From positions 124,001-188,000 of the forward strand of contig NZ_BOOP01000019.1 in the NCBI RefSeq assembly GCF_016863295.1: a stretch of 64,000 nt of DNA, in the 5' to 3' direction. The DNA comes from Planotetraspora phitsanulokensis (GTDB taxonomy: Bacteria > Actinomycetota > Actinomycetes > Streptosporangiales > Streptosporangiaceae). A program made the position numbers and the translations under genes. Of the stretch, positions 1-64,000 are shown one piece after another. The stretch's first letter is position 1. Each line of letters begins with the position of its first letter. The notes beneath the pieces were generated by a model, which saw only the letters and a program-made list of their open reading frames with translations, did no database searches and was not told the origin of the DNA.

Positions 1-587
1 ACCTGCCGCTCCGACTCCAGCCGCGCGGCGGTCAGCTGCCGGTCCGACTCCGCGCGGGCCGAACGCAGGGTGTCCTCCGCCTCCGCACGAGCCGTCCCCA
101 GGGTCTCCTCTGCGTCGGAACCCGCCTGCGACAGCAGACGCTCGGCGGCGGCGGTCGCGTCGGCGACCCGGCGCTCGGCCTCCTCCTGGGCGGCGGCCCT
201 GATCGACTCGGCCTGCTCGCGTGCCATCATGACGAGCCGCTCGGACTCGGCCGCCGCGTTGTCGCGCATGCGGGCGGCCTCGGACTCCGACGCCTCCTTG
301 TTGGCCGCCGCCTCCTCGTGGGCCAGCTTGAGGATCTGGCTCAGGCGTTCGCCCAGCTCGTCGGGGTTCTGCGGCGCCTCGGTCATCTTGCGGCGCGCGT
401 CGGCGAGTTCTATGCGGCTCTGCTCGGCCTGGTCGATGGTGCGGGCGAGCCGTTCTTCCAGGTCCCGGATCTGGTTGCGCGTCCGGATCATGTAGTCGTG
501 GACCTGCCGGCGACTGTATCCACGCATGACGACTTCGAAGGAGTCGTCGCTCATGAGGTCGGGGAAGTTCTCGGTCTGGTTGGTCAT
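1..587 (-). CDS. DivIVA-like coiled-coil protein, 3' end outside window
   Basis: The reverse strand is open from an ATG at 587 to the left edge, so the C-terminus is missing. The first 40 residues contain a DivIVA-type entry segment (SFEVVMRGYSRRQVHDYM, from about residue 16), followed by a continuous Ala/Glu/Arg-rich heptad pattern typical of a long coiled coil. Actinobacterial relatives are often labelled cellulose-binding or DivIVA-domain protein and belong to the family of polar-growth scaffolds such as Scy, FilP and Wag31. An alternative start is Met12 at 554. Role in apical growth or cell division is inferred from family only; the paralogue cannot be identified without the C-terminus. 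Apparent plus-strand reading frames here are shadows of the coiled coil. Confidence 0.8.
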   Translation of the reverse strand, partial: MTNQTENFPDLMSDDSFEVVMRGYSRRQVHDYMIRTRNQIRDLEERLARTIDQAEQSRIELADARRKMTEAPQNPDELGERLSQILKLAHEEAAANKEASESEAARMRDNAAAESERLVMMAREQAESIRAAAQEEAERRVADATAAAERLLSQAGSDAEETLGTARAEAEDTLRSARAESDRQLTAARLESERQ

Positions 588-738
588 GACAAGCCCTGGG
601 GGTCGAAGATAGAGACGGTACGCACGTCAGGACACGACTTTCCTGCCATCGGGCGGACATCGCAACCCGAACGCCTCAAGCGCCCGCTGGAAAATTGCAG
701 GACACCGGCCCTCAGGCGGCCGCGGGGCGCGTGGAATC

Positions 739-1278
739 ATGACCCGCATGCCGTACATCGCAGCGCTGGACGACGACGCCGTGCCGACGATCCACCCCGA
801 CGCGTGGGTGGCTCCGGGGGCGGTGGTGGTCGGGCGGGTACGGCTCGGCCGGGCCACCAGCGTCTGGTACGGCTCGGTCCTGCGCGGTGACGACGAGCGG
901 ATCGAGGTCGGCGCGGAGTGCAACATCCAGGACCTGTGCTGCCTGCACTCCGACCCCGGTGAGCCCGCGATCCTCGAGGACCGCGTGAGCCTCGGGCACC
1001 GGGCGATGGTGCACGGCGCGCACATCGGCGCGGGGGCCCTGGTCGGGATCGGCGCGACCGTGCTGGGCCGCGCCGTCGTCGGAGAGGGCTCGCTGGTCGC
1101 GGCCGGCGCCGTCGTCACCCCGGGCGCGAAGATCCCCGCCGGGGTGCTGGTGGCCGGCGTGCCGGGCCGGATCATCCGCGAGCTCACCGACGACGACCAC
1201 GCGTCCTTCGCACGCACGCCGGCTAACTACCAGGCGAAGGCGCGCCGGCACGCCGCTGCGACCGAGCTTTCCCGATGA
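739..1278 (+). CDS. gamma-class carbonic anhydrase family protein
   Basis: A 179-residue left-handed beta-helix (hexapeptide repeat) protein. Hexad-type repeats run from about residue 25 to 145, and His70, His87 and His92 occupy the spacing of the three zinc ligands of gamma carbonic anhydrases (motifs CLHSD and SLGHRAMVHG). Members are homotrimers that bind a metal at subunit interfaces; some reversibly hydrate CO2, others have no measured activity. The ATG at 739 gives the usual family length. The M. tuberculosis region used here for synteny also carries a carbonic anhydrase gene but of the beta class. The 3' end overlaps the convergent hydrolase gene by 56 bases. Confidence 0.85.
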   Translation: MTRMPYIAALDDDAVPTIHPDAWVAPGAVVVGRVRLGRATSVWYGSVLRGDDERIEVGAECNIQDLCCLHSDPGEPAILEDRVSLGHRAMVHGAHIGAGALVGIGATVLGRAVVGEGSLVAAGAVVTPGAKIPAGVLVAGVPGRIIRELTDDDHASFARTPANYQAKARRHAAATELSR

Positions 1279-2203
1279 AGGTCCCGGTCAGGACGAGGTG
1301 GTCGGAGAGCTCGGGATCGGTCCTGATCACCTCGGCTCCCGCGGCCATGAAGTCCGCCTCGGTCGCGAAGACGTAGTCGATCTTGCGGCCGCCCCTGGTC
1401 GTCGGGGCGCCGGCCCGGCGCTGCGCCCGGTACGGCCCGGCCCCCACCTCCGTGTACCTCCCGGTGCCGAGGCCCCGGCCGTACACGGCGGTGAGCTGGG
1501 GGTCCTCCGGTTTGCGGTTGAAGTCGCCGCCGAGGATCACCGGGCTGCCTCCCGCGTACTCGGCGACGAGGGCCTCCACCTGCCCGGGAGACTCGGTCTC
1601 CGAGATGTGCGTCACACAGCTCACCGACCGGCGCGGTCCCACCATGCTCCGGGCGCACAGCAGGCCGCGGGGATGGACTCTCGAGCCGGCGCCGGGCGCC
1701 GCGTCCACGGCGAGCATCCGCCGGAGCGGCCGCCCGGTGACCGGCCCCTTGAGCGCCAGGGCCAGGCCGAACGTCTTCTTGTCCGGGGGCGTCGTCCGAG
1801 GCGTGAGGTCGCCCCAGAACCGGCGGCACTTGTCGCCCTTGCCGTCCCGCGCGTGCGCCCGGTCGATCCCGAACCACACGATCCGGTAGCCGGGCAGCTC
1901 GCGCTGGAGCAGGTCGACCTGCGCGAAGCACATCTCCGTGAACGAGGCGACGTCGATGTCACGCCGGTGGACGAGTGCGGCGACCTCCCCCGCCCACGCG
2001 CGCCTGCGGTCGGGCTTCAGGCTCTCCGTGCAGGTGTCGTCCCGGTTGTTCGCCGCGCAGACGTTGTAGGTGAGCACGTTGACGCGGTACGGACCCGGCC
2101 GGTCCGCGGCCGACGCGCCGGTGAATCCCCCCGCCAGTACGACCATCGCCGCCGCCGGCACCGCGCCGCGCCGACGCCATCCCGCCTTCCGCACGCACCA
2201 CAC
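1223..2203 (-). CDS. secreted endonuclease/exonuclease/phosphatase-fold hydrolase
   Basis: 326 residues from a GTG preceded by a G-rich ribosome site. An N-terminal signal peptide (basic residues, then a hydrophobic stretch to about residue 32, Ala-rich cleavage site) indicates export. The mature part has the EEP motifs LTYNVC near the start, a GGDFNRKP motif, KIDYVF and a terminal SDHLVL, which supply the metal-binding and catalytic Asn, Asp and His residues of DNase I-like enzymes. Substrate could be extracellular nucleic acid, a phospholipid headgroup or a phosphoester; the sequence does not decide. The last 18 codons overlap the carbonic anhydrase gene tail to tail. Confidence 0.82.
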   Translation of the reverse strand: MWCVRKAGWRRRGAVPAAAMVVLAGGFTGASAADRPGPYRVNVLTYNVCAANNRDDTCTESLKPDRRRAWAGEVAALVHRRDIDVASFTEMCFAQVDLLQRELPGYRIVWFGIDRAHARDGKGDKCRRFWGDLTPRTTPPDKKTFGLALALKGPVTGRPLRRMLAVDAAPGAGSRVHPRGLLCARSMVGPRRSVSCVTHISETESPGQVEALVAEYAGGSPVILGGDFNRKPEDPQLTAVYGRGLGTGRYTEVGAGPYRAQRRAGAPTTRGGRKIDYVFATEADFMAAGAEVIRTDPELSDHLVLTGTFIGKARSQRRAGAPSPGS

Positions 2204-2293
2204 CCCCCGATTCCGGGAGCCCTCGCGGGCATCCGTTCAGGAGGTCATTTGCGACAAATCCCCCCATAGGCGGTGACAGTAGCCGAATCTGGA

Positions 2294-3538
2294 TCATCCA
2301 ACCCATGCGCCTGTGGTGAAATTTCCTACATTGATTGCCATAACGGGCGCGGCGACGGCCAGGTACGCCATGAAGACCCACCGCCTGCGCGCACCGGTGA
2401 TGCCGATCGACAGGTACAGCGGCCACCACAACAACGACGCCCGGCCGACCGACATGTAGAACGACGACATCGCGAGCAGCGCGACCGCCTGGGGCGCGAG
2501 ATAGGCGAGGTTCCCCCACCGCCGCCCGACGGCCTGCCAGACGACGAGCGCCGCCAGCACCAGGGCCGCGAGGATCTCCTCACGGTAGGACGTGCGCAGG
2601 ACGCTCTCCTCGAGCGACCGGTTCCAGGTGTTGACGAAGACCTGCCAGGGCCACTCGGCGAAGCGCCCCCAGTAGTCGGCCTCGGCGTGCTTCCACGCCA
2701 GCAGGTCGCCCGTACGCGTCCAGAGGTAGCCCATGTAGGCCAGCACGGGCACGGCCGGCAACGCCAGCCACGGCGCCGTGCGCCATCCCTTCCCCCGCAG
2801 GCCGTTGTCCGCGACGAGGAACTGCACGACCAGTCCCGCGAGGAGGAACAGGCCCGAGACGCGGATCGAGGAGGCGAAGGCCGCGCACACCGCCGCCGCC
2901 TCCCAGCGGCCCCGCCTCGCGAGCAGCCACGCGGGGATCGCCAGCGCCAGGAACGGCGCCTCCGAATAGCCCGCCAGCATGAAGACGGCGAACGGGCTGA
3001 GGAAGAAGGCCAGGACCGTCCACGTTCCCGTGCCCTCTTTGAACGACTCGCTCAGCCGGGACAGCGCGACCGCCACCACCGCGCTCGCGACGAGCGACAC
3101 CAGCACGATGGCGAGGCTCCAGTCGGAGACGAACACGTGCAGGTAGCGCAGGAGCAGCGGAAGCCCGGGGAAGAACGCGGCAAGCTTGGGCGCGTCCGTC
3201 ATCCCCGGCGACCCGTCGTAGCCGTACTGCGCGATGGCGATGAAGTTGTCGGAGTCCCAGGGCGTGAGCCGGTCGAGCAGCGGGGCGTCGGTCCGTCTCG
3301 GAGCCGCGAGGACCATGTAAATGTACGTGGCCACGTGCCAGAAGAGCCAGATCAGCAGTGCCGTGCGGTCGCTCGGCGAGCCCAGCCACCACGGGCGATC
3401 CGGACTCGTGTCGGAGGCGCCGCCGGTCGCGGGCCGGCTCGCCGGAGCCGGAGCGGCAGAGGCCGGGGCACCCGGCGTCGCCTCCGCCTGCACGGGGTCC
3501 GCGGCGGCCACGGGCTGGTGGATCTCTGTCACGACCAC
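2294..3538 (-). CDS. multi-pass membrane mannosyltransferase, PIG-V-like
   Basis: 414 residues. A Pro/Ala-rich cytoplasmic N-terminus of about 50 residues is followed by some eight to ten hydrophobic segments. The first extracytoplasmic loop carries WDSDNFIAIAQYGY and then AFFPGLPLLLR, the signature of PIG-V (GPI mannosyltransferase 2) and its bacterial homologues, GT-C enzymes that use a lipid-linked mannose donor and an acidic catalytic residue in this loop. In actinobacteria these are thought to build cell-envelope glycolipids or glycans; the acceptor is unknown. The frame opens with GTG GTC GTG, so either GTG (3538 or 3532) could be the start. No partner gene adjoins it. Confidence 0.8.
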   Translation of the reverse strand: MVVTEIHQPVAAADPVQAEATPGAPASAAPAPASRPATGGASDTSPDRPWWLGSPSDRTALLIWLFWHVATYIYMVLAAPRRTDAPLLDRLTPWDSDNFIAIAQYGYDGSPGMTDAPKLAAFFPGLPLLLRYLHVFVSDWSLAIVLVSLVASAVVAVALSRLSESFKEGTGTWTVLAFFLSPFAVFMLAGYSEAPFLALAIPAWLLARRGRWEAAAVCAAFASSIRVSGLFLLAGLVVQFLVADNGLRGKGWRTAPWLALPAVPVLAYMGYLWTRTGDLLAWKHAEADYWGRFAEWPWQVFVNTWNRSLEESVLRTSYREEILAALVLAALVVWQAVGRRWGNLAYLAPQAVALLAMSSFYMSVGRASLLWWPLYLSIGITGARRRWVFMAYLAVAAPVMAINVGNFTTGAWVG

Positions 3539-3703
3539 CTATCGAATACGTCCGGAGTGTCCATGCCAAGGGTCAGCGGCACGTGTTTGTGAGCTTACGC
3601 GGCATTCATCAGCGTTCACGCAGCTCATCGCCTTTCCGGACGCGGAAACTTCCACGTCCGTCCGCGGGATCGCGCTTCCGCCTCCGGTGTCGGTGACCGG
3701 AAC

Positions 3704-3709
3704 TAGCAT
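3704..3709 (+). promoter_or_regulatory. -10 hexamer of a leaderless promoter
   Basis: TAGCAT ends 6 bases before the GTG at 3716 and there is no Shine-Dalgarno, which places the transcription start on the start codon. No good -35 is visible. Confidence 0.45.
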
Positions 3710-3715
3710 TGCCGC

Positions 3716-5107
3716 GTGCGATGGGACGGGTTCACGGCGATGGAGCGGGATGTCCGCGCTCTCGTCGGCGACCCTCGGTGGATCACACTGCCCCCCGTCA
3801 CGCGCGCCCAGGTGATGGCCCAGCGGATACTCGAGACCCCTGACGGGTCCCGCTGGCTGTTCGGCGCCCACGCGCGGTGGCACCGGTTCGGCCCGGCGGA
3901 CGGCCGCTGGCACCTGTCGGCGCCGCCGTCGCACGCCGGCGTCCGGTCGGCCGCCCGGCTCGTCCCGCCGCCGCCGGCGATCACGCCGCTCCCGCTTCCC
4001 GCCGGGCCCGACTTCGCGTACGAGCGGGGATCCACCCAGGGCTTCGTCGGGCCGGACGTGCCCGAGGGGATCACCGAGGGGGTCCGGGCGCTGCTGCAGG
4101 CCCACCGGGGCCTTCGCCGCGACGAATTCCCCCTGCCGCCGGGCGGCTTCCACGAGACGTTCGCCCGCGACGTGACCAGTCCGGTCGCGGCCGTCTGGTG
4201 CACGGTCATGTGGTGCGCCTACGCGCCCGCCTTCGACGGCAACGAGGTGCTGCTGTCGATGTTCGGGGAGTTCCTGGCCCGGCCGCTCCCCGGAGACGAC
4301 TGGGTGCGCTGGCTGCCGCCCACTTCGCTCGACGCGCTCATCGCGCTGTACTCCGATCGGATGGGCGCGGGAGCCGCACAGGCCGGGCTCCGCCTCGTGC
4401 GGCTGATGACGGACACCGCCGCCGTTCTCCGCGCCGACACCCGGTTCCGGCCGCGGGCCGAGGCCCTGCTCGCGATGGCCGGGCCGATCCTGGCCCAGCC
4501 GTGGCTGGACCACCACGCCCTCGCGGCCGGCGCCGTACGGCAGGCGTGGTTGTCCCGGTGCCCGCCCCACCTGATCGGCGCCACGCTCACCGAGACGTCG
4601 CCTGGCGAGCACTTCCGGCACAGCCTGTACGACCTGGTCGAGTCGTTGTCGTTCACCGCCGTCCGGGGGGTGGACCCGCGGGCGGCGGCCGCCGCCCTGC
4701 TCGCCGCGGACCTCGACGGTCGTTTTTCGGGGTCGCCCGCGGCAGCGGACGCCGTGAACCTGCTCTATGCGTGGCTGGACGAGGAGTCACGCCACCAGCT
4801 CTACGTGGCGCTCTCGGATCCGTCCCATCCGCTCCGCGGCTTCTGGCCTTCCCGCGGCGCGCTCCCCCCGGCGCTCGTGCCGCCCGACCGCCGGGCCGCC
4901 TCCGCCCTCCTCGGGGCCGCGTACGCCACGGGGCTGGCGTGGTGCCGGCTCACCGGGACGGCGCCGCCCGCGAACGGCTTCGCGGCCTCTTCGGCCGTGG
5001 TCCCGTTTCTGATCCACCAGCGTGATGATCCATTTCCCGCCGGCGGACCTGATAGCGTCGGCTCACCACATGATCACGGACGGCTGCCCGACGGGGCCTG
5101 GCAATAA
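3716..5107 (+). CDS. conserved-looking protein of unknown function
   Basis: 463 residues; I do not recognise the family. The start is the GTG at 3716, set by the TAGCAT -10 hexamer; Met9 at 3740 is an alternative. The protein is rich in Trp, Pro and Ala, mostly helical in character after residue 110, without a signal peptide or a clear membrane segment. The N-terminal 75 residues (pattern RWLFGAHARWHRFGPADGRW) look like a small beta domain that reads sequence-rich Trp/Gly turns. Composition and third-position GC match the neighbours, so it is probably vertically inherited. No operon partner. Confidence 0.7.
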   Translation: MRWDGFTAMERDVRALVGDPRWITLPPVTRAQVMAQRILETPDGSRWLFGAHARWHRFGPADGRWHLSAPPSHAGVRSAARLVPPPPAITPLPLPAGPDFAYERGSTQGFVGPDVPEGITEGVRALLQAHRGLRRDEFPLPPGGFHETFARDVTSPVAAVWCTVMWCAYAPAFDGNEVLLSMFGEFLARPLPGDDWVRWLPPTSLDALIALYSDRMGAGAAQAGLRLVRLMTDTAAVLRADTRFRPRAEALLAMAGPILAQPWLDHHALAAGAVRQAWLSRCPPHLIGATLTETSPGEHFRHSLYDLVESLSFTAVRGVDPRAAAAALLAADLDGRFSGSPAAADAVNLLYAWLDEESRHQLYVALSDPSHPLRGFWPSRGALPPALVPPDRRAASALLGAAYATGLAWCRLTGTAPPANGFAASSAVVPFLIHQRDDPFPAGGPDSVGSPHDHGRLPDGAWQ

Positions 5108-5335
5108 GATCACCGGCATATCGGGGCGATCCCACCGGCCTCCGTGGTCGCAATGCGTCACGTCAAACGTCAAATTCGGATATGTCATCCTTACTACTCC
5201 TTTAGCAATCTCTTCCCATCCTCACCGCCTTTTTCACCGAATCGTGATCTCGCTATCTGGGAAATGGTCAGAGGGGGACACGATCGGGTCGCGGAATGGT
5301 CCCGATGGGCCATGTCGCGGAAAGGAGCCCCGACG

Positions 5336-5341
5336 TAACCT
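5336..5341 (+). promoter_or_regulatory. probable -10 hexamer for the 53-residue gene
   Basis: TAACCT lies about 38 bases before the GTG at 5379 and would give a short leader containing the strong ribosome site GGAAGGAAGG (5361-5370). The surrounding 5108-5378 stretch holds no other gene and is relatively AT-rich. Confidence 0.35.
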
Positions 5342-5378
5342 CGTGGTGGGTGTGGGCTGCGGAAGGAAGGACGACGCG

Positions 5379-5540
5379 GTGGGGCACGATGACCTGGACT
5401 CTCGGGTCCACGATCGTGTCGCGTTGGACGAGATCGCGCTGTACGCCGAGGTGCTGGAGGCCGTCAACTTCACCGATGACCGACTGACCTTGGAGGAGCT
5501 CGACAACGCGCTCGGATTGCGGACTTCGGCGAGCCGCTGA
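5379..5540 (+). CDS. 53-residue small acidic protein
   Basis: Starts at GTG 5379, eight bases after the purine-rich ribosome site GGAAGGAAGG, and ends at 5540. The core DEIALYAEVLEAV and LTLEELDNALGL predicts two short amphipathic helices with a turn. Small proteins with this D/E-I-x-LYA-x-(6)-R-L-T-x-E-E-(L/I)-D pattern are widespread, multi-copy hypotheticals in actinobacteria; no function is established to my knowledge. A good terminator follows immediately, so this is a self-contained monocistronic unit. Coding status is supported by start spacing, terminator and the recognisable core. Confidence 0.65.
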   Translation: MGHDDLDSRVHDRVALDEIALYAEVLEAVNFTDDRLTLEELDNALGLRTSASR

Positions 5541-5555
5541 AGGGATTCTCAGCAG

Positions 5556-5593
5556 AACCGGTCCGGACTCCTCAGGGGTCCGGGCTGGTTTTT
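5556..5593 (+). terminator. rho-independent terminator after the small gene
   Basis: A long GC-rich stem built around GTCCGGACTCC and GGGGTCCGGGC with a short TCA loop is followed by TTTTT at 5589-5593. Confidence 0.8.
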
Positions 5594-5633
5594 GTCCGGA
5601 CCTAGTTCAAAACACCCAATAGGTGCATAACCC

Positions 5634-5915
5634 TCAAGACCGTACAAGTCGGGCGATGGCCGCAGAGGCTTCCTTGACCTTGGCCTCCGCCTCCGGGCCG
5701 CCCGCGCTGACGGCGTCGGCGACGCAGTGCCCGATGTGGTCCTCCAGCAATCCGAGCGCGACCGCCTGAAGCGCACGCGTGGCCGCGGACACCTGGGTGA
5801 GGACGTCGATGCAGTACGCGTCCTCGTCGACCATCCGCTGCAACCCGCGGATCTGCCCCTCGATCCGGCGAAGGCGCGCGAGGTATGCCTGCTTGTCGCC
5901 GCTGTAGCCGTGCAT
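5634..5915 (-). CDS. csoR: CsoR-family copper-sensing repressor
   Basis: 93 residues, the normal length of the DUF156 all-helical family. Cys35, His60 and Cys64 align with the Cys36/His61/Cys65 Cu(I) ligands of M. tuberculosis CsoR, and the first helix carries the family core RLRRIEGQIRGLQRM. Copper binding by this family releases DNA and induces copper export genes. The start ATG at 5915 follows a TACCGT hexamer by six bases, implying a leaderless mRNA, and a dyad overlaps that promoter (see operator). No copper ATPase or CopZ gene is adjacent, so targets lie elsewhere. The Cys-His-Cys triad argues against the formaldehyde (FrmR), sulfide (CstR) or nickel (RcnR) branches. Confidence 0.9.
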   Translation of the reverse strand: MHGYSGDKQAYLARLRRIEGQIRGLQRMVDEDAYCIDVLTQVSAATRALQAVALGLLEDHIGHCVADAVSAGGPEAEAKVKEASAAIARLVRS

Positions 5916-5924
5916 GCCTCAACG

Positions 5925-5941
5925 GTACCCGCTACGGGTAT
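5925..5941. promoter_or_regulatory. CsoR-type operator overlapping the csoR promoter
   Basis: The dyad TACCC-GCTAC-GGGTA (5926-5940) resembles the GC-rich TACCC...GGGTA operators of CsoR proteins. On the minus strand it abuts and partly covers the TACCGT -10 hexamer of csoR, as expected for autorepression. Confidence 0.65.
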
Positions 5942-5960
5942 CGAGACGCCTTCCCGCGAG

Positions 5961-7037
5961 CTAGGCCCGGGAGCGCAGGCCGTACATGAGCTCCTGCCAG
6001 CGGGCGGCGATCACTTTGGCCGCGCGCGCTGACGCCGATTCAAGCGCTCCCGCCGCGAGCGCGGCGCGGCGTCGCTCGTCGTCCACGAGCGCCAGCAGCG
6101 CCGCCGCGTACGACTCGATCTCCCCCTCGCCCTCCGCGACCAGGACGCTGTCCTCGCCCGGCCGCAGGAACTGCGCCGGTCCGCGCGGCGAGTCGAACGC
6201 GACGATGGGGACCCCGCAGCTCAGCGCCTCCACCACGGTCATGCCCAGGGGCTCCTGCCGGGACGGCGCCGCGACGATCGACGCCTTGGCGAACTCTCCG
6301 GCCAGGTCCGACGTGGCGCCCATGAAGTAGACGTGGTTGTGCAGATCGAGGTCGGCGACGAGCGTGCGGAGGCGTTTGTCCTCCGGCCCGCTCCCGTACA
6401 GGCGCAACCTCCAGTCCGGCCGTTTGTCCGCGACGATCGCGAATGCGCGGATGAGCCTGTCGTACGCCTTCTGCTGCACGAGACGGCCGCCGGCGCAGAC
6501 GATCCGGTTGTCCATGCGTGAGCGCGGCCACGGCCCCGCCGGCAGTGGATCGGGTATCGCGTGGACGGAGAGCTCGTCGTCGAGCAGCCGGACCCATTCG
6601 TCCCGGCCGCCCGGGCCGCTGGCCACGACGGCGTCGAGGCGGGGGTAGAACCGCCGGATCGGTCCCGGCACCGCGGGCCGGTTCCACTCCCGGGCGATGC
6701 GGACGATCTCTCGTGGCGCGTACCTGGCCGACTGCACGCTCAGCCCCGGCCGCGCCGTGACCAGGACGTCGGCCCGCAGGTTGCGGAGCAGGCGCCACAG
6801 CGCGACCTCGGTCCGCATCTGGCCGCGCGGCAGCAGATGGGGCACACCGGGCCGCGCGTCCACGAGCCAGCGCATGGCGATGCGCGGGCTGACAGGGAAG
6901 AACGGCTTCTCCCTGGTCCGCTTGACGCTCACGACCTCGACCTCGTGGTTGCGGGCCAGCTCGGTCGCAAGGTTGAGGATCGCCCGGACGTCACCACGCA
7001 TGCTGTACGCGGAGGGAACCAGGAAGGTGATCCTCAC
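5961..7037 (-). CDS. GT-B glycosyltransferase, family 4
   Basis: 358 residues starting at GTG 7037, which overlaps the TGA of the upstream gene (GTGA). The N-terminal Rossmann domain opens RITFLVPSAYSMRGDVRAI; the C-terminal domain carries the GT4 hallmarks: a phosphate-binding GGRLVQQKAYDRLIRAF, the HNHVYFMGAT turn and the acidic EPLGMTVVEALSCGVPIVAF donor-site motif. It transfers a sugar from a nucleotide donor to an unknown envelope or secondary-metabolite acceptor. The frame continues upstream in a shadow, but the overlap with the preceding gene and domain start fix the true N-terminus. Translationally coupled to the 264-residue partner gene. Confidence 0.85.
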   Translation of the reverse strand: MRITFLVPSAYSMRGDVRAILNLATELARNHEVEVVSVKRTREKPFFPVSPRIAMRWLVDARPGVPHLLPRGQMRTEVALWRLLRNLRADVLVTARPGLSVQSARYAPREIVRIAREWNRPAVPGPIRRFYPRLDAVVASGPGGRDEWVRLLDDELSVHAIPDPLPAGPWPRSRMDNRIVCAGGRLVQQKAYDRLIRAFAIVADKRPDWRLRLYGSGPEDKRLRTLVADLDLHNHVYFMGATSDLAGEFAKASIVAAPSRQEPLGMTVVEALSCGVPIVAFDSPRGPAQFLRPGEDSVLVAEGEGEIESYAAALLALVDDERRRAALAAGALESASARAAKVIAARWQELMYGLRSRA

Positions 7038-7828
7038 GCGCCCACCTCGAGCCGTAACTCGTCGTCGGAGGTGAAGCTCGGCACGATCGGCACGCCGTCC
7101 ACGAGCGCCTGCGGGTAGTGGACGCGGCGCCGTTTCCCCTCGATGTCGTCGAGTCTGGCGCCGAGAGGAAGCACTCCGTCGACGCCGTCCACTTCGAGCG
7201 AGGGCTCCCAGACGCCCTCCGACTCGGGGATCGCGTCCAGCACGTCGCACAGCGAGAGGGCCGCGTGGAAACGGACCCCCTGCACGGTGGCGGCGACCGT
7301 CACGGTCGCGGCCGGGTCGTCGTGCCGCAACGCGAGCCTGGCCTCGTGGTGCCGGTCGTCGTCGTCGAGCCCGGTGTAGGCGAGCAGCCCGGTGACCTCG
7401 AACCTGCCCTCGCGGAACCAGACCGCACGGACGTCGGCGACCGGCTCCGCCTCCTCGATCTTGATGGCGAGGAACCCGTTCCTGGTCCGGTACGCCCGGT
7501 AGGCCATCGTCCGGCGGTCCAGCGCGTACGCGTCGAGACGGTCGAGCGAGAAGCCGGGGTCGACGCTCTGGATCCGCGTGCGCGTCGCGTCGGCCTGGAG
7601 ATAGGCGTCCCAGCGGCCCGTGGTGAGCGACAGGGGGGCGAGCGAGACGGCGACGCTGGCGTCGCCGGACGTGCCACCCGGTGTGCCGAGCGGCACCTCC
7701 CGTTCCACGCCGGTGCCGCGATGTCGCAGCACGAGCTGGGTGCCCTCGGCGAGCGGCTCGTCGATCGCAATGCGAAGAGAGAGGACGTCGGCCAGTGTGA
7801 CCTCAGCGCCGGTGACGACCACGCCCAC
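7034..7828 (-). CDS. unknown protein coupled to glycosyltransferase
   Basis: 264 residues from GTG 7828, with GGGAG seven bases before it (a second GTG lies two codons on). Predicted mostly beta, with alternating acidic and hydrophobic residues and no membrane segment. The pattern of repeated strand-turn units (for example LSLTTGRWDAYLQADATRTR) resembles the beta-sandwich accessory modules appended to polymer-modifying glycosyltransferases, here as a separate polypeptide. Its stop overlaps the start of the GT4 gene, so the two are probably made in equal amounts and may act together. No enzymatic motif recognised. Confidence 0.72.
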   Translation of the reverse strand: MGVVVTGAEVTLADVLSLRIAIDEPLAEGTQLVLRHRGTGVEREVPLGTPGGTSGDASVAVSLAPLSLTTGRWDAYLQADATRTRIQSVDPGFSLDRLDAYALDRRTMAYRAYRTRNGFLAIKIEEAEPVADVRAVWFREGRFEVTGLLAYTGLDDDDRHHEARLALRHDDPAATVTVAATVQGVRFHAALSLCDVLDAIPESEGVWEPSLEVDGVDGVLPLGARLDDIEGKRRRVHYPQALVDGVPIVPSFTSDDELRLEVGA

Positions 7829-7986
7829 CCTGCAGCTCCCTCCCCGTCGATCGAGCCAACGTTGAGGTTACCGTGATTTTCCCGTTATGTGGAGAAAGGG
7901 TTTCATGCCCTTCCTAGCGAAGTAGCGCTTCTTCCTTCTTTACTGAAAGATTCCACAAATAGTTCGCCGATCATGAAAAGTCGCTG

Positions 7987-10110
7987 CTATACGCCTTTCA
8001 CGGATTTGATCAGCAACTGGGCCACGTCGACCACTTCGACGGACTCCTTGGCCAGGCCCGAGTTCTTCTTCTCATTGATCGCGTCGCCGAGCATGACGAG
8101 GCAGAACGGGCAGGCCGTGGAGACGGTGTCGGGATCGGTGGTCAGCGCCTCCTCGACGCGCTCGGTGTTGATGCGCTTGCCGATCCGCTCCTCCATCCAC
8201 ATGCGCGCGCCGCCGGCGCCGCAGCAGAACCCGCGGTCCTTGCACCGGTGCATCTCCTGCGTCTGCACGCCGGGCACCTTCGCCATGATGTCGCGCGGCT
8301 GGCTGTACACCTTGTTGTGACGGCCGAGGAAGCACGGGTCGTGGTAGGTGATCTTCTCCTCGATCGGGGTGATCGGGGTGAGCCTGCCCTCCTCCACCAG
8401 GTGCGACAGCAACTGCGTGTGGTGCACGACCTCGTAGTGCCCGCCGAGCTGCGGATACTCGTTGGCCAACGTGTTGAAGCAGTGGGGACACGTGGCCACG
8501 ATCTTCTTGACCCCGGCCTCGTTCAGCGTCTCGATGTTCTGCTGCGCGAGCATGTTGAACAGGAACTCCATGCCCAGACGGCGGGCCGGGTCGCCTGTGC
8601 ACGCCTCCATCGGGCCGAGCACGCCGAACTTCACCCCGGCGATGTGGAGCAGCTCCGCCACGGCCTTGGTGGTCTTCTTCGCCCGGTCCTCAAGGGCGCC
8701 GGCGCAGCCCACCCAGAAGAGGTACTCGACGTCCTCGGGCATCTTCTCGTCGATGAGCGGGACCTCGAAGTCGAGCTCCTCGATCCACTCCGCCCGCTTC
8801 ATCTCGGACATGCCCCACGGGTTGCCCTTGTTCTCGAGGTTCTTCAGCATCACGCCGGCCTCGGAGGGGAACGAGGACTCGATCATCACCTGGTAGCGGC
8901 GCATGTCGAGGATGTGGTCGATGTGCTCGATGTCGACCGGGCACTGCTCGACGCAGGCGCCGCAGTTGGTGCACGACCAGAGCACGTCGGGGTGGATGAC
9001 GCCGTCCTCGCCCACCAAGGGCTTCTCGAGCAAGGCCAGGACGTCTTCGCCCTGGTGGGCGCGCTGCTCCTCGCTCATCATGAGATAGGGAGCGACCTTG
9101 AAGGCGTGGTCGCGCTGGTCGAGGATCAGCATCTTGGGCGACAGCGGCTTGTCGGTGTTCCACGCCGGGCACTGCGACTGGCAGCGGCCGCATTCCGTGC
9201 ACGTGTAGAAGTCGAGGAAGCCCTTCCACGTCGTGTCCTCGATCTTGCCGCGGCCGAACACGTCGACGTCGGGGTCGGCCTCCTCGAAGTCGAGGACCTT
9301 GCCGTTGCTGCGCATCTCCTGCGCGGCGCCCAGCCCGTCGGGACGGCGCGAGAACAGCACATTCATCGGGGCGGTGAAGATGTGCAGGTGCTTGGAGTTC
9401 ACGACGATCACGAGGAACACCAGCATCACGCCGATGTGCAGCAGCAGGCCGACGTTCTCCAGCGCCTCGCTCGTCGGGAGGATCTTGGCGACCAGGTCCG
9501 AGGCGAAGGCGCCGGACTTGTACGGGAAGTTGCCCGTGTTGACCGCCGCCCCGCGGAACAGGAACATCGTCCAGATCACGTTGAAGATCATGAAGAGGAC
9601 GAGCCACGCGCCGCCGAGGTGCGAACCGGAGAACCGGGACTCGCGGCCCAGCTTCTTCGGCGACCTGGCGATGCGGATGGCGGCGAACGCGATCAGGCCG
9701 ATGAGCGCGGCGACGGCGATGAAGTCCTGCAGGAAGCCCAGGACCGCCCACGTCCCGACGAGCGGGATGTGGAAATCGGGCTTACCGGTGACGGCACCCT
9801 GGATCAGCGCGCCGTACGCCTCGAGATAGACGGTGGCGAGAATGAAGAACGCCCACATGACGAAGAAGTGCGCGGTGCCCGAGGGCGTCCACTTGAGCAG
9901 CTTCTTCTGCCCGAAGACCTCGACGAGTTGGGCCCTGATCTCCGCGCCCACGTTCTCCCTGGCGTACGCGATGCGCTCAGGGGCGGGCTGGCCGCTGGTG
10001 GCGAGCCTGTAGAGGAACAGCACGCGACGACCGGCCACGGTGACCGCGACCGCGGTCATGACCAGCCCGATGATCGCTACCCAGAGCACGGGCCCTCCCA
10101 TATCCAGCAT
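7987..10110 (-). CDS. membrane Fe-S oxidoreductase, HdrD/GlpC-like with two CCG domains
   Basis: About 707 residues. Five hydrophobic helices in the first 260 residues form a NarI-like membrane anchor; then two 4Fe-4S motifs, CTECGRCQSQCPAWN and CTNCGACVEQCPVDIE; then two cysteine-rich CCG domains (ACTGD...CPHCFNTL and HDPCFLGRHN...CCGAGGARMW) that in heterodisulfide reductases hold a catalytic noncubane cluster. The architecture matches the actinobacterial family that includes M. tuberculosis Rv0338c. It probably passes electrons between the quinone pool and a cytoplasmic partner; physiological substrates are not known. The frame extends 11 codons upstream to a GTG at 10143, but ATG 10110 lies just after TACGCT, so I prefer it. 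Confidence 0.85.
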   Translation of the reverse strand: MLDMGGPVLWVAIIGLVMTAVAVTVAGRRVLFLYRLATSGQPAPERIAYARENVGAEIRAQLVEVFGQKKLLKWTPSGTAHFFVMWAFFILATVYLEAYGALIQGAVTGKPDFHIPLVGTWAVLGFLQDFIAVAALIGLIAFAAIRIARSPKKLGRESRFSGSHLGGAWLVLFMIFNVIWTMFLFRGAAVNTGNFPYKSGAFASDLVAKILPTSEALENVGLLLHIGVMLVFLVIVVNSKHLHIFTAPMNVLFSRRPDGLGAAQEMRSNGKVLDFEEADPDVDVFGRGKIEDTTWKGFLDFYTCTECGRCQSQCPAWNTDKPLSPKMLILDQRDHAFKVAPYLMMSEEQRAHQGEDVLALLEKPLVGEDGVIHPDVLWSCTNCGACVEQCPVDIEHIDHILDMRRYQVMIESSFPSEAGVMLKNLENKGNPWGMSEMKRAEWIEELDFEVPLIDEKMPEDVEYLFWVGCAGALEDRAKKTTKAVAELLHIAGVKFGVLGPMEACTGDPARRLGMEFLFNMLAQQNIETLNEAGVKKIVATCPHCFNTLANEYPQLGGHYEVVHHTQLLSHLVEEGRLTPITPIEEKITYHDPCFLGRHNKVYSQPRDIMAKVPGVQTQEMHRCKDRGFCCGAGGARMWMEERIGKRINTERVEEALTTDPDTVSTACPFCLVMLGDAINEKKNSGLAKESVEVVDVAQLLIKSVKGV

Positions 10111-10270
10111 TGGCTGCCAAGCGTATGACCGCCGCCCGTCCACGGTGGTCAGGCAAGTCCGCCCGGACCACTACGAATGGTACCCGCCGGTAACTTATGC
10201 CCTTTCACCGTGTGACGACCAGTACGCTCCGATACTAGAACAAGGCTCTGGACCGGATTCGCGCGAGGCC

Positions 10271-10903
10271 TCAGCCGCCGAGATATCGCTGGATGGTGGG
10301 CGAGAGGATCTCCACCAGTTCCTCGAGGTCCGCCGACGCGAGCGGCTCCAGCTTGAGGATGTACCTCATCATGATCACGCCGAACATCTGCGAGAAGGCC
10401 ACCTGCAGCCGGATCGGCGGGATGCCGAGCCCCTCCGCCACCCGCCCCAGCACCGCCTGGGTGAGGAACTCGCGGAGCATGGCCACGGCCTGCTCGTTCG
10501 CCATGGCCGCGCGCAGCAGCGCCACGACGGGCTCGCGCGCCTGGGCGTCGGCGGTCAGCGTGAGGATGAAGCGCACCAGCCGCTCGCCGACCTCCTCGCG
10601 CGGCCCGGACAGGATCGTGGGGATCACCGTCGCCGGGTCCATGGGCAACTGCATGGCCTCGACGAAGATGCCGTCCTTCGTGTCGAAGTAGTGGTGCACC
10701 AGCGCGGGATCGACGCTCGCCTCCCGGGCGATGCCGCGGATCGTGGCCTTGTCGAAGCCCTTCTCCGCGAAGACCTTGCGCGCCGCGGTGAGGATCTCCC
10801 CACGGGTGTCCGCGGCTCCGGGCCGGCGTCCGGGTCTGCGCCTCTTCTCCGGTGCGCGGTCCTCCGACGAGGCCGCGCGCCCGCCTGCCGGGCCCCTCGT
10901 CAC
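10271..10903 (-). CDS. TetR-family transcriptional regulator
   Basis: 210 residues from GTG 10903, overlapping the stop of the methyltransferase gene (GTGA). After a basic, disordered 35-residue lead, the helix-turn-helix reads ILTAARKVFAEKGFDKATI then ASVDPALVHHYFDTKDGI, the canonical TetR recognition pattern. The ligand-binding domain fills the rest; ligand unknown. As the last gene of a three-gene overlapping unit, it may control that unit, although TetR regulators are more often divergent. The longer open frame upstream lies over the neighbouring gene and is not used. Confidence 0.88.
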   Translation of the reverse strand: MTRGPAGGRAASSEDRAPEKRRRPGRRPGAADTRGEILTAARKVFAEKGFDKATIRGIAREASVDPALVHHYFDTKDGIFVEAMQLPMDPATVIPTILSGPREEVGERLVRFILTLTADAQAREPVVALLRAAMANEQAVAMLREFLTQAVLGRVAEGLGIPPIRLQVAFSQMFGVIMMRYILKLEPLASADLEELVEILSPTIQRYLGG

Positions 10904-11682
10904 GACCGATCGCCCGCCTTGCGGCCGACCGCCAGGTAGACCCGCATCGGGACGGTCATCCTGCCTTCGCCGAAGACCTTGGTGAGCTCGGCGCGCTCGC
11001 GGATCATGAGGTCCTCCATCGCCTCCTGGTCGAGCGTGGCGACATAGGAGTGCGAACGCAGGTCGGTCAGGAAGTCGTCGAGGAGCACCCCACGGGTCCA
11101 GTGGACCCATGTCTCCTCGACCCGCAGGCCCACGTCCGCCATCGCCTCCGCGATGGGAGGCATGCTCCATCCGGGAAGCGCAGGGCCGGTGTACCCCTCA
11201 CACGACTCCGCCAGCCGAACCTGACAGGCCGCCAGCCAGTCGGCCTTGCCCGCGTCCACGGAGTTCCACCAGCCGGCCACCGCCCCCTCGGGCGTGACCA
11301 CCCGTACGGCCTCGGCGATCGACAGGACCGGATCCAGCCAGTGCCAGGCCTGCGCGTACGTGACGAGATCGCTCACGCCGTCGCGGAAGGGCAGCGTGTT
11401 CCCGTCGGCCAGCAGCGCCTCGCACGCCGTACGGGCGCGTAGACGCGCGAGCATGCGGTTCCCGCGATCAAGCGCGACGACCCGCGCTCCGCGGTCCATG
11501 AGTCCGCGGCTGGAGATGCCGGTGCCCGCGCCGACGTCGACGATCCGGGAGCCCTCGAGCCGGACGCCGGACAACTCCTCCAGCGCGACATAGAGCGCTT
11601 CCGGATATTCGGGCCTCGCCGCGTCGTAGGCCTCGGCCACCCGGTCGAAGACCTGATGGCTGTCTTCCCGCGCCCTGGTCAT
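10900..11682 (-). CDS. class I SAM-dependent methyltransferase
   Basis: 260 residues, beginning at the ATG that overlaps the TGA of the TIM-barrel gene (ATGA) and ending in a GTGA overlap with the TetR gene. Motif I is [15 protein letters not shown], with an acidic residue (VVALDRG) at the end of strand 2 for the SAM ribose and the WHWLDP segment of UbiE/Trm9-like small-molecule methyltransferases. The opening [16 protein letters not shown] is typical of this group. Substrate unknown; linkage to a sugar-isomerase-like TIM barrel suggests a small metabolite. Confidence 0.87.
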
Positions 11683-12494
11683 GTGGCCGTCGTGGACGCG
11701 GCGAAGTTCAGCCTGGCGAAGGCGAGCGCCTCGCTCAGATCGTCGATCCGCTCGCTGCGGCTGATGGCCTTGCGGGTGTTGATCTCCAGCACGATCAGCC
11801 CGCGGTATCCGTTCCCGGCAAGCCGTTCGAGGAGTTGCGCGCAGGGCTGCACGCCCCGGCCGGGCACCAGGTGCTCGTCCTTGTTCGTGGTGCCGACCCC
11901 GTCGGCGAGATGCAGGTGGGCGAGCCGGTCGCCGAGCTTGCCCGCCATCTCCATCGCGTCGGAGCCGGACACGGCGGTGTGGGACAGGTCCAGCGTCACA
12001 TGGGGGAAGTCGTAGTCGACCGGGTTCCAGTCCGGTGCGTACGGCACGACCTCGTTGCCGCGCGCCCGCAGGGGGAACATGTTCTCCACCGCGAACACGA
12101 CGTCGGTCTCCTCCCGCATCCGGGCGAGCCCGACCTCGAAGTCTCTGGCGTAGTCGCGCTGCCACCGGAACGGCGGATGGACGACCACGGTCTGCGCGCC
12201 GAGCCGTTCGGCCGCGTCACGCGCCCGCTGCAGTTTGACCCACGGGTCACGGCCCCACACACGCTGGGTGACCAGCAGGCACGGGGCATGCACCGCGAGG
12301 ACGGGCATCGAGTAGTGGTCGCTCAGCCGCTGGAGCACCTCGACATCCTGACTTACCGGGTCCTGCCCCACCATGATCTCGACGCCGTCGTACCCGAGGC
12401 GCGCCGCAAGCTCGAAGGCGTCCGGCGTACGCTCCGGGTACACCGAGGCCGTCGACAGCGCCACCTTCGCGCTGGGCACGCGGATCACACTCAT
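11679..12494 (-). CDS. sugar phosphate isomerase/epimerase-like TIM barrel
   Basis: 271 residues of the AP endonuclease 2 / xylose isomerase-like fold. Metal-site elements are visible in order: [56 protein letters not shown] and LIVLEINTR, supplying the His, Glu and Asp ligands expected for a divalent metal. These enzymes isomerise or epimerise sugars, inositols or hydroxyacids; the exact substrate is not predictable. It is the first gene of an overlapping operon with a methyltransferase and a TetR regulator. Confidence 0.82.
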
Positions 12495-12644
12495 CTACGC
12501 CCGCCTCCCCTGGCGGCTCGACGGGCACGTCGCTGTGGCAGTTCCGTCGTCTGTACGCTGCCGGCGCCCGTTCACGGATCCAGCCTAAGCCGGACCGGCA
12601 CCGTCTGCCGCTTCGCCACAATGATGGCACGCAAGATCACGAAC

Positions 12645-12650
12645 TATCGT
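12645..12650 (+). promoter_or_regulatory. -10 hexamer of a leaderless promoter
   Basis: TATCGT ends exactly six bases before ATG 12657 and decides between that start and in-frame ATGs at 12621 and 12624, which lie upstream of the promoter. Confidence 0.6.
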
Positions 12651-12656
12651 GAACCC

Positions 12657-13355
12657 ATGGCGCGGATCGTGAACGGGGCCGTACCCAGCCCGAACATCTG
12701 GAATTCCCCGCAGATCTACGAGGTGGAGAACCGGGCCGTGGATCCCGGCGGGCTCGTCGACGCCGCCATCCGCGAGATCCGGTCGTGGGACGGCGCCGCC
12801 GTCCTCGACATCGGCTGCGGAACGGGCTTCCATCTCCCCTCATACGCCGCCACGGCCGCGCGTGTCGTGGGGATCGAGCCGCACGCGGGCCTCGCGGCGC
12901 GTGCCGCCGCCCGATGCGCGTCCCTGCCGAACGTCGCCGTCCGCACGGCCACCGCCCAGGAGTTGCCCCTGCCTCCCTCGTCGGTCGACGTGGCGGTCGC
13001 GCGATGGGCCTATTTCTTCGGCCCCGGCTGCGAGCCCGGCCTGCGCGAGCTGACCCGGGTGGTCTGCCGGGGCGGCGTGGCCTTCGTGGTCGACCTGGAC
13101 GGCTCTCGCGGCGACTTCGGCCGGTGGTTCCGGCAGACGGTCCCCTCGTACTCCCCCGAGACCGTCGAGGAGTTCTGGTCCCGCCAGGGGTGGCAGCGCA
13201 GGGAACTCGACCTGACGATGGAGTTCTCGTCCCGAGCCGACCTCGAGGCCGTGCTGGCCATCGAGTTCACGCCCTCGGTGGCGGCCAGAGCCGCCCAGGA
13301 GACCCCCGGGCTGGAGATCTTCTACCCCAACGTTCTCAGATGGCGGCGTTTCTGA
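12657..13355 (+). CDS. class I SAM-dependent methyltransferase
   Basis: 232 residues. Motif I is VLDIGCGTGFHLPSYA, followed by VVGIEPHAG for ribose binding and a motif II/III region PPSSVDVAVARWAYFFGPG, all typical of Methyltransf_11 proteins. The N-terminal NIWNSPQIYEVENRAVDP is shared with a group of actinobacterial methyltransferases of unknown substrate. Starts at ATG 12657 on a leaderless promoter, divergent from the TIM-barrel operon whose first gene begins 162 bases away, so the two transcription units may share regulation. Confidence 0.85.
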   Translation: MARIVNGAVPSPNIWNSPQIYEVENRAVDPGGLVDAAIREIRSWDGAAVLDIGCGTGFHLPSYAATAARVVGIEPHAGLAARAAARCASLPNVAVRTATAQELPLPPSSVDVAVARWAYFFGPGCEPGLRELTRVVCRGGVAFVVDLDGSRGDFGRWFRQTVPSYSPETVEEFWSRQGWQRRELDLTMEFSSRADLEAVLAIEFTPSVAARAAQETPGLEIFYPNVLRWRRF

Positions 13356-13379
13356 GGCATATCCGCCGCCTCCCGGCGC

Positions 13380-13411
13380 TTGACCCTGACACCGGCGTCA
13401 ACGCTTACGGT
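13380..13411 (+). promoter_or_regulatory. MerR-type promoter with 20-base spacer and dyad
   Basis: TTGACC (13380-13385) and TACGGT (13406-13411) are separated by 20 bases, the over-long spacing that MerR proteins correct. The dyad TTGAC (13380-13384) / GTCAA (13397-13401) lies across the -35 and spacer, a fitting site for autoregulation by the MerR protein encoded just downstream. Confidence 0.6.
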
Positions 13412-13428
13412 CGTGCCGAGGAGGGCCG

Positions 13429-13806
13429 ATGCGGATCGGAGAACTGGCCCAGCGGTCAGGGGCGAGTCCCCGGGCGCTGCGCTACTACGAGCAGCACGGG
13501 CTGATCAGGGCCCGGCGGTCCACGAACGGCTACCGCGAGTACGACGAGGCCGACGTGCGGCTCGTCGCGGAGATCCGTTCACTGATCGCCGTGGGCTTCA
13601 CCCTGGAGGACGCCCGTCCCTTCGTCGAGTGCCTGCGGTCCGGGCACGAGTCGGGGGGCTCCTGCCCGGAGTCCGTCGTCGTCTACCGGCGCAAGCTGGC
13701 CGACATCGACGCCGAGATCCGCTCTCTGCTGGCCCGCCGATCCGAGGTGGCGGCCCAGCTCGCCCAGGCGTGCCCGGGCTGCCTGTTCACGCGAGGAGAA
13801 CCATGA
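13429..13806 (+). CDS. MerR-family regulator, cysteine-containing
   Basis: 125 residues. The winged helix-turn-helix opens RIGELAQRSGASPRALRYYE and NGYREYDEADV, followed by the dimerisation helix. Cys68, Cys79 and a CxxC pair (Cys115, Cys118) could sense metal, thiol stress or redox state, but do not reproduce the SoxR or MerR ligand set. A strong ribosome site (GAGGAGGG) precedes the ATG. The stop overlaps the start of a thioredoxin gene (ATGA), so the regulator and the thioredoxin form one operon, consistent with a redox-responsive switch. The inducing signal is inferred, not shown. Confidence 0.88.
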   Translation: MRIGELAQRSGASPRALRYYEQHGLIRARRSTNGYREYDEADVRLVAEIRSLIAVGFTLEDARPFVECLRSGHESGGSCPESVVVYRRKLADIDAEIRSLLARRSEVAAQLAQACPGCLFTRGEP

Positions 13807-14117
13807 TCACGTTGACGGCGGAGAACTTCGAGGAGCAGGTGCTGCGCAGCGGCAAGCCCGTTCTCGTGGACTTCTGGGCCGAGTGGTGCCCGTCCTGCAA
13901 GATGGTCGCGCCCGTGCTGGAGGAGATCGCCGAGGAGTACGGCGACCGGGTGACCGTCGCCTCGATCAATTTCGACGAGCATCCCGAGATCGCCGCGAGG
14001 TACGGCATCCTCGGCCTGCCCACGCTCAACCTCTACCGCGACGGCGAGGTGGTGCAGCAGATCAGGGGGGCCAAGCCCAAGCGCCTGCTCCTCGCCGACC
14101 TCGAGCGCCACATCTGA
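13803..14117 (+). CDS. thioredoxin with WCPSC active site
   Basis: 104 residues, complete thioredoxin fold. The active-site sequence is W28-C-P-S-C32 rather than the canonical WCGPC; the cis-proline loop GLPTL and the buried Asp23 (VDFWAEW) are present. Changing the two residues between the cysteines shifts redox potential, so its preferred partners may differ from housekeeping TrxA. Translation is coupled to the MerR gene by a four-base overlap. It probably reduces disulfides in a stress regulon controlled by that regulator. Confidence 0.92.
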   Translation: MITLTAENFEEQVLRSGKPVLVDFWAEWCPSCKMVAPVLEEIAEEYGDRVTVASINFDEHPEIAARYGILGLPTLNLYRDGEVVQQIRGAKPKRLLLADLERHI

Positions 14118-14139
14118 CGCGATTGTCGGCGGCGACCGG

Positions 14140-14145
14140 TAGCCT
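14140..14145 (+). promoter_or_regulatory. -10 hexamer of the radA promoter (leaderless)
   Basis: TAGCCT ends seven bases before GTG 14153; no Shine-Dalgarno precedes the start. Confidence 0.55.
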
Positions 14146-14152
14146 CCGGCAC

Positions 14153-15580
14153 GTGAGCAAGGCAGCGAGGCCGGCGTACCGGTGCGGCGAGTGCGGGTGG
14201 ACCACCGCCAAGTGGGTCGGCCGGTGCGGGGAGTGCCAGGCGTGGGGCACGGTCGAGGAGGCGGGTGCCCGGCAGGGCGTCCACGTGGTCAAGCCGGGGG
14301 CGGTGACGGCTCCCGCGGTCCCCATCGGCCAGGTCAAGGCCGAGACGGCGCACGCCAGGCCCACAGGGGTCGCCGAGCTCGACCGCGTCCTCGGCGGCGG
14401 GCTGGTGCCGGGCGCGGTCGTCCTGCTGGCGGGCGAGCCCGGCATCGGCAAGTCGACCCTGCTGCTCGAGGCCGCCGCCCGTACGGCACAGCACGAGACC
14501 GTGCTCTATGTGACGGGTGAGGAGTCGGCCTCCCAGGTCCGGATGCGGGCCGACCGGATCGGCGCGATCGAGGACGGGCTCTACCTCGCGGCGGAGACCG
14601 ACCTGGCCGCCCTCGTGGCCCATGTCGAGAAGGTCCAGCCCCGGCTGCTGATCGTCGACTCGGTCCAGACGATCGGCTCGGCCGACGCCACGGGCGTGCC
14701 CGGCGGGGTCACCCAGGTCCGGGAGGTCGCCGGAAACCTGGTCCGGCTGGCCAAGGAGCGCGGCATCTCGACCGTGCTCGTCGGCCACGTGACCAAGGAC
14801 GGCACGATCGCGGGCCCGCGCGTGCTGGAGCACCTGGTCGACGTGGTCCTGCAGTTCGAAGGCGACCGCAACTCGCGGCTGCGCATGGTCCGCGCGGCCA
14901 AGAACCGGTTCGGCCCGATCGAGGAGGTCGGCTGCTTCGACCTGCACGAGCGCGGGATCACCGGGATCTCCGACCCGAGCGGGCTGTTCGTCTCGCGCCA
15001 CCCGGAACCGGTGCCCGGCACCTGCGTCACGGTCACCATCGAGGGCACCCGGCCGATCCCCGCCGAGCTGCAGGCCCTGGTCGGGCCGACGGAGGCGCCG
15101 CAGCCCCGGCGCACGTCCTCCGGGCTCGACTCCTACCGGGTCGCGATGGTGCTCGCCGTCATGGAACGACGGCTCAACGCCAAGATCGGCAAGTGTGACG
15201 TGTTCACCGCCACGGTCGGCGGGATCCGGCTGACCGACCCCGCCGTCGACCTGGCGCTGATGTTGTCGGTGGTCAGCGCGGCCGGGGACAAGGCCCTGCC
15301 CGCCGGCATGGTCGTGCTCGGCGAGGTCGGCCTGGCCGGCGAGCTGCGCGCGGTCAGGGACGTGCGGCGGAGGCTGGCCGAGGCGTCCCGGCTGGGGTTC
15401 ACCCGGGCGCTGGTGCCCGCGGGCTCGCTCGCGAACGACACCCCCCGGCTGGAGCCGCCGAAGTCCCGGGGCGGATTGGTCGCGGTGCGCGAGCCCGCGT
15501 CCCGCACAACGAACTTCGCGCCGGGCTTCGACGTCACCGAAGTCGAGAACGTCTGGGATGCACTCGCACACGTCCGGTGA
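14153..15580 (+). CDS. radA: DNA repair protein RadA
   Basis: 475 residues. N-terminal four-cysteine zinc finger (Cys11, Cys14, Cys25, Cys28), RecA-like core with Walker A GEPGIGKST (94-102), the RadA-specific KNRFG motif, and a C-terminal Lon-protease-like domain that lacks a catalytic dyad. RadA/Sms is a helicase-like ATPase that drives branch migration in recombinational repair. Start at GTG 14153 follows the leaderless -10 and puts the zinc finger at the right distance from the N-terminus. disA begins 33 bases downstream, the same pairing as in many actinobacteria and firmicutes. Confidence 0.96.
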   Translation: MSKAARPAYRCGECGWTTAKWVGRCGECQAWGTVEEAGARQGVHVVKPGAVTAPAVPIGQVKAETAHARPTGVAELDRVLGGGLVPGAVVLLAGEPGIGKSTLLLEAAARTAQHETVLYVTGEESASQVRMRADRIGAIEDGLYLAAETDLAALVAHVEKVQPRLLIVDSVQTIGSADATGVPGGVTQVREVAGNLVRLAKERGISTVLVGHVTKDGTIAGPRVLEHLVDVVLQFEGDRNSRLRMVRAAKNRFGPIEEVGCFDLHERGITGISDPSGLFVSRHPEPVPGTCVTVTIEGTRPIPAELQALVGPTEAPQPRRTSSGLDSYRVAMVLAVMERRLNAKIGKCDVFTATVGGIRLTDPAVDLALMLSVVSAAGDKALPAGMVVLGEVGLAGELRAVRDVRRRLAEASRLGFTRALVPAGSLANDTPRLEPPKSRGGLVAVREPASRTTNFAPGFDVTEVENVWDALAHVR

Positions 15581-15613
15581 AGAAGCCGTTACGCCGGTAA
15601 ACTGGACGGTGTC

Positions 15614-16753
15614 ATGAGCCCGCAGGGGCGTCGCAGGGGCCAGGGAGCCGCCGAGCACGGGGGTCACGTGCAACACGACAAGGGACTGGACGACCGGAGG
15701 AGAACCGTGCTCGCCGCGGTCGCTCCGGGCACCGCCCTGCGTGACGGACTGGAGCGCATCCTCCGCGGCCACACCGGGGGCCTGATCGTCCTCGGCTACA
15801 GCGACGTCGTCAAGGAGATCTGCACCGGCGGATTCGAGCTCGACGTCGAGTTCGCCGCCACCCGGCTGCGCGAGCTGGCGAAGATGGACGGCGCGATCGT
15901 GCTCGACAGCGACGACCTGCGCATCGTCCGCGCCGCCGTCCACCTCGTGCCCGATCCCGCCATCCCGACGGAGGAGTCGGGCACCCGGCACCGGACCGCG
16001 CAGCGGGTGGCCAGGCAGACCTCGCTGCCCGTGATCGCGATCAGCAAGTCGATGCGGATCATCGCGCTCTACCTGGACGGCACGCGGTACGTCCTGGAGG
16101 AGTCGGCGGCGATCTTATCCAAGGCCAACCAGGCGCTCGCCACGCTCGAGCGCTACAAGCTGCGGCTCGACGAGGTGGCCGGCACGCTCTCGGCTCTGGA
16201 GATCGAGGACCTGGTCACCGTGCGCGACGTGACGGTGGTGTTGCAGCGCCTCGAGATGGTGCGCAGGATCGCCGGGGAGATCGAGGGCTATGTGGTCGAG
16301 CTCGGCACGGACGGCCGGCTGCTCACCCTTCAGCTCGACGAGCTGGTCGCCGGCGTCGACGCCGACCGTGAACTGATCGTCCGCGACTACCTGCCGTCCG
16401 CGCTCGAGGGCGGGCCGCGAACCTTCACCGAGGCGATGCGGGAGCTCGACGACCTGTCCTCGACCGACCTGCTCGATCTGTCCAGAGTCGCCCACGTGCT
16501 GGGCCACTCCGGCACCGACGGCCTGGAGACCGCGGTCAGCCCGCACGGCTTCCGGCTGCTGGCCAAGGTGCCCCGGCTCTCCGACACGATCGTGGACCGG
16601 CTGGTCAGCCACTTCGGCGGCCTGCAGAAGCTCCTGGCGGCGAGCACGACCGACCTCCAGGCGGTCGGAGGAGTCGGGGAGACGCGGGCCCGCAGCGTCC
16701 GCGAAGGGCTCTCCCGCCTGGCCGAGTCGTCGATCCTGGAACGTTACCTCTAG
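15614..16753 (+). CDS. disA: DNA integrity scanning diadenylate cyclase DisA
   Basis: 379 residues. The N-terminal DAC domain has DGAIVLD and RHRTA, the catalytic and nucleotide-binding motifs for making c-di-AMP from two ATP; a helical linker and a C-terminal helix-hairpin-helix DNA-binding domain ([20 protein letters not shown]) follow. DisA scans DNA and lowers c-di-AMP output at recombination intermediates. Start ATG 15614 has TAAACT ten bases upstream, so the mRNA leader is only a few bases; GTG 15668 is an alternative closer to family length. The c-di-AMP riboswitch at 26850 is a plausible target of its product. Confidence 0.96.
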
Positions 16754-16764
16754 CGGCCACGGCC

Positions 16765-16885
16765 GAGCCTTCACGTCCCCGGCGAGGCGCCGCAGGGACA
16801 TCGCCGGAGGCCCGGCGTCGAGCCTTCACATCCCCGCCGAGGCGCCGCGGATGAACCGCGGAGGTATCGCGGAGGCCTGAGGTCG
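16765..16885. repeat. imperfect 55-base direct repeat between convergent genes
   Basis: GAGCCTTCAC occurs at 16765 and 16820; each copy continues with TCCCCG-S-CGAGGCGCCGC, then diverges. The repeat fills the convergent gap between disA and the next gene and is GC-rich and self-complementary (GGCGCC), so it may act as a two-way transcription end. Confidence 0.6.
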
Positions 16886-16891
16886 CGCCGC

Positions 16892-17608
16892 TCAGCGCAG
16901 GTGGAAGACGACCTTCGGGCTCCTGAGGGGACCCGCGTAAGCCGACGCGACATAGGTGCCCGCCGCGGCGGACGATCGCCTGCTCGAGCAGTCGCTCCCC
17001 GAGAGCCGGCGGTCCCACTGGATCGTGCGGACGTAGGGGACGCCTCGCTGCAGCGTCTGCGTGTCGACGCCCGGTCCGCTGACGCAGTCGGCCGTCGACC
17101 AGACCCGGTCCGAGCCCGAGGTGACGCGCATCTCCAGCGCCCGCGGCCCCACGTCGACCGTGCACGCGACGCGGGCGGTGCTCACGATCGTCAGCAGGAA
17201 GTTCGGCGTCACGCCTCTGTTGTAGTAGTCCTGACCGGCCTGCAGGGCGACTACGAGGTCCTTGGCGTCGCACGGGTCACCCGCCCCCCTGGTCCGCGAG
17301 CCGGCCGACGCGCGCGAGGACGGCGTGGCCGACGCGGAGGGCAGCCGGCTGCCCGGCAGCAGGGCCGCGCTCGATGGGCCGGGAGACTTCGAAGCGAGCG
17401 GCGAGGGCAACGACACGACCATCGATTCCCCGGCCCCCGGCGAGGCCTTGACCCCGGTCGGACTCTCCGGCTTGCTGGACGCGCTCGAACACGCCCAGGC
17501 CACGACTGCGACGACGACGAGCATGCCGGTGAGCACCGACACCCGGCGCCGCCAGTAGACGTCCCCGCCCTCTACACCGACATCACCACGGAACGTGTCC
17601 GGATCCAT
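16892..17608 (-). CDS. membrane-anchored extracytoplasmic protein
   Basis: About 238 residues. One transmembrane helix (around residues 24-42) follows a short cytoplasmic segment; then a Ser/Pro-rich linker of about 70 residues and a C-terminal beta-rich domain with four cysteines. The domain pattern (NFLLTIVSTARVACTVDVGP, then DRVWSTADC) is seen in proteins encoded next to disA in other actinomycetes; function unknown. ATG 17608 lies six bases after CATACT on the minus strand, which favours it over the ATG at 17629. Divergent from mutY. Confidence 0.75.
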   Translation of the reverse strand: MDPDTFRGDVGVEGGDVYWRRRVSVLTGMLVVVAVVAWACSSASSKPESPTGVKASPGAGESMVVSLPSPLASKSPGPSSAALLPGSRLPSASATPSSRASAGSRTRGAGDPCDAKDLVVALQAGQDYYNRGVTPNFLLTIVSTARVACTVDVGPRALEMRVTSGSDRVWSTADCVSGPGVDTQTLQRGVPYVRTIQWDRRLSGSDCSSRRSSAAAGTYVASAYAGPLRSPKVVFHLR

Positions 17609-17722
17609 ACGCACAGTATGGTGAGTCATGGGCCGCCAGGGGAAACGGCTCGCCGCGCCGGCCCCCGACGGAGGCGCCGCGCGCGTGGCTTCCGTCCGGA
17701 CCTGCTCCGGAATGACCGGCGA

Positions 17723-17728
17723 TAAGGT
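17723..17728 (+). promoter_or_regulatory. -10 hexamer of the mutY promoter (leaderless)
   Basis: TAAGGT ends six bases before GTG 17735, and no ribosome site is present. Confidence 0.6.
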
Positions 17729-17734
17729 CGGACG

Positions 17735-18601
17735 GTGGCCGCCTCATTGCGTGAACCGATCCTCGACTGGTACGCCGAGCACAACCGCGACCTGCCCTGG
17801 CGGCGACCCGACGCGACCCCCTGGGGGATCCTCGTCAGCGAGATCATGCTCCAGCAGACCCCCGTCGTCCGAGTGTTGCCGATCTGGGCCGACTGGATGG
17901 ACCGCTGGCCCACCCCCGAGTCGCTCGCCCAGGAGCCGCCAGGCGAGGCCGTACGCCATTGGGGGCGCCTCGGCTATCCCCGCCGGGCCCTCAACCTGCA
18001 CGCGTGCGCCAAGGCCATCACCGTGGAGCACGGCGGCCGGGTGCCGTCCGCCTATGACGAGCTGCGCGCCCTGCCCGGCATCGGCGACTACACGGCGGCC
18101 GCCGTCGCCAGCTTCGCCTACGGGGGCAGCCACGCCGTCCTGGACACCAACGTCCGCCGGGTTCTCGCCAGAGCCGTACAGGGTGAGGAGTACCCGCCGA
18201 AGGCCCCCACGGCGGCGGAGCGGAGGCTGGCCGAGTCGCTGGTGCCGCCCGTCGGCGCCCCGCGCTGGGCGGTCGCCGTCATGGAGCTGGGCGCCCTGGT
18301 CTGCACGGCTCGTGCTCCCCGGTGCGACGACTGCCCCGTGGCCTCCCGGTGCGCCTGGAGGCTGGCGGGCCGACCGGCCCATGCGGGTCCGGCGCGGGTG
18401 GGGCAGACCTACGCGGGCACCGACCGCCAGTGCAGAGGGCGCCTGCTGGCCGTCCTGCGCGAGGCGTACGGCCCCGTGCCGAAGGAGGCGCTCGACGTGG
18501 TCTGGGACGACCACGCCCAGCGGGAGAGGGCGCTCGACGGCCTGCTCGACGACGGTCTGGCCGAAGTCCTCGACGACGGCACCTACCGCCTCCCCACCTG
18601 A
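17735..18601 (+). CDS. mutY: A/G-specific adenine DNA glycosylase MutY
   Basis: 288 residues. Catalytic Glu in SEIMLQQTPV, helix-hairpin-helix LPGIGDYTAAAVASFAYG with the catalytic Asp in HAVLDTNVRR, and the C-x6-C-x2-C-x5-C iron-sulfur loop (VCTARAPRCDDCPVASRC). MutY removes adenine mispaired with 8-oxoguanine. The C-terminal MutT-like recognition domain is reduced to about 70 residues, shorter than the roughly 350-residue E. coli form but normal for actinobacteria. Leaderless start at GTG 17735. Confidence 0.94.
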   Translation: MAASLREPILDWYAEHNRDLPWRRPDATPWGILVSEIMLQQTPVVRVLPIWADWMDRWPTPESLAQEPPGEAVRHWGRLGYPRRALNLHACAKAITVEHGGRVPSAYDELRALPGIGDYTAAAVASFAYGGSHAVLDTNVRRVLARAVQGEEYPPKAPTAAERRLAESLVPPVGAPRWAVAVMELGALVCTARAPRCDDCPVASRCAWRLAGRPAHAGPARVGQTYAGTDRQCRGRLLAVLREAYGPVPKEALDVVWDDHAQRERALDGLLDDGLAEVLDDGTYRLPT

Positions 18602-18620
18602 CCACACCCCCACCCCCGGG

Positions 18621-18740
18621 CGTGATCATGCGCAGGTTCGGCGAGATCCCGCCCGACCTGCGAAAACCCTGATCGTGATCATGGGCAGGTTCGGTGGAAC
18701 CCCGCCTCACCTGCGAAAACCAGGTGCGTGATCATGCAGC
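18621..18740. repeat. intergenic repeat, 53-base period (forward array)
   Basis: The 10-mer CGTGATCATG occurs at 18621, 18674 and 18727, exactly 53 bases apart. Between copies lies a hairpin-forming segment GCAGGTTCGG...ACCTGCGAAAACC. Two full units plus a partial third fill the convergent gap between mutY and the EboE-like gene. The reverse complement array is at 49812 and a single inverted pair at 35511. Confidence 0.85.
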
Positions 18741-18747
18741 GACGGAG

Positions 18748-19683
18748 TCAGGCGGCGAGCTTGAGGCCGAGATCGGTCAGGTTGCGGCGGGTCCAGTCGA
18801 GCTCGTCGGCGAGCCTGGCCACCAGGGCCGCCGGGCCCTTCGACTTGGGGGCCGTCCACTCGTGCGCCTCGACCTCGACATGGGCCGTGCCGTTGACCGC
18901 GCCGGACAGGATCGCGTTGAGCGTGTCCTGCAGCACCGGCTGCGTGCTCGGAATCTCCTGGCTGTGGTTGTGGACGTGTCCCAGCTTCACCACCGGAGCA
19001 CCCGCGAGAGCGAGCCCCCGCAGGGCGGCGCCCCGCTCCTCCGTGCCACAGGACAGGTGGCAGGCGTCCAGGCAGACGCCGAGGTGCTCGGAGTCGATCC
19101 CGCCGACCCGCGCCAGCGCCTGCTCCGTCGTTTCGAGGACGCAGCCCGGCCAGGGCTCGAATCCGACGCGGATGGTCTTGCCGGTCACGCTGTAGAGACC
19201 GCGCAGCTCACGCGAGAGCCGTTCGAGGCGGCGCGAGGCGATCGAGTGGAGGTCGGCGGGCCAGTCGCGACGCCAGCCGATCGGGATCGTCGAGATGCTG
19301 CCGAACCGCACGTCCTCGGGGAGCAGGAACGCGAGGATCTTCGCCAGCGCCATCGTGTAGCGGTACCGCTCGGGCTTGGCCCAGTCCGGCCCCGGAACCT
19401 CCTGGTTGTGACCGCCGGCCCCGTTGAGGCTGACCACCTCCAGGCCACGCTCCTCCAGCGAACGGCGCAGCCGTACTAGCTCGATGCGATCGGCGATGAG
19501 ATGGTCGGCGACGGCGGGCGCCAGCCACAGACCGATTCCGAGCCGATCGACGCCCAGCTTCCGCCGCACCGGCACCGCGTAGCGGGTGAGGTGGGCGATC
19601 AGGTTCTCCAGGTCCTCGGCCGGATGTACCCCAGCGTTGTAGGCCAGGTGAACGAGCGTCCCGTCGTCGTGCAACAGGCGCAT
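18748..19683 (-). CDS. EboE-like TIM-barrel protein
   Basis: 311 residues from ATG 19683, with GGGAGG six bases before it. The opening HLAYNAGVHPAEDLE and the RLGIGLWLAP strand match the EboE (metabolite traffic protein) family, a xylose-isomerase-like TIM barrel. Further metal-site candidates are VVSLNGAGGHNQ, RVGFEPWPG, LGVCLDACHL, VKLGHVHNH and HVEVEAHEW. In known ebo clusters EboE is encoded with EboA, B, C, D and F and is implicated in exporting a prenylated metabolite precursor; none of those genes is adjacent here, and the protein is shorter than typical EboE. It may be a stand-alone sugar-isomerase relative. Confidence 0.72.
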   Translation of the reverse strand: MRLLHDDGTLVHLAYNAGVHPAEDLENLIAHLTRYAVPVRRKLGVDRLGIGLWLAPAVADHLIADRIELVRLRRSLEERGLEVVSLNGAGGHNQEVPGPDWAKPERYRYTMALAKILAFLLPEDVRFGSISTIPIGWRRDWPADLHSIASRRLERLSRELRGLYSVTGKTIRVGFEPWPGCVLETTEQALARVGGIDSEHLGVCLDACHLSCGTEERGAALRGLALAGAPVVKLGHVHNHSQEIPSTQPVLQDTLNAILSGAVNGTAHVEVEAHEWTAPKSKGPAALVARLADELDWTRRNLTDLGLKLAA

Positions 19684-20048
19684 CAGATGCCTCCCAGACG
19701 TTGTGCACTCTCCGACCATGATCCACACGATCTGTCCCGATCGCATGGGGCCGAGGTCCTACTGGCACCGGGATCTTCCCGGCCTCGACCGAGCCTCCCG
19801 CGGATGCCCGGGTTCCCGCGTCCATCCCTCGGCGGATACGACTACTCCATCGGGATGATCTCGAGAGCGGTCTCGCCACGTTCGCCAACGTCATGATCCG
19901 CACCGAACCAGGCCAGACTCTACAGAGTGTAGTACTACGTTCGGTGGTGGGATACCCCGATCTCACGCAAAACCCGGAGCCGAGGTGAAGTCGTGCACGC
20001 GTCCGGCGCGAGGGCGCGGAGCTCGGCCACCGAACGCCCGGCACATGC
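19684..20048. other. gene-free stretch with a palindrome
   Basis: No supported gene. It holds the leader of the EboE-like gene and a perfect 10-base palindrome GTAGTACTAC (19929-19938), of the GT-N6-AC form used by GntR-family operators. No regulator of that family is encoded nearby. Confidence 0.4.
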
Positions 20049-20049
20049 G

Positions 20050-20083
20050 AAAAGGGGCGCCCCCGGTGGGGGCACCCCTTTTT
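20050..20083 (-). terminator. clpC terminator, probably bidirectional
   Basis: AAAGGGGCGCCCCC-GGT-GGGGGCACCCCTTTTT forms a strong stem flanked by A and T runs on both sides, 18 bases after the clpC stop. Confidence 0.92.
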
Positions 20084-20100
20084 CGGTCGTGCGGTCTAGC

Positions 20101-22602
20101 TCAGTTCTGGATCGGCTCGACGATCGAAGCCGCCGAGTCCGGAACCGCGGGAGTCTTGGACTCGCCGACGAAGGTGAACTTCGCCGCCTCGCCCTCTCCC
20201 TCGATGTCGATCTTGACGATCTGACCCGGACGCAGGTCGCCGTACAGGATCTTCTCGGACAGGGAGTCCTCCAGCTCGCGCTGGATCGTCCGGCGGAGCG
20301 GACGGGCACCCATGACCGGGTCGTATCCGCGGTCGGCGAGCAGCTGCTTCGCGGCCGGGGTCAGCGCCAGCGACATGTCGCGGTCCTTCAGGCGCTCGTC
20401 CACCTGGGCGAGCATCAGGTCCACGATCTGGATGATCTCCTTCGGCGTGAGCTGGTGGAAGACCACGATGTCGTCGACGCGGTTGAGGAACTCGGGCCGG
20501 AAGTGCTGCTTGAGCTCCTCCTGGACCTTCGACTTCATCCGGTCGTAGTTGCTCTCCGCGTCGTTCGTCTTCGCGAAGCCCACCCCGATGCCCTTGGAGA
20601 TGTCCCGGGTGCCGAGGTTGGTCGTCATGATGATGACGGTGTTCTTGAAGTCGACCACGCGACCCTGTGCGTCGGTCAGGCGACCGTCCTCGAGGATCTG
20701 GAGCAGCGAGTTGAAGATGTCCGGGTGGGCCTTCTCGATCTCGTCGAAGAGGACCACCGAGAACGGCTTGCGCCGCACCTTCTCGGTCAGCTGACCACCC
20801 TCCTCGTACCCGACGTAGCCGGGCGGGGAGCCGAACAGCCGCGAGACCGTGTGCTTCTCCATGAACTCCGACATGTCCAGCATGATCAGCGCGTCCTCGT
20901 CCCCGAAGAGGAACTCGGCGAGCGCCTTGGACAGCTCGGTCTTGCCGACGCCGGAGGGACCGGCGAAGATGAACGACCCTCCAGGCCTTCTCGGGTCCTT
21001 CAGGCCGGCACGCGTCCGGCGGATGGACCGGGACAGGCCCTTGATCGCGTCGTCCTGGCCGATGATCCGCTTGTGGAGCTCGTCCTCCATGCGGAGCAGC
21101 CGCTGCGACTCCTCCTCGGTCAGCTTGAAGACCGGGATGCCGGTGGCCGTCGCGAGCACCTCGGCGATGAGCTCCTCGGTGACCTCGGCGACGACGTCCA
21201 TGTCGCCGGCCTTCCACTCCTTCTCACGGCGCTCGCGCTTGAGCTGGAGCTGCTTCTCCTGGTCACGCAGGGCGGCGGCCTTCTCGAAGTCCTGCGCGTC
21301 TATCGCGGACTCCTTCTCACGCCGCACGTTGGCGATCTTCTCGTCGTACTCGCGCAGGTCCGGCGGAGCGGTCATCCGGCGGATGCGCATCCGGGACCCG
21401 GCCTCGTCGATGAGGTCGATCGCCTTGTCCGGCAGGAACCGGTCGCTGATGTACCGGTCGGCCAGCTGGGCGGCGGCCACGAGGGCGCCGTCGGTGATGG
21501 AGACCCGGTGGTGCGCCTCGTAGCGGTCGCGCAGGCCCTTGAGGATCTCGATCGTGTGGCTGAGGCTCGGCTCGGCCACCTGGATCGGCTGGAAGCGCCG
21601 CTCGAGCGCGGCGTCCTTCTCCAGGTGCTTGCGATACTCGTCCAGCGTCGTCGCACCGATGGTCTGGAGCTCGCCGCGGGCCAGCATCGGCTTGAGGATG
21701 CTCGCCGCGTCGATCGCGCCTTCGGCGGCGCCCGCTCCGACCAGCGTGTGCAGCTCGTCGATGAACAGGATGATGTCGCCGCGGGTGCGGATCTCCTTCA
21801 GCACCTTCTTGAGGCGCTCCTCGAAGTCACCGCGGTAGCGGGAGCCGGCCACCAGGGCACCCAGGTCGAGGGTGTAGAGCTGCTTGTCCTTGAGCGTCTC
21901 GGGCACCTCGCCCTTGACGATCTTCTGCGACAGGCCCTCCACGACGGCGGTCTTGCCGACGCCGGGCTCTCCCACCAGAACCGGGTTGTTCTTGGTCCTC
22001 CGGGAGAGGACCTGCATGACCCGCTCGATCTCCTTCTCCCGGCCGATGACCGGGTCGAGCTTGCCCTCCCGGGCGGCCTGCGTCAGGTTGCGGCCAAACT
22101 GGTCCAGCACAAGCGAGGTCGAAGGAGCGGCCTCCTGCGGCCCACCGGCCGCAGCGGGCTCCTTCTGGTAGCCATGGAGCAACTGGATGACCTGCTGCCG
22201 CACTCTGTTGAGATCGGCCCCCAGCTTCACCAGCACCTGGGCCGCCACACCTTCACCCTCGCGGATGAGACCGAGCAGGATGTGCTCGGTGCCAATGTAG
22301 TTGTGGCCGAGCTGCAGGGCCTCGCGGAGCGACAGCTCAAGGACCTTCTTCGCGCGCGGGGTGAAGGGAATGTGCCCCGACGGCGCAGACTGGCCCTGGC
22401 CGATGATCTCCTCGACCTGCTGGCGCACACCCTCAAGGCTGATGCCCAGGCTCTCCAGAGCCTTGGCCGCAACGCCCTCACCCTCATGGATCAAGCCAAG
22501 AAGAATGTGCTCAGTACCGATGTAGTTGTGGTTGAGCATCCGGGCCTCTTCCTGAGCCAGGACGACAACCCGCCGCGCACGGTCGGTGAACCTTTCGAAC
22601 AT
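20101..22602 (-). CDS. clpC: ATP-dependent unfoldase ClpC
   Basis: 833 residues. Start ATG 22602 ([13 protein letters not shown]) follows GAGGAG at good spacing; the frame's upstream extension is not coding. Two N-terminal Clp repeats ([14 protein letters not shown] and again [14 protein letters not shown]), NBD1 with Walker A GEPGVGKT, a UVR-type middle region, and NBD2 with GPSGVGKT are all intact. ClpC threads substrates into the ClpP1P2 peptidase, is essential in mycobacteria and is the target of cyclomarin and related antibiotics. A ClgR-type box lies 164 bases upstream. Confidence 0.97.
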
Positions 22603-22765
22603 CTCGTCGCTCCTCACAGAGCGGTCAGGCGGACCAGGGAGATCCGGCCCGTCGTTCCGCATGGTAGCCCCGACCCAGCGACCGCTCCCATAGCAGAAGG
22701 GTTCCCCGAGAGCGAGGCGTTCACCCTCTATCCAACCCCGTGATGGGCGCCAGATGTTCCGGATA

Positions 22766-22779
22766 CGCCGCAAGCGAAC
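22766..22779 (-). promoter_or_regulatory. ClgR-type activator box upstream of clpC
   Basis: On the minus strand the sequence GTTCGC-TTGCG-GCG matches the GTTCGC-N5-GCG operator of ClgR, the activator of clp genes in Streptomyces and Corynebacterium. Confidence 0.72.
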
Positions 22780-22804
22780 GAGGTTTTAGCAGACTACAAA
22801 CAGA

Positions 22805-22859
22805 ATCGCGCGGTTATCCCGATCGTCAGAACATCCGACGACTGGCATAACCGCGCGAT
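22805..22859 (-). terminator. lsr2 terminator hairpin
   Basis: Thirteen-base perfect arms ATCGCGCGGTTAT (22805-22817) and ATAACCGCGCGAT (22847-22859) with a 29-base loop, 12 bases after the lsr2 stop; on the minus strand a short T-rich tail follows. Confidence 0.65.
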
Positions 22860-22870
22860 CAAGGGCGCAG

Positions 22871-23215
22871 TTAGTGAGCTGCGTCGTAGGCTTCGACGAT
22901 CGACGCGGCAATACGTCCGCGCTCGCTCACAGGGTGACCGTGCGACTTGGCCCAAGCGCGGATCTCCGCGCTCTTCTCCCGGCTCATCGCACGCTGTGCG
23001 CTACCACTCGGACCACGACGACGGCCTCGGACCGAACCGGATTCGGCTCGCCGCGCACCGCCGACGAAAGGTGACAGAGCATCGCGAAGCCGCTTGGCGT
23101 TGCCATCGCTCAGGTCAATCTCATAAGAGGTACCGTCAATCGCGAACGCCACCGTCTCATTGGCCTCGCCGCCATCGAGATCATCGATGAGAATCACCTG
23201 TGTGTGCTTGGCCAT
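22871..23215 (-). CDS. lsr2: nucleoid-associated xenogeneic silencer Lsr2
   Basis: 114 residues from ATG 23215 with AAAGGA upstream. The N-terminal dimerisation beta-sheet (VILIDDLDGGEANETVAF and YEIDLSDGNAKRL) and the C-terminal AT-minor-groove binder with its RGR hook (VSERGRIAASIVEAY) are both present, joined by a basic linker. Lsr2 binds AT-rich DNA and silences horizontally acquired genes and specialised metabolism. Its position next to clpC matches the M. tuberculosis order lysS-lsr2-clpC1, though here lysS has moved about 5 kb away. Confidence 0.96.
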   Translation of the reverse strand: MAKHTQVILIDDLDGGEANETVAFAIDGTSYEIDLSDGNAKRLRDALSPFVGGARRAESGSVRGRRRGPSGSAQRAMSREKSAEIRAWAKSHGHPVSERGRIAASIVEAYDAAH

Positions 23216-23287
23216 CCGGCAATCCTTTCGCGGAGCATAGTTTGATTCGTCAGCCAAACATATACCCGGTTTCCCGTGGCTGACAAT

Positions 23288-23452
23288 TCAAGTTTGTGGA
23301 TTCTCAGGAACCTGTGAGCTTGCTGAGTTCTCCCGCGACTCCGGTGTCGAGCGCAAGCCGGCGGCATCGGAACGTACCAACTTTACGATGCCGTACACGA
23401 CCGCTCCCGCGGCGACCACGGAAGGTATCAAGGCGGACAATACATCTGTCAT
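23288..23452 (-). CDS. 54-residue single-helix membrane protein
   Basis: From ATG 23452, a short lead MTDVLSALI is followed by one hydrophobic helix (SVVAAGAVVYGIVKLV), a basic residue pair and a polar Ser/Glu/Gln tail. Only a weak ribosome site is visible. The clean helix and positive-inside flank support a real protein; function unknown. The longer open frame upstream is Arg-rich and unlikely. Confidence 0.45.
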   Translation of the reverse strand: MTDVLSALIPSVVAAGAVVYGIVKLVRSDAAGLRSTPESRENSASSQVPENPQT

Positions 23453-23770
23453 TCTGACTCGCTTGCGCCGGGGGTGTCTTTCGCGGCACCCGCGTGAATT
23501 TCGGGATGACGTCCGGCCACCGTGGCGTTCTGCTCTGGAGGGCGTCATCTCGACGATAGCGCCGCCGGGACCTGCTCCTCCTTCCGGGGGGCGCCTGCCG
23601 ACCGGAAGGTAATCCGTGTCTCTCCAGCCGCCTTACCGGATGCGGAGAAATCATACCCAGGAATGCCAAGTGGGACGGTCCGCCGAAGCGGCCGCCCCAC
23701 CTTTCGCCCTGAGTTCAGTGGCATAGATCGCACTGTGTCGGGGCCATGTCACGCTGATTTCACCGCTGTG
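23453..23770. other. gene-free stretch with a hairpin
   Basis: No supported gene. A stem at 23670-23700 (GTGGG..CGG..CCGC-CGAA-GCGG..CG..CCCAC) lies downstream of the RDD gene on the minus strand and could end its transcript; there is no strong T run. Confidence 0.4.
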
Positions 23771-24391
23771 TCAGCGCGGCGCCTTCACCACGAGAGTCCC
23801 GGCGACCTTGTCGTGAAGTCCCTGCTGAAGGGGCTTGTCCACGATGAGCATGATGCCGAGCACGAGGACGAAGAGCCCTGCGAGGAACCCGATGACCGGA
23901 ATCCCGTAGAGCACCAGGATGCCGGGGAAGATGCCCGAGCGCTTCATCAGGGCGGAGGAATCCGGCTTCGCGCCCCCCACTCCGACGAGCTGGATCTTCA
24001 TGGCCTTCTTGCCGAAGGTCTGACCGTCCTTGGAGTGCAGCACGTAGTCGTAGGCCGCATATGCGCCCCAAGCGATCACCGCGGCGAGGAATCCCGGCAA
24101 AAACAGGTTGCCCGTGGGGTTCGTCAGCAGGTCGGCCAGGCTCGGCTGGAAGATCGAGTTGAGGATGCCGAGGATAATCCAGTACACGACGCCGAAGATG
24201 AGCCCGTCGATGATTCGCGCGACCAATCGCTCCCACCATTCGGCGAGCGGGGCCGGGGCGCCCGGAGGAAGGGGCGCGCCTTGGGGAGCCGCTCCATAAG
24301 GGCCGTAGCCGGGAGGTGGCGGATATCCACCGGGGGGCGGCGTCGGGGCGGACTCATATGGATTCTGGCCGGGGGGTGGTTCCGCAGTCAT
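23771..24391 (-). CDS. RDD-family membrane protein
   Basis: 206 residues. A Pro/Gly/Tyr-rich cytoplasmic N-terminus of about 45 residues precedes an RDD domain: ERLVARIIDGLIFGVVYW begins the first helix with the signature Arg-Asp pair, DGQTFGKKAMKIQLV is the central amphipathic segment, and PLQQGLHDKVAGTLVV closes it. RDD proteins have three helices and are suspected transporters or stress membrane proteins; a few act as sodium/proton antiporters. Its paralogue lies immediately upstream on the same strand. Confidence 0.88.
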   Translation of the reverse strand: MTAEPPPGQNPYESAPTPPPGGYPPPPGYGPYGAAPQGAPLPPGAPAPLAEWWERLVARIIDGLIFGVVYWIILGILNSIFQPSLADLLTNPTGNLFLPGFLAAVIAWGAYAAYDYVLHSKDGQTFGKKAMKIQLVGVGGAKPDSSALMKRSGIFPGILVLYGIPVIGFLAGLFVLVLGIMLIVDKPLQQGLHDKVAGTLVVKAPR

Positions 24392-24510
24392 TGGTCACCT
24401 CTCGTGACGGCGTGGGGACATGCGTCGGTCAAGCATCGCACGGGATACCCCGCCCGTTACGGCTTTTAGTGCGTACCTCCACACTGCGCGCCACTTGTAT
24501 CGAAGATACG

Positions 24511-24547
24511 AAAACGGGGCCGATGGTCCGTTCCATCGACCCCGTTA
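24511..24547 (-). terminator. rho-independent terminator of the second RDD gene
   Basis: AACGGGGTCGATGG-AACGGA-CCATCGGCCCCGTTTTC on the minus strand: a stem with a short loop and a T run, directly after the stop at 24555. Confidence 0.9.
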
Positions 24548-24554
24548 TGTAGCA

Positions 24555-25778
24555 CTACTTGACCTTGACCACGATCGTGTTGGCGACCTTGTCGTGCAAC
24601 GCCTGGCTCAGCGGCTTATCCCAAAGGAGCCAGAGGACATTCACCAAGGCGAAGATGCCGGCGAGCCAGCCCACCAAGGGAATCCATCGGATCAGTTGCG
24701 GCCCGTAGAGCACACCGGCCCGCTTGGCCGCCACATCCTGCTGAAGGCCCTCCGGGCCGAGCGTTCCGCCGACGGGGACGACCTTGATCCCCATGACGAT
24801 CTTTCCGACGGTCTGCCCCCGCTGGCGCAACATGAGGAATTCGTACGCGATCATCACGGCGCCGCTGACCAAAGCGATGAGCAGGCCGGCGAGGAACACG
24901 CCGCTTTCGAGGGTCACCGCCCCCGAGTCGGGGTCGTAACCGGCTCGCGTGACCACGATGGCGGTGATGATCGCCGTGATGATGAAGAACGGGACGCCGA
25001 CGATGACGCCGTCGACGATCCTTGCGACCAGTCGCTGCCACCACTCGGCGAGCGGCGCGGGCGCTCCCGGCGGGACCGCACCCTGAGCGCCGTACGGCTG
25101 GCCGTATCCCGGCTGACCGTACCCAGGCTGTCCATACGCCGGCTGACCGTACCCGGGCTGCCCGTAGGGCTGCTGACCGTATCCAGGCTGCCCGTAGCCC
25201 TGGCCATAGGGCTGCTGCTGGCCGTAACCCGGCTGACCCTGGCCGTACTGCTGCGTCTGGCCGTAGTCGGGCTGGCCGTAGTCAGGCTGGCCGTAACCCT
25301 GCTGGGGATAGCCCTGCTGACCGTAACCCTGTTGCCCGTAGCCCTGCTGGCCGTAACCCTGCTGACCCTGGCCGTACGGCTGGGCCGGCTGCTGACCATA
25401 GGGGTTGGCGGGTTGCTGCCCGTAGCCTCCCTGATCGGGGGACTGCGCCGGCTGCTGGCCGTACGGGTTGCCGGGCTGCTGGGGGTTGCCGGGCTGCTGG
25501 GGGTTGCCGGGCTGCTGGGGGTTGCCACCCTGCTGCGCCTGCTGGCCGTAGCCCTGTTGCCCGTAGCCCTGCTGGCCGTACTGCTGCTGTCCGTAGCCCT
25601 GCCGGCCAGGGTCCTGTTGGCCGTATCCGTAGCCCTGCGGCTGACCCGGCGGACCGACGATCGTGACGTCCGGGTCGTAGCCCTGCTGGGACTGCTCGGT
25701 GTCCTGGCGGTCGCGTCCGCGGCCGGAAGACGAACCTTCCGGATTTCCCTGCGGGTACGGCGGCTGTCCAGTGCTCAC
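24555..25778 (-). CDS. RDD-family membrane protein with long Gly-Tyr-Gln-rich N-terminus
   Basis: 407 residues from GTG 25778, with GAGGTG upstream. Residues from about 55 to 245 are almost entirely repeats of YGQQG, GQPGYG and NPQQPG, a prion-like, low-complexity sequence. The C-terminal 165 residues form an RDD domain ([50 protein letters not shown]). The tail would sit in the cytoplasm and may cluster the protein by weak aromatic interactions, as in other YG/Q-rich proteins. DNA repeats underlying it span roughly 25090-25650. Paralogous to the neighbouring shorter RDD protein. Confidence 0.87.
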
Positions 25779-25899
25779 CGTGTCACCTCGTTTCGAGTGC
25801 GCGTGCGGCACATCGTCAGGCTCGCATGCTGATATCGCCTAACGTATCGAGAGGTATATCAACAGTCACCTTCACGTGATGTCAGCCGCGCAGTCGCGA

Positions 25900-26448
25900 T
25901 CACCGGTCCAGATGGAGCAACATCCGGGTATTGCCCAGCGTGTTGGGCTTCACATGCTCGAGATCCAGGAATTCCGCGACGCCCTCGTCGTAGGACGCCA
26001 GCAACTCCGCATATACCTCGGGGGCCACCGGTGTGCCCTGGATGGGAACGAAACCGTGGCGGCCGAAGAAGTCGACTTCGAAGGTCAGGCAGAAGACCCG
26101 GCCCACTCCGAGATCGCGCGCGGTCTCGATGAGAGCTCCGACGATCCGGTGGCCGACGCCCCTGCCCCGAGCCGCAGGATCGACGGCGACGGTGCGGATC
26201 TCGGCCAGGTCCTCCCAGAGAACATGGAGGGCACCGCACCCGACGACGGTTCCCCCCACCTCGCCGACCCAGAACTCCTGCACGTCCTCATAGAGGGTGA
26301 CCGTGCTCTTCTCCAGGAGCCGCGGACCCACGCCGGAGTATTCGTCGACGAGGCGGCGGATGACGCGCACATCCGCCGTCGTGGCCCTGCGCACGACGAT
26401 CGCCGGGGGCCCGGGTTCGGCAGACGTGTGCTCCGCGACCTGCTCCAT
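25900..26448 (-). CDS. argA: amino-acid N-acetyltransferase (N-acetylglutamate synthase)
   Basis: 182-residue GNAT protein, the short actinobacterial ArgA type represented by M. tuberculosis Rv2747. Acetyl-CoA pyrophosphate loop ARGRGVGHRIVGALIE, then FCLTFEVDFFGRHGF and the distinctive C-terminal GVAEFLDLEHVKPNTLGN block. It acetylates glutamate (or glutamine) with acetyl-CoA to start arginine synthesis. Gene stands alone. The TACGCT hexamer eight bases before the ATG suggests a very short or absent leader. Confidence 0.9.
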   Translation of the reverse strand: MEQVAEHTSAEPGPPAIVVRRATTADVRVIRRLVDEYSGVGPRLLEKSTVTLYEDVQEFWVGEVGGTVVGCGALHVLWEDLAEIRTVAVDPAARGRGVGHRIVGALIETARDLGVGRVFCLTFEVDFFGRHGFVPIQGTPVAPEVYAELLASYDEGVAEFLDLEHVKPNTLGNTRMLLHLDR

Positions 26449-26764
26449 GGTCCGTCAGCGTAGTCGGCGCCACCTGCGAACCTGTTTCACGGCACCACCG
26501 AGGGCACGCACGTCATTAACGGTCAGCCCCAAAAGGGGACACCGGATTCGTGCCAGGGAAGGCGCACCGACCGGCTCGCTCGGTCCCACTGGTCACTCTG
26601 TCCCCATACTTTCAGGTTATGTCCAGGGTCGGACCTGCGCCGAGCCGCCGACAAAACGCTCCAAAAGTGCTAAACCGCAGCTAGATGGGGGTGCGGGCCC
26701 CGAAAGTCCGTGACCTTGCTGTGATCGTTTGGTTGCGAAACCTCAACGGAATCTGGAGTTCTGG
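26449..26764. other. gene-free stretch upstream of riboswitch promoter
   Basis: No gene is supported. A dyad CTCAAC (26742-26747) / GTTGAG (26764-26769) overlaps the -35 of the following promoter and could be an operator. A CCCCAAAAGGGG palindrome lies near 26527. Nothing else seen. Confidence 0.4.
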
Positions 26765-26793
26765 TTGAGCTAGAACCACGGATGCACTAGTGT
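26765..26793 (+). promoter_or_regulatory. sigma-70-type promoter of the riboswitch transcript
   Basis: TTGAGC (26765-26770), a 17-base spacer and TAGTGT (26788-26793). Transcription would start near 26800, giving a leader of about 265 bases. A strong hairpin CCGGTC...GACCGG (26807-26838) sits between the start and the riboswitch. Confidence 0.7.
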
Positions 26794-26849
26794 CCAGCGA
26801 CAATAACCGGTCACCGTGGCCCCACACGGGCGACCGGGCCGCCGAGTCT

Positions 26850-26995
26850 TCCGAGCACTCACATGCGAAGCGGAGCCGGGGACCCAACTGTGCGGATCTG
26901 GACGTTCTAGATCAACAAGGGGTGAATCCGAAAGGTAGGGCTACTCCGGCCCGAACCCGTCAGCTAACCCGGTAGGCGGCAAGGAGTGCCGAACG
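26850..26995 (+). ncRNA. c-di-AMP riboswitch (ydaO/yuaA type)
   Basis: Conserved blocks of the ydaO aptamer are present in order: GCGGAGCCGGGGACCCA, AAGGGGTGAATCCGAAAGG, TAGGGCTACTCCGGCCCGAA, CCCGTCAGCTAACCCGGTAGGCG. The closing stem pairs GCACTC (26855-26860) with GAGTGC (26984-26989). In actinobacteria this class commonly precedes genes for wall hydrolases and resuscitation factors and turns them off when c-di-AMP is high. An 8-base hairpin CCGTGTGG / CCACACGG (26999-27025) between aptamer and start codon may be part of the expression platform. Confidence 0.95.
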
Positions 26996-27065
26996 GAACC
27001 GTGTGGCCATCTGCGCACCACACGGCGACCCCGTCCGTACGGCACGACACTGGAGAGGAGTCTTG

Positions 27066-28115
27066 TTGCGCGTGCGTCGAGGACGGGCAGCCGGAAGACA
27101 TGCTCAAGACCGGCAGCCTGTGGCCGGCGGAGCTCTGTCCGGCTCCATCCGGAGATTCGCCTTAGTTGGCGTAGCGATAACCATGATCACGGTCGGCGCC
27201 CCCATGATGGCCGCCACCGCTGAGCCCAAGCCCACCACCAAGCAACTCGCCGCCGAGGTCGAGAAGCTCTACAGCGACATCGAGGCCCTCACCGAGCAGT
27301 ACAACGGCGAGCGCGTCCGCCTCTCCGCCGCCCAGCGCTCGGCCGATGTCGCCAAGAAGACCCTCGCCAAGAGCGAGGACGAACTCGCCGAGCGCCGCCA
27401 GAAGGCCGCGTACCTCGCGCAGAACTCGTACATGAACGGCGGCTTCGGATCCGCGCCGTTCGCTCTGATGGGCGGCATCGATCCCGAGACCTACCTCGAC
27501 CAGGCCTCCACCACCTACGCCCTGGAGATGCAGCAGGGCCAGGAGGTCACCGAGGTCGCCAACGCGATGAAGGCGGCCGAGCGGGCGAAGGACGGCGCCT
27601 CCGCGCGCGCGGCCGAGGTGAAGAAGCTGCTCTCCAGCCTCGAGTCCCAGCGCAAGAAGATCACCAAGCTGGTCGCGAAGTCCGAGAGCAAGCTCTACAG
27701 CACGGTCGCCGCGAGCGTCAGCGGCGGTGCCGCGAGGCGCGTGTCGTTCCCCGTCGTCGGGGACGGCAAGGCCGCCCAGGCGGCGCGGTGGGCGCTGACG
27801 CAGCAGCAGAAGCCGTACGTCTGGGGAGCGGCGGGACCGAGCTCCTTCGACTGCTCCGGCCTGATGATGGCGGCCTACCACACGGTCGGGATCAGCCTGC
27901 CCCACTACACCGGCAGCCAGTGGACCTCGGGCACGCATGTCTCCACCAAGGACATGCGCCCCGGCGACCTCATCTTCTTCTACTCGGACCTGCACCACGT
28001 CGGCATGTTCCTCGGCGGCGGCTTCATGATCCACGCGCCCCACACGGGCGACGTGGTGCGCGTCGCGCCGATCGCGGGCCGGCCCATCGCAGGAGTCGTA
28101 CGGATCGCGGACTGA
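27066..28115 (+). CDS. secreted NlpC/P60 peptidoglycan hydrolase
   Basis: About 349 residues. The ribosome site GAGAGGAG fits TTG 27066 best; TTG 27063 and GTG 27072 are alternatives. A long signal peptide (hydrophobic FALVGVAITMITVGAPMMA) is followed by a coiled-coil region of about 190 residues and an NlpC/P60 domain with catalytic Cys in SSFDCSGLMM, His in LHHVGMFLGGG and a third polar residue in MIHAPHTGD. It cleaves D-Glu to diaminopimelate bonds in wall peptides, like RipA-family enzymes, with the coiled coil probably restraining activity. Expression is under the c-di-AMP riboswitch. Confidence 0.93.
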   Translation: MRVRRGRAAGRHAQDRQPVAGGALSGSIRRFALVGVAITMITVGAPMMAATAEPKPTTKQLAAEVEKLYSDIEALTEQYNGERVRLSAAQRSADVAKKTLAKSEDELAERRQKAAYLAQNSYMNGGFGSAPFALMGGIDPETYLDQASTTYALEMQQGQEVTEVANAMKAAERAKDGASARAAEVKKLLSSLESQRKKITKLVAKSESKLYSTVAASVSGGAARRVSFPVVGDGKAAQAARWALTQQQKPYVWGAAGPSSFDCSGLMMAAYHTVGISLPHYTGSQWTSGTHVSTKDMRPGDLIFFYSDLHHVGMFLGGGFMIHAPHTGDVVRVAPIAGRPIAGVVRIAD

Positions 28116-28130
28116 GCCCCACGAGGCGGT

Positions 28131-28196
28131 CCTCATCATGACGCCGCAGGTCCCAAGCCCGGGGCCCGCGGCGTCGTGCTGAGATGAGACGGCCTT
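28131..28196 (+). terminator. large hairpin after the NlpC/P60 gene
   Basis: CTCATC...TGACGCCGC pairs with GCGGCGTCG...GATGAG and is followed by a short TTTC run. A second inverted repeat CCCCGTTCAG (28241-28250) / CTGAACGGGG (28292-28301) lies between this and the convergent LuxR-type gene. Confidence 0.5.
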
Positions 28197-28302
28197 TCAA
28201 GACCGGTCCCCGAGACGAGCCGCGCGATCCCGCGACGAGACCCCGTTCAGATGAGCCGCACCACACGCGCCTGCGAGAAGGTGGAGTCGCGCTGAACGGG
28301 GC

Positions 28303-28563
28303 CTAGATGAGCCTGCGCCGCGCGGCCCAGGCGACCGCCTCGATCGCGGTCGCCACTCCGATCTGATCGCAGATGTTGCGCAACCGCCGCCGCACCGTGC
28401 GCCCGCTCACATCCAGGCTGCGGCCCACGCGATCCGCGGTGACCCCCTTGGCCAGTTCCGCGAGGAGCACCAGGTCCTCATCGGTGAGACCGGCGCGCTC
28501 GACATCCGTAGCGAGATCCACTGCGAGGCCCTCGCCTCTCGTGACGACGTCAGGAAGCCCCAT
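28303..28563 (-). CDS. small LuxR-type helix-turn-helix protein
   Basis: 86 residues. GGGGAGGG lies seven bases before ATG 28563, so the GTG at 28581 is not used. After about 25 residues the protein is almost only a GerE/LuxR-type domain: LTDEDLVLLAELAKGVTADR, then LDVSGRTVRRRLRNICDQIG and a final helix AIEAVAWAARRRLI. No receiver or ligand domain is fused. Such orphan HTH proteins may act with a partner or as constitutive regulators; target unknown. Confidence 0.82.
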   Translation of the reverse strand: MGLPDVVTRGEGLAVDLATDVERAGLTDEDLVLLAELAKGVTADRVGRSLDVSGRTVRRRLRNICDQIGVATAIEAVAWAARRRLI

Positions 28564-28906
28564 CGTCCCGCCCTCCCCCACGACGATGATTGGGTCGGCC
28601 CACCCTCAGGGAAGGTAAACGCCGTCAGACAAGGTCGTCAAGGTACGGCCTTGTGCAGAACGGCGCCCGGCCAGACATATCGTCACGGCAGTATCAATGT
28701 TCCCAGGAGTATGAAATTCCGGTTGCTTTCCGGCTTTACGGACACTTCACACAGTGCAGTGATTTCGTCGGCCCGCAAATCGGATCCGGGCGATCGGGTC
28801 AGCCCCGATCGCCCGGTTTCCATTCATCCGCTCGGCTTCCGGAATTCACCGCTCGGTTTCCGAAGATTCGTCGTGCCGCTCCGGCCCGTCGAATTCCGTC
28901 GAGGGC
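28564..28906. other. gene-free stretch with lysS terminator-like hairpin
   Basis: No gene supported. A near-perfect 13-base stem CCGGGCGATCGGG (28786-28798) / CCCGATCGCCCGG (28804-28816) lies about 90 bases after the lysS stop on the minus strand; a GGTTTCC follows on the plus strand. Probable transcript end. Confidence 0.5.
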
Positions 28907-30391
28907 TCAGCCGGTCGGTCTGACAAGCGGGAAGAGGATCGTCTCGCGGATGTTCTTGCCGGTGAAAGCCATGATCATCCGGTCGATCCCCACGCCCAGG
29001 CCGCCGGTGGGCGGCATGGCGTACTCCAGGGCCTCAAGGAAGTCCTCGTCGAGTTGCATGGCCTCCGGGTCGCCCCCGGCGGCCAGGAGGGACTGCTCCT
29101 CCAGCCGGCGACGCTGCTCGATCGGGTCGACCAGCTCCGAATAAGCGGTGCCGAGTTCGGTGCCGAAGCCGATGAGGTCCCACTTCTCGGTCAGCAGCGG
29201 ATTGTCCCGATGCTGACGGGTGAGAGGCGAGGTCTCCAGCGGATAGTCCATGACGAACGTCGGCTGGATCAGGGTGTGCTCGACCAGCGCCTCGAAGATC
29301 TCCTGAACGACCTTGCCCTGCCCCCACGCGGGCTCCCAGTCCACTCCCGCCTTTTCCGCGTATTTCCGGACTTGGTGGAGCGGAACCTCAGGCGTGACGT
29401 CCTCGCCGATCGCCTCGGAGACCGAGCCGTACAGCGTGACGCGGGGCCATTCCCGCACGCCGAGATCGATCTCCCGGCCCTCGTGCACCACGACGGACGT
29501 GCCGAGCGCCGCCACCACGGCCTGCTGGTACATGCGCTGGGTCAGGTCGGCCATGTCGTTGTAGTCGAGATAGGTCCCGTACGCCTCGAGCATGGTGAAC
29601 TCGGGGTTGTGCGTGGAGTCCGCGCCCTCGTTGCGGAAGTTGCGGTTGATCTCGAAGACCTTCTCGATGCCACCGACGACCAGCCGCTTGAGGTAGAGCT
29701 CGATCGCGATGCGAAGGTAGAGCTCCATGTCGTAGGCGTTGATGTGGGTCGTGAAGGGCCGGGCCGCCGCGCCGCCGTGGATCGGCTGCAACATCGGGGT
29801 CTCGACCTCGAGATAGCCCTCCTCGTGCCAGAAGTCCCGCACCGCCCTGACCGTGGCGCTGCGCAGGCGGGCCATCCGCCTGGCCTCGTCGTTGACGATC
29901 AGGTCAAGGTAGCGGTGCCGTACGCGGGCCTCCGGGTCGCTGAGGCCCGCGTGCTTGTCCGGCAGCGGCCTCAGGCACTTGGACGTGATCCGCCAGCCGT
30001 CCGCCATCACGGAGAGCTCACCCCGCCGGGAGGTGACCACCTCGCCCTCGATGCCGACGTGGTCGCCGAGATCGACGTCGCGCTTCCACGCGGCGAGCGA
30101 CTCCTCGCCCACCCGGTCGAGTGACAACATGACCTGAAGCTCGCCCGAGCCGTCCCGGATCGTGGCGAAGCAGAGTTTCCCGCCGACGCGCGACAACATG
30201 ACGCGCCCGGTGACGCCGACCCGGTCGCCCGTCGCGACTCCCTGCTCCAGGCCCGCGTGTTTCTCCCGGACCTCGGCGAGGGTCGCGGTCCGGGGGAAGG
30301 TCACCGGGTAGGGATCGATGCCGTCGGCGCGCAGCCGGTCCAACTTCTCGCGGCGCACACGCATCTGCTCGGGAAGCTCATGCACAGGCAC
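28907..30391 (-). CDS. lysS: lysyl-tRNA synthetase, class II
   Basis: 494 residues, full length. An OB-fold anticodon-binding domain (about residues 55-150) precedes a class II catalytic core with motif 1 (RSATVRAVRDFW...EVETPML), motif 2 (FEINRNFRNEGADSTHNPEF) and motif 3 (GLGVGIDRMIM). It charges tRNA-Lys. The frame starts with GTG 30391 only 15 bases after the class I enzyme's stop and lacks a Shine-Dalgarno; TACGCT at 30394-30399 might give it a weak promoter of its own with GTG 30385 as start. Co-directional with the class I enzyme, an unusual pairing. Confidence 0.95.
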   Translation of the reverse strand: MPVHELPEQMRVRREKLDRLRADGIDPYPVTFPRTATLAEVREKHAGLEQGVATGDRVGVTGRVMLSRVGGKLCFATIRDGSGELQVMLSLDRVGEESLAAWKRDVDLGDHVGIEGEVVTSRRGELSVMADGWRITSKCLRPLPDKHAGLSDPEARVRHRYLDLIVNDEARRMARLRSATVRAVRDFWHEEGYLEVETPMLQPIHGGAAARPFTTHINAYDMELYLRIAIELYLKRLVVGGIEKVFEINRNFRNEGADSTHNPEFTMLEAYGTYLDYNDMADLTQRMYQQAVVAALGTSVVVHEGREIDLGVREWPRVTLYGSVSEAIGEDVTPEVPLHQVRKYAEKAGVDWEPAWGQGKVVQEIFEALVEHTLIQPTFVMDYPLETSPLTRQHRDNPLLTEKWDLIGFGTELGTAYSELVDPIEQRRRLEEQSLLAAGGDPEAMQLDEDFLEALEYAMPPTGGLGVGIDRMIMAFTGKNIRETILFPLVRPTG

Positions 30392-30406
30392 ACAGCGTAC
30401 GGGTGC

Positions 30407-32083
30407 CTACGAGTCGATCAACCCACGTACACGATCACGGCCCACGGTGAGCAGCAGCGTGGGCAGCCGGGGCCCGGTCTCGCGTCCCACCAGCAGCCGG
30501 TAGAGCAGGGAGAAGAACGCCCGCTGCGCGGCCTTCAGCTCGGGTGTCGCCGCCTTGTCGCCGATGTCGAGCCCGGCCTGGATCTTCGGCACGCCGTACA
30601 CGAGCGTGGTCAGGCCGTCGAGCGACCAGTGCTCGTCGAGACCGTCGGACAGCAGCTTGAGCGACTCGCGCTCGGTGGCGCCCAGGGAGGCGAGCAGCGC
30701 GGTGTCGGGCTCCTCACGGACCTGGGTGCGGTCCTCGGCGGGGACATAGGTCGTCACCCAGTGCTGGGCCCGGTCGAGCCGCGGCCGCAACTCGTCCAGC
30801 CCGGCGATCTCGTGGTCGAACTCGCGGAGGATCCGCAGCGTCTGCTCCTCCTCGCCCCCCGTGATGTCCGCCACCGAGGCGAGCGTCCGGTACGGCAACC
30901 GCCGGGGGGTCTCGGGGAGGGTCACCGACGCGGTGGTCGCCGCGCGGCGGTAGGCGGCCTGGTCGGCCGGGAGCGCGGTGCCGTCCGCGATCTTCCGCGA
31001 CAACGTGTCCCACTCGTCGTACATCCGCTGGATCTCCTGGTCGAAGGAGACCTTGAACGACTGGTTGGGCCTGCGCCTCGCGTACAGCCAGCGCAGCAGA
31101 GCGGGTTCCATGATCGAAAGGGCGTCGGCCGGGGTCGGCACGCCGCCCTTGGAACTGCTCATCTTGGCCATGCCGCTGATGCCGACGAACGCGTACATCG
31201 GGCCGATCGGCTGGTCGGCGCCGAAGACCTCCCTGACGATCTGGCCGCCAACGACGAAGGAGGACCCGGGCGAGGTGTGGTCGACTCCGGAGGGCTCGAA
31301 CACCACGCCCTCATAGGCCCAGCGCATCGGCCAGTCGACCTTCCACACCAGCTTGCCCCGGGTGTGCTCGGTGAGCATCACGGTCTCGGAGTGGCCGCAC
31401 GCGCAGGTGTACGCGAGGGCGGTCGTCTCGTCGTCGTAGGACGTGACCGTGGTCAGATCGCGGTCGCAGACCGAGCAGTAGGGCTTGTAGGGGTAGTAAC
31501 CGCCGGCGCCGGAGCCGTCGTCCTCCCCCGCCGCCCCCGAACCCTCGAGAGCGGCCGCCTCGTCGTCGTCCTTGGCCTTGGCCTTCGCCTTGGTCCGGTA
31601 CTGGCCGAGGATGGCGTCGATCTTCCTACGCTCGCGCATGGCGAGCAGGACCTGCTCCCGGTAGGCCCCGGAGGTGTACATCTCGGTCTGGCTGATGCCG
31701 CGGAACTCCACGCCCATCTCGGCGAGGGCGGCGGCCATCGGGGCCTTGAAGTGCTCGGCCCAGTTGGCGTACGGGCTGCCGGGAGGGGCGGGCACCGAGG
31801 TCAGCGGCTTGCCGATGTGCTCGTACCACGAAGGGTCGACGCCCGCCGGGACCTTGCGGAACCGGTCGAAGTCGTCCCACGACAGGATGTGGACGCACTC
31901 GTGCCCGCGCCGCCTGATCTCGTCGGCGACCAGGTGCGGGGTCATGACCTCGCGCAGGTTGCCCAGGTGGATAGGGCCTGAGGGGCTGAGGCCGGACGCG
32001 CAGACGATGGGTTTGCCCGGCGCGCGCCGTTCGGCCTCGGCGATGACCTCATCGGCGAAACGCGCCACCCAGTCGGCGTCCAT
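30407..32083 (-). CDS. lysK: lysyl-tRNA synthetase, class I
   Basis: 558 residues from ATG 32083 (ribosome site GAGAGAGGA). The Rossmann core has the HIGH-type motif SGPIHLGNLREVMT and the KMSKS-type motif KMSSSKG; a four-cysteine zinc element (CSVCDRD ... CACGH) interrupts it and an all-helical anticodon domain closes the protein. This is the archaeal-type LysRS, unrelated to the class II enzyme next door, that also charges tRNA-Lys. A Lys/Asp/Gly-rich insert around residues 160-190 is a local expansion. The genome may use both enzymes or keep one for a special condition. Confidence 0.95.
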   Translation of the reverse strand: MDADWVARFADEVIAEAERRAPGKPIVCASGLSPSGPIHLGNLREVMTPHLVADEIRRRGHECVHILSWDDFDRFRKVPAGVDPSWYEHIGKPLTSVPAPPGSPYANWAEHFKAPMAAALAEMGVEFRGISQTEMYTSGAYREQVLLAMRERRKIDAILGQYRTKAKAKAKDDDEAAALEGSGAAGEDDGSGAGGYYPYKPYCSVCDRDLTTVTSYDDETTALAYTCACGHSETVMLTEHTRGKLVWKVDWPMRWAYEGVVFEPSGVDHTSPGSSFVVGGQIVREVFGADQPIGPMYAFVGISGMAKMSSSKGGVPTPADALSIMEPALLRWLYARRRPNQSFKVSFDQEIQRMYDEWDTLSRKIADGTALPADQAAYRRAATTASVTLPETPRRLPYRTLASVADITGGEEEQTLRILREFDHEIAGLDELRPRLDRAQHWVTTYVPAEDRTQVREEPDTALLASLGATERESLKLLSDGLDEHWSLDGLTTLVYGVPKIQAGLDIGDKAATPELKAAQRAFFSLLYRLLVGRETGPRLPTLLLTVGRDRVRGLIDS

Positions 32084-32142
32084 CACGGCAGTCCTCTCTC
32101 AGGGGTTCCTGCCTTCTATGGTCCCGCACGCCGGAGAGTGCT

Positions 32143-32925
32143 TCAGGCGGTGTTCCGCGTGTAGACCAGGCGCAGGCCGATCAACGTCAGCCAGGGCTCG
32201 TGCACGTCGATGGTCCGGGCCTCGCTGACGACGAGGGGAGCGCCCGAGCCGGTGGCCACCACCGTGACGTCGTCGGGATCGTCGGACAGCTCCGCCGTCA
32301 TGCGCTCGACGATGCCGTCGACCAGGCCCGCGAAGCCGTACACGATGCCCGACTGAAGGGCCTCAACGGTGTTCTTCGCGATCACCGAGCGCGGGCGGAT
32401 CAGCTCCACCTTGTGCAACTGCGCCCCGGCCGTGGCCAGGGCGTCCACCGAGATCTCCAGACCGGGGGCCGTGACCGCCCCGATGTACTCCCCCCGGGCG
32501 GAGACCGCGTCGAACGACGTCGCCGTGCCGAAGTCGACGATCACGCACGGCCCGCCGTACAGGGTGGCGGCGGCGAGGGCGTTGACGATGCGGTCGCTGC
32601 CGACCTCCTTGGGGTTGTCCATCCGGACGGGCACGCCCGTGCGGACGCCCGGCTCGACCACAACCGCCGTCACGTCGCCGTAGTAGCGGCGGGACATCTC
32701 GCGCATCTCGTTCAGGACCGAGGGGACGGTCGAGCAGATGGCGATGCCGCTGATGTCCGCGTCCTTGAGGATCGGGGACTGGCCGAGCAGTCCCTGCAGC
32801 ACGACGGCGATCTCGTCGGCGGTGCGGCGGGAGTCGGTGGCGATCCGCCAGTGCTCGATGACCTCTTCACCCTCGAACAGGCCAAGCACCGTGTGGGTGT
32901 TGCTGACGTCGATGGTGAGCAGCAT
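32143..32925 (-). CDS. coaX: type III pantothenate kinase CoaX
   Basis: 260 residues of the ASKHA fold. The phosphate loop LLTIDVSNTHTVLGLF, the pantothenate-site block DNPKEVGSDRIVNALAA, and the central GPCVIVDFGTATSFDA are intact. It phosphorylates pantothenate in coenzyme A synthesis, needs a monovalent cation and is not inhibited by CoA. ATG 32925 follows CATAAT by six bases, which suggests its own leaderless promoter despite lying seven bases after the nadB-nadC stop. Gene order panC...coaX matches M. tuberculosis. Confidence 0.95.
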   Translation of the reverse strand: MLLTIDVSNTHTVLGLFEGEEVIEHWRIATDSRRTADEIAVVLQGLLGQSPILKDADISGIAICSTVPSVLNEMREMSRRYYGDVTAVVVEPGVRTGVPVRMDNPKEVGSDRIVNALAAATLYGGPCVIVDFGTATSFDAVSARGEYIGAVTAPGLEISVDALATAGAQLHKVELIRPRSVIAKNTVEALQSGIVYGFAGLVDGIVERMTAELSDDPDDVTVVATGSGAPLVVSEARTIDVHEPWLTLIGLRLVYTRNTA

Positions 32926-32931
32926 TCCCCG

Positions 32932-32937
32932 ATTATG
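32932..32937 (-). promoter_or_regulatory. -10 hexamer upstream of coaX
   Basis: CATAAT on the minus strand ends six bases before ATG 32925 and covers the last bases of the preceding gene. The intervening CGGGGA could instead act as a weak ribosome site. Confidence 0.5.
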
Positions 32938-35431
32938 CACCACGAAGATCCAGACCAATGTCCAGCGCGGAGACCGAGTGAGTGAGGGCTCCGACCGCCA
33001 GATAGTCGACTCCGGTCTCGGCCACGGCGCGGGCGGTGTCGAGGGTCAGGCCGCCGCTGGACTCGAGGCGCGCCCGCCCTCCGACCAGCCGTACGGCCTC
33101 GGCGAGCTGCTCCACCGTGAAGTTGTCGAGCAGGATCTCCTCGGCGCCCTCCGCCAGGACCGGCTCGATCTGGTCGATCCGGTCCACCTCGACCTCGATC
33201 GGGATGCCGGGGAAGGCCTGCCGTACGGCGCGGAACGCCTCGGCGACTCCTCCCGCGGCGACCACGTGGTTGTCCTTGATCAGGGCGGCGTCGTGGAGGC
33301 CCATCCGGTGGTTGACGCCGCCGCCGCAGTGCACCGCGTACTTCTCCAGTGCCCGCAGGCCCGGCAGCGTCTTGCGGGTGTCCCGTACGCGGGCCTTGGT
33401 CCCGGCGACCGCGTCCACCCACCGGCTGGTGACGGTGGCGACGCCCGACAGATGGGTGACGAAGTTCAGGGCGGTCCGCTCCAGGGTGAGCAGATCCCTG
33501 GTGCGGCCGTGGACGGTCATGAGGACGTCCCCGGGGCCGACGCGGTCGCCGTCCTTGACCCGGCGTTCGACGACGATCTCCGAGCCCGCCTGGCGGAAGA
33601 CCGCCTCGGCGACCGCGAGCCCGGCGACCACGCCCTCCTTGCGGGCGACCAGGTCGGCCACCGCGGTCTGGTCCGCGGGGATGGTGGCGGCCGACGTCAC
33701 GTCCAGCCCGCCGGCGAGATCCTCGTCGAGCGCCGTGGACACCAGGTGGGCGAGCCGGGCGGGCTCGATGCCCAGGCCGGCCAGCTCGGCGTCGATGTCG
33801 TGGGCCTGGTGTCGCATGTGCAGTCCTTCCGTTCCAAGGGAGATGTCGATGTGCAGCCGCCAGCGGTCGTCGTCGCGTTCCGGGTGATCCTCACGCCAGT
33901 GGGCGCCGCGGGTCTCCTCCCGCTCCGCGGCCGCCGCGACGAGGGCGGACGCCACCGTGAGCAGGTTCGTGGCCTCCCACGACTCGGTGCAGGGCTCGAC
34001 GGCGATCGGGGTCCAGCGGGCGTTCTCGAGCGCGCGGGCGACCTCGGTGAGGCTCTCGTCACTGCGGAGCACGCCGGCGCCCCGGCTCATGTGGCTCTGG
34101 ATCCTGGTGCGCACGCGGGGGTCGACCAGGCCCTCCGGCCTGTCCAGTACGCCCGGCGCCTCGGGGGCCTCGGTGTGAGAGACCAGGTCGGAGGCGATGC
34201 GTTCGGCGAAGACGAGACCCTCGAGCAGGGAGTTGGAGGCGAGCCGGTTGGCGCCGTGCACGCCCGTGCAGGCCACCTCACCGCACGCGTAGAGGCCGGG
34301 AACGCTGGTCCTGCCGTACAGGTCGGTGCGGACGCCGCCGCTGGCGTAATGGGCCGCCGGGGCGACCGGAATCGGCTGCGTGACCGGGTCGATGCCGTGC
34401 TCGCGGCAGACCGCGAGGATCGTCGGGAACCTCGTGCGCCACTTCTCCTCACCGAAGTCCCGCGCGTCCAGGTAGACGTGGTCGGCGCCGGTCTCGTTCA
34501 TCTTCCGGGTGATCGCTTTGGCCACGACGTCGCGGGGCGCGAGGTCGGCCAGCTCGTGGACGTCCCGCATGAACCTGTCGCCGTCCGCGTCGACCAGGAC
34601 CGCGCCCTCTCCGCGTACCGCCTCGGACACCAGGGGCTGCTGGCCGGTCGAGCCTTCGCCGAGCCAGAGGACCGTGGGGTGGAACTGGACGAATTCGATG
34701 TCCCGGACGACCGCGCCCGCGCGCAGGGCCAGCGCCACCCCGTCGCCCGTTGAGACGACCGGGTTGGTCGTGGCGGCGTAGATCTGGCCCATGCCGCCGC
34801 TGGCCAGCACGACGGCCCGGGCGTTCGCGGCCCCCACGCCGTCCCGGGCGCCTTCACCCATGACGTGCAGGGTCACCCCGCGGGCGCGGCCGCTTCCGTC
34901 CTGGATCAGGTCGAGGACGAGAGCGTGCTCGATGACCTCGATGCGCGGCTCGGCGAGGACGGCCTGGGTGAGGGCGCGCTGCACCTCCGCTCCCGTGGCG
35001 TCACCGCCCGCATGGACGATCCGATTGCGGCGATGGCCGCCCTCACGGGTCAGCTGGAGCTCGCCGTCGTGGTCCCGGTCGAAGCGGGCTCCGTGAGCGA
35101 TGAGCCGCTTCAGCGCGTCGGGGCCCTCGGTGACCAGGATCCGCACGGCCTCCTCGTCGCACAGGCCGACACCCGCGATGAGGGTGTCGTTGAGGTGCTC
35201 GTCGGGGGTGTCCTCCGGGTCGAGCACCGCCGCGATCCCGCCCTGCGCCCAGCGCGTGGACCCGGCGGACAGCACGTCCTTGGTGACGACGAGGACCCGC
35301 GCCTCAGGGGCGAGCTCGGTGTAGGTCAGGGCCGCCGTCAGGCCGGCGATGCCCGACCCGACCACGACGACGTCGGCGTCCACACTCCATCCGGGAGCGG
35401 GTGCAGTGAGCTTTCTCGGTATCGCCACCAT
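32933..35431 (-). CDS. nadB-nadC: fused L-aspartate oxidase / nicotinate-nucleotide pyrophosphorylase (NadB-NadC)
   Basis: One uninterrupted 832-codon frame holds two enzymes normally made separately. Residues about 20-535 are L-aspartate oxidase: FAD loop VVVVGSGIAGLTAALTY, STRWAQGGIAA, and the active-site HYASGGV and GLYACGEVACTGVHGANR. Residues about 545-832 are NadC: DEDLAGGLDVTSAAT, RDTRKTLPGLRALEKYAV, LIKDNHV and the terminal VDYLAVGALTHS. Together they make iminoaspartate and later convert quinolinate plus PRPP to nicotinate mononucleotide; NadA is missing here. Met539 (33817) has a GGAAGGA six bases upstream, so free NadC could also be made. This unit occupies the place of panD in M. 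tuberculosis. Confidence 0.92.
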   Translation of the reverse strand: MVAIPRKLTAPAPGWSVDADVVVVGSGIAGLTAALTYTELAPEARVLVVTKDVLSAGSTRWAQGGIAAVLDPEDTPDEHLNDTLIAGVGLCDEEAVRILVTEGPDALKRLIAHGARFDRDHDGELQLTREGGHRRNRIVHAGGDATGAEVQRALTQAVLAEPRIEVIEHALVLDLIQDGSGRARGVTLHVMGEGARDGVGAANARAVVLASGGMGQIYAATTNPVVSTGDGVALALRAGAVVRDIEFVQFHPTVLWLGEGSTGQQPLVSEAVRGEGAVLVDADGDRFMRDVHELADLAPRDVVAKAITRKMNETGADHVYLDARDFGEEKWRTRFPTILAVCREHGIDPVTQPIPVAPAAHYASGGVRTDLYGRTSVPGLYACGEVACTGVHGANRLASNSLLEGLVFAERIASDLVSHTEAPEAPGVLDRPEGLVDPRVRTRIQSHMSRGAGVLRSDESLTEVARALENARWTPIAVEPCTESWEATNLLTVASALVAAAAEREETRGAHWREDHPERDDDRWRLHIDISLGTEGLHMRHQAHDIDAELAGLGIEPARLAHLVSTALDEDLAGGLDVTSAATIPADQTAVADLVARKEGVVAGLAVAEAVFRQAGSEIVVERRVKDGDRVGPGDVLMTVHGRTRDLLTLERTALNFVTHLSGVATVTSRWVDAVAGTKARVRDTRKTLPGLRALEKYAVHCGGGVNHRMGLHDAALIKDNHVVAAGGVAEAFRAVRQAFPGIPIEVEVDRIDQIEPVLAEGAEEILLDNFTVEQLAEAVRLVGGRARLESSGGLTLDTARAVAETGVDYLAVGALTHSVSALDIGLDLRGA

Positions 35432-35510
35432 GAGGGGGTTCCCCTTTCGTCACTATGACGATAACGCCCCCCTTTCCCCGTTTCCTCCCCACCCCACCCC
35501 CTCACTTGAG

Positions 35511-35630
35511 GTGATCATGCACAGGCTCGCGAAGTGCCCGGCAGGTGGGCGGGGGACTCCGCGAACTTACGCATGATCACGCCCAGAGGGAGGGGATCAC
35601 GTCCCTGAAACCCAGAGGGAGGGGTCACAT
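35511..35630. repeat. inverted pair of the GTGATCATG repeat plus 29-base direct repeat
   Basis: GTGATCATGC at 35511 and its inverse GCATGATCAC at 35571 bracket CAGGCTCGCG...CGCGAACTTACG, the same flanks as the 53-base arrays at 18.6 and 49.8 kb. Immediately downstream CCCAGAGGGAGGGG occurs at 35582 and 35611. Located between nadB and panC. Confidence 0.75.
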
Positions 35631-36473
35631 GGGGAGGATGGGGGTGTTGTCGATCAGGCGGGTGTTGCCTACTTTGGCGGCGACGACGAGGAGTGCCTCA
35701 CCCTGGTGGGCGTCGTCCACGGGCTGGAACGTCAGGGGATCGACCAGTTCCACGTAGTCCAGCAGCAGGGGCGGGTCCAGGCGCGTGGCGCCCTTCAGTA
35801 CGGCTTTCGCGGCCGCCAGAACCCGGGACGGCACGGTCTCCGCGGCCCCGGCCGCGAGGGCCTGGGAAAGGGACAGCGCGGTCGTCCGCTCCCGCGTCGA
35901 CAGATACCGGTTGCGGCTCGACAGGGCCAGGCCGTCGGGCTCCCGCACGGTGGGTGCCCCGACGATCGAGACGGGGACGTCCAGGTCGGCCACCATGCGG
36001 CGGATCATCGCGAGTTGCTGGGCGTCTTTCTGGCCGAAGACCGCGACGTCGGGCTGAACCAGGTTCAGCAACTTCAGGACCACGGTCAGGACGCCGTCGA
36101 AATGGCCCGGCCGGGACGCGCCCTCGACGATCGTGCCCATCGCCCCGGAGGAGACGCCGACCTGGCGGTCCGGGAGGTACATCTCGTCGGCGGAGGGTGC
36201 GAAGACCACACCGACGCCCTCCTCCGCGCACACCTCCAGATCAGCCTCAAATGTCCGTGGATAACGGGAAAAATCCTCGCTTGGCCCGAACTGGAGGGGA
36301 TTGACGAAGACACTGACCGCGATGTGCTTGGCATGCTCCCGAGCGAGCCGGATCAGCGACCGATGACCCTCGTGGAGCGCCCCCATGGTCGGCACGAGCG
36401 CCAGCGTGCCCGCACCGAGCGTGTCCTTCGCCTTGACCAGATCCGCGCGATCGCCTGCGACGATCACGTCCAT
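35625..36473 (-). CDS. panC: pantothenate synthetase PanC
   Basis: 282 residues from ATG 36473, overlapping the DUF2520 gene by ten bases. ATP-site motif [16 protein letters not shown] (HxGH), [31 protein letters not shown] and the KMSKS-like [10 protein letters not shown] are all present. It joins pantoate and beta-alanine with ATP to make pantothenate, feeding CoaX. Translational overlap with the Rossmann protein matches the arrangement Rv3603c-panC in M. tuberculosis. Confidence 0.96.
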
Positions 36474-37354
36474 ATGTTCCCTCCCAGCGCGTCCAACAGG
36501 CGTTCGGCGGCCTCGGGCTTCAGCAGCCCGGCGGCCAGCGCTCGGTCCGCCGTGAGCCTGGCGAGGGCCACGTAGGCGTCGGCCGCCTCGGGGGCGGCCA
36601 GAATGAGCGCGTCCACATGCTTGCGCACGGTACCCGCGTCGCCGCGCACCACGGGACCGGTCAGCCCGGCGATGCCGAGCCGCAGCACGTTGTCGAGCGC
36701 GGCACCGAGCAGCGGGCCGAGCAACCGCCCGGGATGCTCGACCCCGATCCGGCCGAGCAGTTCCTGCGACTCCGCGATCAGGGTGACCATGTGGTTGGCC
36801 GCCCCGGCGATCGCCGCGTGATAGAGGGCGCGGTCCTGGTCGGCGATCCACACCGGCTCGCCGCCCATCTCAATCACCAGCGCCTCGGCCACGGGCCGCA
36901 ACATGGCGGGCGCCGTGACGCCGAACGAGCACCCGTTGAGCCTGACGAGGTCGTCGTCCCTGCCCGTGAACGTCATCACGGGATGCAGGGCCAGGGGAAG
37001 CGCGCCGAGATCGGTCGCCGGGCCGAGGACGTCCAGGCCGTAGGCGCCGCTGGCGTGCACGAGGAGCTTGCCCCGCAGGTCGGCTCCGGTGGCCGCCAGA
37101 CCGGCGACCAGTCCGGGAAGCACGTCGTCCGGCACGGTGAGCAGCACCAGATCGGATCGGGTGATCACATCGTCCGGCCTGGTCAGCTCCACGGACAGCC
37201 GCTCCATGGCACGCCGATGTGACGCGTCGGATACCCCGCTGGCGGCCACCACGCGGTGGCCCGCGAGCGCGAGCGCGGCCCCCAGAACGGAGCCGACCCG
37301 TCCCGCGCCGAGCACTCCTACGGCGAGCCGCCCCGGGCGGTCACTAGTGTCCAT
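36464..37354 (-). CDS. Rossmann-fold DUF2520 protein, candidate pantoate-pathway reductase
   Basis: 296 residues from ATG 37354 with GGGGAGG four bases upstream. N-terminal dinucleotide motif [17 protein letters not shown], then [26 protein letters not shown] and LHPVMTF; the C-terminal DUF2520 helical domain begins [17 protein letters not shown]. The overall plan matches 6-phosphogluconate-dehydrogenase-like reductases including ketopantoate reductase. Its conserved coupling to panC (as Rv3603c) suggests it makes pantoate, but this remains inference. Confidence 0.88.
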
Positions 37355-37487
37355 GACGCCTCCCCTCGCCCAGGGTAGCGGCGACCGCCCGCCTGCCTGG
37401 CCTGGACCCAACGGTCGAATTTTGTCCCTTTTGTGATGTGACTATGTCGGGCGGCGAGTACGCATTTCGTCATAGGCCGGGGACCGA

Positions 37488-37493
37488 TAACGT
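37488..37493 (+). promoter_or_regulatory. -10 hexamer of the midA promoter
   Basis: TAACGT ends eight bases before GTG 37502; a leaderless or nearly leaderless transcript is likely. Confidence 0.45.
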
Positions 37494-37501
37494 GGTGTGT
37501 C

Positions 37502-38485
37502 GTGTGGGTCACGTGGCGCGACGCCATTCAGGAGGCGCTCTACGGCGACGACGGCTTCTACCGGCGTGAGCGGCCTGACCAGCACTTCCGGACATCGGTG
37601 CACGCGTCGCCGTCCTTCGCCCGGGCCCTGCTGGAACTGGCCTGCCGGGTCGACGCGGCGCTCGGACGGCCACCGGTGATCGACTTCGTCGACGTCGGCA
37701 GTGGTGACGGCCTGCTCGCCGCCCGGATCCTGGCCGCCGCCCCGCCGGACCTGGCCGTACGGCTGCGCGTGACCGCCGTCGACCTGTCCTCCCGCCCCAC
37801 GGGCCTCGACGAGAGGATCGCCTGGGCCGCCACTCCGCCCGCCGCGGTGGAGGGCCTGGTCGTCGCCAACGAATGGCTGGACAACATCCCTCTCGACGTC
37901 GTCGAGCAGACGCCCTCGGGTCCGCGGCTGGTGCTGGTGGATCCCGCGACGGGTGACGAACGTCTCGGGCCCACGCCTGACGCCGCCGACCTCGCCTGGC
38001 TGAAGCGCTGGTGGCCGATGTGCTCACCGGGCTGCCGCGCCGAGATCGGCCGGCCGCGCGACGAGGCCTGGGCCTCGGTGCTCGTACGGCTCTCGCGCGG
38101 CATGGCGGTCGCCGTCGACTACGCGCACCAGAGGGACCGGCGGCCGCCCCTCGGCACGCTGACGGGCTACCGGGGCGGTTCGATCGTGCCGGCCGTACCT
38201 GACGGGACCTGTGACATCACCGCGCACGTGGCCCTGGACGCGTGCGCCGCAGCGGGTGAGGCGGCGGGGGCCGCGTCCACGACGCTGACCACGCAGCGGG
38301 ACGCCCTGCGCGAGCTGGGGATACGCGGCGAGCGGCCGTCGCTGGAGCTGGCCGGGCACGACCCGACCGGCTATCTCAGGGCGCTGAGCCGGGCGTCCGA
38401 GGAGGCCGAGCTCATCGACCCCGCCGGACTCGGCGGGTTCGGCTGGCTGAGCCAGTCCACGAATCAGGCCGAACCAGTCAGCTAA
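37502..38485 (+). CDS. MidA/NDUFAF7-family SAM-dependent methyltransferase
   Basis: 327 residues. SAM motif I is FVDVGSGDGLLAARILAA; the family motif VVANEWLDNIPLDVVE corresponds to the ANELLDALP block of MidA/NDUFAF7; AVAVDYAHQRDRRP and GSIVPAVPDGTCDITAHV match the YxxGxRxGTxxxYxxH...DIT/DLTAHV region. The eukaryotic relative symmetrically dimethylates an arginine of NDUFS2, the NuoD equivalent, and a NuoD paralogue lies 3 kb downstream. The last dozen residues come from a local DNA repeat and are probably dispensable. Confidence 0.85.
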   Translation: MWVTWRDAIQEALYGDDGFYRRERPDQHFRTSVHASPSFARALLELACRVDAALGRPPVIDFVDVGSGDGLLAARILAAAPPDLAVRLRVTAVDLSSRPTGLDERIAWAATPPAAVEGLVVANEWLDNIPLDVVEQTPSGPRLVLVDPATGDERLGPTPDAADLAWLKRWWPMCSPGCRAEIGRPRDEAWASVLVRLSRGMAVAVDYAHQRDRRPPLGTLTGYRGGSIVPAVPDGTCDITAHVALDACAAAGEAAGAASTTLTTQRDALRELGIRGERPSLELAGHDPTGYLRALSRASEEAELIDPAGLGGFGWLSQSTNQAEPVS

Positions 38486-38540
38486 GCCGGTCCACGACCC
38501 AGGCCGCCGGACCAGTCCACGGAACCGGCTGAGCCGGTCA
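38451..38540. repeat. short degenerate repeats at a convergent junction
   Basis: CCRGTCCACG occurs at 38451, 38486 and 38511, and CCRGTCAGC at 38473 and 38533. They encode the C-terminal tail of the MidA protein and form small hairpins (ACCGGCT-GA-GCCGGT) that may end transcripts from both sides. Confidence 0.5.
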
Positions 38541-38545
38541 GCGAA

Positions 38546-39745
38546 CTAGACGGTGACCTTCAGCGCCTCCAGGCCCCGGATCACGTAGCCGGGCTTCCAG
38601 ACCGGCTCCTCCACGAGCGCCAGGCCGGGGGCGGCCCTCAGGAGCGCGCCGAACGACTCGATGAGCTCCACGCGGGCCAGCGGCGCGCCCAGGCAGAAGT
38701 GGATGCCCGCGCCGAAGGAGATGTGCGGGTTCTCGGCCCGCCCGACGTCCAGCCGGTCCGGGTCGTCGAACACGGCGGGATCCCGGTTGGACGAGCCGAA
38801 CAGCAGCGCGACCTCGACTCCCTTCGGGATCTCCACGCCGCCGACCTCGATGTCCTCGAGCACCCACCGCTCGAACAGTTGCAGCGGGGTGTCGTAGCGC
38901 ATGAGCTCCTCGACCGCGGTGGGCAGCAGTCCGGGGTCGGCCCGCAGCCGGTCCAGCTCGGCGGGGTTGCGGAACAGCGACCACCATCCGTTGCCGGTGA
39001 CGTTGACCGTCGCCTCGTGGCCGGCGTTGAGCAGGAGCACGCAGGTCCCGACCAGCTCGTCCTCCGTGAGCCTGTCCCCCTCGTCGACGACCTGGGCGAG
39101 CGCCGAGATGAGGTCGTCGCCGGGCTCCTGCCGTCGCTTCCTGGCCAGCTCGCGCAGGTAGTCGCCGAACTCCACCGAGGCCCGCACCGCCGCCAGCTGA
39201 GACTCCATCGGCGGGTTCAGCTCGTACATCTTGCAGATGTCGGCCGACCAGGGCCGCAGCAGGTGCCGGTCGGCCTCGGGCACGCCGAGCATCTCGGCGA
39301 TCACGGTGACGGGTAGGGGCTCGGCCACCTCCGCGATGAGGTCTCCGCCGCCGCGCTCCACGAAACCCTCGACCAGTTCGGTGGCGATGCGGCGCACACG
39401 GGGGCGAAGGGCCTCGACCATCCGCGGGGTGAACGCCTTGGACACCAGGCGGCGCAGCCGGGTGTGGACGGGGGGCTCCACGTCGAGCATCCCGGTACGG
39501 GTCACCCGCCAGAACGGCTCCTGGAAGGCGGGCTCCGGCTCTCGCCCGAAGGCCTCGTGCGAGCCGACGTGCAGGTACGACCGGCCCAGGCGCCGGTCGC
39601 GCAGCAGCGCGTTGACGTCGGCGTGCCGGGCGATCAGCCACTGCCCCGTCGGCTCGAAGAAGCTGACCGGCTCGTTGTCCCGCAGATCGCGATAGGCGTC
39701 GTACGGATGAGCCACGAACTGGGGATTCCAAGGATCAAACTTCAC
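38546..39745 (-). CDS. cytochrome P450
   Basis: 399 residues from GTG 39745, leaderless. I-helix CVLLLNAGHEATVN with the oxygen-activating residues, K-helix ExxR in AVEELMRYD, and the heme loop FGAGIHFCLGAPLARVE with the cysteine ligand are intact. Length and motifs fit soluble bacterial class I P450s of the CYP105/107-like type, which need a ferredoxin and reductase encoded elsewhere. Substrate unknown; no biosynthetic cluster surrounds it. Confidence 0.95.
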   Translation of the reverse strand: MKFDPWNPQFVAHPYDAYRDLRDNEPVSFFEPTGQWLIARHADVNALLRDRRLGRSYLHVGSHEAFGREPEPAFQEPFWRVTRTGMLDVEPPVHTRLRRLVSKAFTPRMVEALRPRVRRIATELVEGFVERGGGDLIAEVAEPLPVTVIAEMLGVPEADRHLLRPWSADICKMYELNPPMESQLAAVRASVEFGDYLRELARKRRQEPGDDLISALAQVVDEGDRLTEDELVGTCVLLLNAGHEATVNVTGNGWWSLFRNPAELDRLRADPGLLPTAVEELMRYDTPLQLFERWVLEDIEVGGVEIPKGVEVALLFGSSNRDPAVFDDPDRLDVGRAENPHISFGAGIHFCLGAPLARVELIESFGALLRAAPGLALVEEPVWKPGYVIRGLEALKVTV

Positions 39746-39751
39746 AAAGCC

Positions 39752-39757
39752 ACCATA
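39752..39757 (-). promoter_or_regulatory. -10 hexamer of the P450 promoter (leaderless)
   Basis: TATGGT on the minus strand ends six bases before GTG 39745, which rules out the longer upstream frame. Confidence 0.6.
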
Positions 39758-39828
39758 CGGATCCCCGTCGCGCGACGCACCCGGTCGCCGCACGATTTGC
39801 CACCTTCACCCTGTTTCACCTGGGGATT

Positions 39829-39858
39829 TGCGGAGAGCCGGGGGCGGTCGGTTATAGT
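39829..39858 (+). promoter_or_regulatory. promoter of the SAM-IV transcript
   Basis: TTGCGG (39829-39834), an 18-base spacer and TATAGT (39853-39858); transcription would start a few bases before the aptamer. Confidence 0.65.
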
Positions 39859-39862
39859 CCAC

Positions 39863-39955
39863 GTCAGGTCATGAGCGCCAGCGTCAAGCCCCGGCTCGCT
39901 GGCCGGCAACCCTCGCGTCCGCGGCGGGGTGCCCCGGGTGAAGACCAGGTCCGGC
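39863..39955 (+). ncRNA. SAM-IV riboswitch
   Basis: The sequence follows the actinobacterial SAM-IV consensus closely: GGTCATGAGCGCCAGCGTCA, AGCCCCGGCTCGCTGGCCGG, CAACCCTCG, a CGCGGCGGGGTGCCCCGGG block and closing GTGAAGACC. The outer stem pairs GGTC near 39867 with GACC near 39943. SAM binding is expected to lower expression of the downstream SufS-like gene, as for sulfur and methionine genes in this class. Confidence 0.95.
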
Positions 39956-40032
39956 ACGAGGTGTGCCGGGCAAGCGCGGGCTCCGTCGTACGACGCCATG
40001 GTCGGGGTCCCATGACCTCAAGGAGTCCGGCG

Positions 40033-41319
40033 TTGTCGACCTTGTCCGTTCTGAGCCGTTCCGCTTCCGTCGATTCCCCCGCCGCCACGCTCTCCCGGGA
40101 CGCCCACATCCCCGTCGTGCTCGGCTCCGACCTCCAGGTGCCCGTCAAGGGCGGTCGGCTCGTGTCGTACGCGAACCTCGACTACGCCGCGAGCGCGCCC
40201 TGTCTGGAGGCCGTGAACGCCGCGGTCGCCGCCGCGCTCCCGGCCTACTCCAGCGTCCACCGCGGCGCCGGCTACGCCTCCCAGCTCACCACCGCCCGGT
40301 ACGAGCAGGCCAGGCACACCGTGAAGGCCTTCGCCGGTGCCCGCCCCGACGACGCGCTCGTCTTCACCCGCAACACGACGGACGCGATGAACCTGCTCGC
40401 CCGCGCCCTGCCGGAGGGCGCCACAGTCGTGGTCTTCGACTCCGAGCACCACGCCTCGCTTCTCCCCTGGCCCCAGGTCGTACGGCTGGCGCCGCCCGCC
40501 TTCCCCGGCGAGGCGATCCGGGCGGCCGACGAGGCGCTGTCCCAGATCGACGGCCCCGCGCTGCTCGTCGTCACGGCGGCCTCGAACGTGACCGGCGAAC
40601 TGTGGCCGATCGCGGGTCTGGCCCACATCGCCCACCGCCACGGCGCCAGGATCGCGGTGGACGCCGCGCAGCTCGTCCCCCACCGGCGGCTCAACCTGAC
40701 GGCGCTCGACCTCGACTACGTCGCCTTCTCCGGGCACAAGCTCTACGCCCCCTTCGGCGCGGGCGCCCTGATCGGCCGGGCGGACTGGCTCGGGCAGGCC
40801 CTGCCGTACCTGCGGGGCGGCGGCGCGGTGAAGTCGGTCACGGACGTCGTGGAGTGGAGCGACGACCCCGAGGCCAGGCACGAGGCGGGCACCCCCAACG
40901 TTCTCGGCGCGATCGCCCTCGCCGCCGCCTGCGACGCCCTGAGCGCCACCGGATGGGCGGATCTCGTGCGTGAGGAGGAGCGCCTCGTGGCCCGCCTGCG
41001 CGAGGGGATCGCCGGGATCGCGGGCGTCCGGGAGCTCTCGCTGTGGAGTCCGGACCATCCGCGGGTGGGCATCGTGTCCTTCGTGGTCGAGGGCCACTCC
41101 GCGCGGGACGTGGCCGAGTTCCTGTCGTCGGAGCACGGCATCGGGGTCCGGGACGGCAAGTTCTGCGCCCACCCGTTCGTCCGGCACCTTCTCGGCACCG
41201 CGGACGGCGGTTGCGACGACGACACGGCGAGCGCGGTGCGCGCGTCGATCGGCATCGGCTCGACCGAGGAGCACGTCGATCGCCTGGTCGAAGCGCTGCG
41301 GAGCCTGGTCAAGGCCTGA
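40033..41319 (+). CDS. class V aminotransferase, SufS-like cysteine desulfurase family
   Basis: About 428 residues. AAGGAG lies seven bases before TTG 40033, an in-frame start; ATG 40012 is the alternative without a good ribosome site. PLP-binding features are the EHHAS turn, DAAQLVPH and the Schiff-base lysine in FSGHKLYAPFG. A cysteine in GVRDGKFCAHPF sits where SufS enzymes carry the persulfide cysteine. It should take sulfur from cysteine or act on a related thiol/selenol. Control by SAM-IV places it in methionine or SAM homeostasis; the acceptor is unknown. Confidence 0.88.
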   Translation: MSTLSVLSRSASVDSPAATLSRDAHIPVVLGSDLQVPVKGGRLVSYANLDYAASAPCLEAVNAAVAAALPAYSSVHRGAGYASQLTTARYEQARHTVKAFAGARPDDALVFTRNTTDAMNLLARALPEGATVVVFDSEHHASLLPWPQVVRLAPPAFPGEAIRAADEALSQIDGPALLVVTAASNVTGELWPIAGLAHIAHRHGARIAVDAAQLVPHRRLNLTALDLDYVAFSGHKLYAPFGAGALIGRADWLGQALPYLRGGGAVKSVTDVVEWSDDPEARHEAGTPNVLGAIALAAACDALSATGWADLVREEERLVARLREGIAGIAGVRELSLWSPDHPRVGIVSFVVEGHSARDVAEFLSSEHGIGVRDGKFCAHPFVRHLLGTADGGCDDDTASAVRASIGIGSTEEHVDRLVEALRSLVKA

Positions 41320-41394
41320 CTTGTTCACGTCCGTACGGCTTCGCAGGGGTTCACGCTCTTCGCGAGGCCGTACAGGCGTGGGAGCATGGGCCGT

Positions 41395-42579
41395 ATGACG
41401 GAAGAGCCCGAGAGCAGCCTCCGGGAACGCGTCGTCGGGATCGGCGCGGGAGCGGGAGCCGTCCAGGGGAGGGAGCTGGCCACCGAGGACATGGTCCTCA
41501 ACATCGGCCCGCAGCACCCGTCCACCCACGGCGTGCTACGGCTGCGGCTCACGCTGGACGGCGAACGGATCGTGACGGCCGAGCCCATCATCGGCTACAT
41601 GCACCGGGGCGCGGAGAAGCTCTTCGAGGTGCGCGACTACCGGCAGATCATCGTGCTGGCCAACCGGCACGACTGGCTGTCGGCGTTCGCGAACGAGCTC
41701 GGCGTCGTGATCGCGGTGGAGCGCATGCTCGGCATGGAGGTGCCGCAGCGGGCGGTCTGGGCGCGCACGCTGCTCGCCGAGCTCAACCGGGTGCTCAACC
41801 ACCTCATGTTCCTCGGCTCCTATCCCCTGGAGCTGGGCGCGATCACTCCGCTCTTCTACGCCTTCCGTGAGCGGGAGACCCTGCAGCACGTCATGGAGGA
41901 GATCTCCGGCGGCCGCATGCACTACATGTTCAACCGCGTGGGCGGCCTCAAGGAGGACCTTCCGTACGGCTGGCTCGACCGGGCGTCCGGGGCCGTCGCC
42001 GACGTCCGCCGCCGCCTGCCCGACATCGAGAAGCTGATCGCCGGCAACGAGATCTTCCTGGCCAGGACCAGGGGCGTCGGCGTGCTCGACCGAGAAACGA
42101 TCATGCAGTACGGCGTGAGCGGCCCGATCGCCCGAGCGTCCGGAGTCGACTTCGACCTGCGGCGCGACGAGCCCTATCTGGCGTACGGCGAGCTGCCGGT
42201 CAAGGTCGTGACCCGCTCTGCCGGCGACTGCAACGCCCGCTTCCAGGTGCTCCTCGAGCAGGTCAAGGTCTCCCTGGACCTCGCCGACGCGTGCGTCGAG
42301 AGGCTGCGGCACCTGCCCCCGGGGCCGATCAACCAGCGGCTGCCCAAGATCCTGAAGGCCCCTGAGGGTCATACCTACGCCTGGACGGAGAGTCCCCTCG
42401 GCCTCAACGGCTACTACCTCGTGTCCCGGGGAGAGAAGACGCCCTGGCGGCTCAAGCTCCGCAGCGCGTCCTTCAACAACATTCAGGTCCTGCGCGAGCT
42501 GCTGCCCGGCAACCTGGTCGCCGACATGGTGGCGATCCTGGGCTCGATGTTCTTCGTCGTCGGCGACATCGACAAGTAG
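41395..42579 (+). CDS. stand-alone NuoD paralogue (NADH dehydrogenase 49 kDa-like)
   Basis: 394 residues (or 397 from ATG 41386; GGGAG spacing favours 41395). Hallmarks are [45 protein letters not shown] and the C-terminal VVGDID. Arg71 in MHRG aligns with the NDUFS2 arginine that NDUFAF7 methylates. Trp94 (NRHDWLSA) stands where ordinary NuoD has the quinone-binding tyrosine (DRLDY). No other nuo gene adjoins. It may be an alternative complex I subunit, a partner of another hydrogenase-like complex, or have lost quinone chemistry. Confidence 0.9.
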
Positions 42580-42586
42580 GCCGCCG

Positions 42587-43036
42587 TCACTCCTCGTCCT
42601 CGGGCTTGCCGGGGACCCGGCAGCAGTACTCGAGGAAGAGCGCGGCGCAGATCAGGGCCACGCAGGCGAGGAACGAGCCGCCGGCCACGATCACGTCCTG
42701 ACGCGGCTTCGGCAGATCGAGCAGGTTCAGCACGCGCAGGACGAACCCGGCGAAGATCCCGCCGAAGACCGCTCCCGCGTAGGCCGTCGCCTTCGCGAGC
42801 GCCGCCAGCCGAGCGACCGCCAGCGGTTCGACCGGCTTGGTGTCCGGCTTGCGGAGGATCCTGGCGCGCGTCAGCCAGCCCGTGTACGCCTCGCCGATCG
42901 CGAGGAGCAGCAGCGTGGGAATGGCCGTCCACGGAACCGTCGGAATCTCCGAGTAGAGCTCCTGCAGTACTCCCCAGGTGGCCAGGGCGAACACGATGAT
43001 CAGGCCCACGAGCACGCCGGGATTGGAGGGCTTCAC
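42587..43036 (-). CDS. DUF3180 membrane protein
   Basis: 149 residues from GTG 43036 with GAGGAG six bases before it. Four hydrophobic helices (VLVGLIIVFALATWGVLQEL, AIPTLLLLAIGEAYTGW, ALAKATAYAGAVFGGIFAGF, ASFLACVALICAALFLE-like) and an acidic tail EDEE. It follows folK in M. tuberculosis (Rv3605c) and many actinobacteria; function unknown, presumably linked to the operon by history rather than folate chemistry. Confidence 0.88.
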   Translation of the reverse strand: MKPSNPGVLVGLIIVFALATWGVLQELYSEIPTVPWTAIPTLLLLAIGEAYTGWLTRARILRKPDTKPVEPLAVARLAALAKATAYAGAVFGGIFAGFVLRVLNLLDLPKPRQDVIVAGGSFLACVALICAALFLEYCCRVPGKPEDEE

Positions 43037-43049
43037 GCAGGGCTCCTCG

Positions 43050-43550
43050 TCAGACAGGGGGTTCGAGGGAGAGATCGGCGCGTAGCCGCACACCACTGTG
43101 GTCGAGGCCGGCGAGCAACGCCGAGACGGGCCCGTGACCCGGAAGGTCCGCCGCGGGGTCGGCCTGCGCCCAGGGGATCAGCACGAACGCCCTCTCGTGC
43201 GCCCGGGGGTGCGGAAGGGTGAGCTCCGGGTCGTCGGACACCACGCCACCCACCATGATCAGGTCGACGTCGAGCGTCCTCGGCCCCCAGCGTTCGAGCC
43301 GTTCACGGCCGAAGGCCTTCTCGATGCTGTTGGCCCGGTCGAGGAGCACGCGAGGAGCCAGTGTGCTTTCGGCGATCACGACGGCGTTCAGGTAGGCGTC
43401 CTGTTCGGGTCCGCCCACCGGATCCGTCTCGTAGACAGGCGAAACCGCCACGAACGTGAGCCCGGGGGCGTCGAAGAGGGCGTCCAGCGCGCCCTGGAGG
43501 TAGTCGATCCGGCGGCCGAGATTGCTGCCGAGCGACAGGACGACCCTCAT
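43050..43550 (-). CDS. folK: hydroxymethyldihydropterin pyrophosphokinase FolK
   Basis: 166 residues. VVLSLGSNLGRRIDYLQGAL opens the HPPK fold; ETDPVGGPEQDAYLNAV binds the pterin, and RWGPRTLDVDLIM holds the two magnesium-binding aspartates. It transfers pyrophosphate from ATP to 6-hydroxymethyl-7,8-dihydropterin. Start ATG 43550 overlaps the folB stop by four bases. Confidence 0.96.
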   Translation of the reverse strand: MRVVLSLGSNLGRRIDYLQGALDALFDAPGLTFVAVSPVYETDPVGGPEQDAYLNAVVIAESTLAPRVLLDRANSIEKAFGRERLERWGPRTLDVDLIMVGGVVSDDPELTLPHPRAHERAFVLIPWAQADPAADLPGHGPVSALLAGLDHSGVRLRADLSLEPPV

Positions 43551-43936
43551 CCGCGAGCCCTTCTGATGGTCACCACCACGTCGCCGAACGGCAGCGGGAT
43601 GGGTGCCGCCGGCTTGTGCACGCTGATCTCCACCTCATCGACCAGGTCGTAGGCCAGGCAGACCGACGACAGCCGGTCGGCGAGGGTCTCGATCAGGTTG
43701 ACCGGCTCACCCTCGACCGTGCGGACGAGCTGGAGGGCCAGCGCGCCGTAGTCGACGGTCTTGGTCAGGTCGTCGCCCGCGGCGGCGGGAGCCGTGTCGA
43801 GGAACAGGGTCACGTCCACGACGAACTCCTGGCCGAGCTCCCGCTCCGCGGGAAGGCAGCCGTGCCGCCCACGCGCCCTGAGCCCGACGAGGCGCACACT
43901 GTCCGTCTGGGCCCCGCGGCCCGTCGACGCGCTCAT
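43547..43936 (-). CDS. folB: dihydroneopterin aldolase FolB
   Basis: 129 residues. RGRHGCLPAERELGQEF contains the pterin-contact Glu, TVDYG the conserved tyrosine and ISVHKPAAPIP the catalytic lysine. It cleaves dihydroneopterin to hydroxymethyldihydropterin. Its start overlaps the stop of the NTF2-like gene (ATGA) and its stop overlaps folK. Confidence 0.95.
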   Translation of the reverse strand: MSASTGRGAQTDSVRLVGLRARGRHGCLPAERELGQEFVVDVTLFLDTAPAAAGDDLTKTVDYGALALQLVRTVEGEPVNLIETLADRLSSVCLAYDLVDEVEISVHKPAAPIPLPFGDVVVTIRRARG

Positions 43937-44355
43937 GATTCTTCTTCCTCGTCGTCGTCACCCTGGAGCACGGGCGATCCGTGGTGCAGCCAGAGCCGCC
44001 AGCCCGCAGGAGTCCGCAGGAACGTGTTCGTGGCCACCACCCGTCCGGCGGCGAAGCCCGGCTCCTCGGTGTCGGCCGCCGTGAGGATGTTCTCCGCGCA
44101 CGTGACGATGGCGACGTCGCCCACGACCGTGGTCTGGACGTCGGTGAGCACGAACTGGATGTACGGCGTGTTCGCCATGATCAGCGCCCATGACCTGAGC
44201 ACCTCTGAGCGGCCGCTGAGCATCGGCCAGCCGGGGTGGACGCACATCGCGACCCGGTCGGCCGCGTCCTCCACCCATATCTCCGACATCTTGTCGAGGT
44301 CGGCGCTCTCGATCGCGTTGTAGAACGCCTCGTTGAGCTCCTCGATGTCCTTCAT
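43933..44355 (-). CDS. NTF2-like (SnoaL/DUF4440-type) protein within the folate operon
   Basis: 140 residues from ATG 44355, overlapping folP's stop (ATGA), with AAAGGA inside folP as its ribosome site. EELNEAFYNAIESADLDKM starts the cone-shaped NTF2 fold; VEDAADRVAMCVHPGWPML and WRLWLHHGSPV complete it, and an acidic DDDEEEE tail closes it. These folds bind small hydrophobic ligands or act as isomerases/hydrolases. It is inserted between folP and folB, a place empty in M. tuberculosis; a role in pterin or pABA handling is possible but unproven. Confidence 0.85.
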   Translation of the reverse strand: MKDIEELNEAFYNAIESADLDKMSEIWVEDAADRVAMCVHPGWPMLSGRSEVLRSWALIMANTPYIQFVLTDVQTTVVGDVAIVTCAENILTAADTEEPGFAAGRVVATNTFLRTPAGWRLWLHHGSPVLQGDDDEEEES

Positions 44356-45227
44356 CCGCGTCCTTTGTCGGCATGTCCATCGCCGGCCGCCGTCCAGGCG
44401 GCGGCCACACGCACGGCGTCGGCGTTGGCCGCGACGTGATGCACCCGGACGCACCAGGCACCGGCCTGGGCGGCCAGCGCGGTGACGGCGAGGGTCGCGT
44501 CGTCACTGCGGCTGAACGGCCTGGGCGTGCCGTCCGCGTCCGAGAGCAGGCGCCCGAGGAAACGTTTCCTGGACGCGCCGATGATCAGAGGGTAACCCAG
44601 CTCGTTCAGTGTGCCGATGCCGGCGAGAAGAGCCCAGTTGTGCTCGGCGTGCTTGGAGAAACCCAGACCAGGATCAAGGACGATCTGCTCCTCGCGGACC
44701 CCCTCGGCGAGCACCGAGTCGACCCGCTTGCGCAGTTCCTCGGCCACCTCGGTCACCACGTCGGCGTAGATGGCCCTGCTGTCCATGTCACGGCTGTGCC
44801 CACGCCAGTGCATCACCACATAGGGCACGCCCGTCGCGGCCACCACACGGGGCATCACGGGGTCGGCCAGGCCACCGCTGACGTCGTTGACCAGCTTCGC
44901 CCCGGCCTCGACGGCCGCCTCCGCGACCTCCGCGCGCATGGTGTCGACGCTGACCGTCACGCCCTCCTCGGTGAGGGTGCGGATCACGGGCTCGACCCTG
45001 CGCAGCTCCTCCTCCAGCGACACCCGGATGGCGCCGGGGCGAGTCGACTCCCCGCCCACGTCGACGAGGTCGGCGCCTTCCCTGACGAGGTCGAGGCCGT
45101 GCCTGATCGCGGTGTCCACGTCGAACCACTGGCCGCCGTCGGAGAACGAGTCAGGTGTCACGTTGACCACGCCCATGACCAGGCACCGCCCGGGCGCGGG
45201 CATGCCGCGCACATGTCGTGTGGTCAT
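44352..45227 (-). CDS. folP: dihydropteroate synthase FolP
   Basis: 291 residues. MGVVNVTPDSFSDGG and DLVDVGGESTRPGA are the pterin and phosphate loops; VNDVSGGLADP, VLDPGLGFSKHAEHN and IIGASRKRFLG follow, ending VRVHHVAANADAVRVA. It condenses hydroxymethyldihydropterin pyrophosphate with p-aminobenzoate and is the sulfonamide target. ATG 45227; 153 bases separate it from folE, without a visible gene. Confidence 0.96.
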   Translation of the reverse strand: MTTRHVRGMPAPGRCLVMGVVNVTPDSFSDGGQWFDVDTAIRHGLDLVREGADLVDVGGESTRPGAIRVSLEEELRRVEPVIRTLTEEGVTVSVDTMRAEVAEAAVEAGAKLVNDVSGGLADPVMPRVVAATGVPYVVMHWRGHSRDMDSRAIYADVVTEVAEELRKRVDSVLAEGVREEQIVLDPGLGFSKHAEHNWALLAGIGTLNELGYPLIIGASRKRFLGRLLSDADGTPRPFSRSDDATLAVTALAAQAGAWCVRVHHVAANADAVRVAAAWTAAGDGHADKGRG

Positions 45228-45380
45228 TCCCCCTCCTCGCCCGGGGCTCGTCGGCGAATGACCGTGGCCCCGGTGTCGGAAGGCCCACTCGCTTCGCTCG
45301 CAACCAAGCCTAGGTGCTGCCAGGTCGCGATCAGTCGCATGGGTGCGCCCACCGCCATAACGAATCGGGTCCCGCCGCGG

Positions 45381-45965
45381 TCAGCCGCGGAGGATCAGCG
45401 ACATCGCCTCCGCGCGCGTCGCCTCACTCGAGCGGAAGTCACCCCTGACGGCCGAGGTGATCGTCTTCGCTCCCGGCTTGCGGACGCCGCGCATCGTCAT
45501 GCACATGTGCTCGGCCTCGATGACCACGATCGCCCCGCGCGGCTCGAGCACGCGCATCAGCGCGTCGGCGATCTGCGACGTCATCCGCTCCTGGACCTGG
45601 GGGCGGCGTGCGTACACGTCCACCAGCCTGGCCAGCTTGGATAAGCCGGTGATCTGCCCCTTCTCGTTGGGCGTGTAGCCGATGTGCGCGACGCCGTGGA
45701 ACGGGAGGAGGTGGTGCTCGCAGGTGGACATGACCTCGATGTCCTTCACCAGCACCATCTCGTCGTGGTCGGCGTCGAACATCGTGGTCAGCGCGTCCTC
45801 CGGCGTCTGTCCGAGACCGGCGAACTGTTCCGCGTAGGCACGGGCCACGCGGGCGGGGGTGTCCCGCAGCCCGTCCCGGTCAGGATCTTCGCCGATCGCA
45901 GAAAGGATCTCGCGAACGGCCTTCTCGATCCGGCCGTGGTCGAACTGCGGAACTGGTGGCACCAC
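45381..45965 (-). CDS. folE: GTP cyclohydrolase I FolE
   Basis: 194 residues. Zinc ligands lie in [11 protein letters not shown] and [16 protein letters not shown], with the GTP-binding [20 protein letters not shown] in between. It makes dihydroneopterin triphosphate, the first step toward folate. GTG 45965 begins two bases after the ftsH stop, so the genes are co-transcribed and coupled. Confidence 0.97.
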
Positions 45966-45967
45966 TG

Positions 45968-47971
<2,004 letters not shown>

Positions 47972-48238
47972 CCGTTGCGGAACCCCGGCGGGCCCGTCCC
48001 TTCCTGACCAAGGCCTGGCCCCGGGAAGACCCGGGGTCGCGGCATCCCTTGCCGCTCCTTCTGACTACCCGCAGGTAACCTACTGGCTTCCCACGGATCT
48101 CCGAAGGTACACCGGGCCGCCCCAGGCGGTAACTGCCCGTGCGATTCCGGCTTGCCCTTCCAACGTACGTCAGCCGTTCCCGTGTTCCCCTACCTGGGAG
48201 CGAATAACGCCCGACTGGAAGGGCACTTCGCTCAGGGC

Positions 48239-48796
48239 TTACTCGCCCCCGTAGACGTGAGGCGCAAGCGTCCCGATGAAGGGCAAGTTACGGTATCGCT
48301 CGTCGTAATCGAGGCCGAAACCGATCACGAACTCGTTCGGGATGTCAAAGCCGACGTATCGCACGTCGATGGGCACTTTTACCGCGTCCGGTTTGCGGAG
48401 AAGAGTGCAGATTTCAACCGAGGCAGGGTTACGCGACTTCAAGTTGTTCATGAGCCACGACAGCGTCAGGCCGGAGTCGATGATGTCCTCCACGACCAGC
48501 ACGTGGCGGCCGGCGATGTCGGTGTCGAGGTCCTTGAGCACCCGCACCACGCCGGACGACTTGGTGCCCGCCCCATAGGACGAAACGGCCATCCAGTCCA
48601 TGTGCACAGCGACGTGCAAGGCCCGCGCGAGGTCGGCCATGACCATGACGGCACCCTTGAGCACGCCGACTATCAGCAGGTCCTTCCCGGCATAGTCGGC
48701 GTCGATCTTCCCCGCCAACTCCTTGATCTTGGCTTGGAGATCTTCTTCCGGAATCAGGACACTCGAGAGGTCCTGGCCCATGTCGGCTGCGTCCAC
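48239..48796 (-). CDS. hpt: hypoxanthine phosphoribosyltransferase
   Basis: 185 residues. PRPP-binding motif [31 protein letters not shown] and the purine-contact block [25 protein letters not shown] are complete. It salvages hypoxanthine and guanine. GTG 48796 is 13 bases after tilS, with which it is co-transcribed, as in many Gram-positives where tilS-hpt-ftsH is a conserved string. An internal ATG (Met6) is an alternative start. Confidence 0.96.
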
Positions 48797-48808
48797 CTGG
48801 GGTTTTCC

Positions 48809-49789
48809 TTACGAGAGGTTGTCTGTGGCGAATATCAGCGTCCCATAGCGCCGGACGGCGCCCACCCCCCCGGGTAGGTGAACGGCCTTCTGGCCTCGCC
48901 ATTCGGTGACCAGGCGCTCCACCTCCGCGATGTGGACCGCGCCCAACGCCGAGGCGGACGCGCCGGCCGACACCGCCGCCCGCCGGATCACCCGGCGCCG
49001 CACCGCCGCCGGCACCTCCTCCAGCGCGGACACCTTCAGGGACCCGTCGGGCCCGGCCGACGCCTCGTAGACCGCGTCGGCCCACGCGTCGAGGGCGTCC
49101 GCGTCGTCCCGGCACAGCCGTGCCGTACGGGCGAGGGCCTCGGCCACTCCGGGGCCCAGCGCCGTCTCGAGCGCCGGAAGCACGTCGTGCCGGACCCTGA
49201 CCCTGGTGTAGGCGGGGTCGGTGTTGTGCGGGTCGTCCCACGGCCGCAGGCCCAGAGCCGCACAGGCCTCCTGGGTCCTCGTACGGCTCAGGCCCAGCAG
49301 CGGCCGGCGATAGATGCCGGAAACCTCGGGCATTCCGGACAGGGATCGGCTGCCGCTGCCCCGTGCGAGGCGCAGAAGCACGGTCTCGGCCTGATCGTTC
49401 ATCGTGTGGCCGAGGAGCACAGCCACGGCCCCGAGTCGGTGAGCGGCCTCCGAGAGGGCCTCATAACGGGCGTCCCGGGCCGCGGCCTCAGGCCCCCCGG
49501 CCCTGCCCACGATGACCGTCAGGGCCTCGGCGGGCTCGAGGTCCAGCGAGGGCGCGAGCCGTACGACATCGAGCGCGCGGGCGGCCGACCCGTCCTGGAG
49601 GCCGTGGTCGACGGTCACGAGCCCGGCCTTGAGGCCCATCCGCGGCGCGGTGAAGCCCAGTGCCGCCGCGAGGGCGAGCGAGTCTGCGCCGCCGCTGCAG
49701 GCGACCAGCACCAACCCGCCGGGCGCGAGGTCCCCCAGCGACAGCCGTACGGCACGGCGGACGTCGGCGACGGCGGGATGTGGGCCCAT
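48809..49789 (-). CDS. tilS: tRNA(Ile)-lysidine synthetase TilS
   Basis: 326 residues. The PP-loop [18 protein letters not shown] and [20 protein letters not shown] identify TilS, which attaches lysine to C34 of tRNA-Ile(CAU) so that it reads AUA. The C-terminal third is the shortened actinobacterial form without the full TilS_C domain. ATG 49789 is directly downstream of the 53-base repeat array. Confidence 0.95.
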
Positions 49790-49811
49790 AGGCCCATTGT
49801 GTCCACCCGCG

Positions 49812-49930
49812 CATGATCACGGAACGCATCCGCGCAGGCAGGCCCGCCTGATCACGAACCTGCGCATGATCACGCGAGGACTCGGCGCAGGTCAGATCAC
49901 GTGATCGCGAACCCATGCATGATCACGGCG
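49812..49930. repeat. intergenic repeat, 53-base period (reverse array)
   Basis: CATGATCACG, the reverse complement of the 18.6 kb core, occurs at 49812, 49865 and 49918, again exactly 53 bases apart, with CGAACCTGCG-type flanks and intermediate half-cores (TGATCACG near 49849, GATCACGTGATC near 49896). It fills the gap between tilS and the metalloprotease gene. Confidence 0.85.
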
Positions 49931-49978
49931 GGGCCGGCGGGCGGTCACGCCCGCCGGGTTCCGCGGCGGGTGCGGCGG

Positions 49979-51049
49979 TCAGGCCGGGCCGGGTTCTACG
50001 GCGTGGGTGCCGAGGACCCGGTTCATCCAGGCCCGGGGCTCGGCGATCTCGTCCCGGTCGGGCAGCGTCTCCGGGGACGTCCAGACCCTGTTGAACCCGG
50101 CCATTCCAGCCTCGTCGACGACGGTGCGGACGAACCGGGAACCCTCGGCGTACTGCTTCATCTTGAGCTCGATGCCCAGGAAGCGCCTGATGAGCTGGTC
50201 GATCCGGGATCCGCCCTCCCGGCGGCGCTGGAACTTGGCCCGGATGTCGGCGACCGACGGCACGACGGACGGCCCTACGGCGTCCATGACGTAGTCGCCG
50301 TGCCCCTCGACCAGGGTCATCACGGCGGTCACCCGGTCGAGGACGGCCTTCTGCTCAGGAGTCTGGATGGCCTCGATCAGGTTGCCCTCGCCCCCCTTGA
50401 AGGCGTCGGCCACCGCGTCGGACGCGGCGCGCAGCCGCTCCAGCAGGGTCATGAGGTCCATGTCGGACGCGAGGAGGAACTCGGTCATCTGGCTCCGGAC
50501 GTACTCCCTCAGCCAGGGGACTCCGGTGAACTGGACGCGGTGCGTCTCCTCATGGAGGCAGACCCACAGGCGGAAGTCCCGGGGGGACACCCCGAGTTCA
50601 CGCTCCGCGTGGACGATGTTGGGCGCGACCAGCGTCAGCCGGCCGGCCGGCGCGTTGCCCGACGGATCCGGCGGGAGGAACAGCTCGTACTGCCCGAGCA
50701 CGCGGGACGCCAGGAACGCCAGGACCGCGCCCACCTCGACGCCGGTGATCCGCGAGCCGACCGCGCTGACGATCGGCGGCATGCTCGACATCTTGTCGGT
50801 CAGCGGCTCGAGGACGACGCGGAACCCGTCGACGTTCGCCCGGATCCAGCCCGGACGGTCGACGACGGTGGCCTCCTCTGGAGGGGCGGAGTCGATCCCG
50901 GTGAACTCCCGAACGTGGCCTTCGGCCTCGCGCGAGAGCGTCCTCAGGTCGGCGACCGCCTGCCTGGCCTCCTCTCGGGTCACCTGAGGGCCGGGGCGCA
51001 CCAGGCGCACGCCGGTCGCTACGGCCAGATCCCAGTCGATCACCTGCAT
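49979..51049 (-). CDS. zinc-dependent metalloprotease, Rv3626c/DUF2342 family
   Basis: 356 residues from ATG 51049. The zinc motif VCLHEETHRVQFTGVPWL and a downstream Glu-containing helix LVEGHGDYVMDAVG match the family once annotated as F420-biosynthesis-associated. No signal peptide, so it acts in the cytoplasm or at the membrane. Substrates are unknown. Position between tilS and dacB matches M. tuberculosis (Rv3625c-Rv3627c). TACGGT seven bases before the ATG supports a leaderless start; longer frames upstream are rejected. Confidence 0.9.
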   Translation of the reverse strand: MQVIDWDLAVATGVRLVRPGPQVTREEARQAVADLRTLSREAEGHVREFTGIDSAPPEEATVVDRPGWIRANVDGFRVVLEPLTDKMSSMPPIVSAVGSRITGVEVGAVLAFLASRVLGQYELFLPPDPSGNAPAGRLTLVAPNIVHAERELGVSPRDFRLWVCLHEETHRVQFTGVPWLREYVRSQMTEFLLASDMDLMTLLERLRAASDAVADAFKGGEGNLIEAIQTPEQKAVLDRVTAVMTLVEGHGDYVMDAVGPSVVPSVADIRAKFQRRREGGSRIDQLIRRFLGIELKMKQYAEGSRFVRTVVDEAGMAGFNRVWTSPETLPDRDEIAEPRAWMNRVLGTHAVEPGPA

Positions 51050-51056
51050 ACCCACC

Positions 51057-51062
51057 ACCGTA
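51057..51062 (-). promoter_or_regulatory. -10 hexamer of the metalloprotease promoter
   Basis: TACGGT on the minus strand ends seven bases before ATG 51049. Confidence 0.5.
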
Positions 51063-51125
51063 CGTTCTCCTCGTTCCCGCCGCGCGAGGAGCACCTCGGA
51101 CCGCGGGTGGGGCGAACAGGCACCA

Positions 51126-52520
51126 TCAGCTCTGCGCGACGATCGTCGCCATCTTGTCCAGGGCTGCGACGGCCGCACCGGCGTCGGCCACCTCGTCGGC
51201 CATGAACGCGAAGGACACCAGTCGTCCGTGGGCGGTGTAGGTGATGCCTGCGAGCGTGTTCACGCCGGTGAGCGTGCCCGTCTTCGCGCGGACCAATCCG
51301 GCGCCGGGCTTGGAGTCGCTCCTGCCGTACCTGTCGTCCAGGGTGCCGGTGAAGCCCGCCACGGGCAGTCCGCTGATCAGAGAGTGCAGATCGGGGTTCG
51401 CCGGGGAGGCCGCCGTGGCGACCAGGCGCGCGAGCGCGGCCGGCGTGATGCGGTTCCGGGTCGACAGCCCGCTGCCGTCGTTCACCTCGACCCCCTCGTC
51501 CACGTTGAGCCGCCGCAGAACCTGGTGGACGGCCTTGGCCTCTCCCACGAAGGTGTGCGGCAGCCCCTCCTTGATGGCGACCTGGCGGGAGAGGGCCTCC
51601 GCGAGGTCGTTGTCGCTTTCGGTCAGCATCTTCTCGACCAGCGCGTAGATGGGCGCCGACTCGACCCTGGCCAGTTCCCGGGCGCCGGCAGGGGCCTTGG
51701 CCTGAGTGATCTGCGCGTCGACCCTGATCCCGGATTTCCGGAGCTGCGTGGCGAAGGCCTGGGCGGCGGCGAGCGGCGGATCGGAGAAGCGAGGGCCGGC
51801 GAGTGAGCGGCCCTCGTCGATGGTCAGCGCCGCGACCGGAGCCACGGTGCCCTCCGGCACGTAGTTGGGCTTCCATCCCGGACCGGTCATCGGCCCGGTG
51901 AACAGGGACGCGTCGTACGACAGCTCGACCGAGGCGATCTTCGCGGCCTTGAGCGCCTTGGCCGTGCGGGACGCGAGCTGGGTGAGCGAGGCGGGCTTCG
52001 GATACGGGTCCGTCTTCGATTTCTTCGCGTCGGCCACCGTCTTGGGCCCGGCCAGCGTGGGGTCACCCCCGCCGACGAGCGTGATCGAGTTCGCGGCCTT
52101 GCCCATGACCACGGTGGTGGCCAGCCGTACGTCGGCGCCGACGGAGGCGAGCACCGCCGTCGCGGTGACCACCTTGGTCGTCGAGGCGGGCGTGACCGGG
52201 GTCTTCGCACCGCCGTCGAAGAGCGTCGCGCCGGTCTTCGCGTCGAGCACGACGCCGCCGACGTTCTTCCCGAGCCCCGGGTCACCCAGCGCTTCGGCGA
52301 GGGTAGAGCTCAAAGTACCCTTGGCGGGGAGCGCCCCGTCCCCCGCCGCGGCCAGAACCGGACCCGCGGTGACGAGAGGGGTCGGGGTCGGTTTCGGGGA
52401 CGCGATGGAGACCGGACTATCGGCGGTGTCATGGGTGAGCAGGTAGCTGCCCGCGACGACGACGAAGATCTGCAGTAGGGCGAGTGTGGCCAGCGCCACC
52501 CATCGCTCACGTCGCACCAC
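51126..52520 (-). CDS. dacB: D-alanyl-D-alanine carboxypeptidase/endopeptidase (PBP4, S13)
   Basis: 464 residues from GTG 52520, GAGG four bases upstream. One N-terminal membrane helix (about 8-28), a Pro/Thr linker, then the penicillin-binding fold with SxxK (Ser113-Thr-Thr-Lys116), SDN in LTESDNDLAEAL and KTG in VRAKTGTLTGV. It trims or cuts wall peptide stems. Order matches Rv3627c. Ribosome-site spacing decides the start. The gene diverges from ppa; 86 bases lie between them. Confidence 0.95.
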   Translation of the reverse strand: MVRRERWVALATLALLQIFVVVAGSYLLTHDTADSPVSIASPKPTPTPLVTAGPVLAAAGDGALPAKGTLSSTLAEALGDPGLGKNVGGVVLDAKTGATLFDGGAKTPVTPASTTKVVTATAVLASVGADVRLATTVVMGKAANSITLVGGGDPTLAGPKTVADAKKSKTDPYPKPASLTQLASRTAKALKAAKIASVELSYDASLFTGPMTGPGWKPNYVPEGTVAPVAALTIDEGRSLAGPRFSDPPLAAAQAFATQLRKSGIRVDAQITQAKAPAGARELARVESAPIYALVEKMLTESDNDLAEALSRQVAIKEGLPHTFVGEAKAVHQVLRRLNVDEGVEVNDGSGLSTRNRITPAALARLVATAASPANPDLHSLISGLPVAGFTGTLDDRYGRSDSKPGAGLVRAKTGTLTGVNTLAGITYTAHGRLVSFAFMADEVADAGAAVAALDKMATIVAQS

Positions 52521-52606
52521 GAGACCTCAATTCGCCCCAGCCATAAAACGCATACGAGACATTAACGCCAGCCCGGGAATCCGGGGGCGCGAGCGGAGGA
52601 ACCGCA

Positions 52607-53128
52607 GTGGAGTTCGACGTTGTCGTGGAGATTCCCAAGGGGCAACGGAACAAATACGAGGTCGACCACAAGACCGGCCGGATCCGCCTTGACCGCATGC
52701 TCTTCACGTCGACTCAGTACCCCGCCGACTACGGGTTCATCGAGAACACGCTGGGTGAGGATGGTGACCCGCTCGACGCCCTGGTGCTTCTGCAGGAGCC
52801 GACCTTCCCCGGGTGCCTGATCAAGTGTCGGGCCGTCGGCATGTTCCGGATGACGGACGAGAAGGGCGGAGACGACAAGGTTCTGTGCGTCCCCGCCACG
52901 GATCCCCGCATGGAGCACATCCGCGACATCCACCACGTCGCGGAGTTCGACCGGCTGGAGATCCAGCACTTCTTCGAGGTCTACAAGGACCTGGAGCCCG
53001 GCAAGTCGGTCGAGGGCGCGAACTGGGTGGGCCGCACCGAGGCGGAGGCCGAGATCGTGGCCTCCGCCAAGCGGGCCCTCGCGGAAGAACACCACGAGGA
53101 GCAGCAGGACCCGGGCTCGGAGCACTGA
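52607..53128 (+). CDS. ppa: inorganic pyrophosphatase
   Basis: 173 residues. Family I active site: [36 protein letters not shown] with the three metal-binding aspartates, and VPATDPR. It hydrolyses pyrophosphate to drive polymer synthesis. GTG 52607 has GGAGGA six bases upstream. The acidic [12 protein letters not shown] tail is longer than in enterobacterial enzymes. Confidence 0.97.
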
Positions 53129-53209
53129 GTCGCCGGCTCGAAGCGCTGGGCCTTTCACCGGACTCCGGAGCGCCGAGCCGCCTGAAGTCGTGATCTCGGT
53201 CGCGCGGGA

Positions 53210-54364
53210 TCATCTCGGCCGGGTCGCCCCCACGAGGTCGTGACGCCAGATGCTCGAGATGCGGACCACGTCCCCCGTCTGGGGGGCGTGGACCATCAGC
53301 CCGCGGCCGATGTAGATCCCGACGTGGTGAATCGTGCCCGGATAACTGCTCAGCCGGCCGTAGAACACCAGGTCGCCGCTGCGGAGATCCCTGACCGGCA
53401 CGTGCGGGCCGGAGCTCCACTGCGTTCCGGTCCAGTGGTCGAGCGAGATGCCCGCCCGCTGCCAGGCACGCATGGTCAGGCCGGAGCAGTCGAAGCTCGA
53501 CGGTCCGTCGGCGGCCCAGACGTACGGCTTGCCGAGCTGCTTGAGCGCCCATTGCGCCGCGCGCCCGCCTCTGCCCGAGGCCAGCGATCCCGCCCAGCCT
53601 GGTACGGCCAGGCCGGCGCGCAGCCCTACTCGTGAGCGCTGTGCCTGGGCACGGGCGCTGCGCAGGCGCTCAACCCGCGACCTGGCGGCGTCGAGCCGCC
53701 GTGAGATCGCGATCTTCTGCTGCCTGATCTTCTCGGTCTCCTGGACCTGCTGGTCGACGGACGCGCGGGCGGCGTCCCGCGCCACCCGCACCTCCTCTGC
53801 CGTCTTCTTCTGCGACTCATAGGCCTCGGCGGCCTGGCCGCGCAGAATCCCGAAGACCTCCTGGGCGTCGCGCAACTGCTGCAGGGTCGCGGCGCGCTCG
53901 CTGCCGAGGTGGCTGAGCACGCTGGCCCGCTGCAAATAGGCGCCGAAACCGCCCGAGGCGGACAACATCGCGGTGGCCGGCTGAAAGGCGACCAGGTCTC
54001 TGTAGGAACGCGCGGCGTCCGCGGCCGCGGCGGAGCGAGCCTGCTGATATTGGCCCGCGGCCTGCTGAAGCCGACCGGCGGCCTGCTCGTACTGAGTTCG
54101 CGCGTTGTCGAGCCGGACGAGCTCACCGTTGTACGCCTCGACGAGACGCTCCGCGTTGGCCGCGAGATCGTCCTGCCGGGTCTGCGCGGCGGTCAGGTCG
54201 TCCTCGGCCTTGCCCAGCTGATGCGCTCGGTCCTGAGCCTGCTGCCGGGCCTCGGCGACATCATGTGCCGAGGGTCTCGGATCCGCCGCGGCCGGACAGC
54301 CAAGGGTCAGGACGATTCCTGAACCCAAGCCTGCGACCAGGCCCGACGCTCTGAGGAGTGGCAT
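53210..54364 (-). CDS. secreted coiled-coil NlpC/P60 hydrolase
   Basis: 384 residues. Signal peptide with hydrophobic SGLVAGLGSGIVLTLG, then a 210-residue Gln/Ala/Arg-rich coiled coil in two arms, then NlpC/P60 with Cys in SSFDCSGLTM, His in IHHVGIYIG and MVHAPQTGDVV. The domain plan equals the riboswitch-controlled enzyme at 27.1 kb, but no c-di-AMP aptamer precedes this copy. It lies downstream of, and in the same direction as, the ECF sigma gene with a 207-base gap. Confidence 0.92.
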   Translation of the reverse strand: MPLLRASGLVAGLGSGIVLTLGCPAAADPRPSAHDVAEARQQAQDRAHQLGKAEDDLTAAQTRQDDLAANAERLVEAYNGELVRLDNARTQYEQAAGRLQQAAGQYQQARSAAAADAARSYRDLVAFQPATAMLSASGGFGAYLQRASVLSHLGSERAATLQQLRDAQEVFGILRGQAAEAYESQKKTAEEVRVARDAARASVDQQVQETEKIRQQKIAISRRLDAARSRVERLRSARAQAQRSRVGLRAGLAVPGWAGSLASGRGGRAAQWALKQLGKPYVWAADGPSSFDCSGLTMRAWQRAGISLDHWTGTQWSSGPHVPVRDLRSGDLVFYGRLSSYPGTIHHVGIYIGRGLMVHAPQTGDVVRISSIWRHDLVGATRPR

Positions 54365-54571
54365 GCTACCCCTTCCCTAATTCCACATCCCTCAGTTCCC
54401 ACTGGTTACTCTCCGTACACATCTAAAACACGGAAAGTAATTTGGTTATGGGGTAGATCGCCCGGCATGTGGCGTATAGGCGTCGGCCGTCGCCCCGGGG
54501 AAGCGGGCCCGGTCGAACCGGCTCTCCGGGGTCCAAGGGCTCTCCGGAGCCCTCGACGGCCGGCCGCGATG

Positions 54572-56455
54572 TCACTCCTCCGACGGCGACTCCGGTCGTG
54601 CGGCGGGCTCGATCGAGGCGGTCGGCGCGGGTGGGGCCGATGGAGCGGGATGCTGCGGCTCGGGACGCGGCTCCGCACGACGCTCAGGTCTTGGACGCGA
54701 ACCCGCGGCGTGCTCCGGTCCGGGGCGTGAACCGGACGTGTGCTCCCGTGCGGGCTCCGGCCTGGGACGCGGCTCCGCACCACGCTCAGGTCTTGGACGC
54801 GAACCGGCGGTGTGCTCTCTCCCAGGCCCCGGCTCGGGACGCGGCTCGGCACGACGCTCCGGCCTGGGGTGTGAACCCGCGGTGTGCTCCCGCGCGGGCT
54901 CACGCCTGGGCCGCGGGTACGCGCGACGCTCAGGCCTTGGATGCGACCCGGAGGTGTGCTCCCGTCCGGGCGGCGACCCGGTGGTCGGCCCGGTGGTGGG
55001 CCCGGTGCTGGGCTGCGGCGTGGGGGTGGGCGGGCAGGGCCGCTCACGGTGCGGCCGAGGATGACCGGGCCCGTGCTGGTGCTCGTGCGGAGGCCGGGGA
55101 TGGGAAGGCGGCTCGGCCGGAGGCGTGGGTGACGCAGGCGGCTCGCTCGGCTCAGAAGTGGGGGTGGGCGTCGGAGTAGGAGTGGGCGTCGGGGTCGGTG
55201 TCGGCGGCACCGGGGTGGTGGGCCGGGTGGTGGGCCAGGTGGTCGGCGGGTGTGGCCAGGGAGGCTGGTTCGGTCCCTGCGGCTTGGACCATGTCGGCGC
55301 GGGCAGGGGCTTGGGCGTCGGTTGCGGCCGCTGCATCCCGGGAACGGCCGCGGCGAGCTTGCGCGGCCCGAGAGTGTCGATGGGCTGTTCCTCCGCCACG
55401 GGCATGATGAGCGTCGGCGTCCTGCTCGGCTTCGGGCTCTCCGTCGCCGCGGGCGCCGCGACCGCCGGGGTCTCGCTGGGCACGGGCACGCGGCGCCCGG
55501 TGATGGTCGTGATCCTCTCCTCCGGCGCCCCGACCACCTGTGCGAGCACGAGCACGACCGCGGCCGCGGCGGCGACGGCGGCCACCGTGCCGGCGATCGC
55601 CTGGGCCACCCGGCCCTCACCTCTGATCCCCGAGCGGGGGAATCCGGAGATGTCCAGCGGGCCGATCCTCCGCGCGACGAACCGCCGGTACGGCACGAGC
55701 TCGGGGTCGATGAAGCAGCTCAGCACGCGAACGCGCAGAGCGCCCGGCAGTGTGATCTCGGGCAGCAGGGCGAAGACCTTCGCCGCCGAGATCTGCTTGA
55801 TCCCCCGTCGTGAGCACATCTCGCACCGTGCGCGATGCCGGGTCACCCGGTCGCGCATCTCGCGCGGGAGGTCGCCGCCGAAGCCGGCGAGGATTCCGGC
55901 GAGGCGGTGGCAGCCGCGCGGTTCCTGCCGGGCGAGGATCTCGGCGGTGACAGCGTCGCGGAGCCGCGCCACCGCGGCCTCCCGAAGCCCTTCGGCGTAT
56001 CGCTCCCCCGTGCCGAGGACGGCCGCGACCTCGGCTCCGGACAACCCGTGCCGGGTGGCCAGCTCCAGCACCTCGCGGTCGCGCGGCTCGAGGCCCATGA
56101 CGGCGCTCCACGCGACGCCCCGCAGGTCGGCGTCGCCGTGATCGGCCTGCGGCTGCGTCATCACGGGAAGCGGCCCGGTGTCGACGGGCGTGGCCTCGCC
56201 GGGGATCAGGCGGCGCAGGCACTCTCCGCGAGCGAGGGCGTAGATCCAGGGCCGGAATTTCGCCGGGTCGGCGAGCGAGCCCACGAGGGCCTCGGCCGCG
56301 ACGAAGGTGTCGCGCAACGCGACCTGGGCGCCGTCGGGGCTGCCCAGCATCGCGCGGCAGTATCGGTAGACCCCTTCGGCATACGTGTCATAGAGAGCCG
56401 CGAGCGCGCCGGGATCGCGTGCCCGCAACGCCTCGACCAGGATGCCATCGTCCAT
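54572..56455 (-). CDS. ECF-type sigma factor fused to zinc-finger anti-sigma-like, membrane and proline-rich repeat regions
   Basis: 627 residues. Residues 8-80 form sigma region 2 (ALAALYDTYAEGVYRYCRAM, KFRPWIYALARGECLRR) and 115-170 region 4 (GLEPRDREVLELATRHGLSG). His207-x3-Cys211-x2-Cys214 is the zinc motif of ZAS anti-sigma factors. One membrane helix spans about 284-308. The outer part is a proline-rich stretch with (PT)n around 410-425 and five degenerate copies of REHTAGSRPRPERRAEPRPE. Sigma factors with membrane tails are known in actinobacteria (groups such as ECF52/53). Leaderless start at ATG 56455. Confidence 0.87.
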   Translation of the reverse strand: MDDGILVEALRARDPGALAALYDTYAEGVYRYCRAMLGSPDGAQVALRDTFVAAEALVGSLADPAKFRPWIYALARGECLRRLIPGEATPVDTGPLPVMTQPQADHGDADLRGVAWSAVMGLEPRDREVLELATRHGLSGAEVAAVLGTGERYAEGLREAAVARLRDAVTAEILARQEPRGCHRLAGILAGFGGDLPREMRDRVTRHRARCEMCSRRGIKQISAAKVFALLPEITLPGALRVRVLSCFIDPELVPYRRFVARRIGPLDISGFPRSGIRGEGRVAQAIAGTVAAVAAAAAVVLVLAQVVGAPEERITTITGRRVPVPSETPAVAAPAATESPKPSRTPTLIMPVAEEQPIDTLGPRKLAAAVPGMQRPQPTPKPLPAPTWSKPQGPNQPPWPHPPTTWPTTRPTTPVPPTPTPTPTPTPTPTPTSEPSEPPASPTPPAEPPSHPRPPHEHQHGPGHPRPHRERPCPPTPTPQPSTGPTTGPTTGSPPGREHTSGSHPRPERRAYPRPRREPAREHTAGSHPRPERRAEPRPEPGPGREHTAGSRPRPERGAEPRPRPEPAREHTSGSRPGPEHAAGSRPRPERRAEPRPEPQHPAPSAPPAPTASIEPAARPESPSEE

Positions 56456-56462
56456 ATAACCG

Positions 56463-56468
56463 AGCGTA
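56463..56468 (-). promoter_or_regulatory. -10 hexamer of the sigma-fusion promoter (leaderless)
   Basis: TACGCT on the minus strand ends seven bases before ATG 56455. Confidence 0.55.
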
Positions 56469-56657
56469 AAGGCTCTGTAACTTAAAGCTCCACCGATTCA
56501 CCCGAAGTCACGTAACTACATGGATCGCATTTAACTATCGACGATCAGTGGCGATTTCACCCGTCATCACCGGAACCTGCGAACGGCTTTTATGACACCT
56601 TATTCGGACAATTCATAATCGTCGGTGAAATCGCTGCGCGGGGCCGGGAAACCCCGC

Positions 56658-57761
56658 TCACCCGGTCTCCCTGGCGGCGAAACCCGCCTCCGCGCACCCC
56701 TGGGCGAGAAGGTCCAGGCCGAACGCGTCCACCGGGCCGAGGGCGCCCTTTCCCCGCACGCCCCCGGCCAGCGCGGTGGCGGCGGCCCAGGCGACGACGC
56801 GCCCGGTGAAGTCGTACGGATCGCCCCCGTCGAGCTCGGCCGAGGCGAGCAACCTGCCCCTCGCGTCGTACGCCTCCGCCACGACCTGCGAGGTGAGCGG
56901 CCTGCCCGCCGGACGCGTCCGGTCGGCGGAACGGAGCACACGGGCGGCCATGGTGTCCGTCGCCCGTTTGGCGCCCGGCAGGGCCGCGATCACGGGGGCC
57001 GCCCTGGCCAGCAGGCCGGCGGCCCGGGTGAGGCCGCCGAACCAGCCGAGATAGACGTTCACCTCGCGCAGCGCCCGGTGTGCGGGCGGCAGGGTGAAGT
57101 GCTCGGATGCGCCGACCGAGACGCCATGCCGCCGGCGGCCGCCTGTGTGGAACACCCTCGTCCTGCCCTGTTCGCGGACGATGCGGCCCTCGCGGAAGCC
57201 GTACATGGGGTCGAGGGCGACGCCGAGCACGGAGGCGCGGGTGCCGGCGCTGGCACGCCGGGCGATGTTGCCGCTCAGGAAGTAGCCGACGTCGACGCGC
57301 ACCGCCTCCCCGCCCGCCTTCCGCAGCGCCAGGCTCGCGGCCAGGTTGCCGGGCACGTAGTCGTACCCGAACGCGGTGAGCAGAGCCGCCCCCCGGGTGG
57401 CGGCGGCGGGGCCGTACCGCTGGAAGACCCGCTTGATGAACATCGGCTCGCCACAGGTGTCCAGGTAGGTGGCACCGGCCTCCGTCACGGCGGTCACCGC
57501 CGCGTCGCCCATGCGGACGAACGGGCCGACCGAGGAGACGAGCACGTCACCGGGTCCGACGATGCGGCGCACCGACTCGGGCCGCCTGGCGTCCGCGACG
57601 GCGGTGGGAACCTCGGCGGGCAGTGACGCCGCGAGTGCGTCGAGCCTGGCCCGGTCCCGGCCCGCGAGCAGTGGCCGGACCCCGATCGCGAGCAGGGCGT
57701 CGACGATGAGCCCGCCGGTGAAGCCGGTGGCTCCGAAGACCACGATCCTGGGGCTCGTCAT
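56658..57761 (-). CDS. saccharopine dehydrogenase-like NAD(P)-binding protein
   Basis: 367 residues from ATG 57761 (TACCGT six bases upstream). N-terminal Rossmann motif IVVFGATGFTGGLIVDALL, then PLLAGRDRARLDAL and DVLVSSVGPFVRMGDAAV, YLDTCGEP and FGYDYVPGNLAA, the sequence series of trans-acting enoyl reductases and saccharopine dehydrogenase-like oxidoreductases in actinobacteria. Mycobacterial relatives reduce phthiocerol/glycolipid intermediates; here the substrate is unknown. Not in an operon. Confidence 0.86.
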   Translation of the reverse strand: MTSPRIVVFGATGFTGGLIVDALLAIGVRPLLAGRDRARLDALAASLPAEVPTAVADARRPESVRRIVGPGDVLVSSVGPFVRMGDAAVTAVTEAGATYLDTCGEPMFIKRVFQRYGPAAATRGAALLTAFGYDYVPGNLAASLALRKAGGEAVRVDVGYFLSGNIARRASAGTRASVLGVALDPMYGFREGRIVREQGRTRVFHTGGRRRHGVSVGASEHFTLPPAHRALREVNVYLGWFGGLTRAAGLLARAAPVIAALPGAKRATDTMAARVLRSADRTRPAGRPLTSQVVAEAYDARGRLLASAELDGGDPYDFTGRVVAWAAATALAGGVRGKGALGPVDAFGLDLLAQGCAEAGFAARETG

Positions 57762-57767
57762 GCCGTT

Positions 57768-57773
57768 ACGGTA
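57768..57773 (-). promoter_or_regulatory. -10 hexamer of a leaderless promoter
   Basis: TACCGT on the minus strand ends six bases before ATG 57761 and excludes the longer frame beginning at 57791. Confidence 0.55.
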
Positions 57774-57846
57774 ACCTGCCTCCGATTTCAAGATCGACAG
57801 CGGGTGTCGCCGGATTCCTGGCGCCGGGACCCGGCGACGGGCCGTC

Positions 57847-58638
57847 TCACTGACGCCGGTCGTTGATCGTCTGGTAGCCGCGGTCCTTCACGAACGGTTC
57901 GGTGGTGGGGGCGACCGTGTGGATGGGGACGGCGCCGGCGGTGGCCAGGTCCTCGTACGGCTTGGCCGTAGCACCCCAGGTGGTGACCAGCACGTCGGTC
58001 TTGGCGACCGCTCCGGGCACTCCGTCCACGGTGATGACGAAGCGGCGCTTGTCACCCGCGCGGACGTCGTCGACGTAGGCGGTGCCGCCTCCCGCCAGCT
58101 TGCCCGCGGCGTCCCGCAGCAGCGCGGTGACCGCGAGGCCGTCGGCCGCCTTCAGGAACGGGTCGGAGACATAGCCGGTCACCAGGTAGGAGCCCGCCGG
58201 CAACCGGTCGGTCGAGACCTCGGACACCGGGAAGGCCAGGAAGGCCGACGGTATGCGGGTCGCTTCCCGCCACGAGGCCGGCCTGTAGTCGATCTTCACG
58301 CGGACGGGTTTGGCGCTGGAGGTCACCTGCCCGGAGAAGGGCAGCGACGCGCCCGGAGCGACCGCGTCGAGCGGCTGCTCCATGTGGACGACCTCCTTGC
58401 CGGCGGCGTCCACAGCGGTGATCACGGCGACCGCGTTCTCGCCGAAGTGCCATCGGTTGGCGTTGCTGAGCACGCCCGCCCAGCTCACCACGTACCCGCT
58501 GCCCGACTTGACGACGGAGGAGGCCTGCTCCTTCAGCGAGAGCGGCCGGAGGCCGTTCGACATGTCGTCGCCGGAGCACGCCGTGGCCGCCAGTCCGGCG
58601 AGGGCGAGGGCGATCGTGATTCGGGTGCGTCGCGTCAC
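57847..58638 (-). CDS. lipoprotein of unknown function
   Basis: 263 residues from GTG 58638. The signal sequence ends in a lipobox LAATAC with the acylated cysteine at about residue 21, so the protein is tethered to the outer face of the membrane. The mature part is beta-rich with two similar halves (GYVVSWAGVLSNANRWHFGE and SYLVTGYVSDPFLKAADG), suggestive of tandem Ig-like domains, followed by a polar tail. No enzyme motif is visible. A phased TTCAG repeat lies upstream. Confidence 0.78.
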   Translation of the reverse strand: MTRRTRITIALALAGLAATACSGDDMSNGLRPLSLKEQASSVVKSGSGYVVSWAGVLSNANRWHFGENAVAVITAVDAAGKEVVHMEQPLDAVAPGASLPFSGQVTSSAKPVRVKIDYRPASWREATRIPSAFLAFPVSEVSTDRLPAGSYLVTGYVSDPFLKAADGLAVTALLRDAAGKLAGGGTAYVDDVRAGDKRRFVITVDGVPGAVAKTDVLVTTWGATAKPYEDLATAGAVPIHTVAPTTEPFVKDRGYQTINDRRQ

Positions 58639-58803
58639 TCAGCCGTCATAACCCGGAACCGGACGGCCCGACCGCTGACACGCGCAATGCGTGCGCTATT
58701 TTTAACGGCCGTTCTCTTCGCTTTCTCCACCGGCGGCGAGCCGGTCATTCCAGACACGGCCCGGGTGCGCCCGACGACGAATCCGCGGCGACGAAGTCGA
58801 TTC

Positions 58804-58865
58804 ATCTCACTGAATCGCGATTAGTTGCGATTCAGTGAGATTCAGCGGTATTCAGCGGGCTTCAG
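58804..58865. repeat. 15-base inverted repeat with 10-base-phased TTCAG repeats
   Basis: ATCTCACTGAATCGC (58804-58818) and GCGATTCAGTGAGAT (58827-58841) are perfect arms around an 8-base loop. TTCAG recurs at 58831, 58841, 58851 and 58861, one helical turn apart. It lies between the ABC-F stop and the lipoprotein start and could be a multi-site operator or a transcript end. Confidence 0.75.
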
Positions 58866-58869
58866 TGCT

Positions 58870-60549
58870 TTATCGCGGGCGCGCTACCCGAGCCTCGTCC
58901 CAGACCGGCTCCGGCGACTCATAGACCTTGCCGTCGGCTCCGAACACCATGAAGCGGTCGAAGTCGGCGGCGAACCACCGGTCGTGCGTGACCGCGAGGA
59001 CCGTGCCGTCGAAGGCGTCCAACCCGGCCTGCAGCGCCTCGGCGCTGGCCAGGTCGAGGTTGTCGGTCGGCTCGTCGAGCAGCAGCAGGGTGGCCCCGGA
59101 CAGCTCGAGCAGGAGGATCTGCAGCCGGGCCTGCTGGCCGCCGGAGAGCGTCTCGAACCGCTGCTCGGCGATGCCGCCGGCCAGTTCGTAGCGCGCGAGG
59201 GCCTTCATGGCCTCGTTCTTCAGCCGCGCGTGCTCGGTCATCACGATCTCGCAGGGCGTGCGGCCCAGCAGCTCGGGCCGGGCGTGAGTCTGCGCGAAAT
59301 GCCCGGGGACGACGCGTGCGCCCAGCCGCGCCACCCCGGTGTGCCGGACGTCCTCCCCTGCGACCAGGCGCAGGAAGTGCGACTTGCCCGAGCCGTTGGA
59401 GCCCAGCACGGCGACGCGCTCGCCGTACCAGATCTCCAGGTCGAAGGGCTTCATCAAGCCGCTGAGCTCGAGACTCTCACAGATCACGGCGCGCTTGGCG
59501 GTGCGGCCGCCGCGCAGGCGCATGCTGATGAGCTGGTCCTTCGGGGCGAGCTCGGGCGGCCCGGCCTCCTCGAACCGGCGCAGCCGGGTCTGGGCAGCGT
59601 GATAGGGCGCGGCCATGCCGTCGTTGTAGGTCGCCTTCTGCCTCAGCATCACGACCAGGCGCTTGAGCTTGGCGTGCTCCTCGTCCCAGCGGCGGCGCAG
59701 TTCGTCGAGCCGCTCGTTGCGCTCCTTGCGGGCCTCGGCGTAGGTGGCGAAGCCGCCGCCGTGGATCCAGACGTTCCCCGCCTCTACGGTGACGATCCGG
59801 TCGACGGAGTTGGCGAGCAGTTGGCGGTCGTGCGAGACCAGCAGCACGGTCTTGGGCGTCTCCCTGAGTGCCTGCTCGAGCCAGATCTTGCCCGGAACGT
59901 CGAGGTAGTTGTCGGGCTCATCGAGGAGCAGCGTCTGGTCGGGCCCCCGGAGCAGCGCCTCCAGCGCGAGCCGCTTCTGCTCGCCACCGGACAACGTGGT
60001 GAGATCCCGATATTTCACGTTGTCGTAGGGCGCCCCGAGCGCCGCCATCGTGCAGGTGTCCCAGAGCACCTCGATGTCGTATCCGCCGGCGTCGGTGTAG
60101 TCGGTGATCGCCTGCGCGTAACGCATCTGCGTCTTCTCGTCCTCGCGCTCCATCATGGCGAGTTCGGCGTCGTTGAGCCGCGCGGCCGCCTCCTTCACGC
60201 GCACCGGGGCGACGCTGAGCAGCAGTTCCTGGACCGTACGGCTGTCGCGGCCGTCTTCCGCCGCGGAGCCCTCGCCCGCGCCCCTGAGGCTGCCGATGAA
60301 CTGCCGCATCACACCCAGTCCGCCGGCGTTGGTCACCGATCCCTCGACCGGCTGGAGGTCGCCGGCGATCAGCCGGATCAGGGTGGTCTTGCCCGCTCCG
60401 TTGGGACCGACCAGGGCGGCCTTGGCTCCCTCGCCGATCCGGAACGACACGTCGTTCAGCAACGTCCTGCCGTCAGGGAGCACATGCGTCAGGTGGCTGA
60501 CTTGCACACTGTGGGCCCTGGTGGCAGGCCAGTCGAAGGAAGAGGACAC
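58870..60549 (-). CDS. ABC-F family ATPase
   Basis: 559 residues, two ABC modules without membrane helices: Walker A GPNGAGKTTLI and GSNGSGKSHFL, signature TLSGGEQKRLALEALL and TLSGGQQARLQILLL, Walker B LLLDEPDNYLD and LLLDEPTDNLD. The linker between them carries the charged helix ERRKE-like KERNERLDELRRRWDEEHAKL that reaches the ribosome in this family. ABC-F proteins act on stalled or antibiotic-bound ribosomes; whether this one gives resistance cannot be told. Start GTG 60549 is set by TACGCT six bases before it. Confidence 0.92.
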   Translation of the reverse strand: MSSSFDWPATRAHSVQVSHLTHVLPDGRTLLNDVSFRIGEGAKAALVGPNGAGKTTLIRLIAGDLQPVEGSVTNAGGLGVMRQFIGSLRGAGEGSAAEDGRDSRTVQELLLSVAPVRVKEAAARLNDAELAMMEREDEKTQMRYAQAITDYTDAGGYDIEVLWDTCTMAALGAPYDNVKYRDLTTLSGGEQKRLALEALLRGPDQTLLLDEPDNYLDVPGKIWLEQALRETPKTVLLVSHDRQLLANSVDRIVTVEAGNVWIHGGGFATYAEARKERNERLDELRRRWDEEHAKLKRLVVMLRQKATYNDGMAAPYHAAQTRLRRFEEAGPPELAPKDQLISMRLRGGRTAKRAVICESLELSGLMKPFDLEIWYGERVAVLGSNGSGKSHFLRLVAGEDVRHTGVARLGARVVPGHFAQTHARPELLGRTPCEIVMTEHARLKNEAMKALARYELAGGIAEQRFETLSGGQQARLQILLLELSGATLLLLDEPTDNLDLASAEALQAGLDAFDGTVLAVTHDRWFAADFDRFMVFGADGKVYESPEPVWDEARVARPR

Positions 60550-60555
60550 CCGCGA

Positions 60556-60561
60556 AGCGTA
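60556..60561 (-). promoter_or_regulatory. -10 hexamer of the ABC-F promoter (leaderless)
   Basis: TACGCT on the minus strand ends six bases before GTG 60549. Confidence 0.55.
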
Positions 60562-60755
60562 AACAGCCAAGCGCGAACCTGGCCACCGGATAATCGGCGG
60601 TCGCCCTGACAGACGGCCCTCGAGGCCGGGCATCGGATCAGGCCGCCTCCGTCAATCGCCGCCGCCGCCACAGGGCGCCGGCCGTGGCGCACACCACATC
60701 CGGATTCGGCCTGATACGGGTAGGTATCACGGCATCTCACGCTAGGTTCTGGGCC

Positions 60756-61871
60756 ATGCGTGCCAATCCCCCGTGGAGACGTCGTCTCGTTTGGGCCGCG
60801 GCGGGGATGCCCCTCCTCTCAGTGATCGCGCTCGGGGGCGCCGGGTGGTACTACTCCGGCTTCGTCATCGACCCCTCCCACTCCTCCGAATATCCGCTCG
60901 AGGTGACGGCGGTGGAGGGCGACCAGGTCACGCTGAAGGGCGGCACGGACACCGCGGCTCCCGGAACGTACGGACTGACCTGGGCGGACGGCAACGCCCT
61001 GCTCGGCTCGGTGGTCTCCACCGGCGTGGGCACGGTGACGCGGAAAGTGGAGAAGGTGTCCCGGGGCGCGCTCCGCCCGGGTGTGCGCGCCTTTCTCGAC
61101 CGGTCGTTGTGGGGGCGGGTCCGCCCGTCGGCCGTGGGCGTGCCGTACGAGGACGTGACGGTCCCCTCGCCCCTCGGCGCCTTCCCCGCGTGGCGGACCG
61201 AGGGGACCTCGTCGACGTGGGTGATCGCCGTACACGGCCGGAACGGCAACGCCGCCGAGGCGCTCCGGGTGTTGCCGACCCTCCGCCGGTTCGGGATGCC
61301 GGTGCTCGGCATCACCTACCGCAACGACGCCGGCGCGCCCGCGGGCCCCGACGGGAAGCTCCACCTCGGGGCGACCGAGTGGGAGGACCTGGCCGCGGCC
61401 ATCACCTACGCCAGGCGCCAGGGCGCGGAGAGTGTGGTGCTCTACGGATGGTCGATGGGCGGCTCGATCGTGCCCATGGCCGTGCGAAAGCTTCCGGACG
61501 AGCCGATCAAGGGCATGATCCTGGACAGCCCCGTCCTGGACTGGCGCTCGCCCATCGCGTACGGCGGCCGCCAGATGGGGGTGCCCGGCTTCCTCGTCTC
61601 CGTCGCCGACTGGGTCATCGAGCGGCGTACCGGCCTGTCCTTCGACGGCCTCGACCATGTACGCCACGCCCGCGACTTCTCGATCCCGGCGCTGGTCTTC
61701 GTCGACTCGGACGACGCCACCGTGCCCGTCGAGCCGGCTTTGGAGTTCGCCAGGAGCCGGCCCGACCTCGTCACCCTCGTCCATACGAAGGGCGGGGGGC
61801 ACACCGGATCGTGGAACGTCGACCCGGAGCAGTATGAGGGCGCCGTGCGGACGTTCGTGTCCGGCCTGTGA
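60756..61871 (+). CDS. membrane-anchored alpha/beta hydrolase
   Basis: 371 residues from ATG 60756 (TAGGTT seven bases upstream). An N-terminal helix (LVWAAAGMPLLSVIALGGAGWYYSG) anchors it with the catalytic domain outside. The nucleophile elbow is VLYGWSMGGSIVP, the acid is probably in VFVDSDDATVP and the histidine in GGGHTGSW, a BAAT/dienelactone-type arrangement. It likely hydrolyses an ester, amide or peptide at the cell surface. Substrate unknown. Confidence 0.87.
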   Translation: MRANPPWRRRLVWAAAGMPLLSVIALGGAGWYYSGFVIDPSHSSEYPLEVTAVEGDQVTLKGGTDTAAPGTYGLTWADGNALLGSVVSTGVGTVTRKVEKVSRGALRPGVRAFLDRSLWGRVRPSAVGVPYEDVTVPSPLGAFPAWRTEGTSSTWVIAVHGRNGNAAEALRVLPTLRRFGMPVLGITYRNDAGAPAGPDGKLHLGATEWEDLAAAITYARRQGAESVVLYGWSMGGSIVPMAVRKLPDEPIKGMILDSPVLDWRSPIAYGGRQMGVPGFLVSVADWVIERRTGLSFDGLDHVRHARDFSIPALVFVDSDDATVPVEPALEFARSRPDLVTLVHTKGGGHTGSWNVDPEQYEGAVRTFVSGL

Positions 61872-61893
61872 GCGGCCGCGCTCCGGGGGCACG

Positions 61894-62616
61894 TCAGATC
61901 ATGACGGTCATCCCGGTGCGGACCACGGTGAAACCGAGCCGCTCGTAGACCCTTCTGGCCGGATTCGCGTGCGTGACCGCGAGGTCGACGGCGCGGTGCC
62001 CGTCGGCGGCCGCGGCGTCCATCGCGGTCGCGAGCAGCGCGGAGCCGAGGCCCGCGGGCGAGCCGGCCGGATGGCGGGCGATGTCGGAGACCATGGGGGT
62101 GCCGCGCCAGTCGTTGACGAGCACACCTCCGACCACCGTGTCGTCCGCGTCCACCGCGAGCCTGCTGCACGGAAGCAGGTCACCCACGAGTTCCCCGCTG
62201 AGCAGCGGCACCAGATGCTCGGACAATGTCCGCGCCTCGTCACGCGGCTGATGATCGGGATGGCCCGGCGGATAGGCCGCCATCCACGTCGGGAGCAGGT
62301 CCTCCGGTGAGCGGTCGCACGGCACGAACCGGAACCCGCTCGGTGGCCGGACCTTCGCCGGCGTCCTGCCGCGCAGATCGCAGGACATCGTGTGCGCGTG
62401 CCGTACGAGCCGGGCGCCCCTTTCGAGCAGTTCGCCGGACAGGTCCTCCGACGCCGAGACGAACCAGCCGGGCCACCGCGCCATGATGAGATCGGCCGCG
62501 CTGGACCCGAGCACCTCCAGGACACCGGCCCACGGGCTGCCGTCCCGGGTGCCCTCCACGTAGCCGAGCACGGGGCTTCCGTCGTCGCCGGCCAGGATCC
62601 GCCGCTCGTCCTCCAT
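61894..62616 (-). CDS. GNAT-family N-acetyltransferase
   Basis: 240 residues from ATG 62616. The C-terminal half is a GNAT fold: VDADDTVVGGVLVNDW, the acetyl-CoA loop GSPAGLGSALLATAMDAA and the closing NPARRVYERLGFTVVRTG. The N-terminal 110 residues (GDDGSPVLGYVEGTRDGSPW) are unlike a second GNAT copy and may bind the acceptor. Divergent from the XRE regulator gene, with 148 bases between the starts. Confidence 0.85.
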   Translation of the reverse strand: MEDERRILAGDDGSPVLGYVEGTRDGSPWAGVLEVLGSSAADLIMARWPGWFVSASEDLSGELLERGARLVRHAHTMSCDLRGRTPAKVRPPSGFRFVPCDRSPEDLLPTWMAAYPPGHPDHQPRDEARTLSEHLVPLLSGELVGDLLPCSRLAVDADDTVVGGVLVNDWRGTPMVSDIARHPAGSPAGLGSALLATAMDAAAADGHRAVDLAVTHANPARRVYERLGFTVVRTGMTVMI

Positions 62617-62751
62617 AGCTGAAGAGTCGCGCAGCCTGAGCCTCCGGGCAACGGATTTCCACCCGACGGCCCGGCGCGACTTGCGCGTCGCCGGCGGACG
62701 AGCGCCCAGCATGGGTGTGACGCACCCACTGTCGTCGCAGGTCAAGCGAAA

Positions 62752-62757
62752 TAGCCT
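62752..62757 (+). promoter_or_regulatory. -10 hexamer of the XRE-regulator promoter
   Basis: TAGCCT ends seven bases before ATG 62765, and one base before an in-frame ATG at 62759; normal start-site distance favours 62765. Confidence 0.5.
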
Positions 62758-62764
62758 GATGAGC

Positions 62765-63598
62765 ATGGAAAACGACAGGCTCCTCGGCGACTTCCTCCGC
62801 AGCCGGCGCGAGGCGACGTCACTCGGGGACGTCGGCCTGCCGCCCAGTGGCCGGCGGCGCACCCCCGGATTGCGTCGCGAAGAGCTCGCGATGCTCGCCG
62901 GCATGAGCACCGACTACTACATCCGGCTGGAGCAGGGGCGCGAGCGCAATCCGTCCCAGCAGGTGCTGACCGCCCTCGCCGACGCCCTGCGCCTCGACGC
63001 CGACGCGGCCGACTACATGTACGAGCTCGTGCACACACGCGCGTGGCCGCCCCGGCCCGAGACCCGCGGACCGGAGCAGGTCAGCCCGGCCCTTCTCCAG
63101 CTCATGGCCGGGTGGCGCGACAATCCGGCGTTCGTCATCGGGCGCGGCCTGAACGTCCTGGCCGCCACGCCTCTGACCGTCCTGCTCTACGACAGAGTGG
63201 ACCACAAGGAGAACTGCCTGAAGCTGGTCTTCTTCTGCCCGGAGTCGCGGGACCTCTATCTGGACTGGGAGGAGGCCGCCGCGTACAAGGTGGCCGAGCT
63301 GCGCGCGGCGGTCGGAAGGAATCCCGGCGACCCGGACCTCGTCGAGCTCGTCGAGGAGCTGTCCGCGCACAGTGAGGACTTCCGCGTCCTGTGGGCGCGC
63401 CACGACGTGCGGACCAGGCGCAACCAGGTCAAGCAGTTCTACCACCGCGACGTCGGCCCGGTGACGTTGCACTGGGACGTGTTCACGGTGAACAGCGCCC
63501 CCAGTCAGCAGCTCATCGTCATGGGCGCCGAGCCCGACAGCACGTCGGAGCGTGCGCTCGCCCACCTGAACAGATCGCTCATAAAGGCCTCCGCCTGA
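62765..63598 (+). CDS. XRE-family regulator with MmyB-like ligand domain
   Basis: 277 residues. The helix-turn-helix reads LGDFLRSRREATS ... RRTPGLRREELAMLAGMSTD and YYIRLEQGRERNPS, the usual opening of the actinobacterial MmyB group; the C-terminal domain contains NPAFVIGRGLNVLAATP and LHWDVFTVNSAPSQQLI, which in MmyB relatives binds a fatty acid. Such regulators often control a neighbouring oxidoreductase or acetyltransferase; here the divergent GNAT gene is the obvious candidate. Confidence 0.88.
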   Translation: MENDRLLGDFLRSRREATSLGDVGLPPSGRRRTPGLRREELAMLAGMSTDYYIRLEQGRERNPSQQVLTALADALRLDADAADYMYELVHTRAWPPRPETRGPEQVSPALLQLMAGWRDNPAFVIGRGLNVLAATPLTVLLYDRVDHKENCLKLVFFCPESRDLYLDWEEAAAYKVAELRAAVGRNPGDPDLVELVEELSAHSEDFRVLWARHDVRTRRNQVKQFYHRDVGPVTLHWDVFTVNSAPSQQLIVMGAEPDSTSERALAHLNRSLIKASA

Positions 63599-63677
63599 GT
63601 CCTCAGGTGGTCTGCGTCCCTTCCGGGGCGCGCCGTCCTTCAAGAGCGATCGGCAGCCTTCGGTGCGGTGGCGCCGC

Positions 63678-64000
63678 TCAGGAACCGCCGAGCTCGTCTT
63701 TCCGGCGGTAGAGATCACGCAGGACGCCGACCTCCCCGCCGTGGTGCACGATCTCGTCGAAGACGTGCAGCGCCAGGTCGACCGTCGAGTCCTTGGCGTA
63801 GAAGCCGAAGGCCGGGCCGATGGGGCTCCACCACCGCCGCTCGTCGATCCCGCCGATGCCCTCGCGCCAGTCCCGGTAGGCGGCGTCCAGGAAGGCGCGG
63901 GCGTCCGTCGCCGAGGAGGCGTACCGCATGTCGTCGACCGTGATCTTCCCGTCGGCGAACAGCCGGTCGCCGAAGCCGATGAAGGTCCCCCCGATGTGCC
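63678..64000 (-). CDS. DinB-superfamily protein, 5' end outside window
   Basis: The minus-strand frame is open from the right edge to a stop at 63678, giving the last 107 residues; the apparent ATG at 63929 is internal. The segment HVFDEIVHHGGEVGVLRDLYRR is the C-terminal histidine-containing helix of DinB-like four-helix bundles (which include mycothiol-dependent transferases), and HIGGTFIGFGDRLFADGK is the matching preceding block. Metal-dependent thiol transfer or hydrolysis is likely; exact role unknown. Confidence 0.75.
   Translation of the reverse strand, partial: HIGGTFIGFGDRLFADGKITVDDMRYASSATDARAFLDAAYRDWREGIGGIDERRWWSPIGPAFGFYAKDSTVDLALHVFDEIVHHGGEVGVLRDLYRRKDELGGS

Follow-up and report, generated by a model that had tools for sequence, protein, structure and literature searches.

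Phased 53-bp intergenic repeat arrays in Planotetraspora and a candidate AbiEi-type nuclease partner

Hundreds of short repeat arrays lie dispersed between genes in Planotetraspora phitsanulokensis and its relatives. We consider it probable, with moderate confidence, that these arrays serve as DNA sites for a protein combining an AbiEi-type part with a PD-(D/E)XK nuclease, in a nuclease-driven partnership that resembles REPIN/RAYT and uses an unrelated enzyme. The nuclease gene is likely the partner of the repeat family elsewhere; it was not found in the genome (G000) that contains the window, the 64,000-nucleotide stretch of DNA analysed here. Searches of an open-access library showed nothing on the repeat family.

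Results

A sequence-only reading of the window had reported CGTGATCATG at 18621, 18674 and 18727 on the forward strand and its reverse complement at 49812, 49865 and 49918, and all six copies are there (Table 1). The inverted pair that it described at a third site is also present, placed at 35510-35581; its + copy is GGTGATCATG, with one mismatch. At one mismatch or fewer the window holds 22 matches, versus a mean of 4.46 and a maximum of 13 in shuffles. Strictly intergenic placement was found for 7/8 window cores tested with a simple gene caller and failed for 1/8. No match at the gathering score was obtained from Rfam for the three window sites.

Table 1. Repeat sites in the window, with neighbouring genes (functions by eye) and scores of model R1.
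Feature	Position	Strand	Composition	Neighbouring genes	R1 score
Array 1	18621..18738	+	two full 53-bp units (cores 18622, 18675) and terminal half unit GTGATCATGCA (18728)	begins 20 bp past the stop codon of 17735-18601 (mutY-like)	57.5 and 35.7 bits
Site 2	35510..35581	.	single facing pair: + core 35511, - core 5' end 35580	32933-35383 (-) (nadB-like) and 35625-36233 (-) (panC-like)	20.0 bits (+), 26.0 bits (-)
Array 3	49811..49927	-	two full units (core 5' ends 49926, 49873) and terminal half unit (49820)	49979-51049 (-) and 48809-49789 (-) (tilS-like)	53.2 and 30.2 bits

A genome-wide search returned 320 exact copies of CGTGATCATGC versus 1 of a control pattern. Across a 380 kb stretch of P. 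mira, same-strand core distances of 53 (53 times), 106 (37 times) and 159 (19 times) were counted. Neither an absence of further copies nor a loss of the 53-base spacing, the two outcomes named beforehand as speaking against the first reading, was seen: there are hundreds more copies and the spacing holds. Its view of a real dispersed family with a constant 53-base period stands, and so does its proposal that this could be an amplified element or a phased binding array. What the window alone did not show is that array loci are mostly common to several species rather than recently moved. Species restriction of the copies, which it had wanted checked, was not found, the family occurring in more than one species; its core recurs in some other genera and families, each with its own tag.

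Each unit contains two conserved blocks, A (GTGATCATGC-R-C-R-NN-TTCG) and B (YGACCTGC), while its spacers evolve nearly neutrally. It starts with GTGATCATGC, and there is no GTAG tag next to a palindromic stem. Between P. mira and P. silvatica, mismatches amount to 3/410 in the core, 7/164 in TTCG, 9/205 in the B block and 123/695 in the spacer, showing that the blocks are conserved while the spacers change about as fast as synonymous sites. This contrast may equally well stem from selection in the host to keep a binding site. Among 190 non-redundant units the strongest covariation links adjacent columns, with an AA/GA/TT preference; weaker distant column pairs (e.g. 13-32, 24-45) exceed shuffles and are not aligned as a stem. 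Thus the hairpin-forming flanks of the sequence-only reading are not borne out.

The candidate partner gene is flanked by its own genome's repeat. It lies between facing copies of the local dialect in 10/10 newly found genomes with a strong homologue, these ten being new to the profile search and matched at E <= 1e-75, a threshold chosen after the list was seen; the cut favours one clade, because profile A3 was made from flanked genes. The facing copies are GTGATC[AT]TG in nine genomes and CTGATCATGCACATGTGGCGAG in the tenth, G419, where that repeat is itself dispersed (47 copies at <=3 mismatches, 18 of them exact, vs 0 for the control). As background, at least two facing cores on each side were found for 0/1356 genes in four 380-400 kb Planotetraspora stretches and for 3/323 genes in G101, the densest genome. 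The array-flanked FdhD, acetoacetate-decarboxylase-like and acyl-CoA-dehydrogenase-like genes of G101 (by eye) were taken as chance rather than as partners, given the high array density there. The gene order P450, partner gene, GDP-mannose dehydratase (by eye) is common to two genera, and each genome carrying the gene has one strong homologue.

Likewise, an exact inverted repeat of at least 14 bp lay on either side of the gene at 8/26 other homologue loci, versus 3/516 control genes. Relatives of the protein at E 1e-70 to 1e-108 also occur in genera lacking these arrays. At 9/10 homologue loci fetched from such genera no inverted repeat of at least 14 bp was found across the gene (13 bp or less), although one of the nine, in G028, has a GTGATCATGC hairpin upstream; in the tenth genome, G033, a 39 bp inverted repeat flanks the homologue. 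An earlier three-copy 11-mer scan of the same ten loci gave a flanking pattern in G033 only, and the two-copy inverted-repeat scan was added since the former had missed the two-copy pair of G419.

The gene product is predicted to be an AbiEi-type winged-helix protein fused to a MTES_1575/DUF559 (Vsr-like) nuclease. In the P. kaengkrachanensis protein the AbiEi-type part covers residues 3-181 and the PD-(D/E)XK part residues 224-287; here MTES_1575 passes its Pfam cut-off, whereas the AbiEi models fall short of theirs. Pfam matches at E <= 0.1 were obtained with MTES_1575 for 14/14 partner proteins, with AbiEi_1 for 10/14 and with AbiEi_4 for 7/14, with no DDE or Y1 domain among them. PADLOC AbiEi models match 14/14 (best 1.6e-16), and 14/14 retain the acidic nuclease-motif residues. 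A profile search of the PDB placed its best five matches at E 0.05-0.5, Vsr among them; a structure predicted without alignment for a partial protein (287/322 aa, locus L044) was discarded at a mean pLDDT of 38. Values of dN/dS of 0.10-0.18 (9 non-independent pairs) indicate that the gene is under purifying selection. Annotated records name its relatives by domain alone, and two pattern-based scans found no viral relatives.

Within genera, arrays are fewer in genomes that lack the gene, and in Planotetraspora they are also shorter. Array-pair matches number 593-750 with the gene and 142 without it in Planotetraspora, and 30-115 with and <=15 without in genus g96. In the window's genome the gene is absent from its conserved locus, where one degenerate unit is left and no trace of the protein was found; the units aligned were 11/22, versus 46/48 in P. 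mira (46/48 refers to two gene-bearing species). Between genera, G101, G054 and G037 are exceptions to the relation. In G101 (523 array-pair matches), G264 (192), G054 (117), G037 (39) and G147 (15), the search turned up no intact gene with these arrays on its flanks; the flanked homologue of G264 aligns to profile positions 13-110 only.

Discussion

We propose that the partner protein would bind the double-stranded form of the 53-bp unit and would nick or cut there. Repair between units would then gain or lose whole 53-bp steps, partly equalise facing arms and rarely seed a new array site, and the window's genome would represent a natural knock-out with decaying arrays. No recent transposition or target-site duplication was found in the Planotetraspora loci viewed, so any movement there is hypothetical.

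Alternatively, the arrays could be useful to the host: by binding units at the ends of genes, the AbiEi-type part would regulate, form a roadblock or help to structure the chromosome, the nuclease would be secondary, and the cell would need the arrays. We regard this as unlikely, yet as an explanation to be taken seriously. The majority of array loci recur in several species, in the same orientation and with 2-6 cores per arm; blocks are conserved beside near-neutral spacers, and the adjacent-column preference suggests double-stranded recognition. Furthermore, arrays are rare in gaps between divergent genes (2/159 vs 46/468 with P. mira, G101 and the window's genome pooled; 0/57, 0/54 and 0/10 in three stretches outside the pool). 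However, gaps between tandem genes hold both orientations (19 sense, 13 antisense, 13 both; the count takes in six stretches, and three of these have loci in common), so that a simple polar terminator was rejected. The conserved acidic residues also speak against a secondary nuclease, and a function that the cell needs would not be expected to occur so patchily within a genus.

A conventional transposable element, with the arrays as terminal transposase sites (Tn7- or MITE-like) and gene-less arrays as deletion derivatives, is improbable. The arrays do face inwards (facing vs back-to-back core pairs, 104/0 in P. mira, 88/0 in P. kaengkrachanensis, 89/3 in P. silvatica and 99/2 in G101), and the gene-bearing copy has the same layout. 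But recent copying is not seen, as the arrays mostly occupy orthologous positions and their spacers vary between loci (mean identity 0.34-0.35), and the partner's Pfam matches lack a transposase domain of DDE or Y1 type. Sites without an array in some species are few, and none of those viewed resolved to a clean insertion with duplication.

We give very little credit to DNA uptake sequences under biased transformation, or to RNA terminators and structured RNAs, although a conserved core with dialects and inverted pairs near stop codons would fit them. Per stretch, 88-96% of cores lie outside predicted genes, whereas uptake sequences are not so confined to intergenic DNA; under either reading a second block and a strict 53-bp period would be unexpected, and an RNA hairpin was rejected for lack of stem-like covariation in the 190 units. 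That the arrays are REP elements moved by a RAYT (Y1) transposase is hardly credible: they are intergenic, facing, numerous and taxon-specific in their variants, and Y1_Tnp (PF01797) is present in 5/15 array-bearing family genomes tested (G001, G264, G037, G141, G147), but it has no match in 10/15 (G000, G002, G003, G004, G101, G054, G150, G145, G053, G116) and occurs in array-less relatives such as G140 and G153, which refutes RAYT as a general mobiliser.

REPINs with their RAYTs are the best-known bacterial repeats maintained by a nuclease of the host. According to passages of two reports, REPIN/REP sequences are inverted repeats scattered through intergenic DNA, with a conserved end and variants that differ between taxa, RAYT (TnpA_REP) is a single-copy, vertically inherited nuclease gene tied to them, and REPIN copies are more numerous where the RAYT gene is kept (PMC8049555, PMC8266576); one of these passages describes repeats kept very long by one host-resident nuclease (PMC8049555). 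The present arrays share the dispersed, intergenic and inverted layout, the conserved end and the variants, as well as a nuclease gene that is single-copy, is passed on vertically and has the repeat on both sides, and, within genera, lower copy numbers where that gene is missing. They differ in the enzyme, AbiEi plus PD-(D/E)XK instead of a Y1 HUH transposase, in having neither GTAG tag nor stem covariation, and in the strictly phased multi-unit arrays of Planotetraspora.

BIME-2 elements, which are REP arrays binding gyrase, likewise occur near gene ends in variable unit number, but here most of the array-rich genomes lack a Y1 partner, and the two-block 53-bp unit has its own candidate nuclease gene. 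Some mycobacterial MIRU are also 53 bp, tandem, intergenic and actinobacterial; the whole MIRU unit is conserved, whereas only two blocks are conserved here, and MIRU are not known to have a partner gene. Neisseriaceae DNA uptake sequences, too, have a conserved core with dialects and inverted pairs, in contrast to which our repeats are almost only intergenic, stand in arrays and have a candidate partner nuclease. AbiEi antitoxins and Vsr/DUF559 nucleases resemble the partner in domain content; no repeat association was found for them in searches of an open-access library.

If the proposed nuclease mechanism holds, the array system would be a convergent counterpart of REPIN/RAYT. We are evenly divided on the broader view that this is a second, independently evolved 'sequence population' system, in which a restriction-fold nuclease with an AbiEi winged helix builds and keeps its own helically phased recognition arrays, with genus dialects across several Actinomycete families and decay upon gene loss. 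Each of the other members of the protein family may likewise be paired with its own repeat. If true, long-term repeat upkeep by one host-resident nuclease would have arisen more than once, and DUF559/AbiEi-type proteins would gain a role; the window's genome, with its gene gone and its arrays reduced, would be a natural experiment on the function of such a gene.

Repeat unit and spread

The three intergenic repeat sites that the sequence-only reading had claimed in the window were found as described when the sequence was re-checked. Further chromosomal copies at the same 53-base spacing, on which that reading depended, also exist: the 9.17-Mb genome holds 320 exact copies of CGTGATCATGC versus 1 of the reversed control, and in P. 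mira same-strand distances between cores (the conserved start of the unit) peak at 53, 106 and 159. In 380 kb of joined pieces from P. mira lie 19 arrays, each a chain of 3-5 cores spaced 53 bp apart, and step lengths in G101, another compared genome, are 53 and 52.

The consensus of 435 non-terminal units, mostly from P. mira (G003), P. silvatica (G004) and P. kaengkrachanensis (G002), reads C-GTGATCATGC-R-C-R-NN-TTCG (positions -1 to 18), followed by a variable stretch, YGACC[T/A]GC at 32-39 and weaker base preferences at 44-47. The terminal unit of an array, excluded from this set, is usually reduced to GTGATCATGCA or a near variant. Among 190 non-redundant units covariation was strongest between adjacent columns; a few weaker pairs of distant columns rose above shuffles and formed no stem. 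GA, AA and TT are preferred at columns 43-44, a preference suggesting that the unit may be read as double-stranded DNA.

Of 341 family genomes, 23 gave array-pair matches (two GTGATC[A/T]TGC cores of the same orientation at a distance of 30-60 bp), 8 of these through a single match, and a control pattern gave none throughout the 341. Class-wide, at least one match was present in 13 of 394 drawn genomes, a sample that includes the host's own family as well as others; outside the family G093 had 173 matches, G432 113, G091 22, G579 20 and G491 12. Taxon-specific dialects are tabulated; in G091, which belongs to another family, cores lie 22 bp apart, a very different step. Two IMG/VR viral-database contigs (L422, L423) carry cores 52-54 bp apart, possibly in host flanks.

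Coordinates of individual features and dialect tags of the repeat
Feature	Genome or locus	Position	Sequence or detail
c-di-AMP riboswitch	window	26831-26993 (+)	RF00379, 66 bits
SAM-IV riboswitch	window	39867-39982 (+)	RF00634, 104.5 bits
Local 30-bp step repeat within array	G002:C1 (L198)	28555-28633	same A block (core to TTCG)
18 cores head-to-tail, 22 bp step	L341 (G091:C9)	7885-8268	units mostly GTGATCATGCAGCCGCTCGGCC
Facing copies (example)	G419, C188	7243-7313	near-constant offset of 48 to 51 bases, mostly 50; several exact
Palindrome flanking homologue	L397 (G101:C71)	1410-1480 and 2450-2520	TCGATCATGAC-GATAGTGCTG (core-tag); longest exact word 12
Palindrome flanking homologue	L417 (G033)	around 1230-1330 and 2310-2470	GCAAGCCGGCTTGC
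Dialect tag	most Planotetraspora		CACAGGTTCG
Dialect tag	G001		CAGAAGTTCG
Dialect tag	genus g96		CAGTTTGTCGCA
Dialect tag	G054		CACGAATTCCC, 41-bp step
Dialect tag	G491		CACGTTCGCCCC
Dialect tag	G093		AATCCCGCCACC

Placement and inheritance of the arrays

Facing versus back-to-back core pairs numbered 104 to 0 in P. mira, 88 to 0 in P. kaengkrachanensis, 89 to 3 in P. silvatica and 99 to 2 in G101, with only 2 and 0 in 400 kb of P. phitsanulokensis. With gene boundaries from our own gene caller, 77/80 cores in P. mira and 123/136 in G101 lie outside predicted genes. Among gaps of at least 60 bp, arrays occupied 5/29 convergent, 8/109 tandem and 0/53 divergent gaps in P. mira, 10/31, 19/135 and 1/43 in G101, and 0/40, 4/124 and 1/63 in P. 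phitsanulokensis. When these three stretches, out of six, are combined, an array was present in 2/159 divergent gaps versus 46/468 of the rest; the three stretches outside the pool gave 0/57, 0/54 and 0/10 for divergent gaps. Array orientation did not match transcription direction in tandem gaps.

Where a sister-species counterpart was found, most P. mira array loci had an array in the same place and orientation, differing by whole units; the exceptions were one locus without cores in P. kaengkrachanensis and one in P. phitsanulokensis. In aligned orthologous units of P. mira and P. silvatica, mismatches were 3/410 (core), 7/164 (TTCG), 9/205 (B block, YGACCTGC) and 123/695 (spacers). Selection of units relied on the core of one of the two species, a bias that affects the core figure and not those for TTCG and B. 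The spacer figure, set beside a dS of 0.151 between these two species for the candidate partner gene described below, indicates drift at about the synonymous rate. Facing arms are weakly homogenised: mean identity is 0.44-0.49 at the same rank, 0.34-0.39 at other ranks and 0.34-0.35 at other loci.

A candidate nuclease gene between facing arrays

In G491 and G579 a gene lies between facing arrays, and the two products belong to one protein family (64% identical), an AbiEi-type winged helix fused to an MTES_1575/DUF559 (Vsr-like) nuclease; in G091 a relative adjoins five cores on one side. These three loci were selected by their arrays. An array-independent search for the PF13338 domain (30 loci) left two relatives past a motif filter, in G116 and G053, which have repeat copies on both sides but no simple facing sets. 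A profile of the five proteins (A2), searched in 31 genomes, matched ten further ones (G093, G001, G004, G002, G003, G432, G419, G150, G145, G141) at E <= 1e-75, a cut chosen after the match list was known. In nine of the ten the gene sits between facing copies of that genome's dialect, and in G419 between facing CTGATCATGCACATGTGGCGAG copies. As background, at least two facing cores on each side were found for 0/1356 genes in the four Planotetraspora stretches (mira, kaengkrachanensis, silvatica, phitsanulokensis) and 3/323 in G101.

Dispersal of CTGATCATGCACATGTGGCGAG was set as a prediction test: allowing up to 3 mismatches, G419 has 47 copies, of which 18 are exact; its congener G405 has 16, all of them inexact, six other genomes have at most 1, and the control gave 0. 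The facing copies in G419 look like a recently active REPIN-like doublet, and the G405 homologue looks decayed.

The gene in G003, G001 and G150 has a P450 gene on one side and a GDP-mannose-dehydratase gene on the other, both named by eye; flanks and gene of G002 and G004 align with the G003 locus, and those of G145 and G141 with the G150 locus. Among the 14 members of a later profile (A3), Pfam at E <= 0.1 assigned MTES_1575 (REase fold) to 14, AbiEi_1 to 10, DUF559 to 8 and AbiEi_4 to 7; PADLOC AbiEi models match all 14, and every one retains the nuclease motif (E..., D..., EYDG..H). dN/dS is 0.10-0.18 over nine non-independent pairs.

Array number and absence of the gene

Profile searches found no homologue in P. 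phitsanulokensis, whose P450-dehydratase locus retains a single degenerate unit, with a spacing of 54 bp between its two GTGATCACG cores, and no remnant of the protein; judged from these comparisons, the candidate partner gene is apparently lost from this genome. It has 142 array-pair matches versus 593-750 in four congeners with the gene. Units of P. kaengkrachanensis aligned to P. mira in 46/48 cases, P. silvatica 37/38 and P. phitsanulokensis 11/22; those of P. mira to P. silvatica 41/43, P. kaengkrachanensis 51/62 and P. phitsanulokensis 9/27; and those of P. silvatica to P. mira 45/46, P. kaengkrachanensis 35/46 and P. phitsanulokensis 8/36, over 7-13 loci that differ between comparisons. 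By flanks, P. phitsanulokensis is at least as near P. kaengkrachanensis as P. mira and P. silvatica are.

In genus g96, pair matches number 30-115 in the three genomes that carry the gene and at most 15 in those that do not. At E <= 1e-120, a cut-off derived from a profile of array-flanked genes, a homologue occurs in 9/15 family genomes with at least four pair matches versus 0/326 others, species in one genus being non-independent. G101, G054, G037 and G147 have arrays and gave no intact array-flanked partner in profile searches; as six candidates were scored per genome in one of these searches, this absence is weak.

Repeats around more distant homologues

Of 15 weaker-match loci (L396-L410), the G264 homologue is flanked by GTGATC cores, its alignment confined to profile positions 13-110, and that of G405 by a degraded form of its dialect; the other 13 had no facing GTGATC[AT]TG pair. 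When 500 bp to either side of each profile match was searched, exact inverted repeats reaching at least 14 bp were present at 8/26 loci versus 3/516 control genes of similar length from P. mira, P. phitsanulokensis and G101. The eight (L392, L398, L399, L406, L408, L409, L410, L417) have repeats of 15 to 39 bp. Known arrays reach 17 (L390), 15 (L393) and 12 (L386), which makes the test conservative. In L399, L406, L408, L409 and L410 (G388, G116, G491, G053, G579) the repeats are 15 to 33 bp, each of different sequence. A remote AbiEi-nuclease homologue in G101 has a palindrome on both sides, G037 (L398) a similar one, TCGATCATGACGTTGTTGCTG, and G033 a quite different one that lies inside an exact inverted repeat spanning 39 bp or more. 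For dispersal of such flanking repeats, G419 is the one case examined.

Relation to known systems

We found no description of this repeat-nuclease pair in the open-access literature searched. It is not a member of REPIN/RAYT, in which REPIN repeats are linked to a Y1 transposase: the Y1 enzyme gave no match in 10 of 15 array-bearing family genomes and is present in the other five, and the units lack a GTAG tag with stem. By analogy with REPIN/RAYT, for which we follow PMC8049555, the arrays and the candidate nuclease would work in a similar way.
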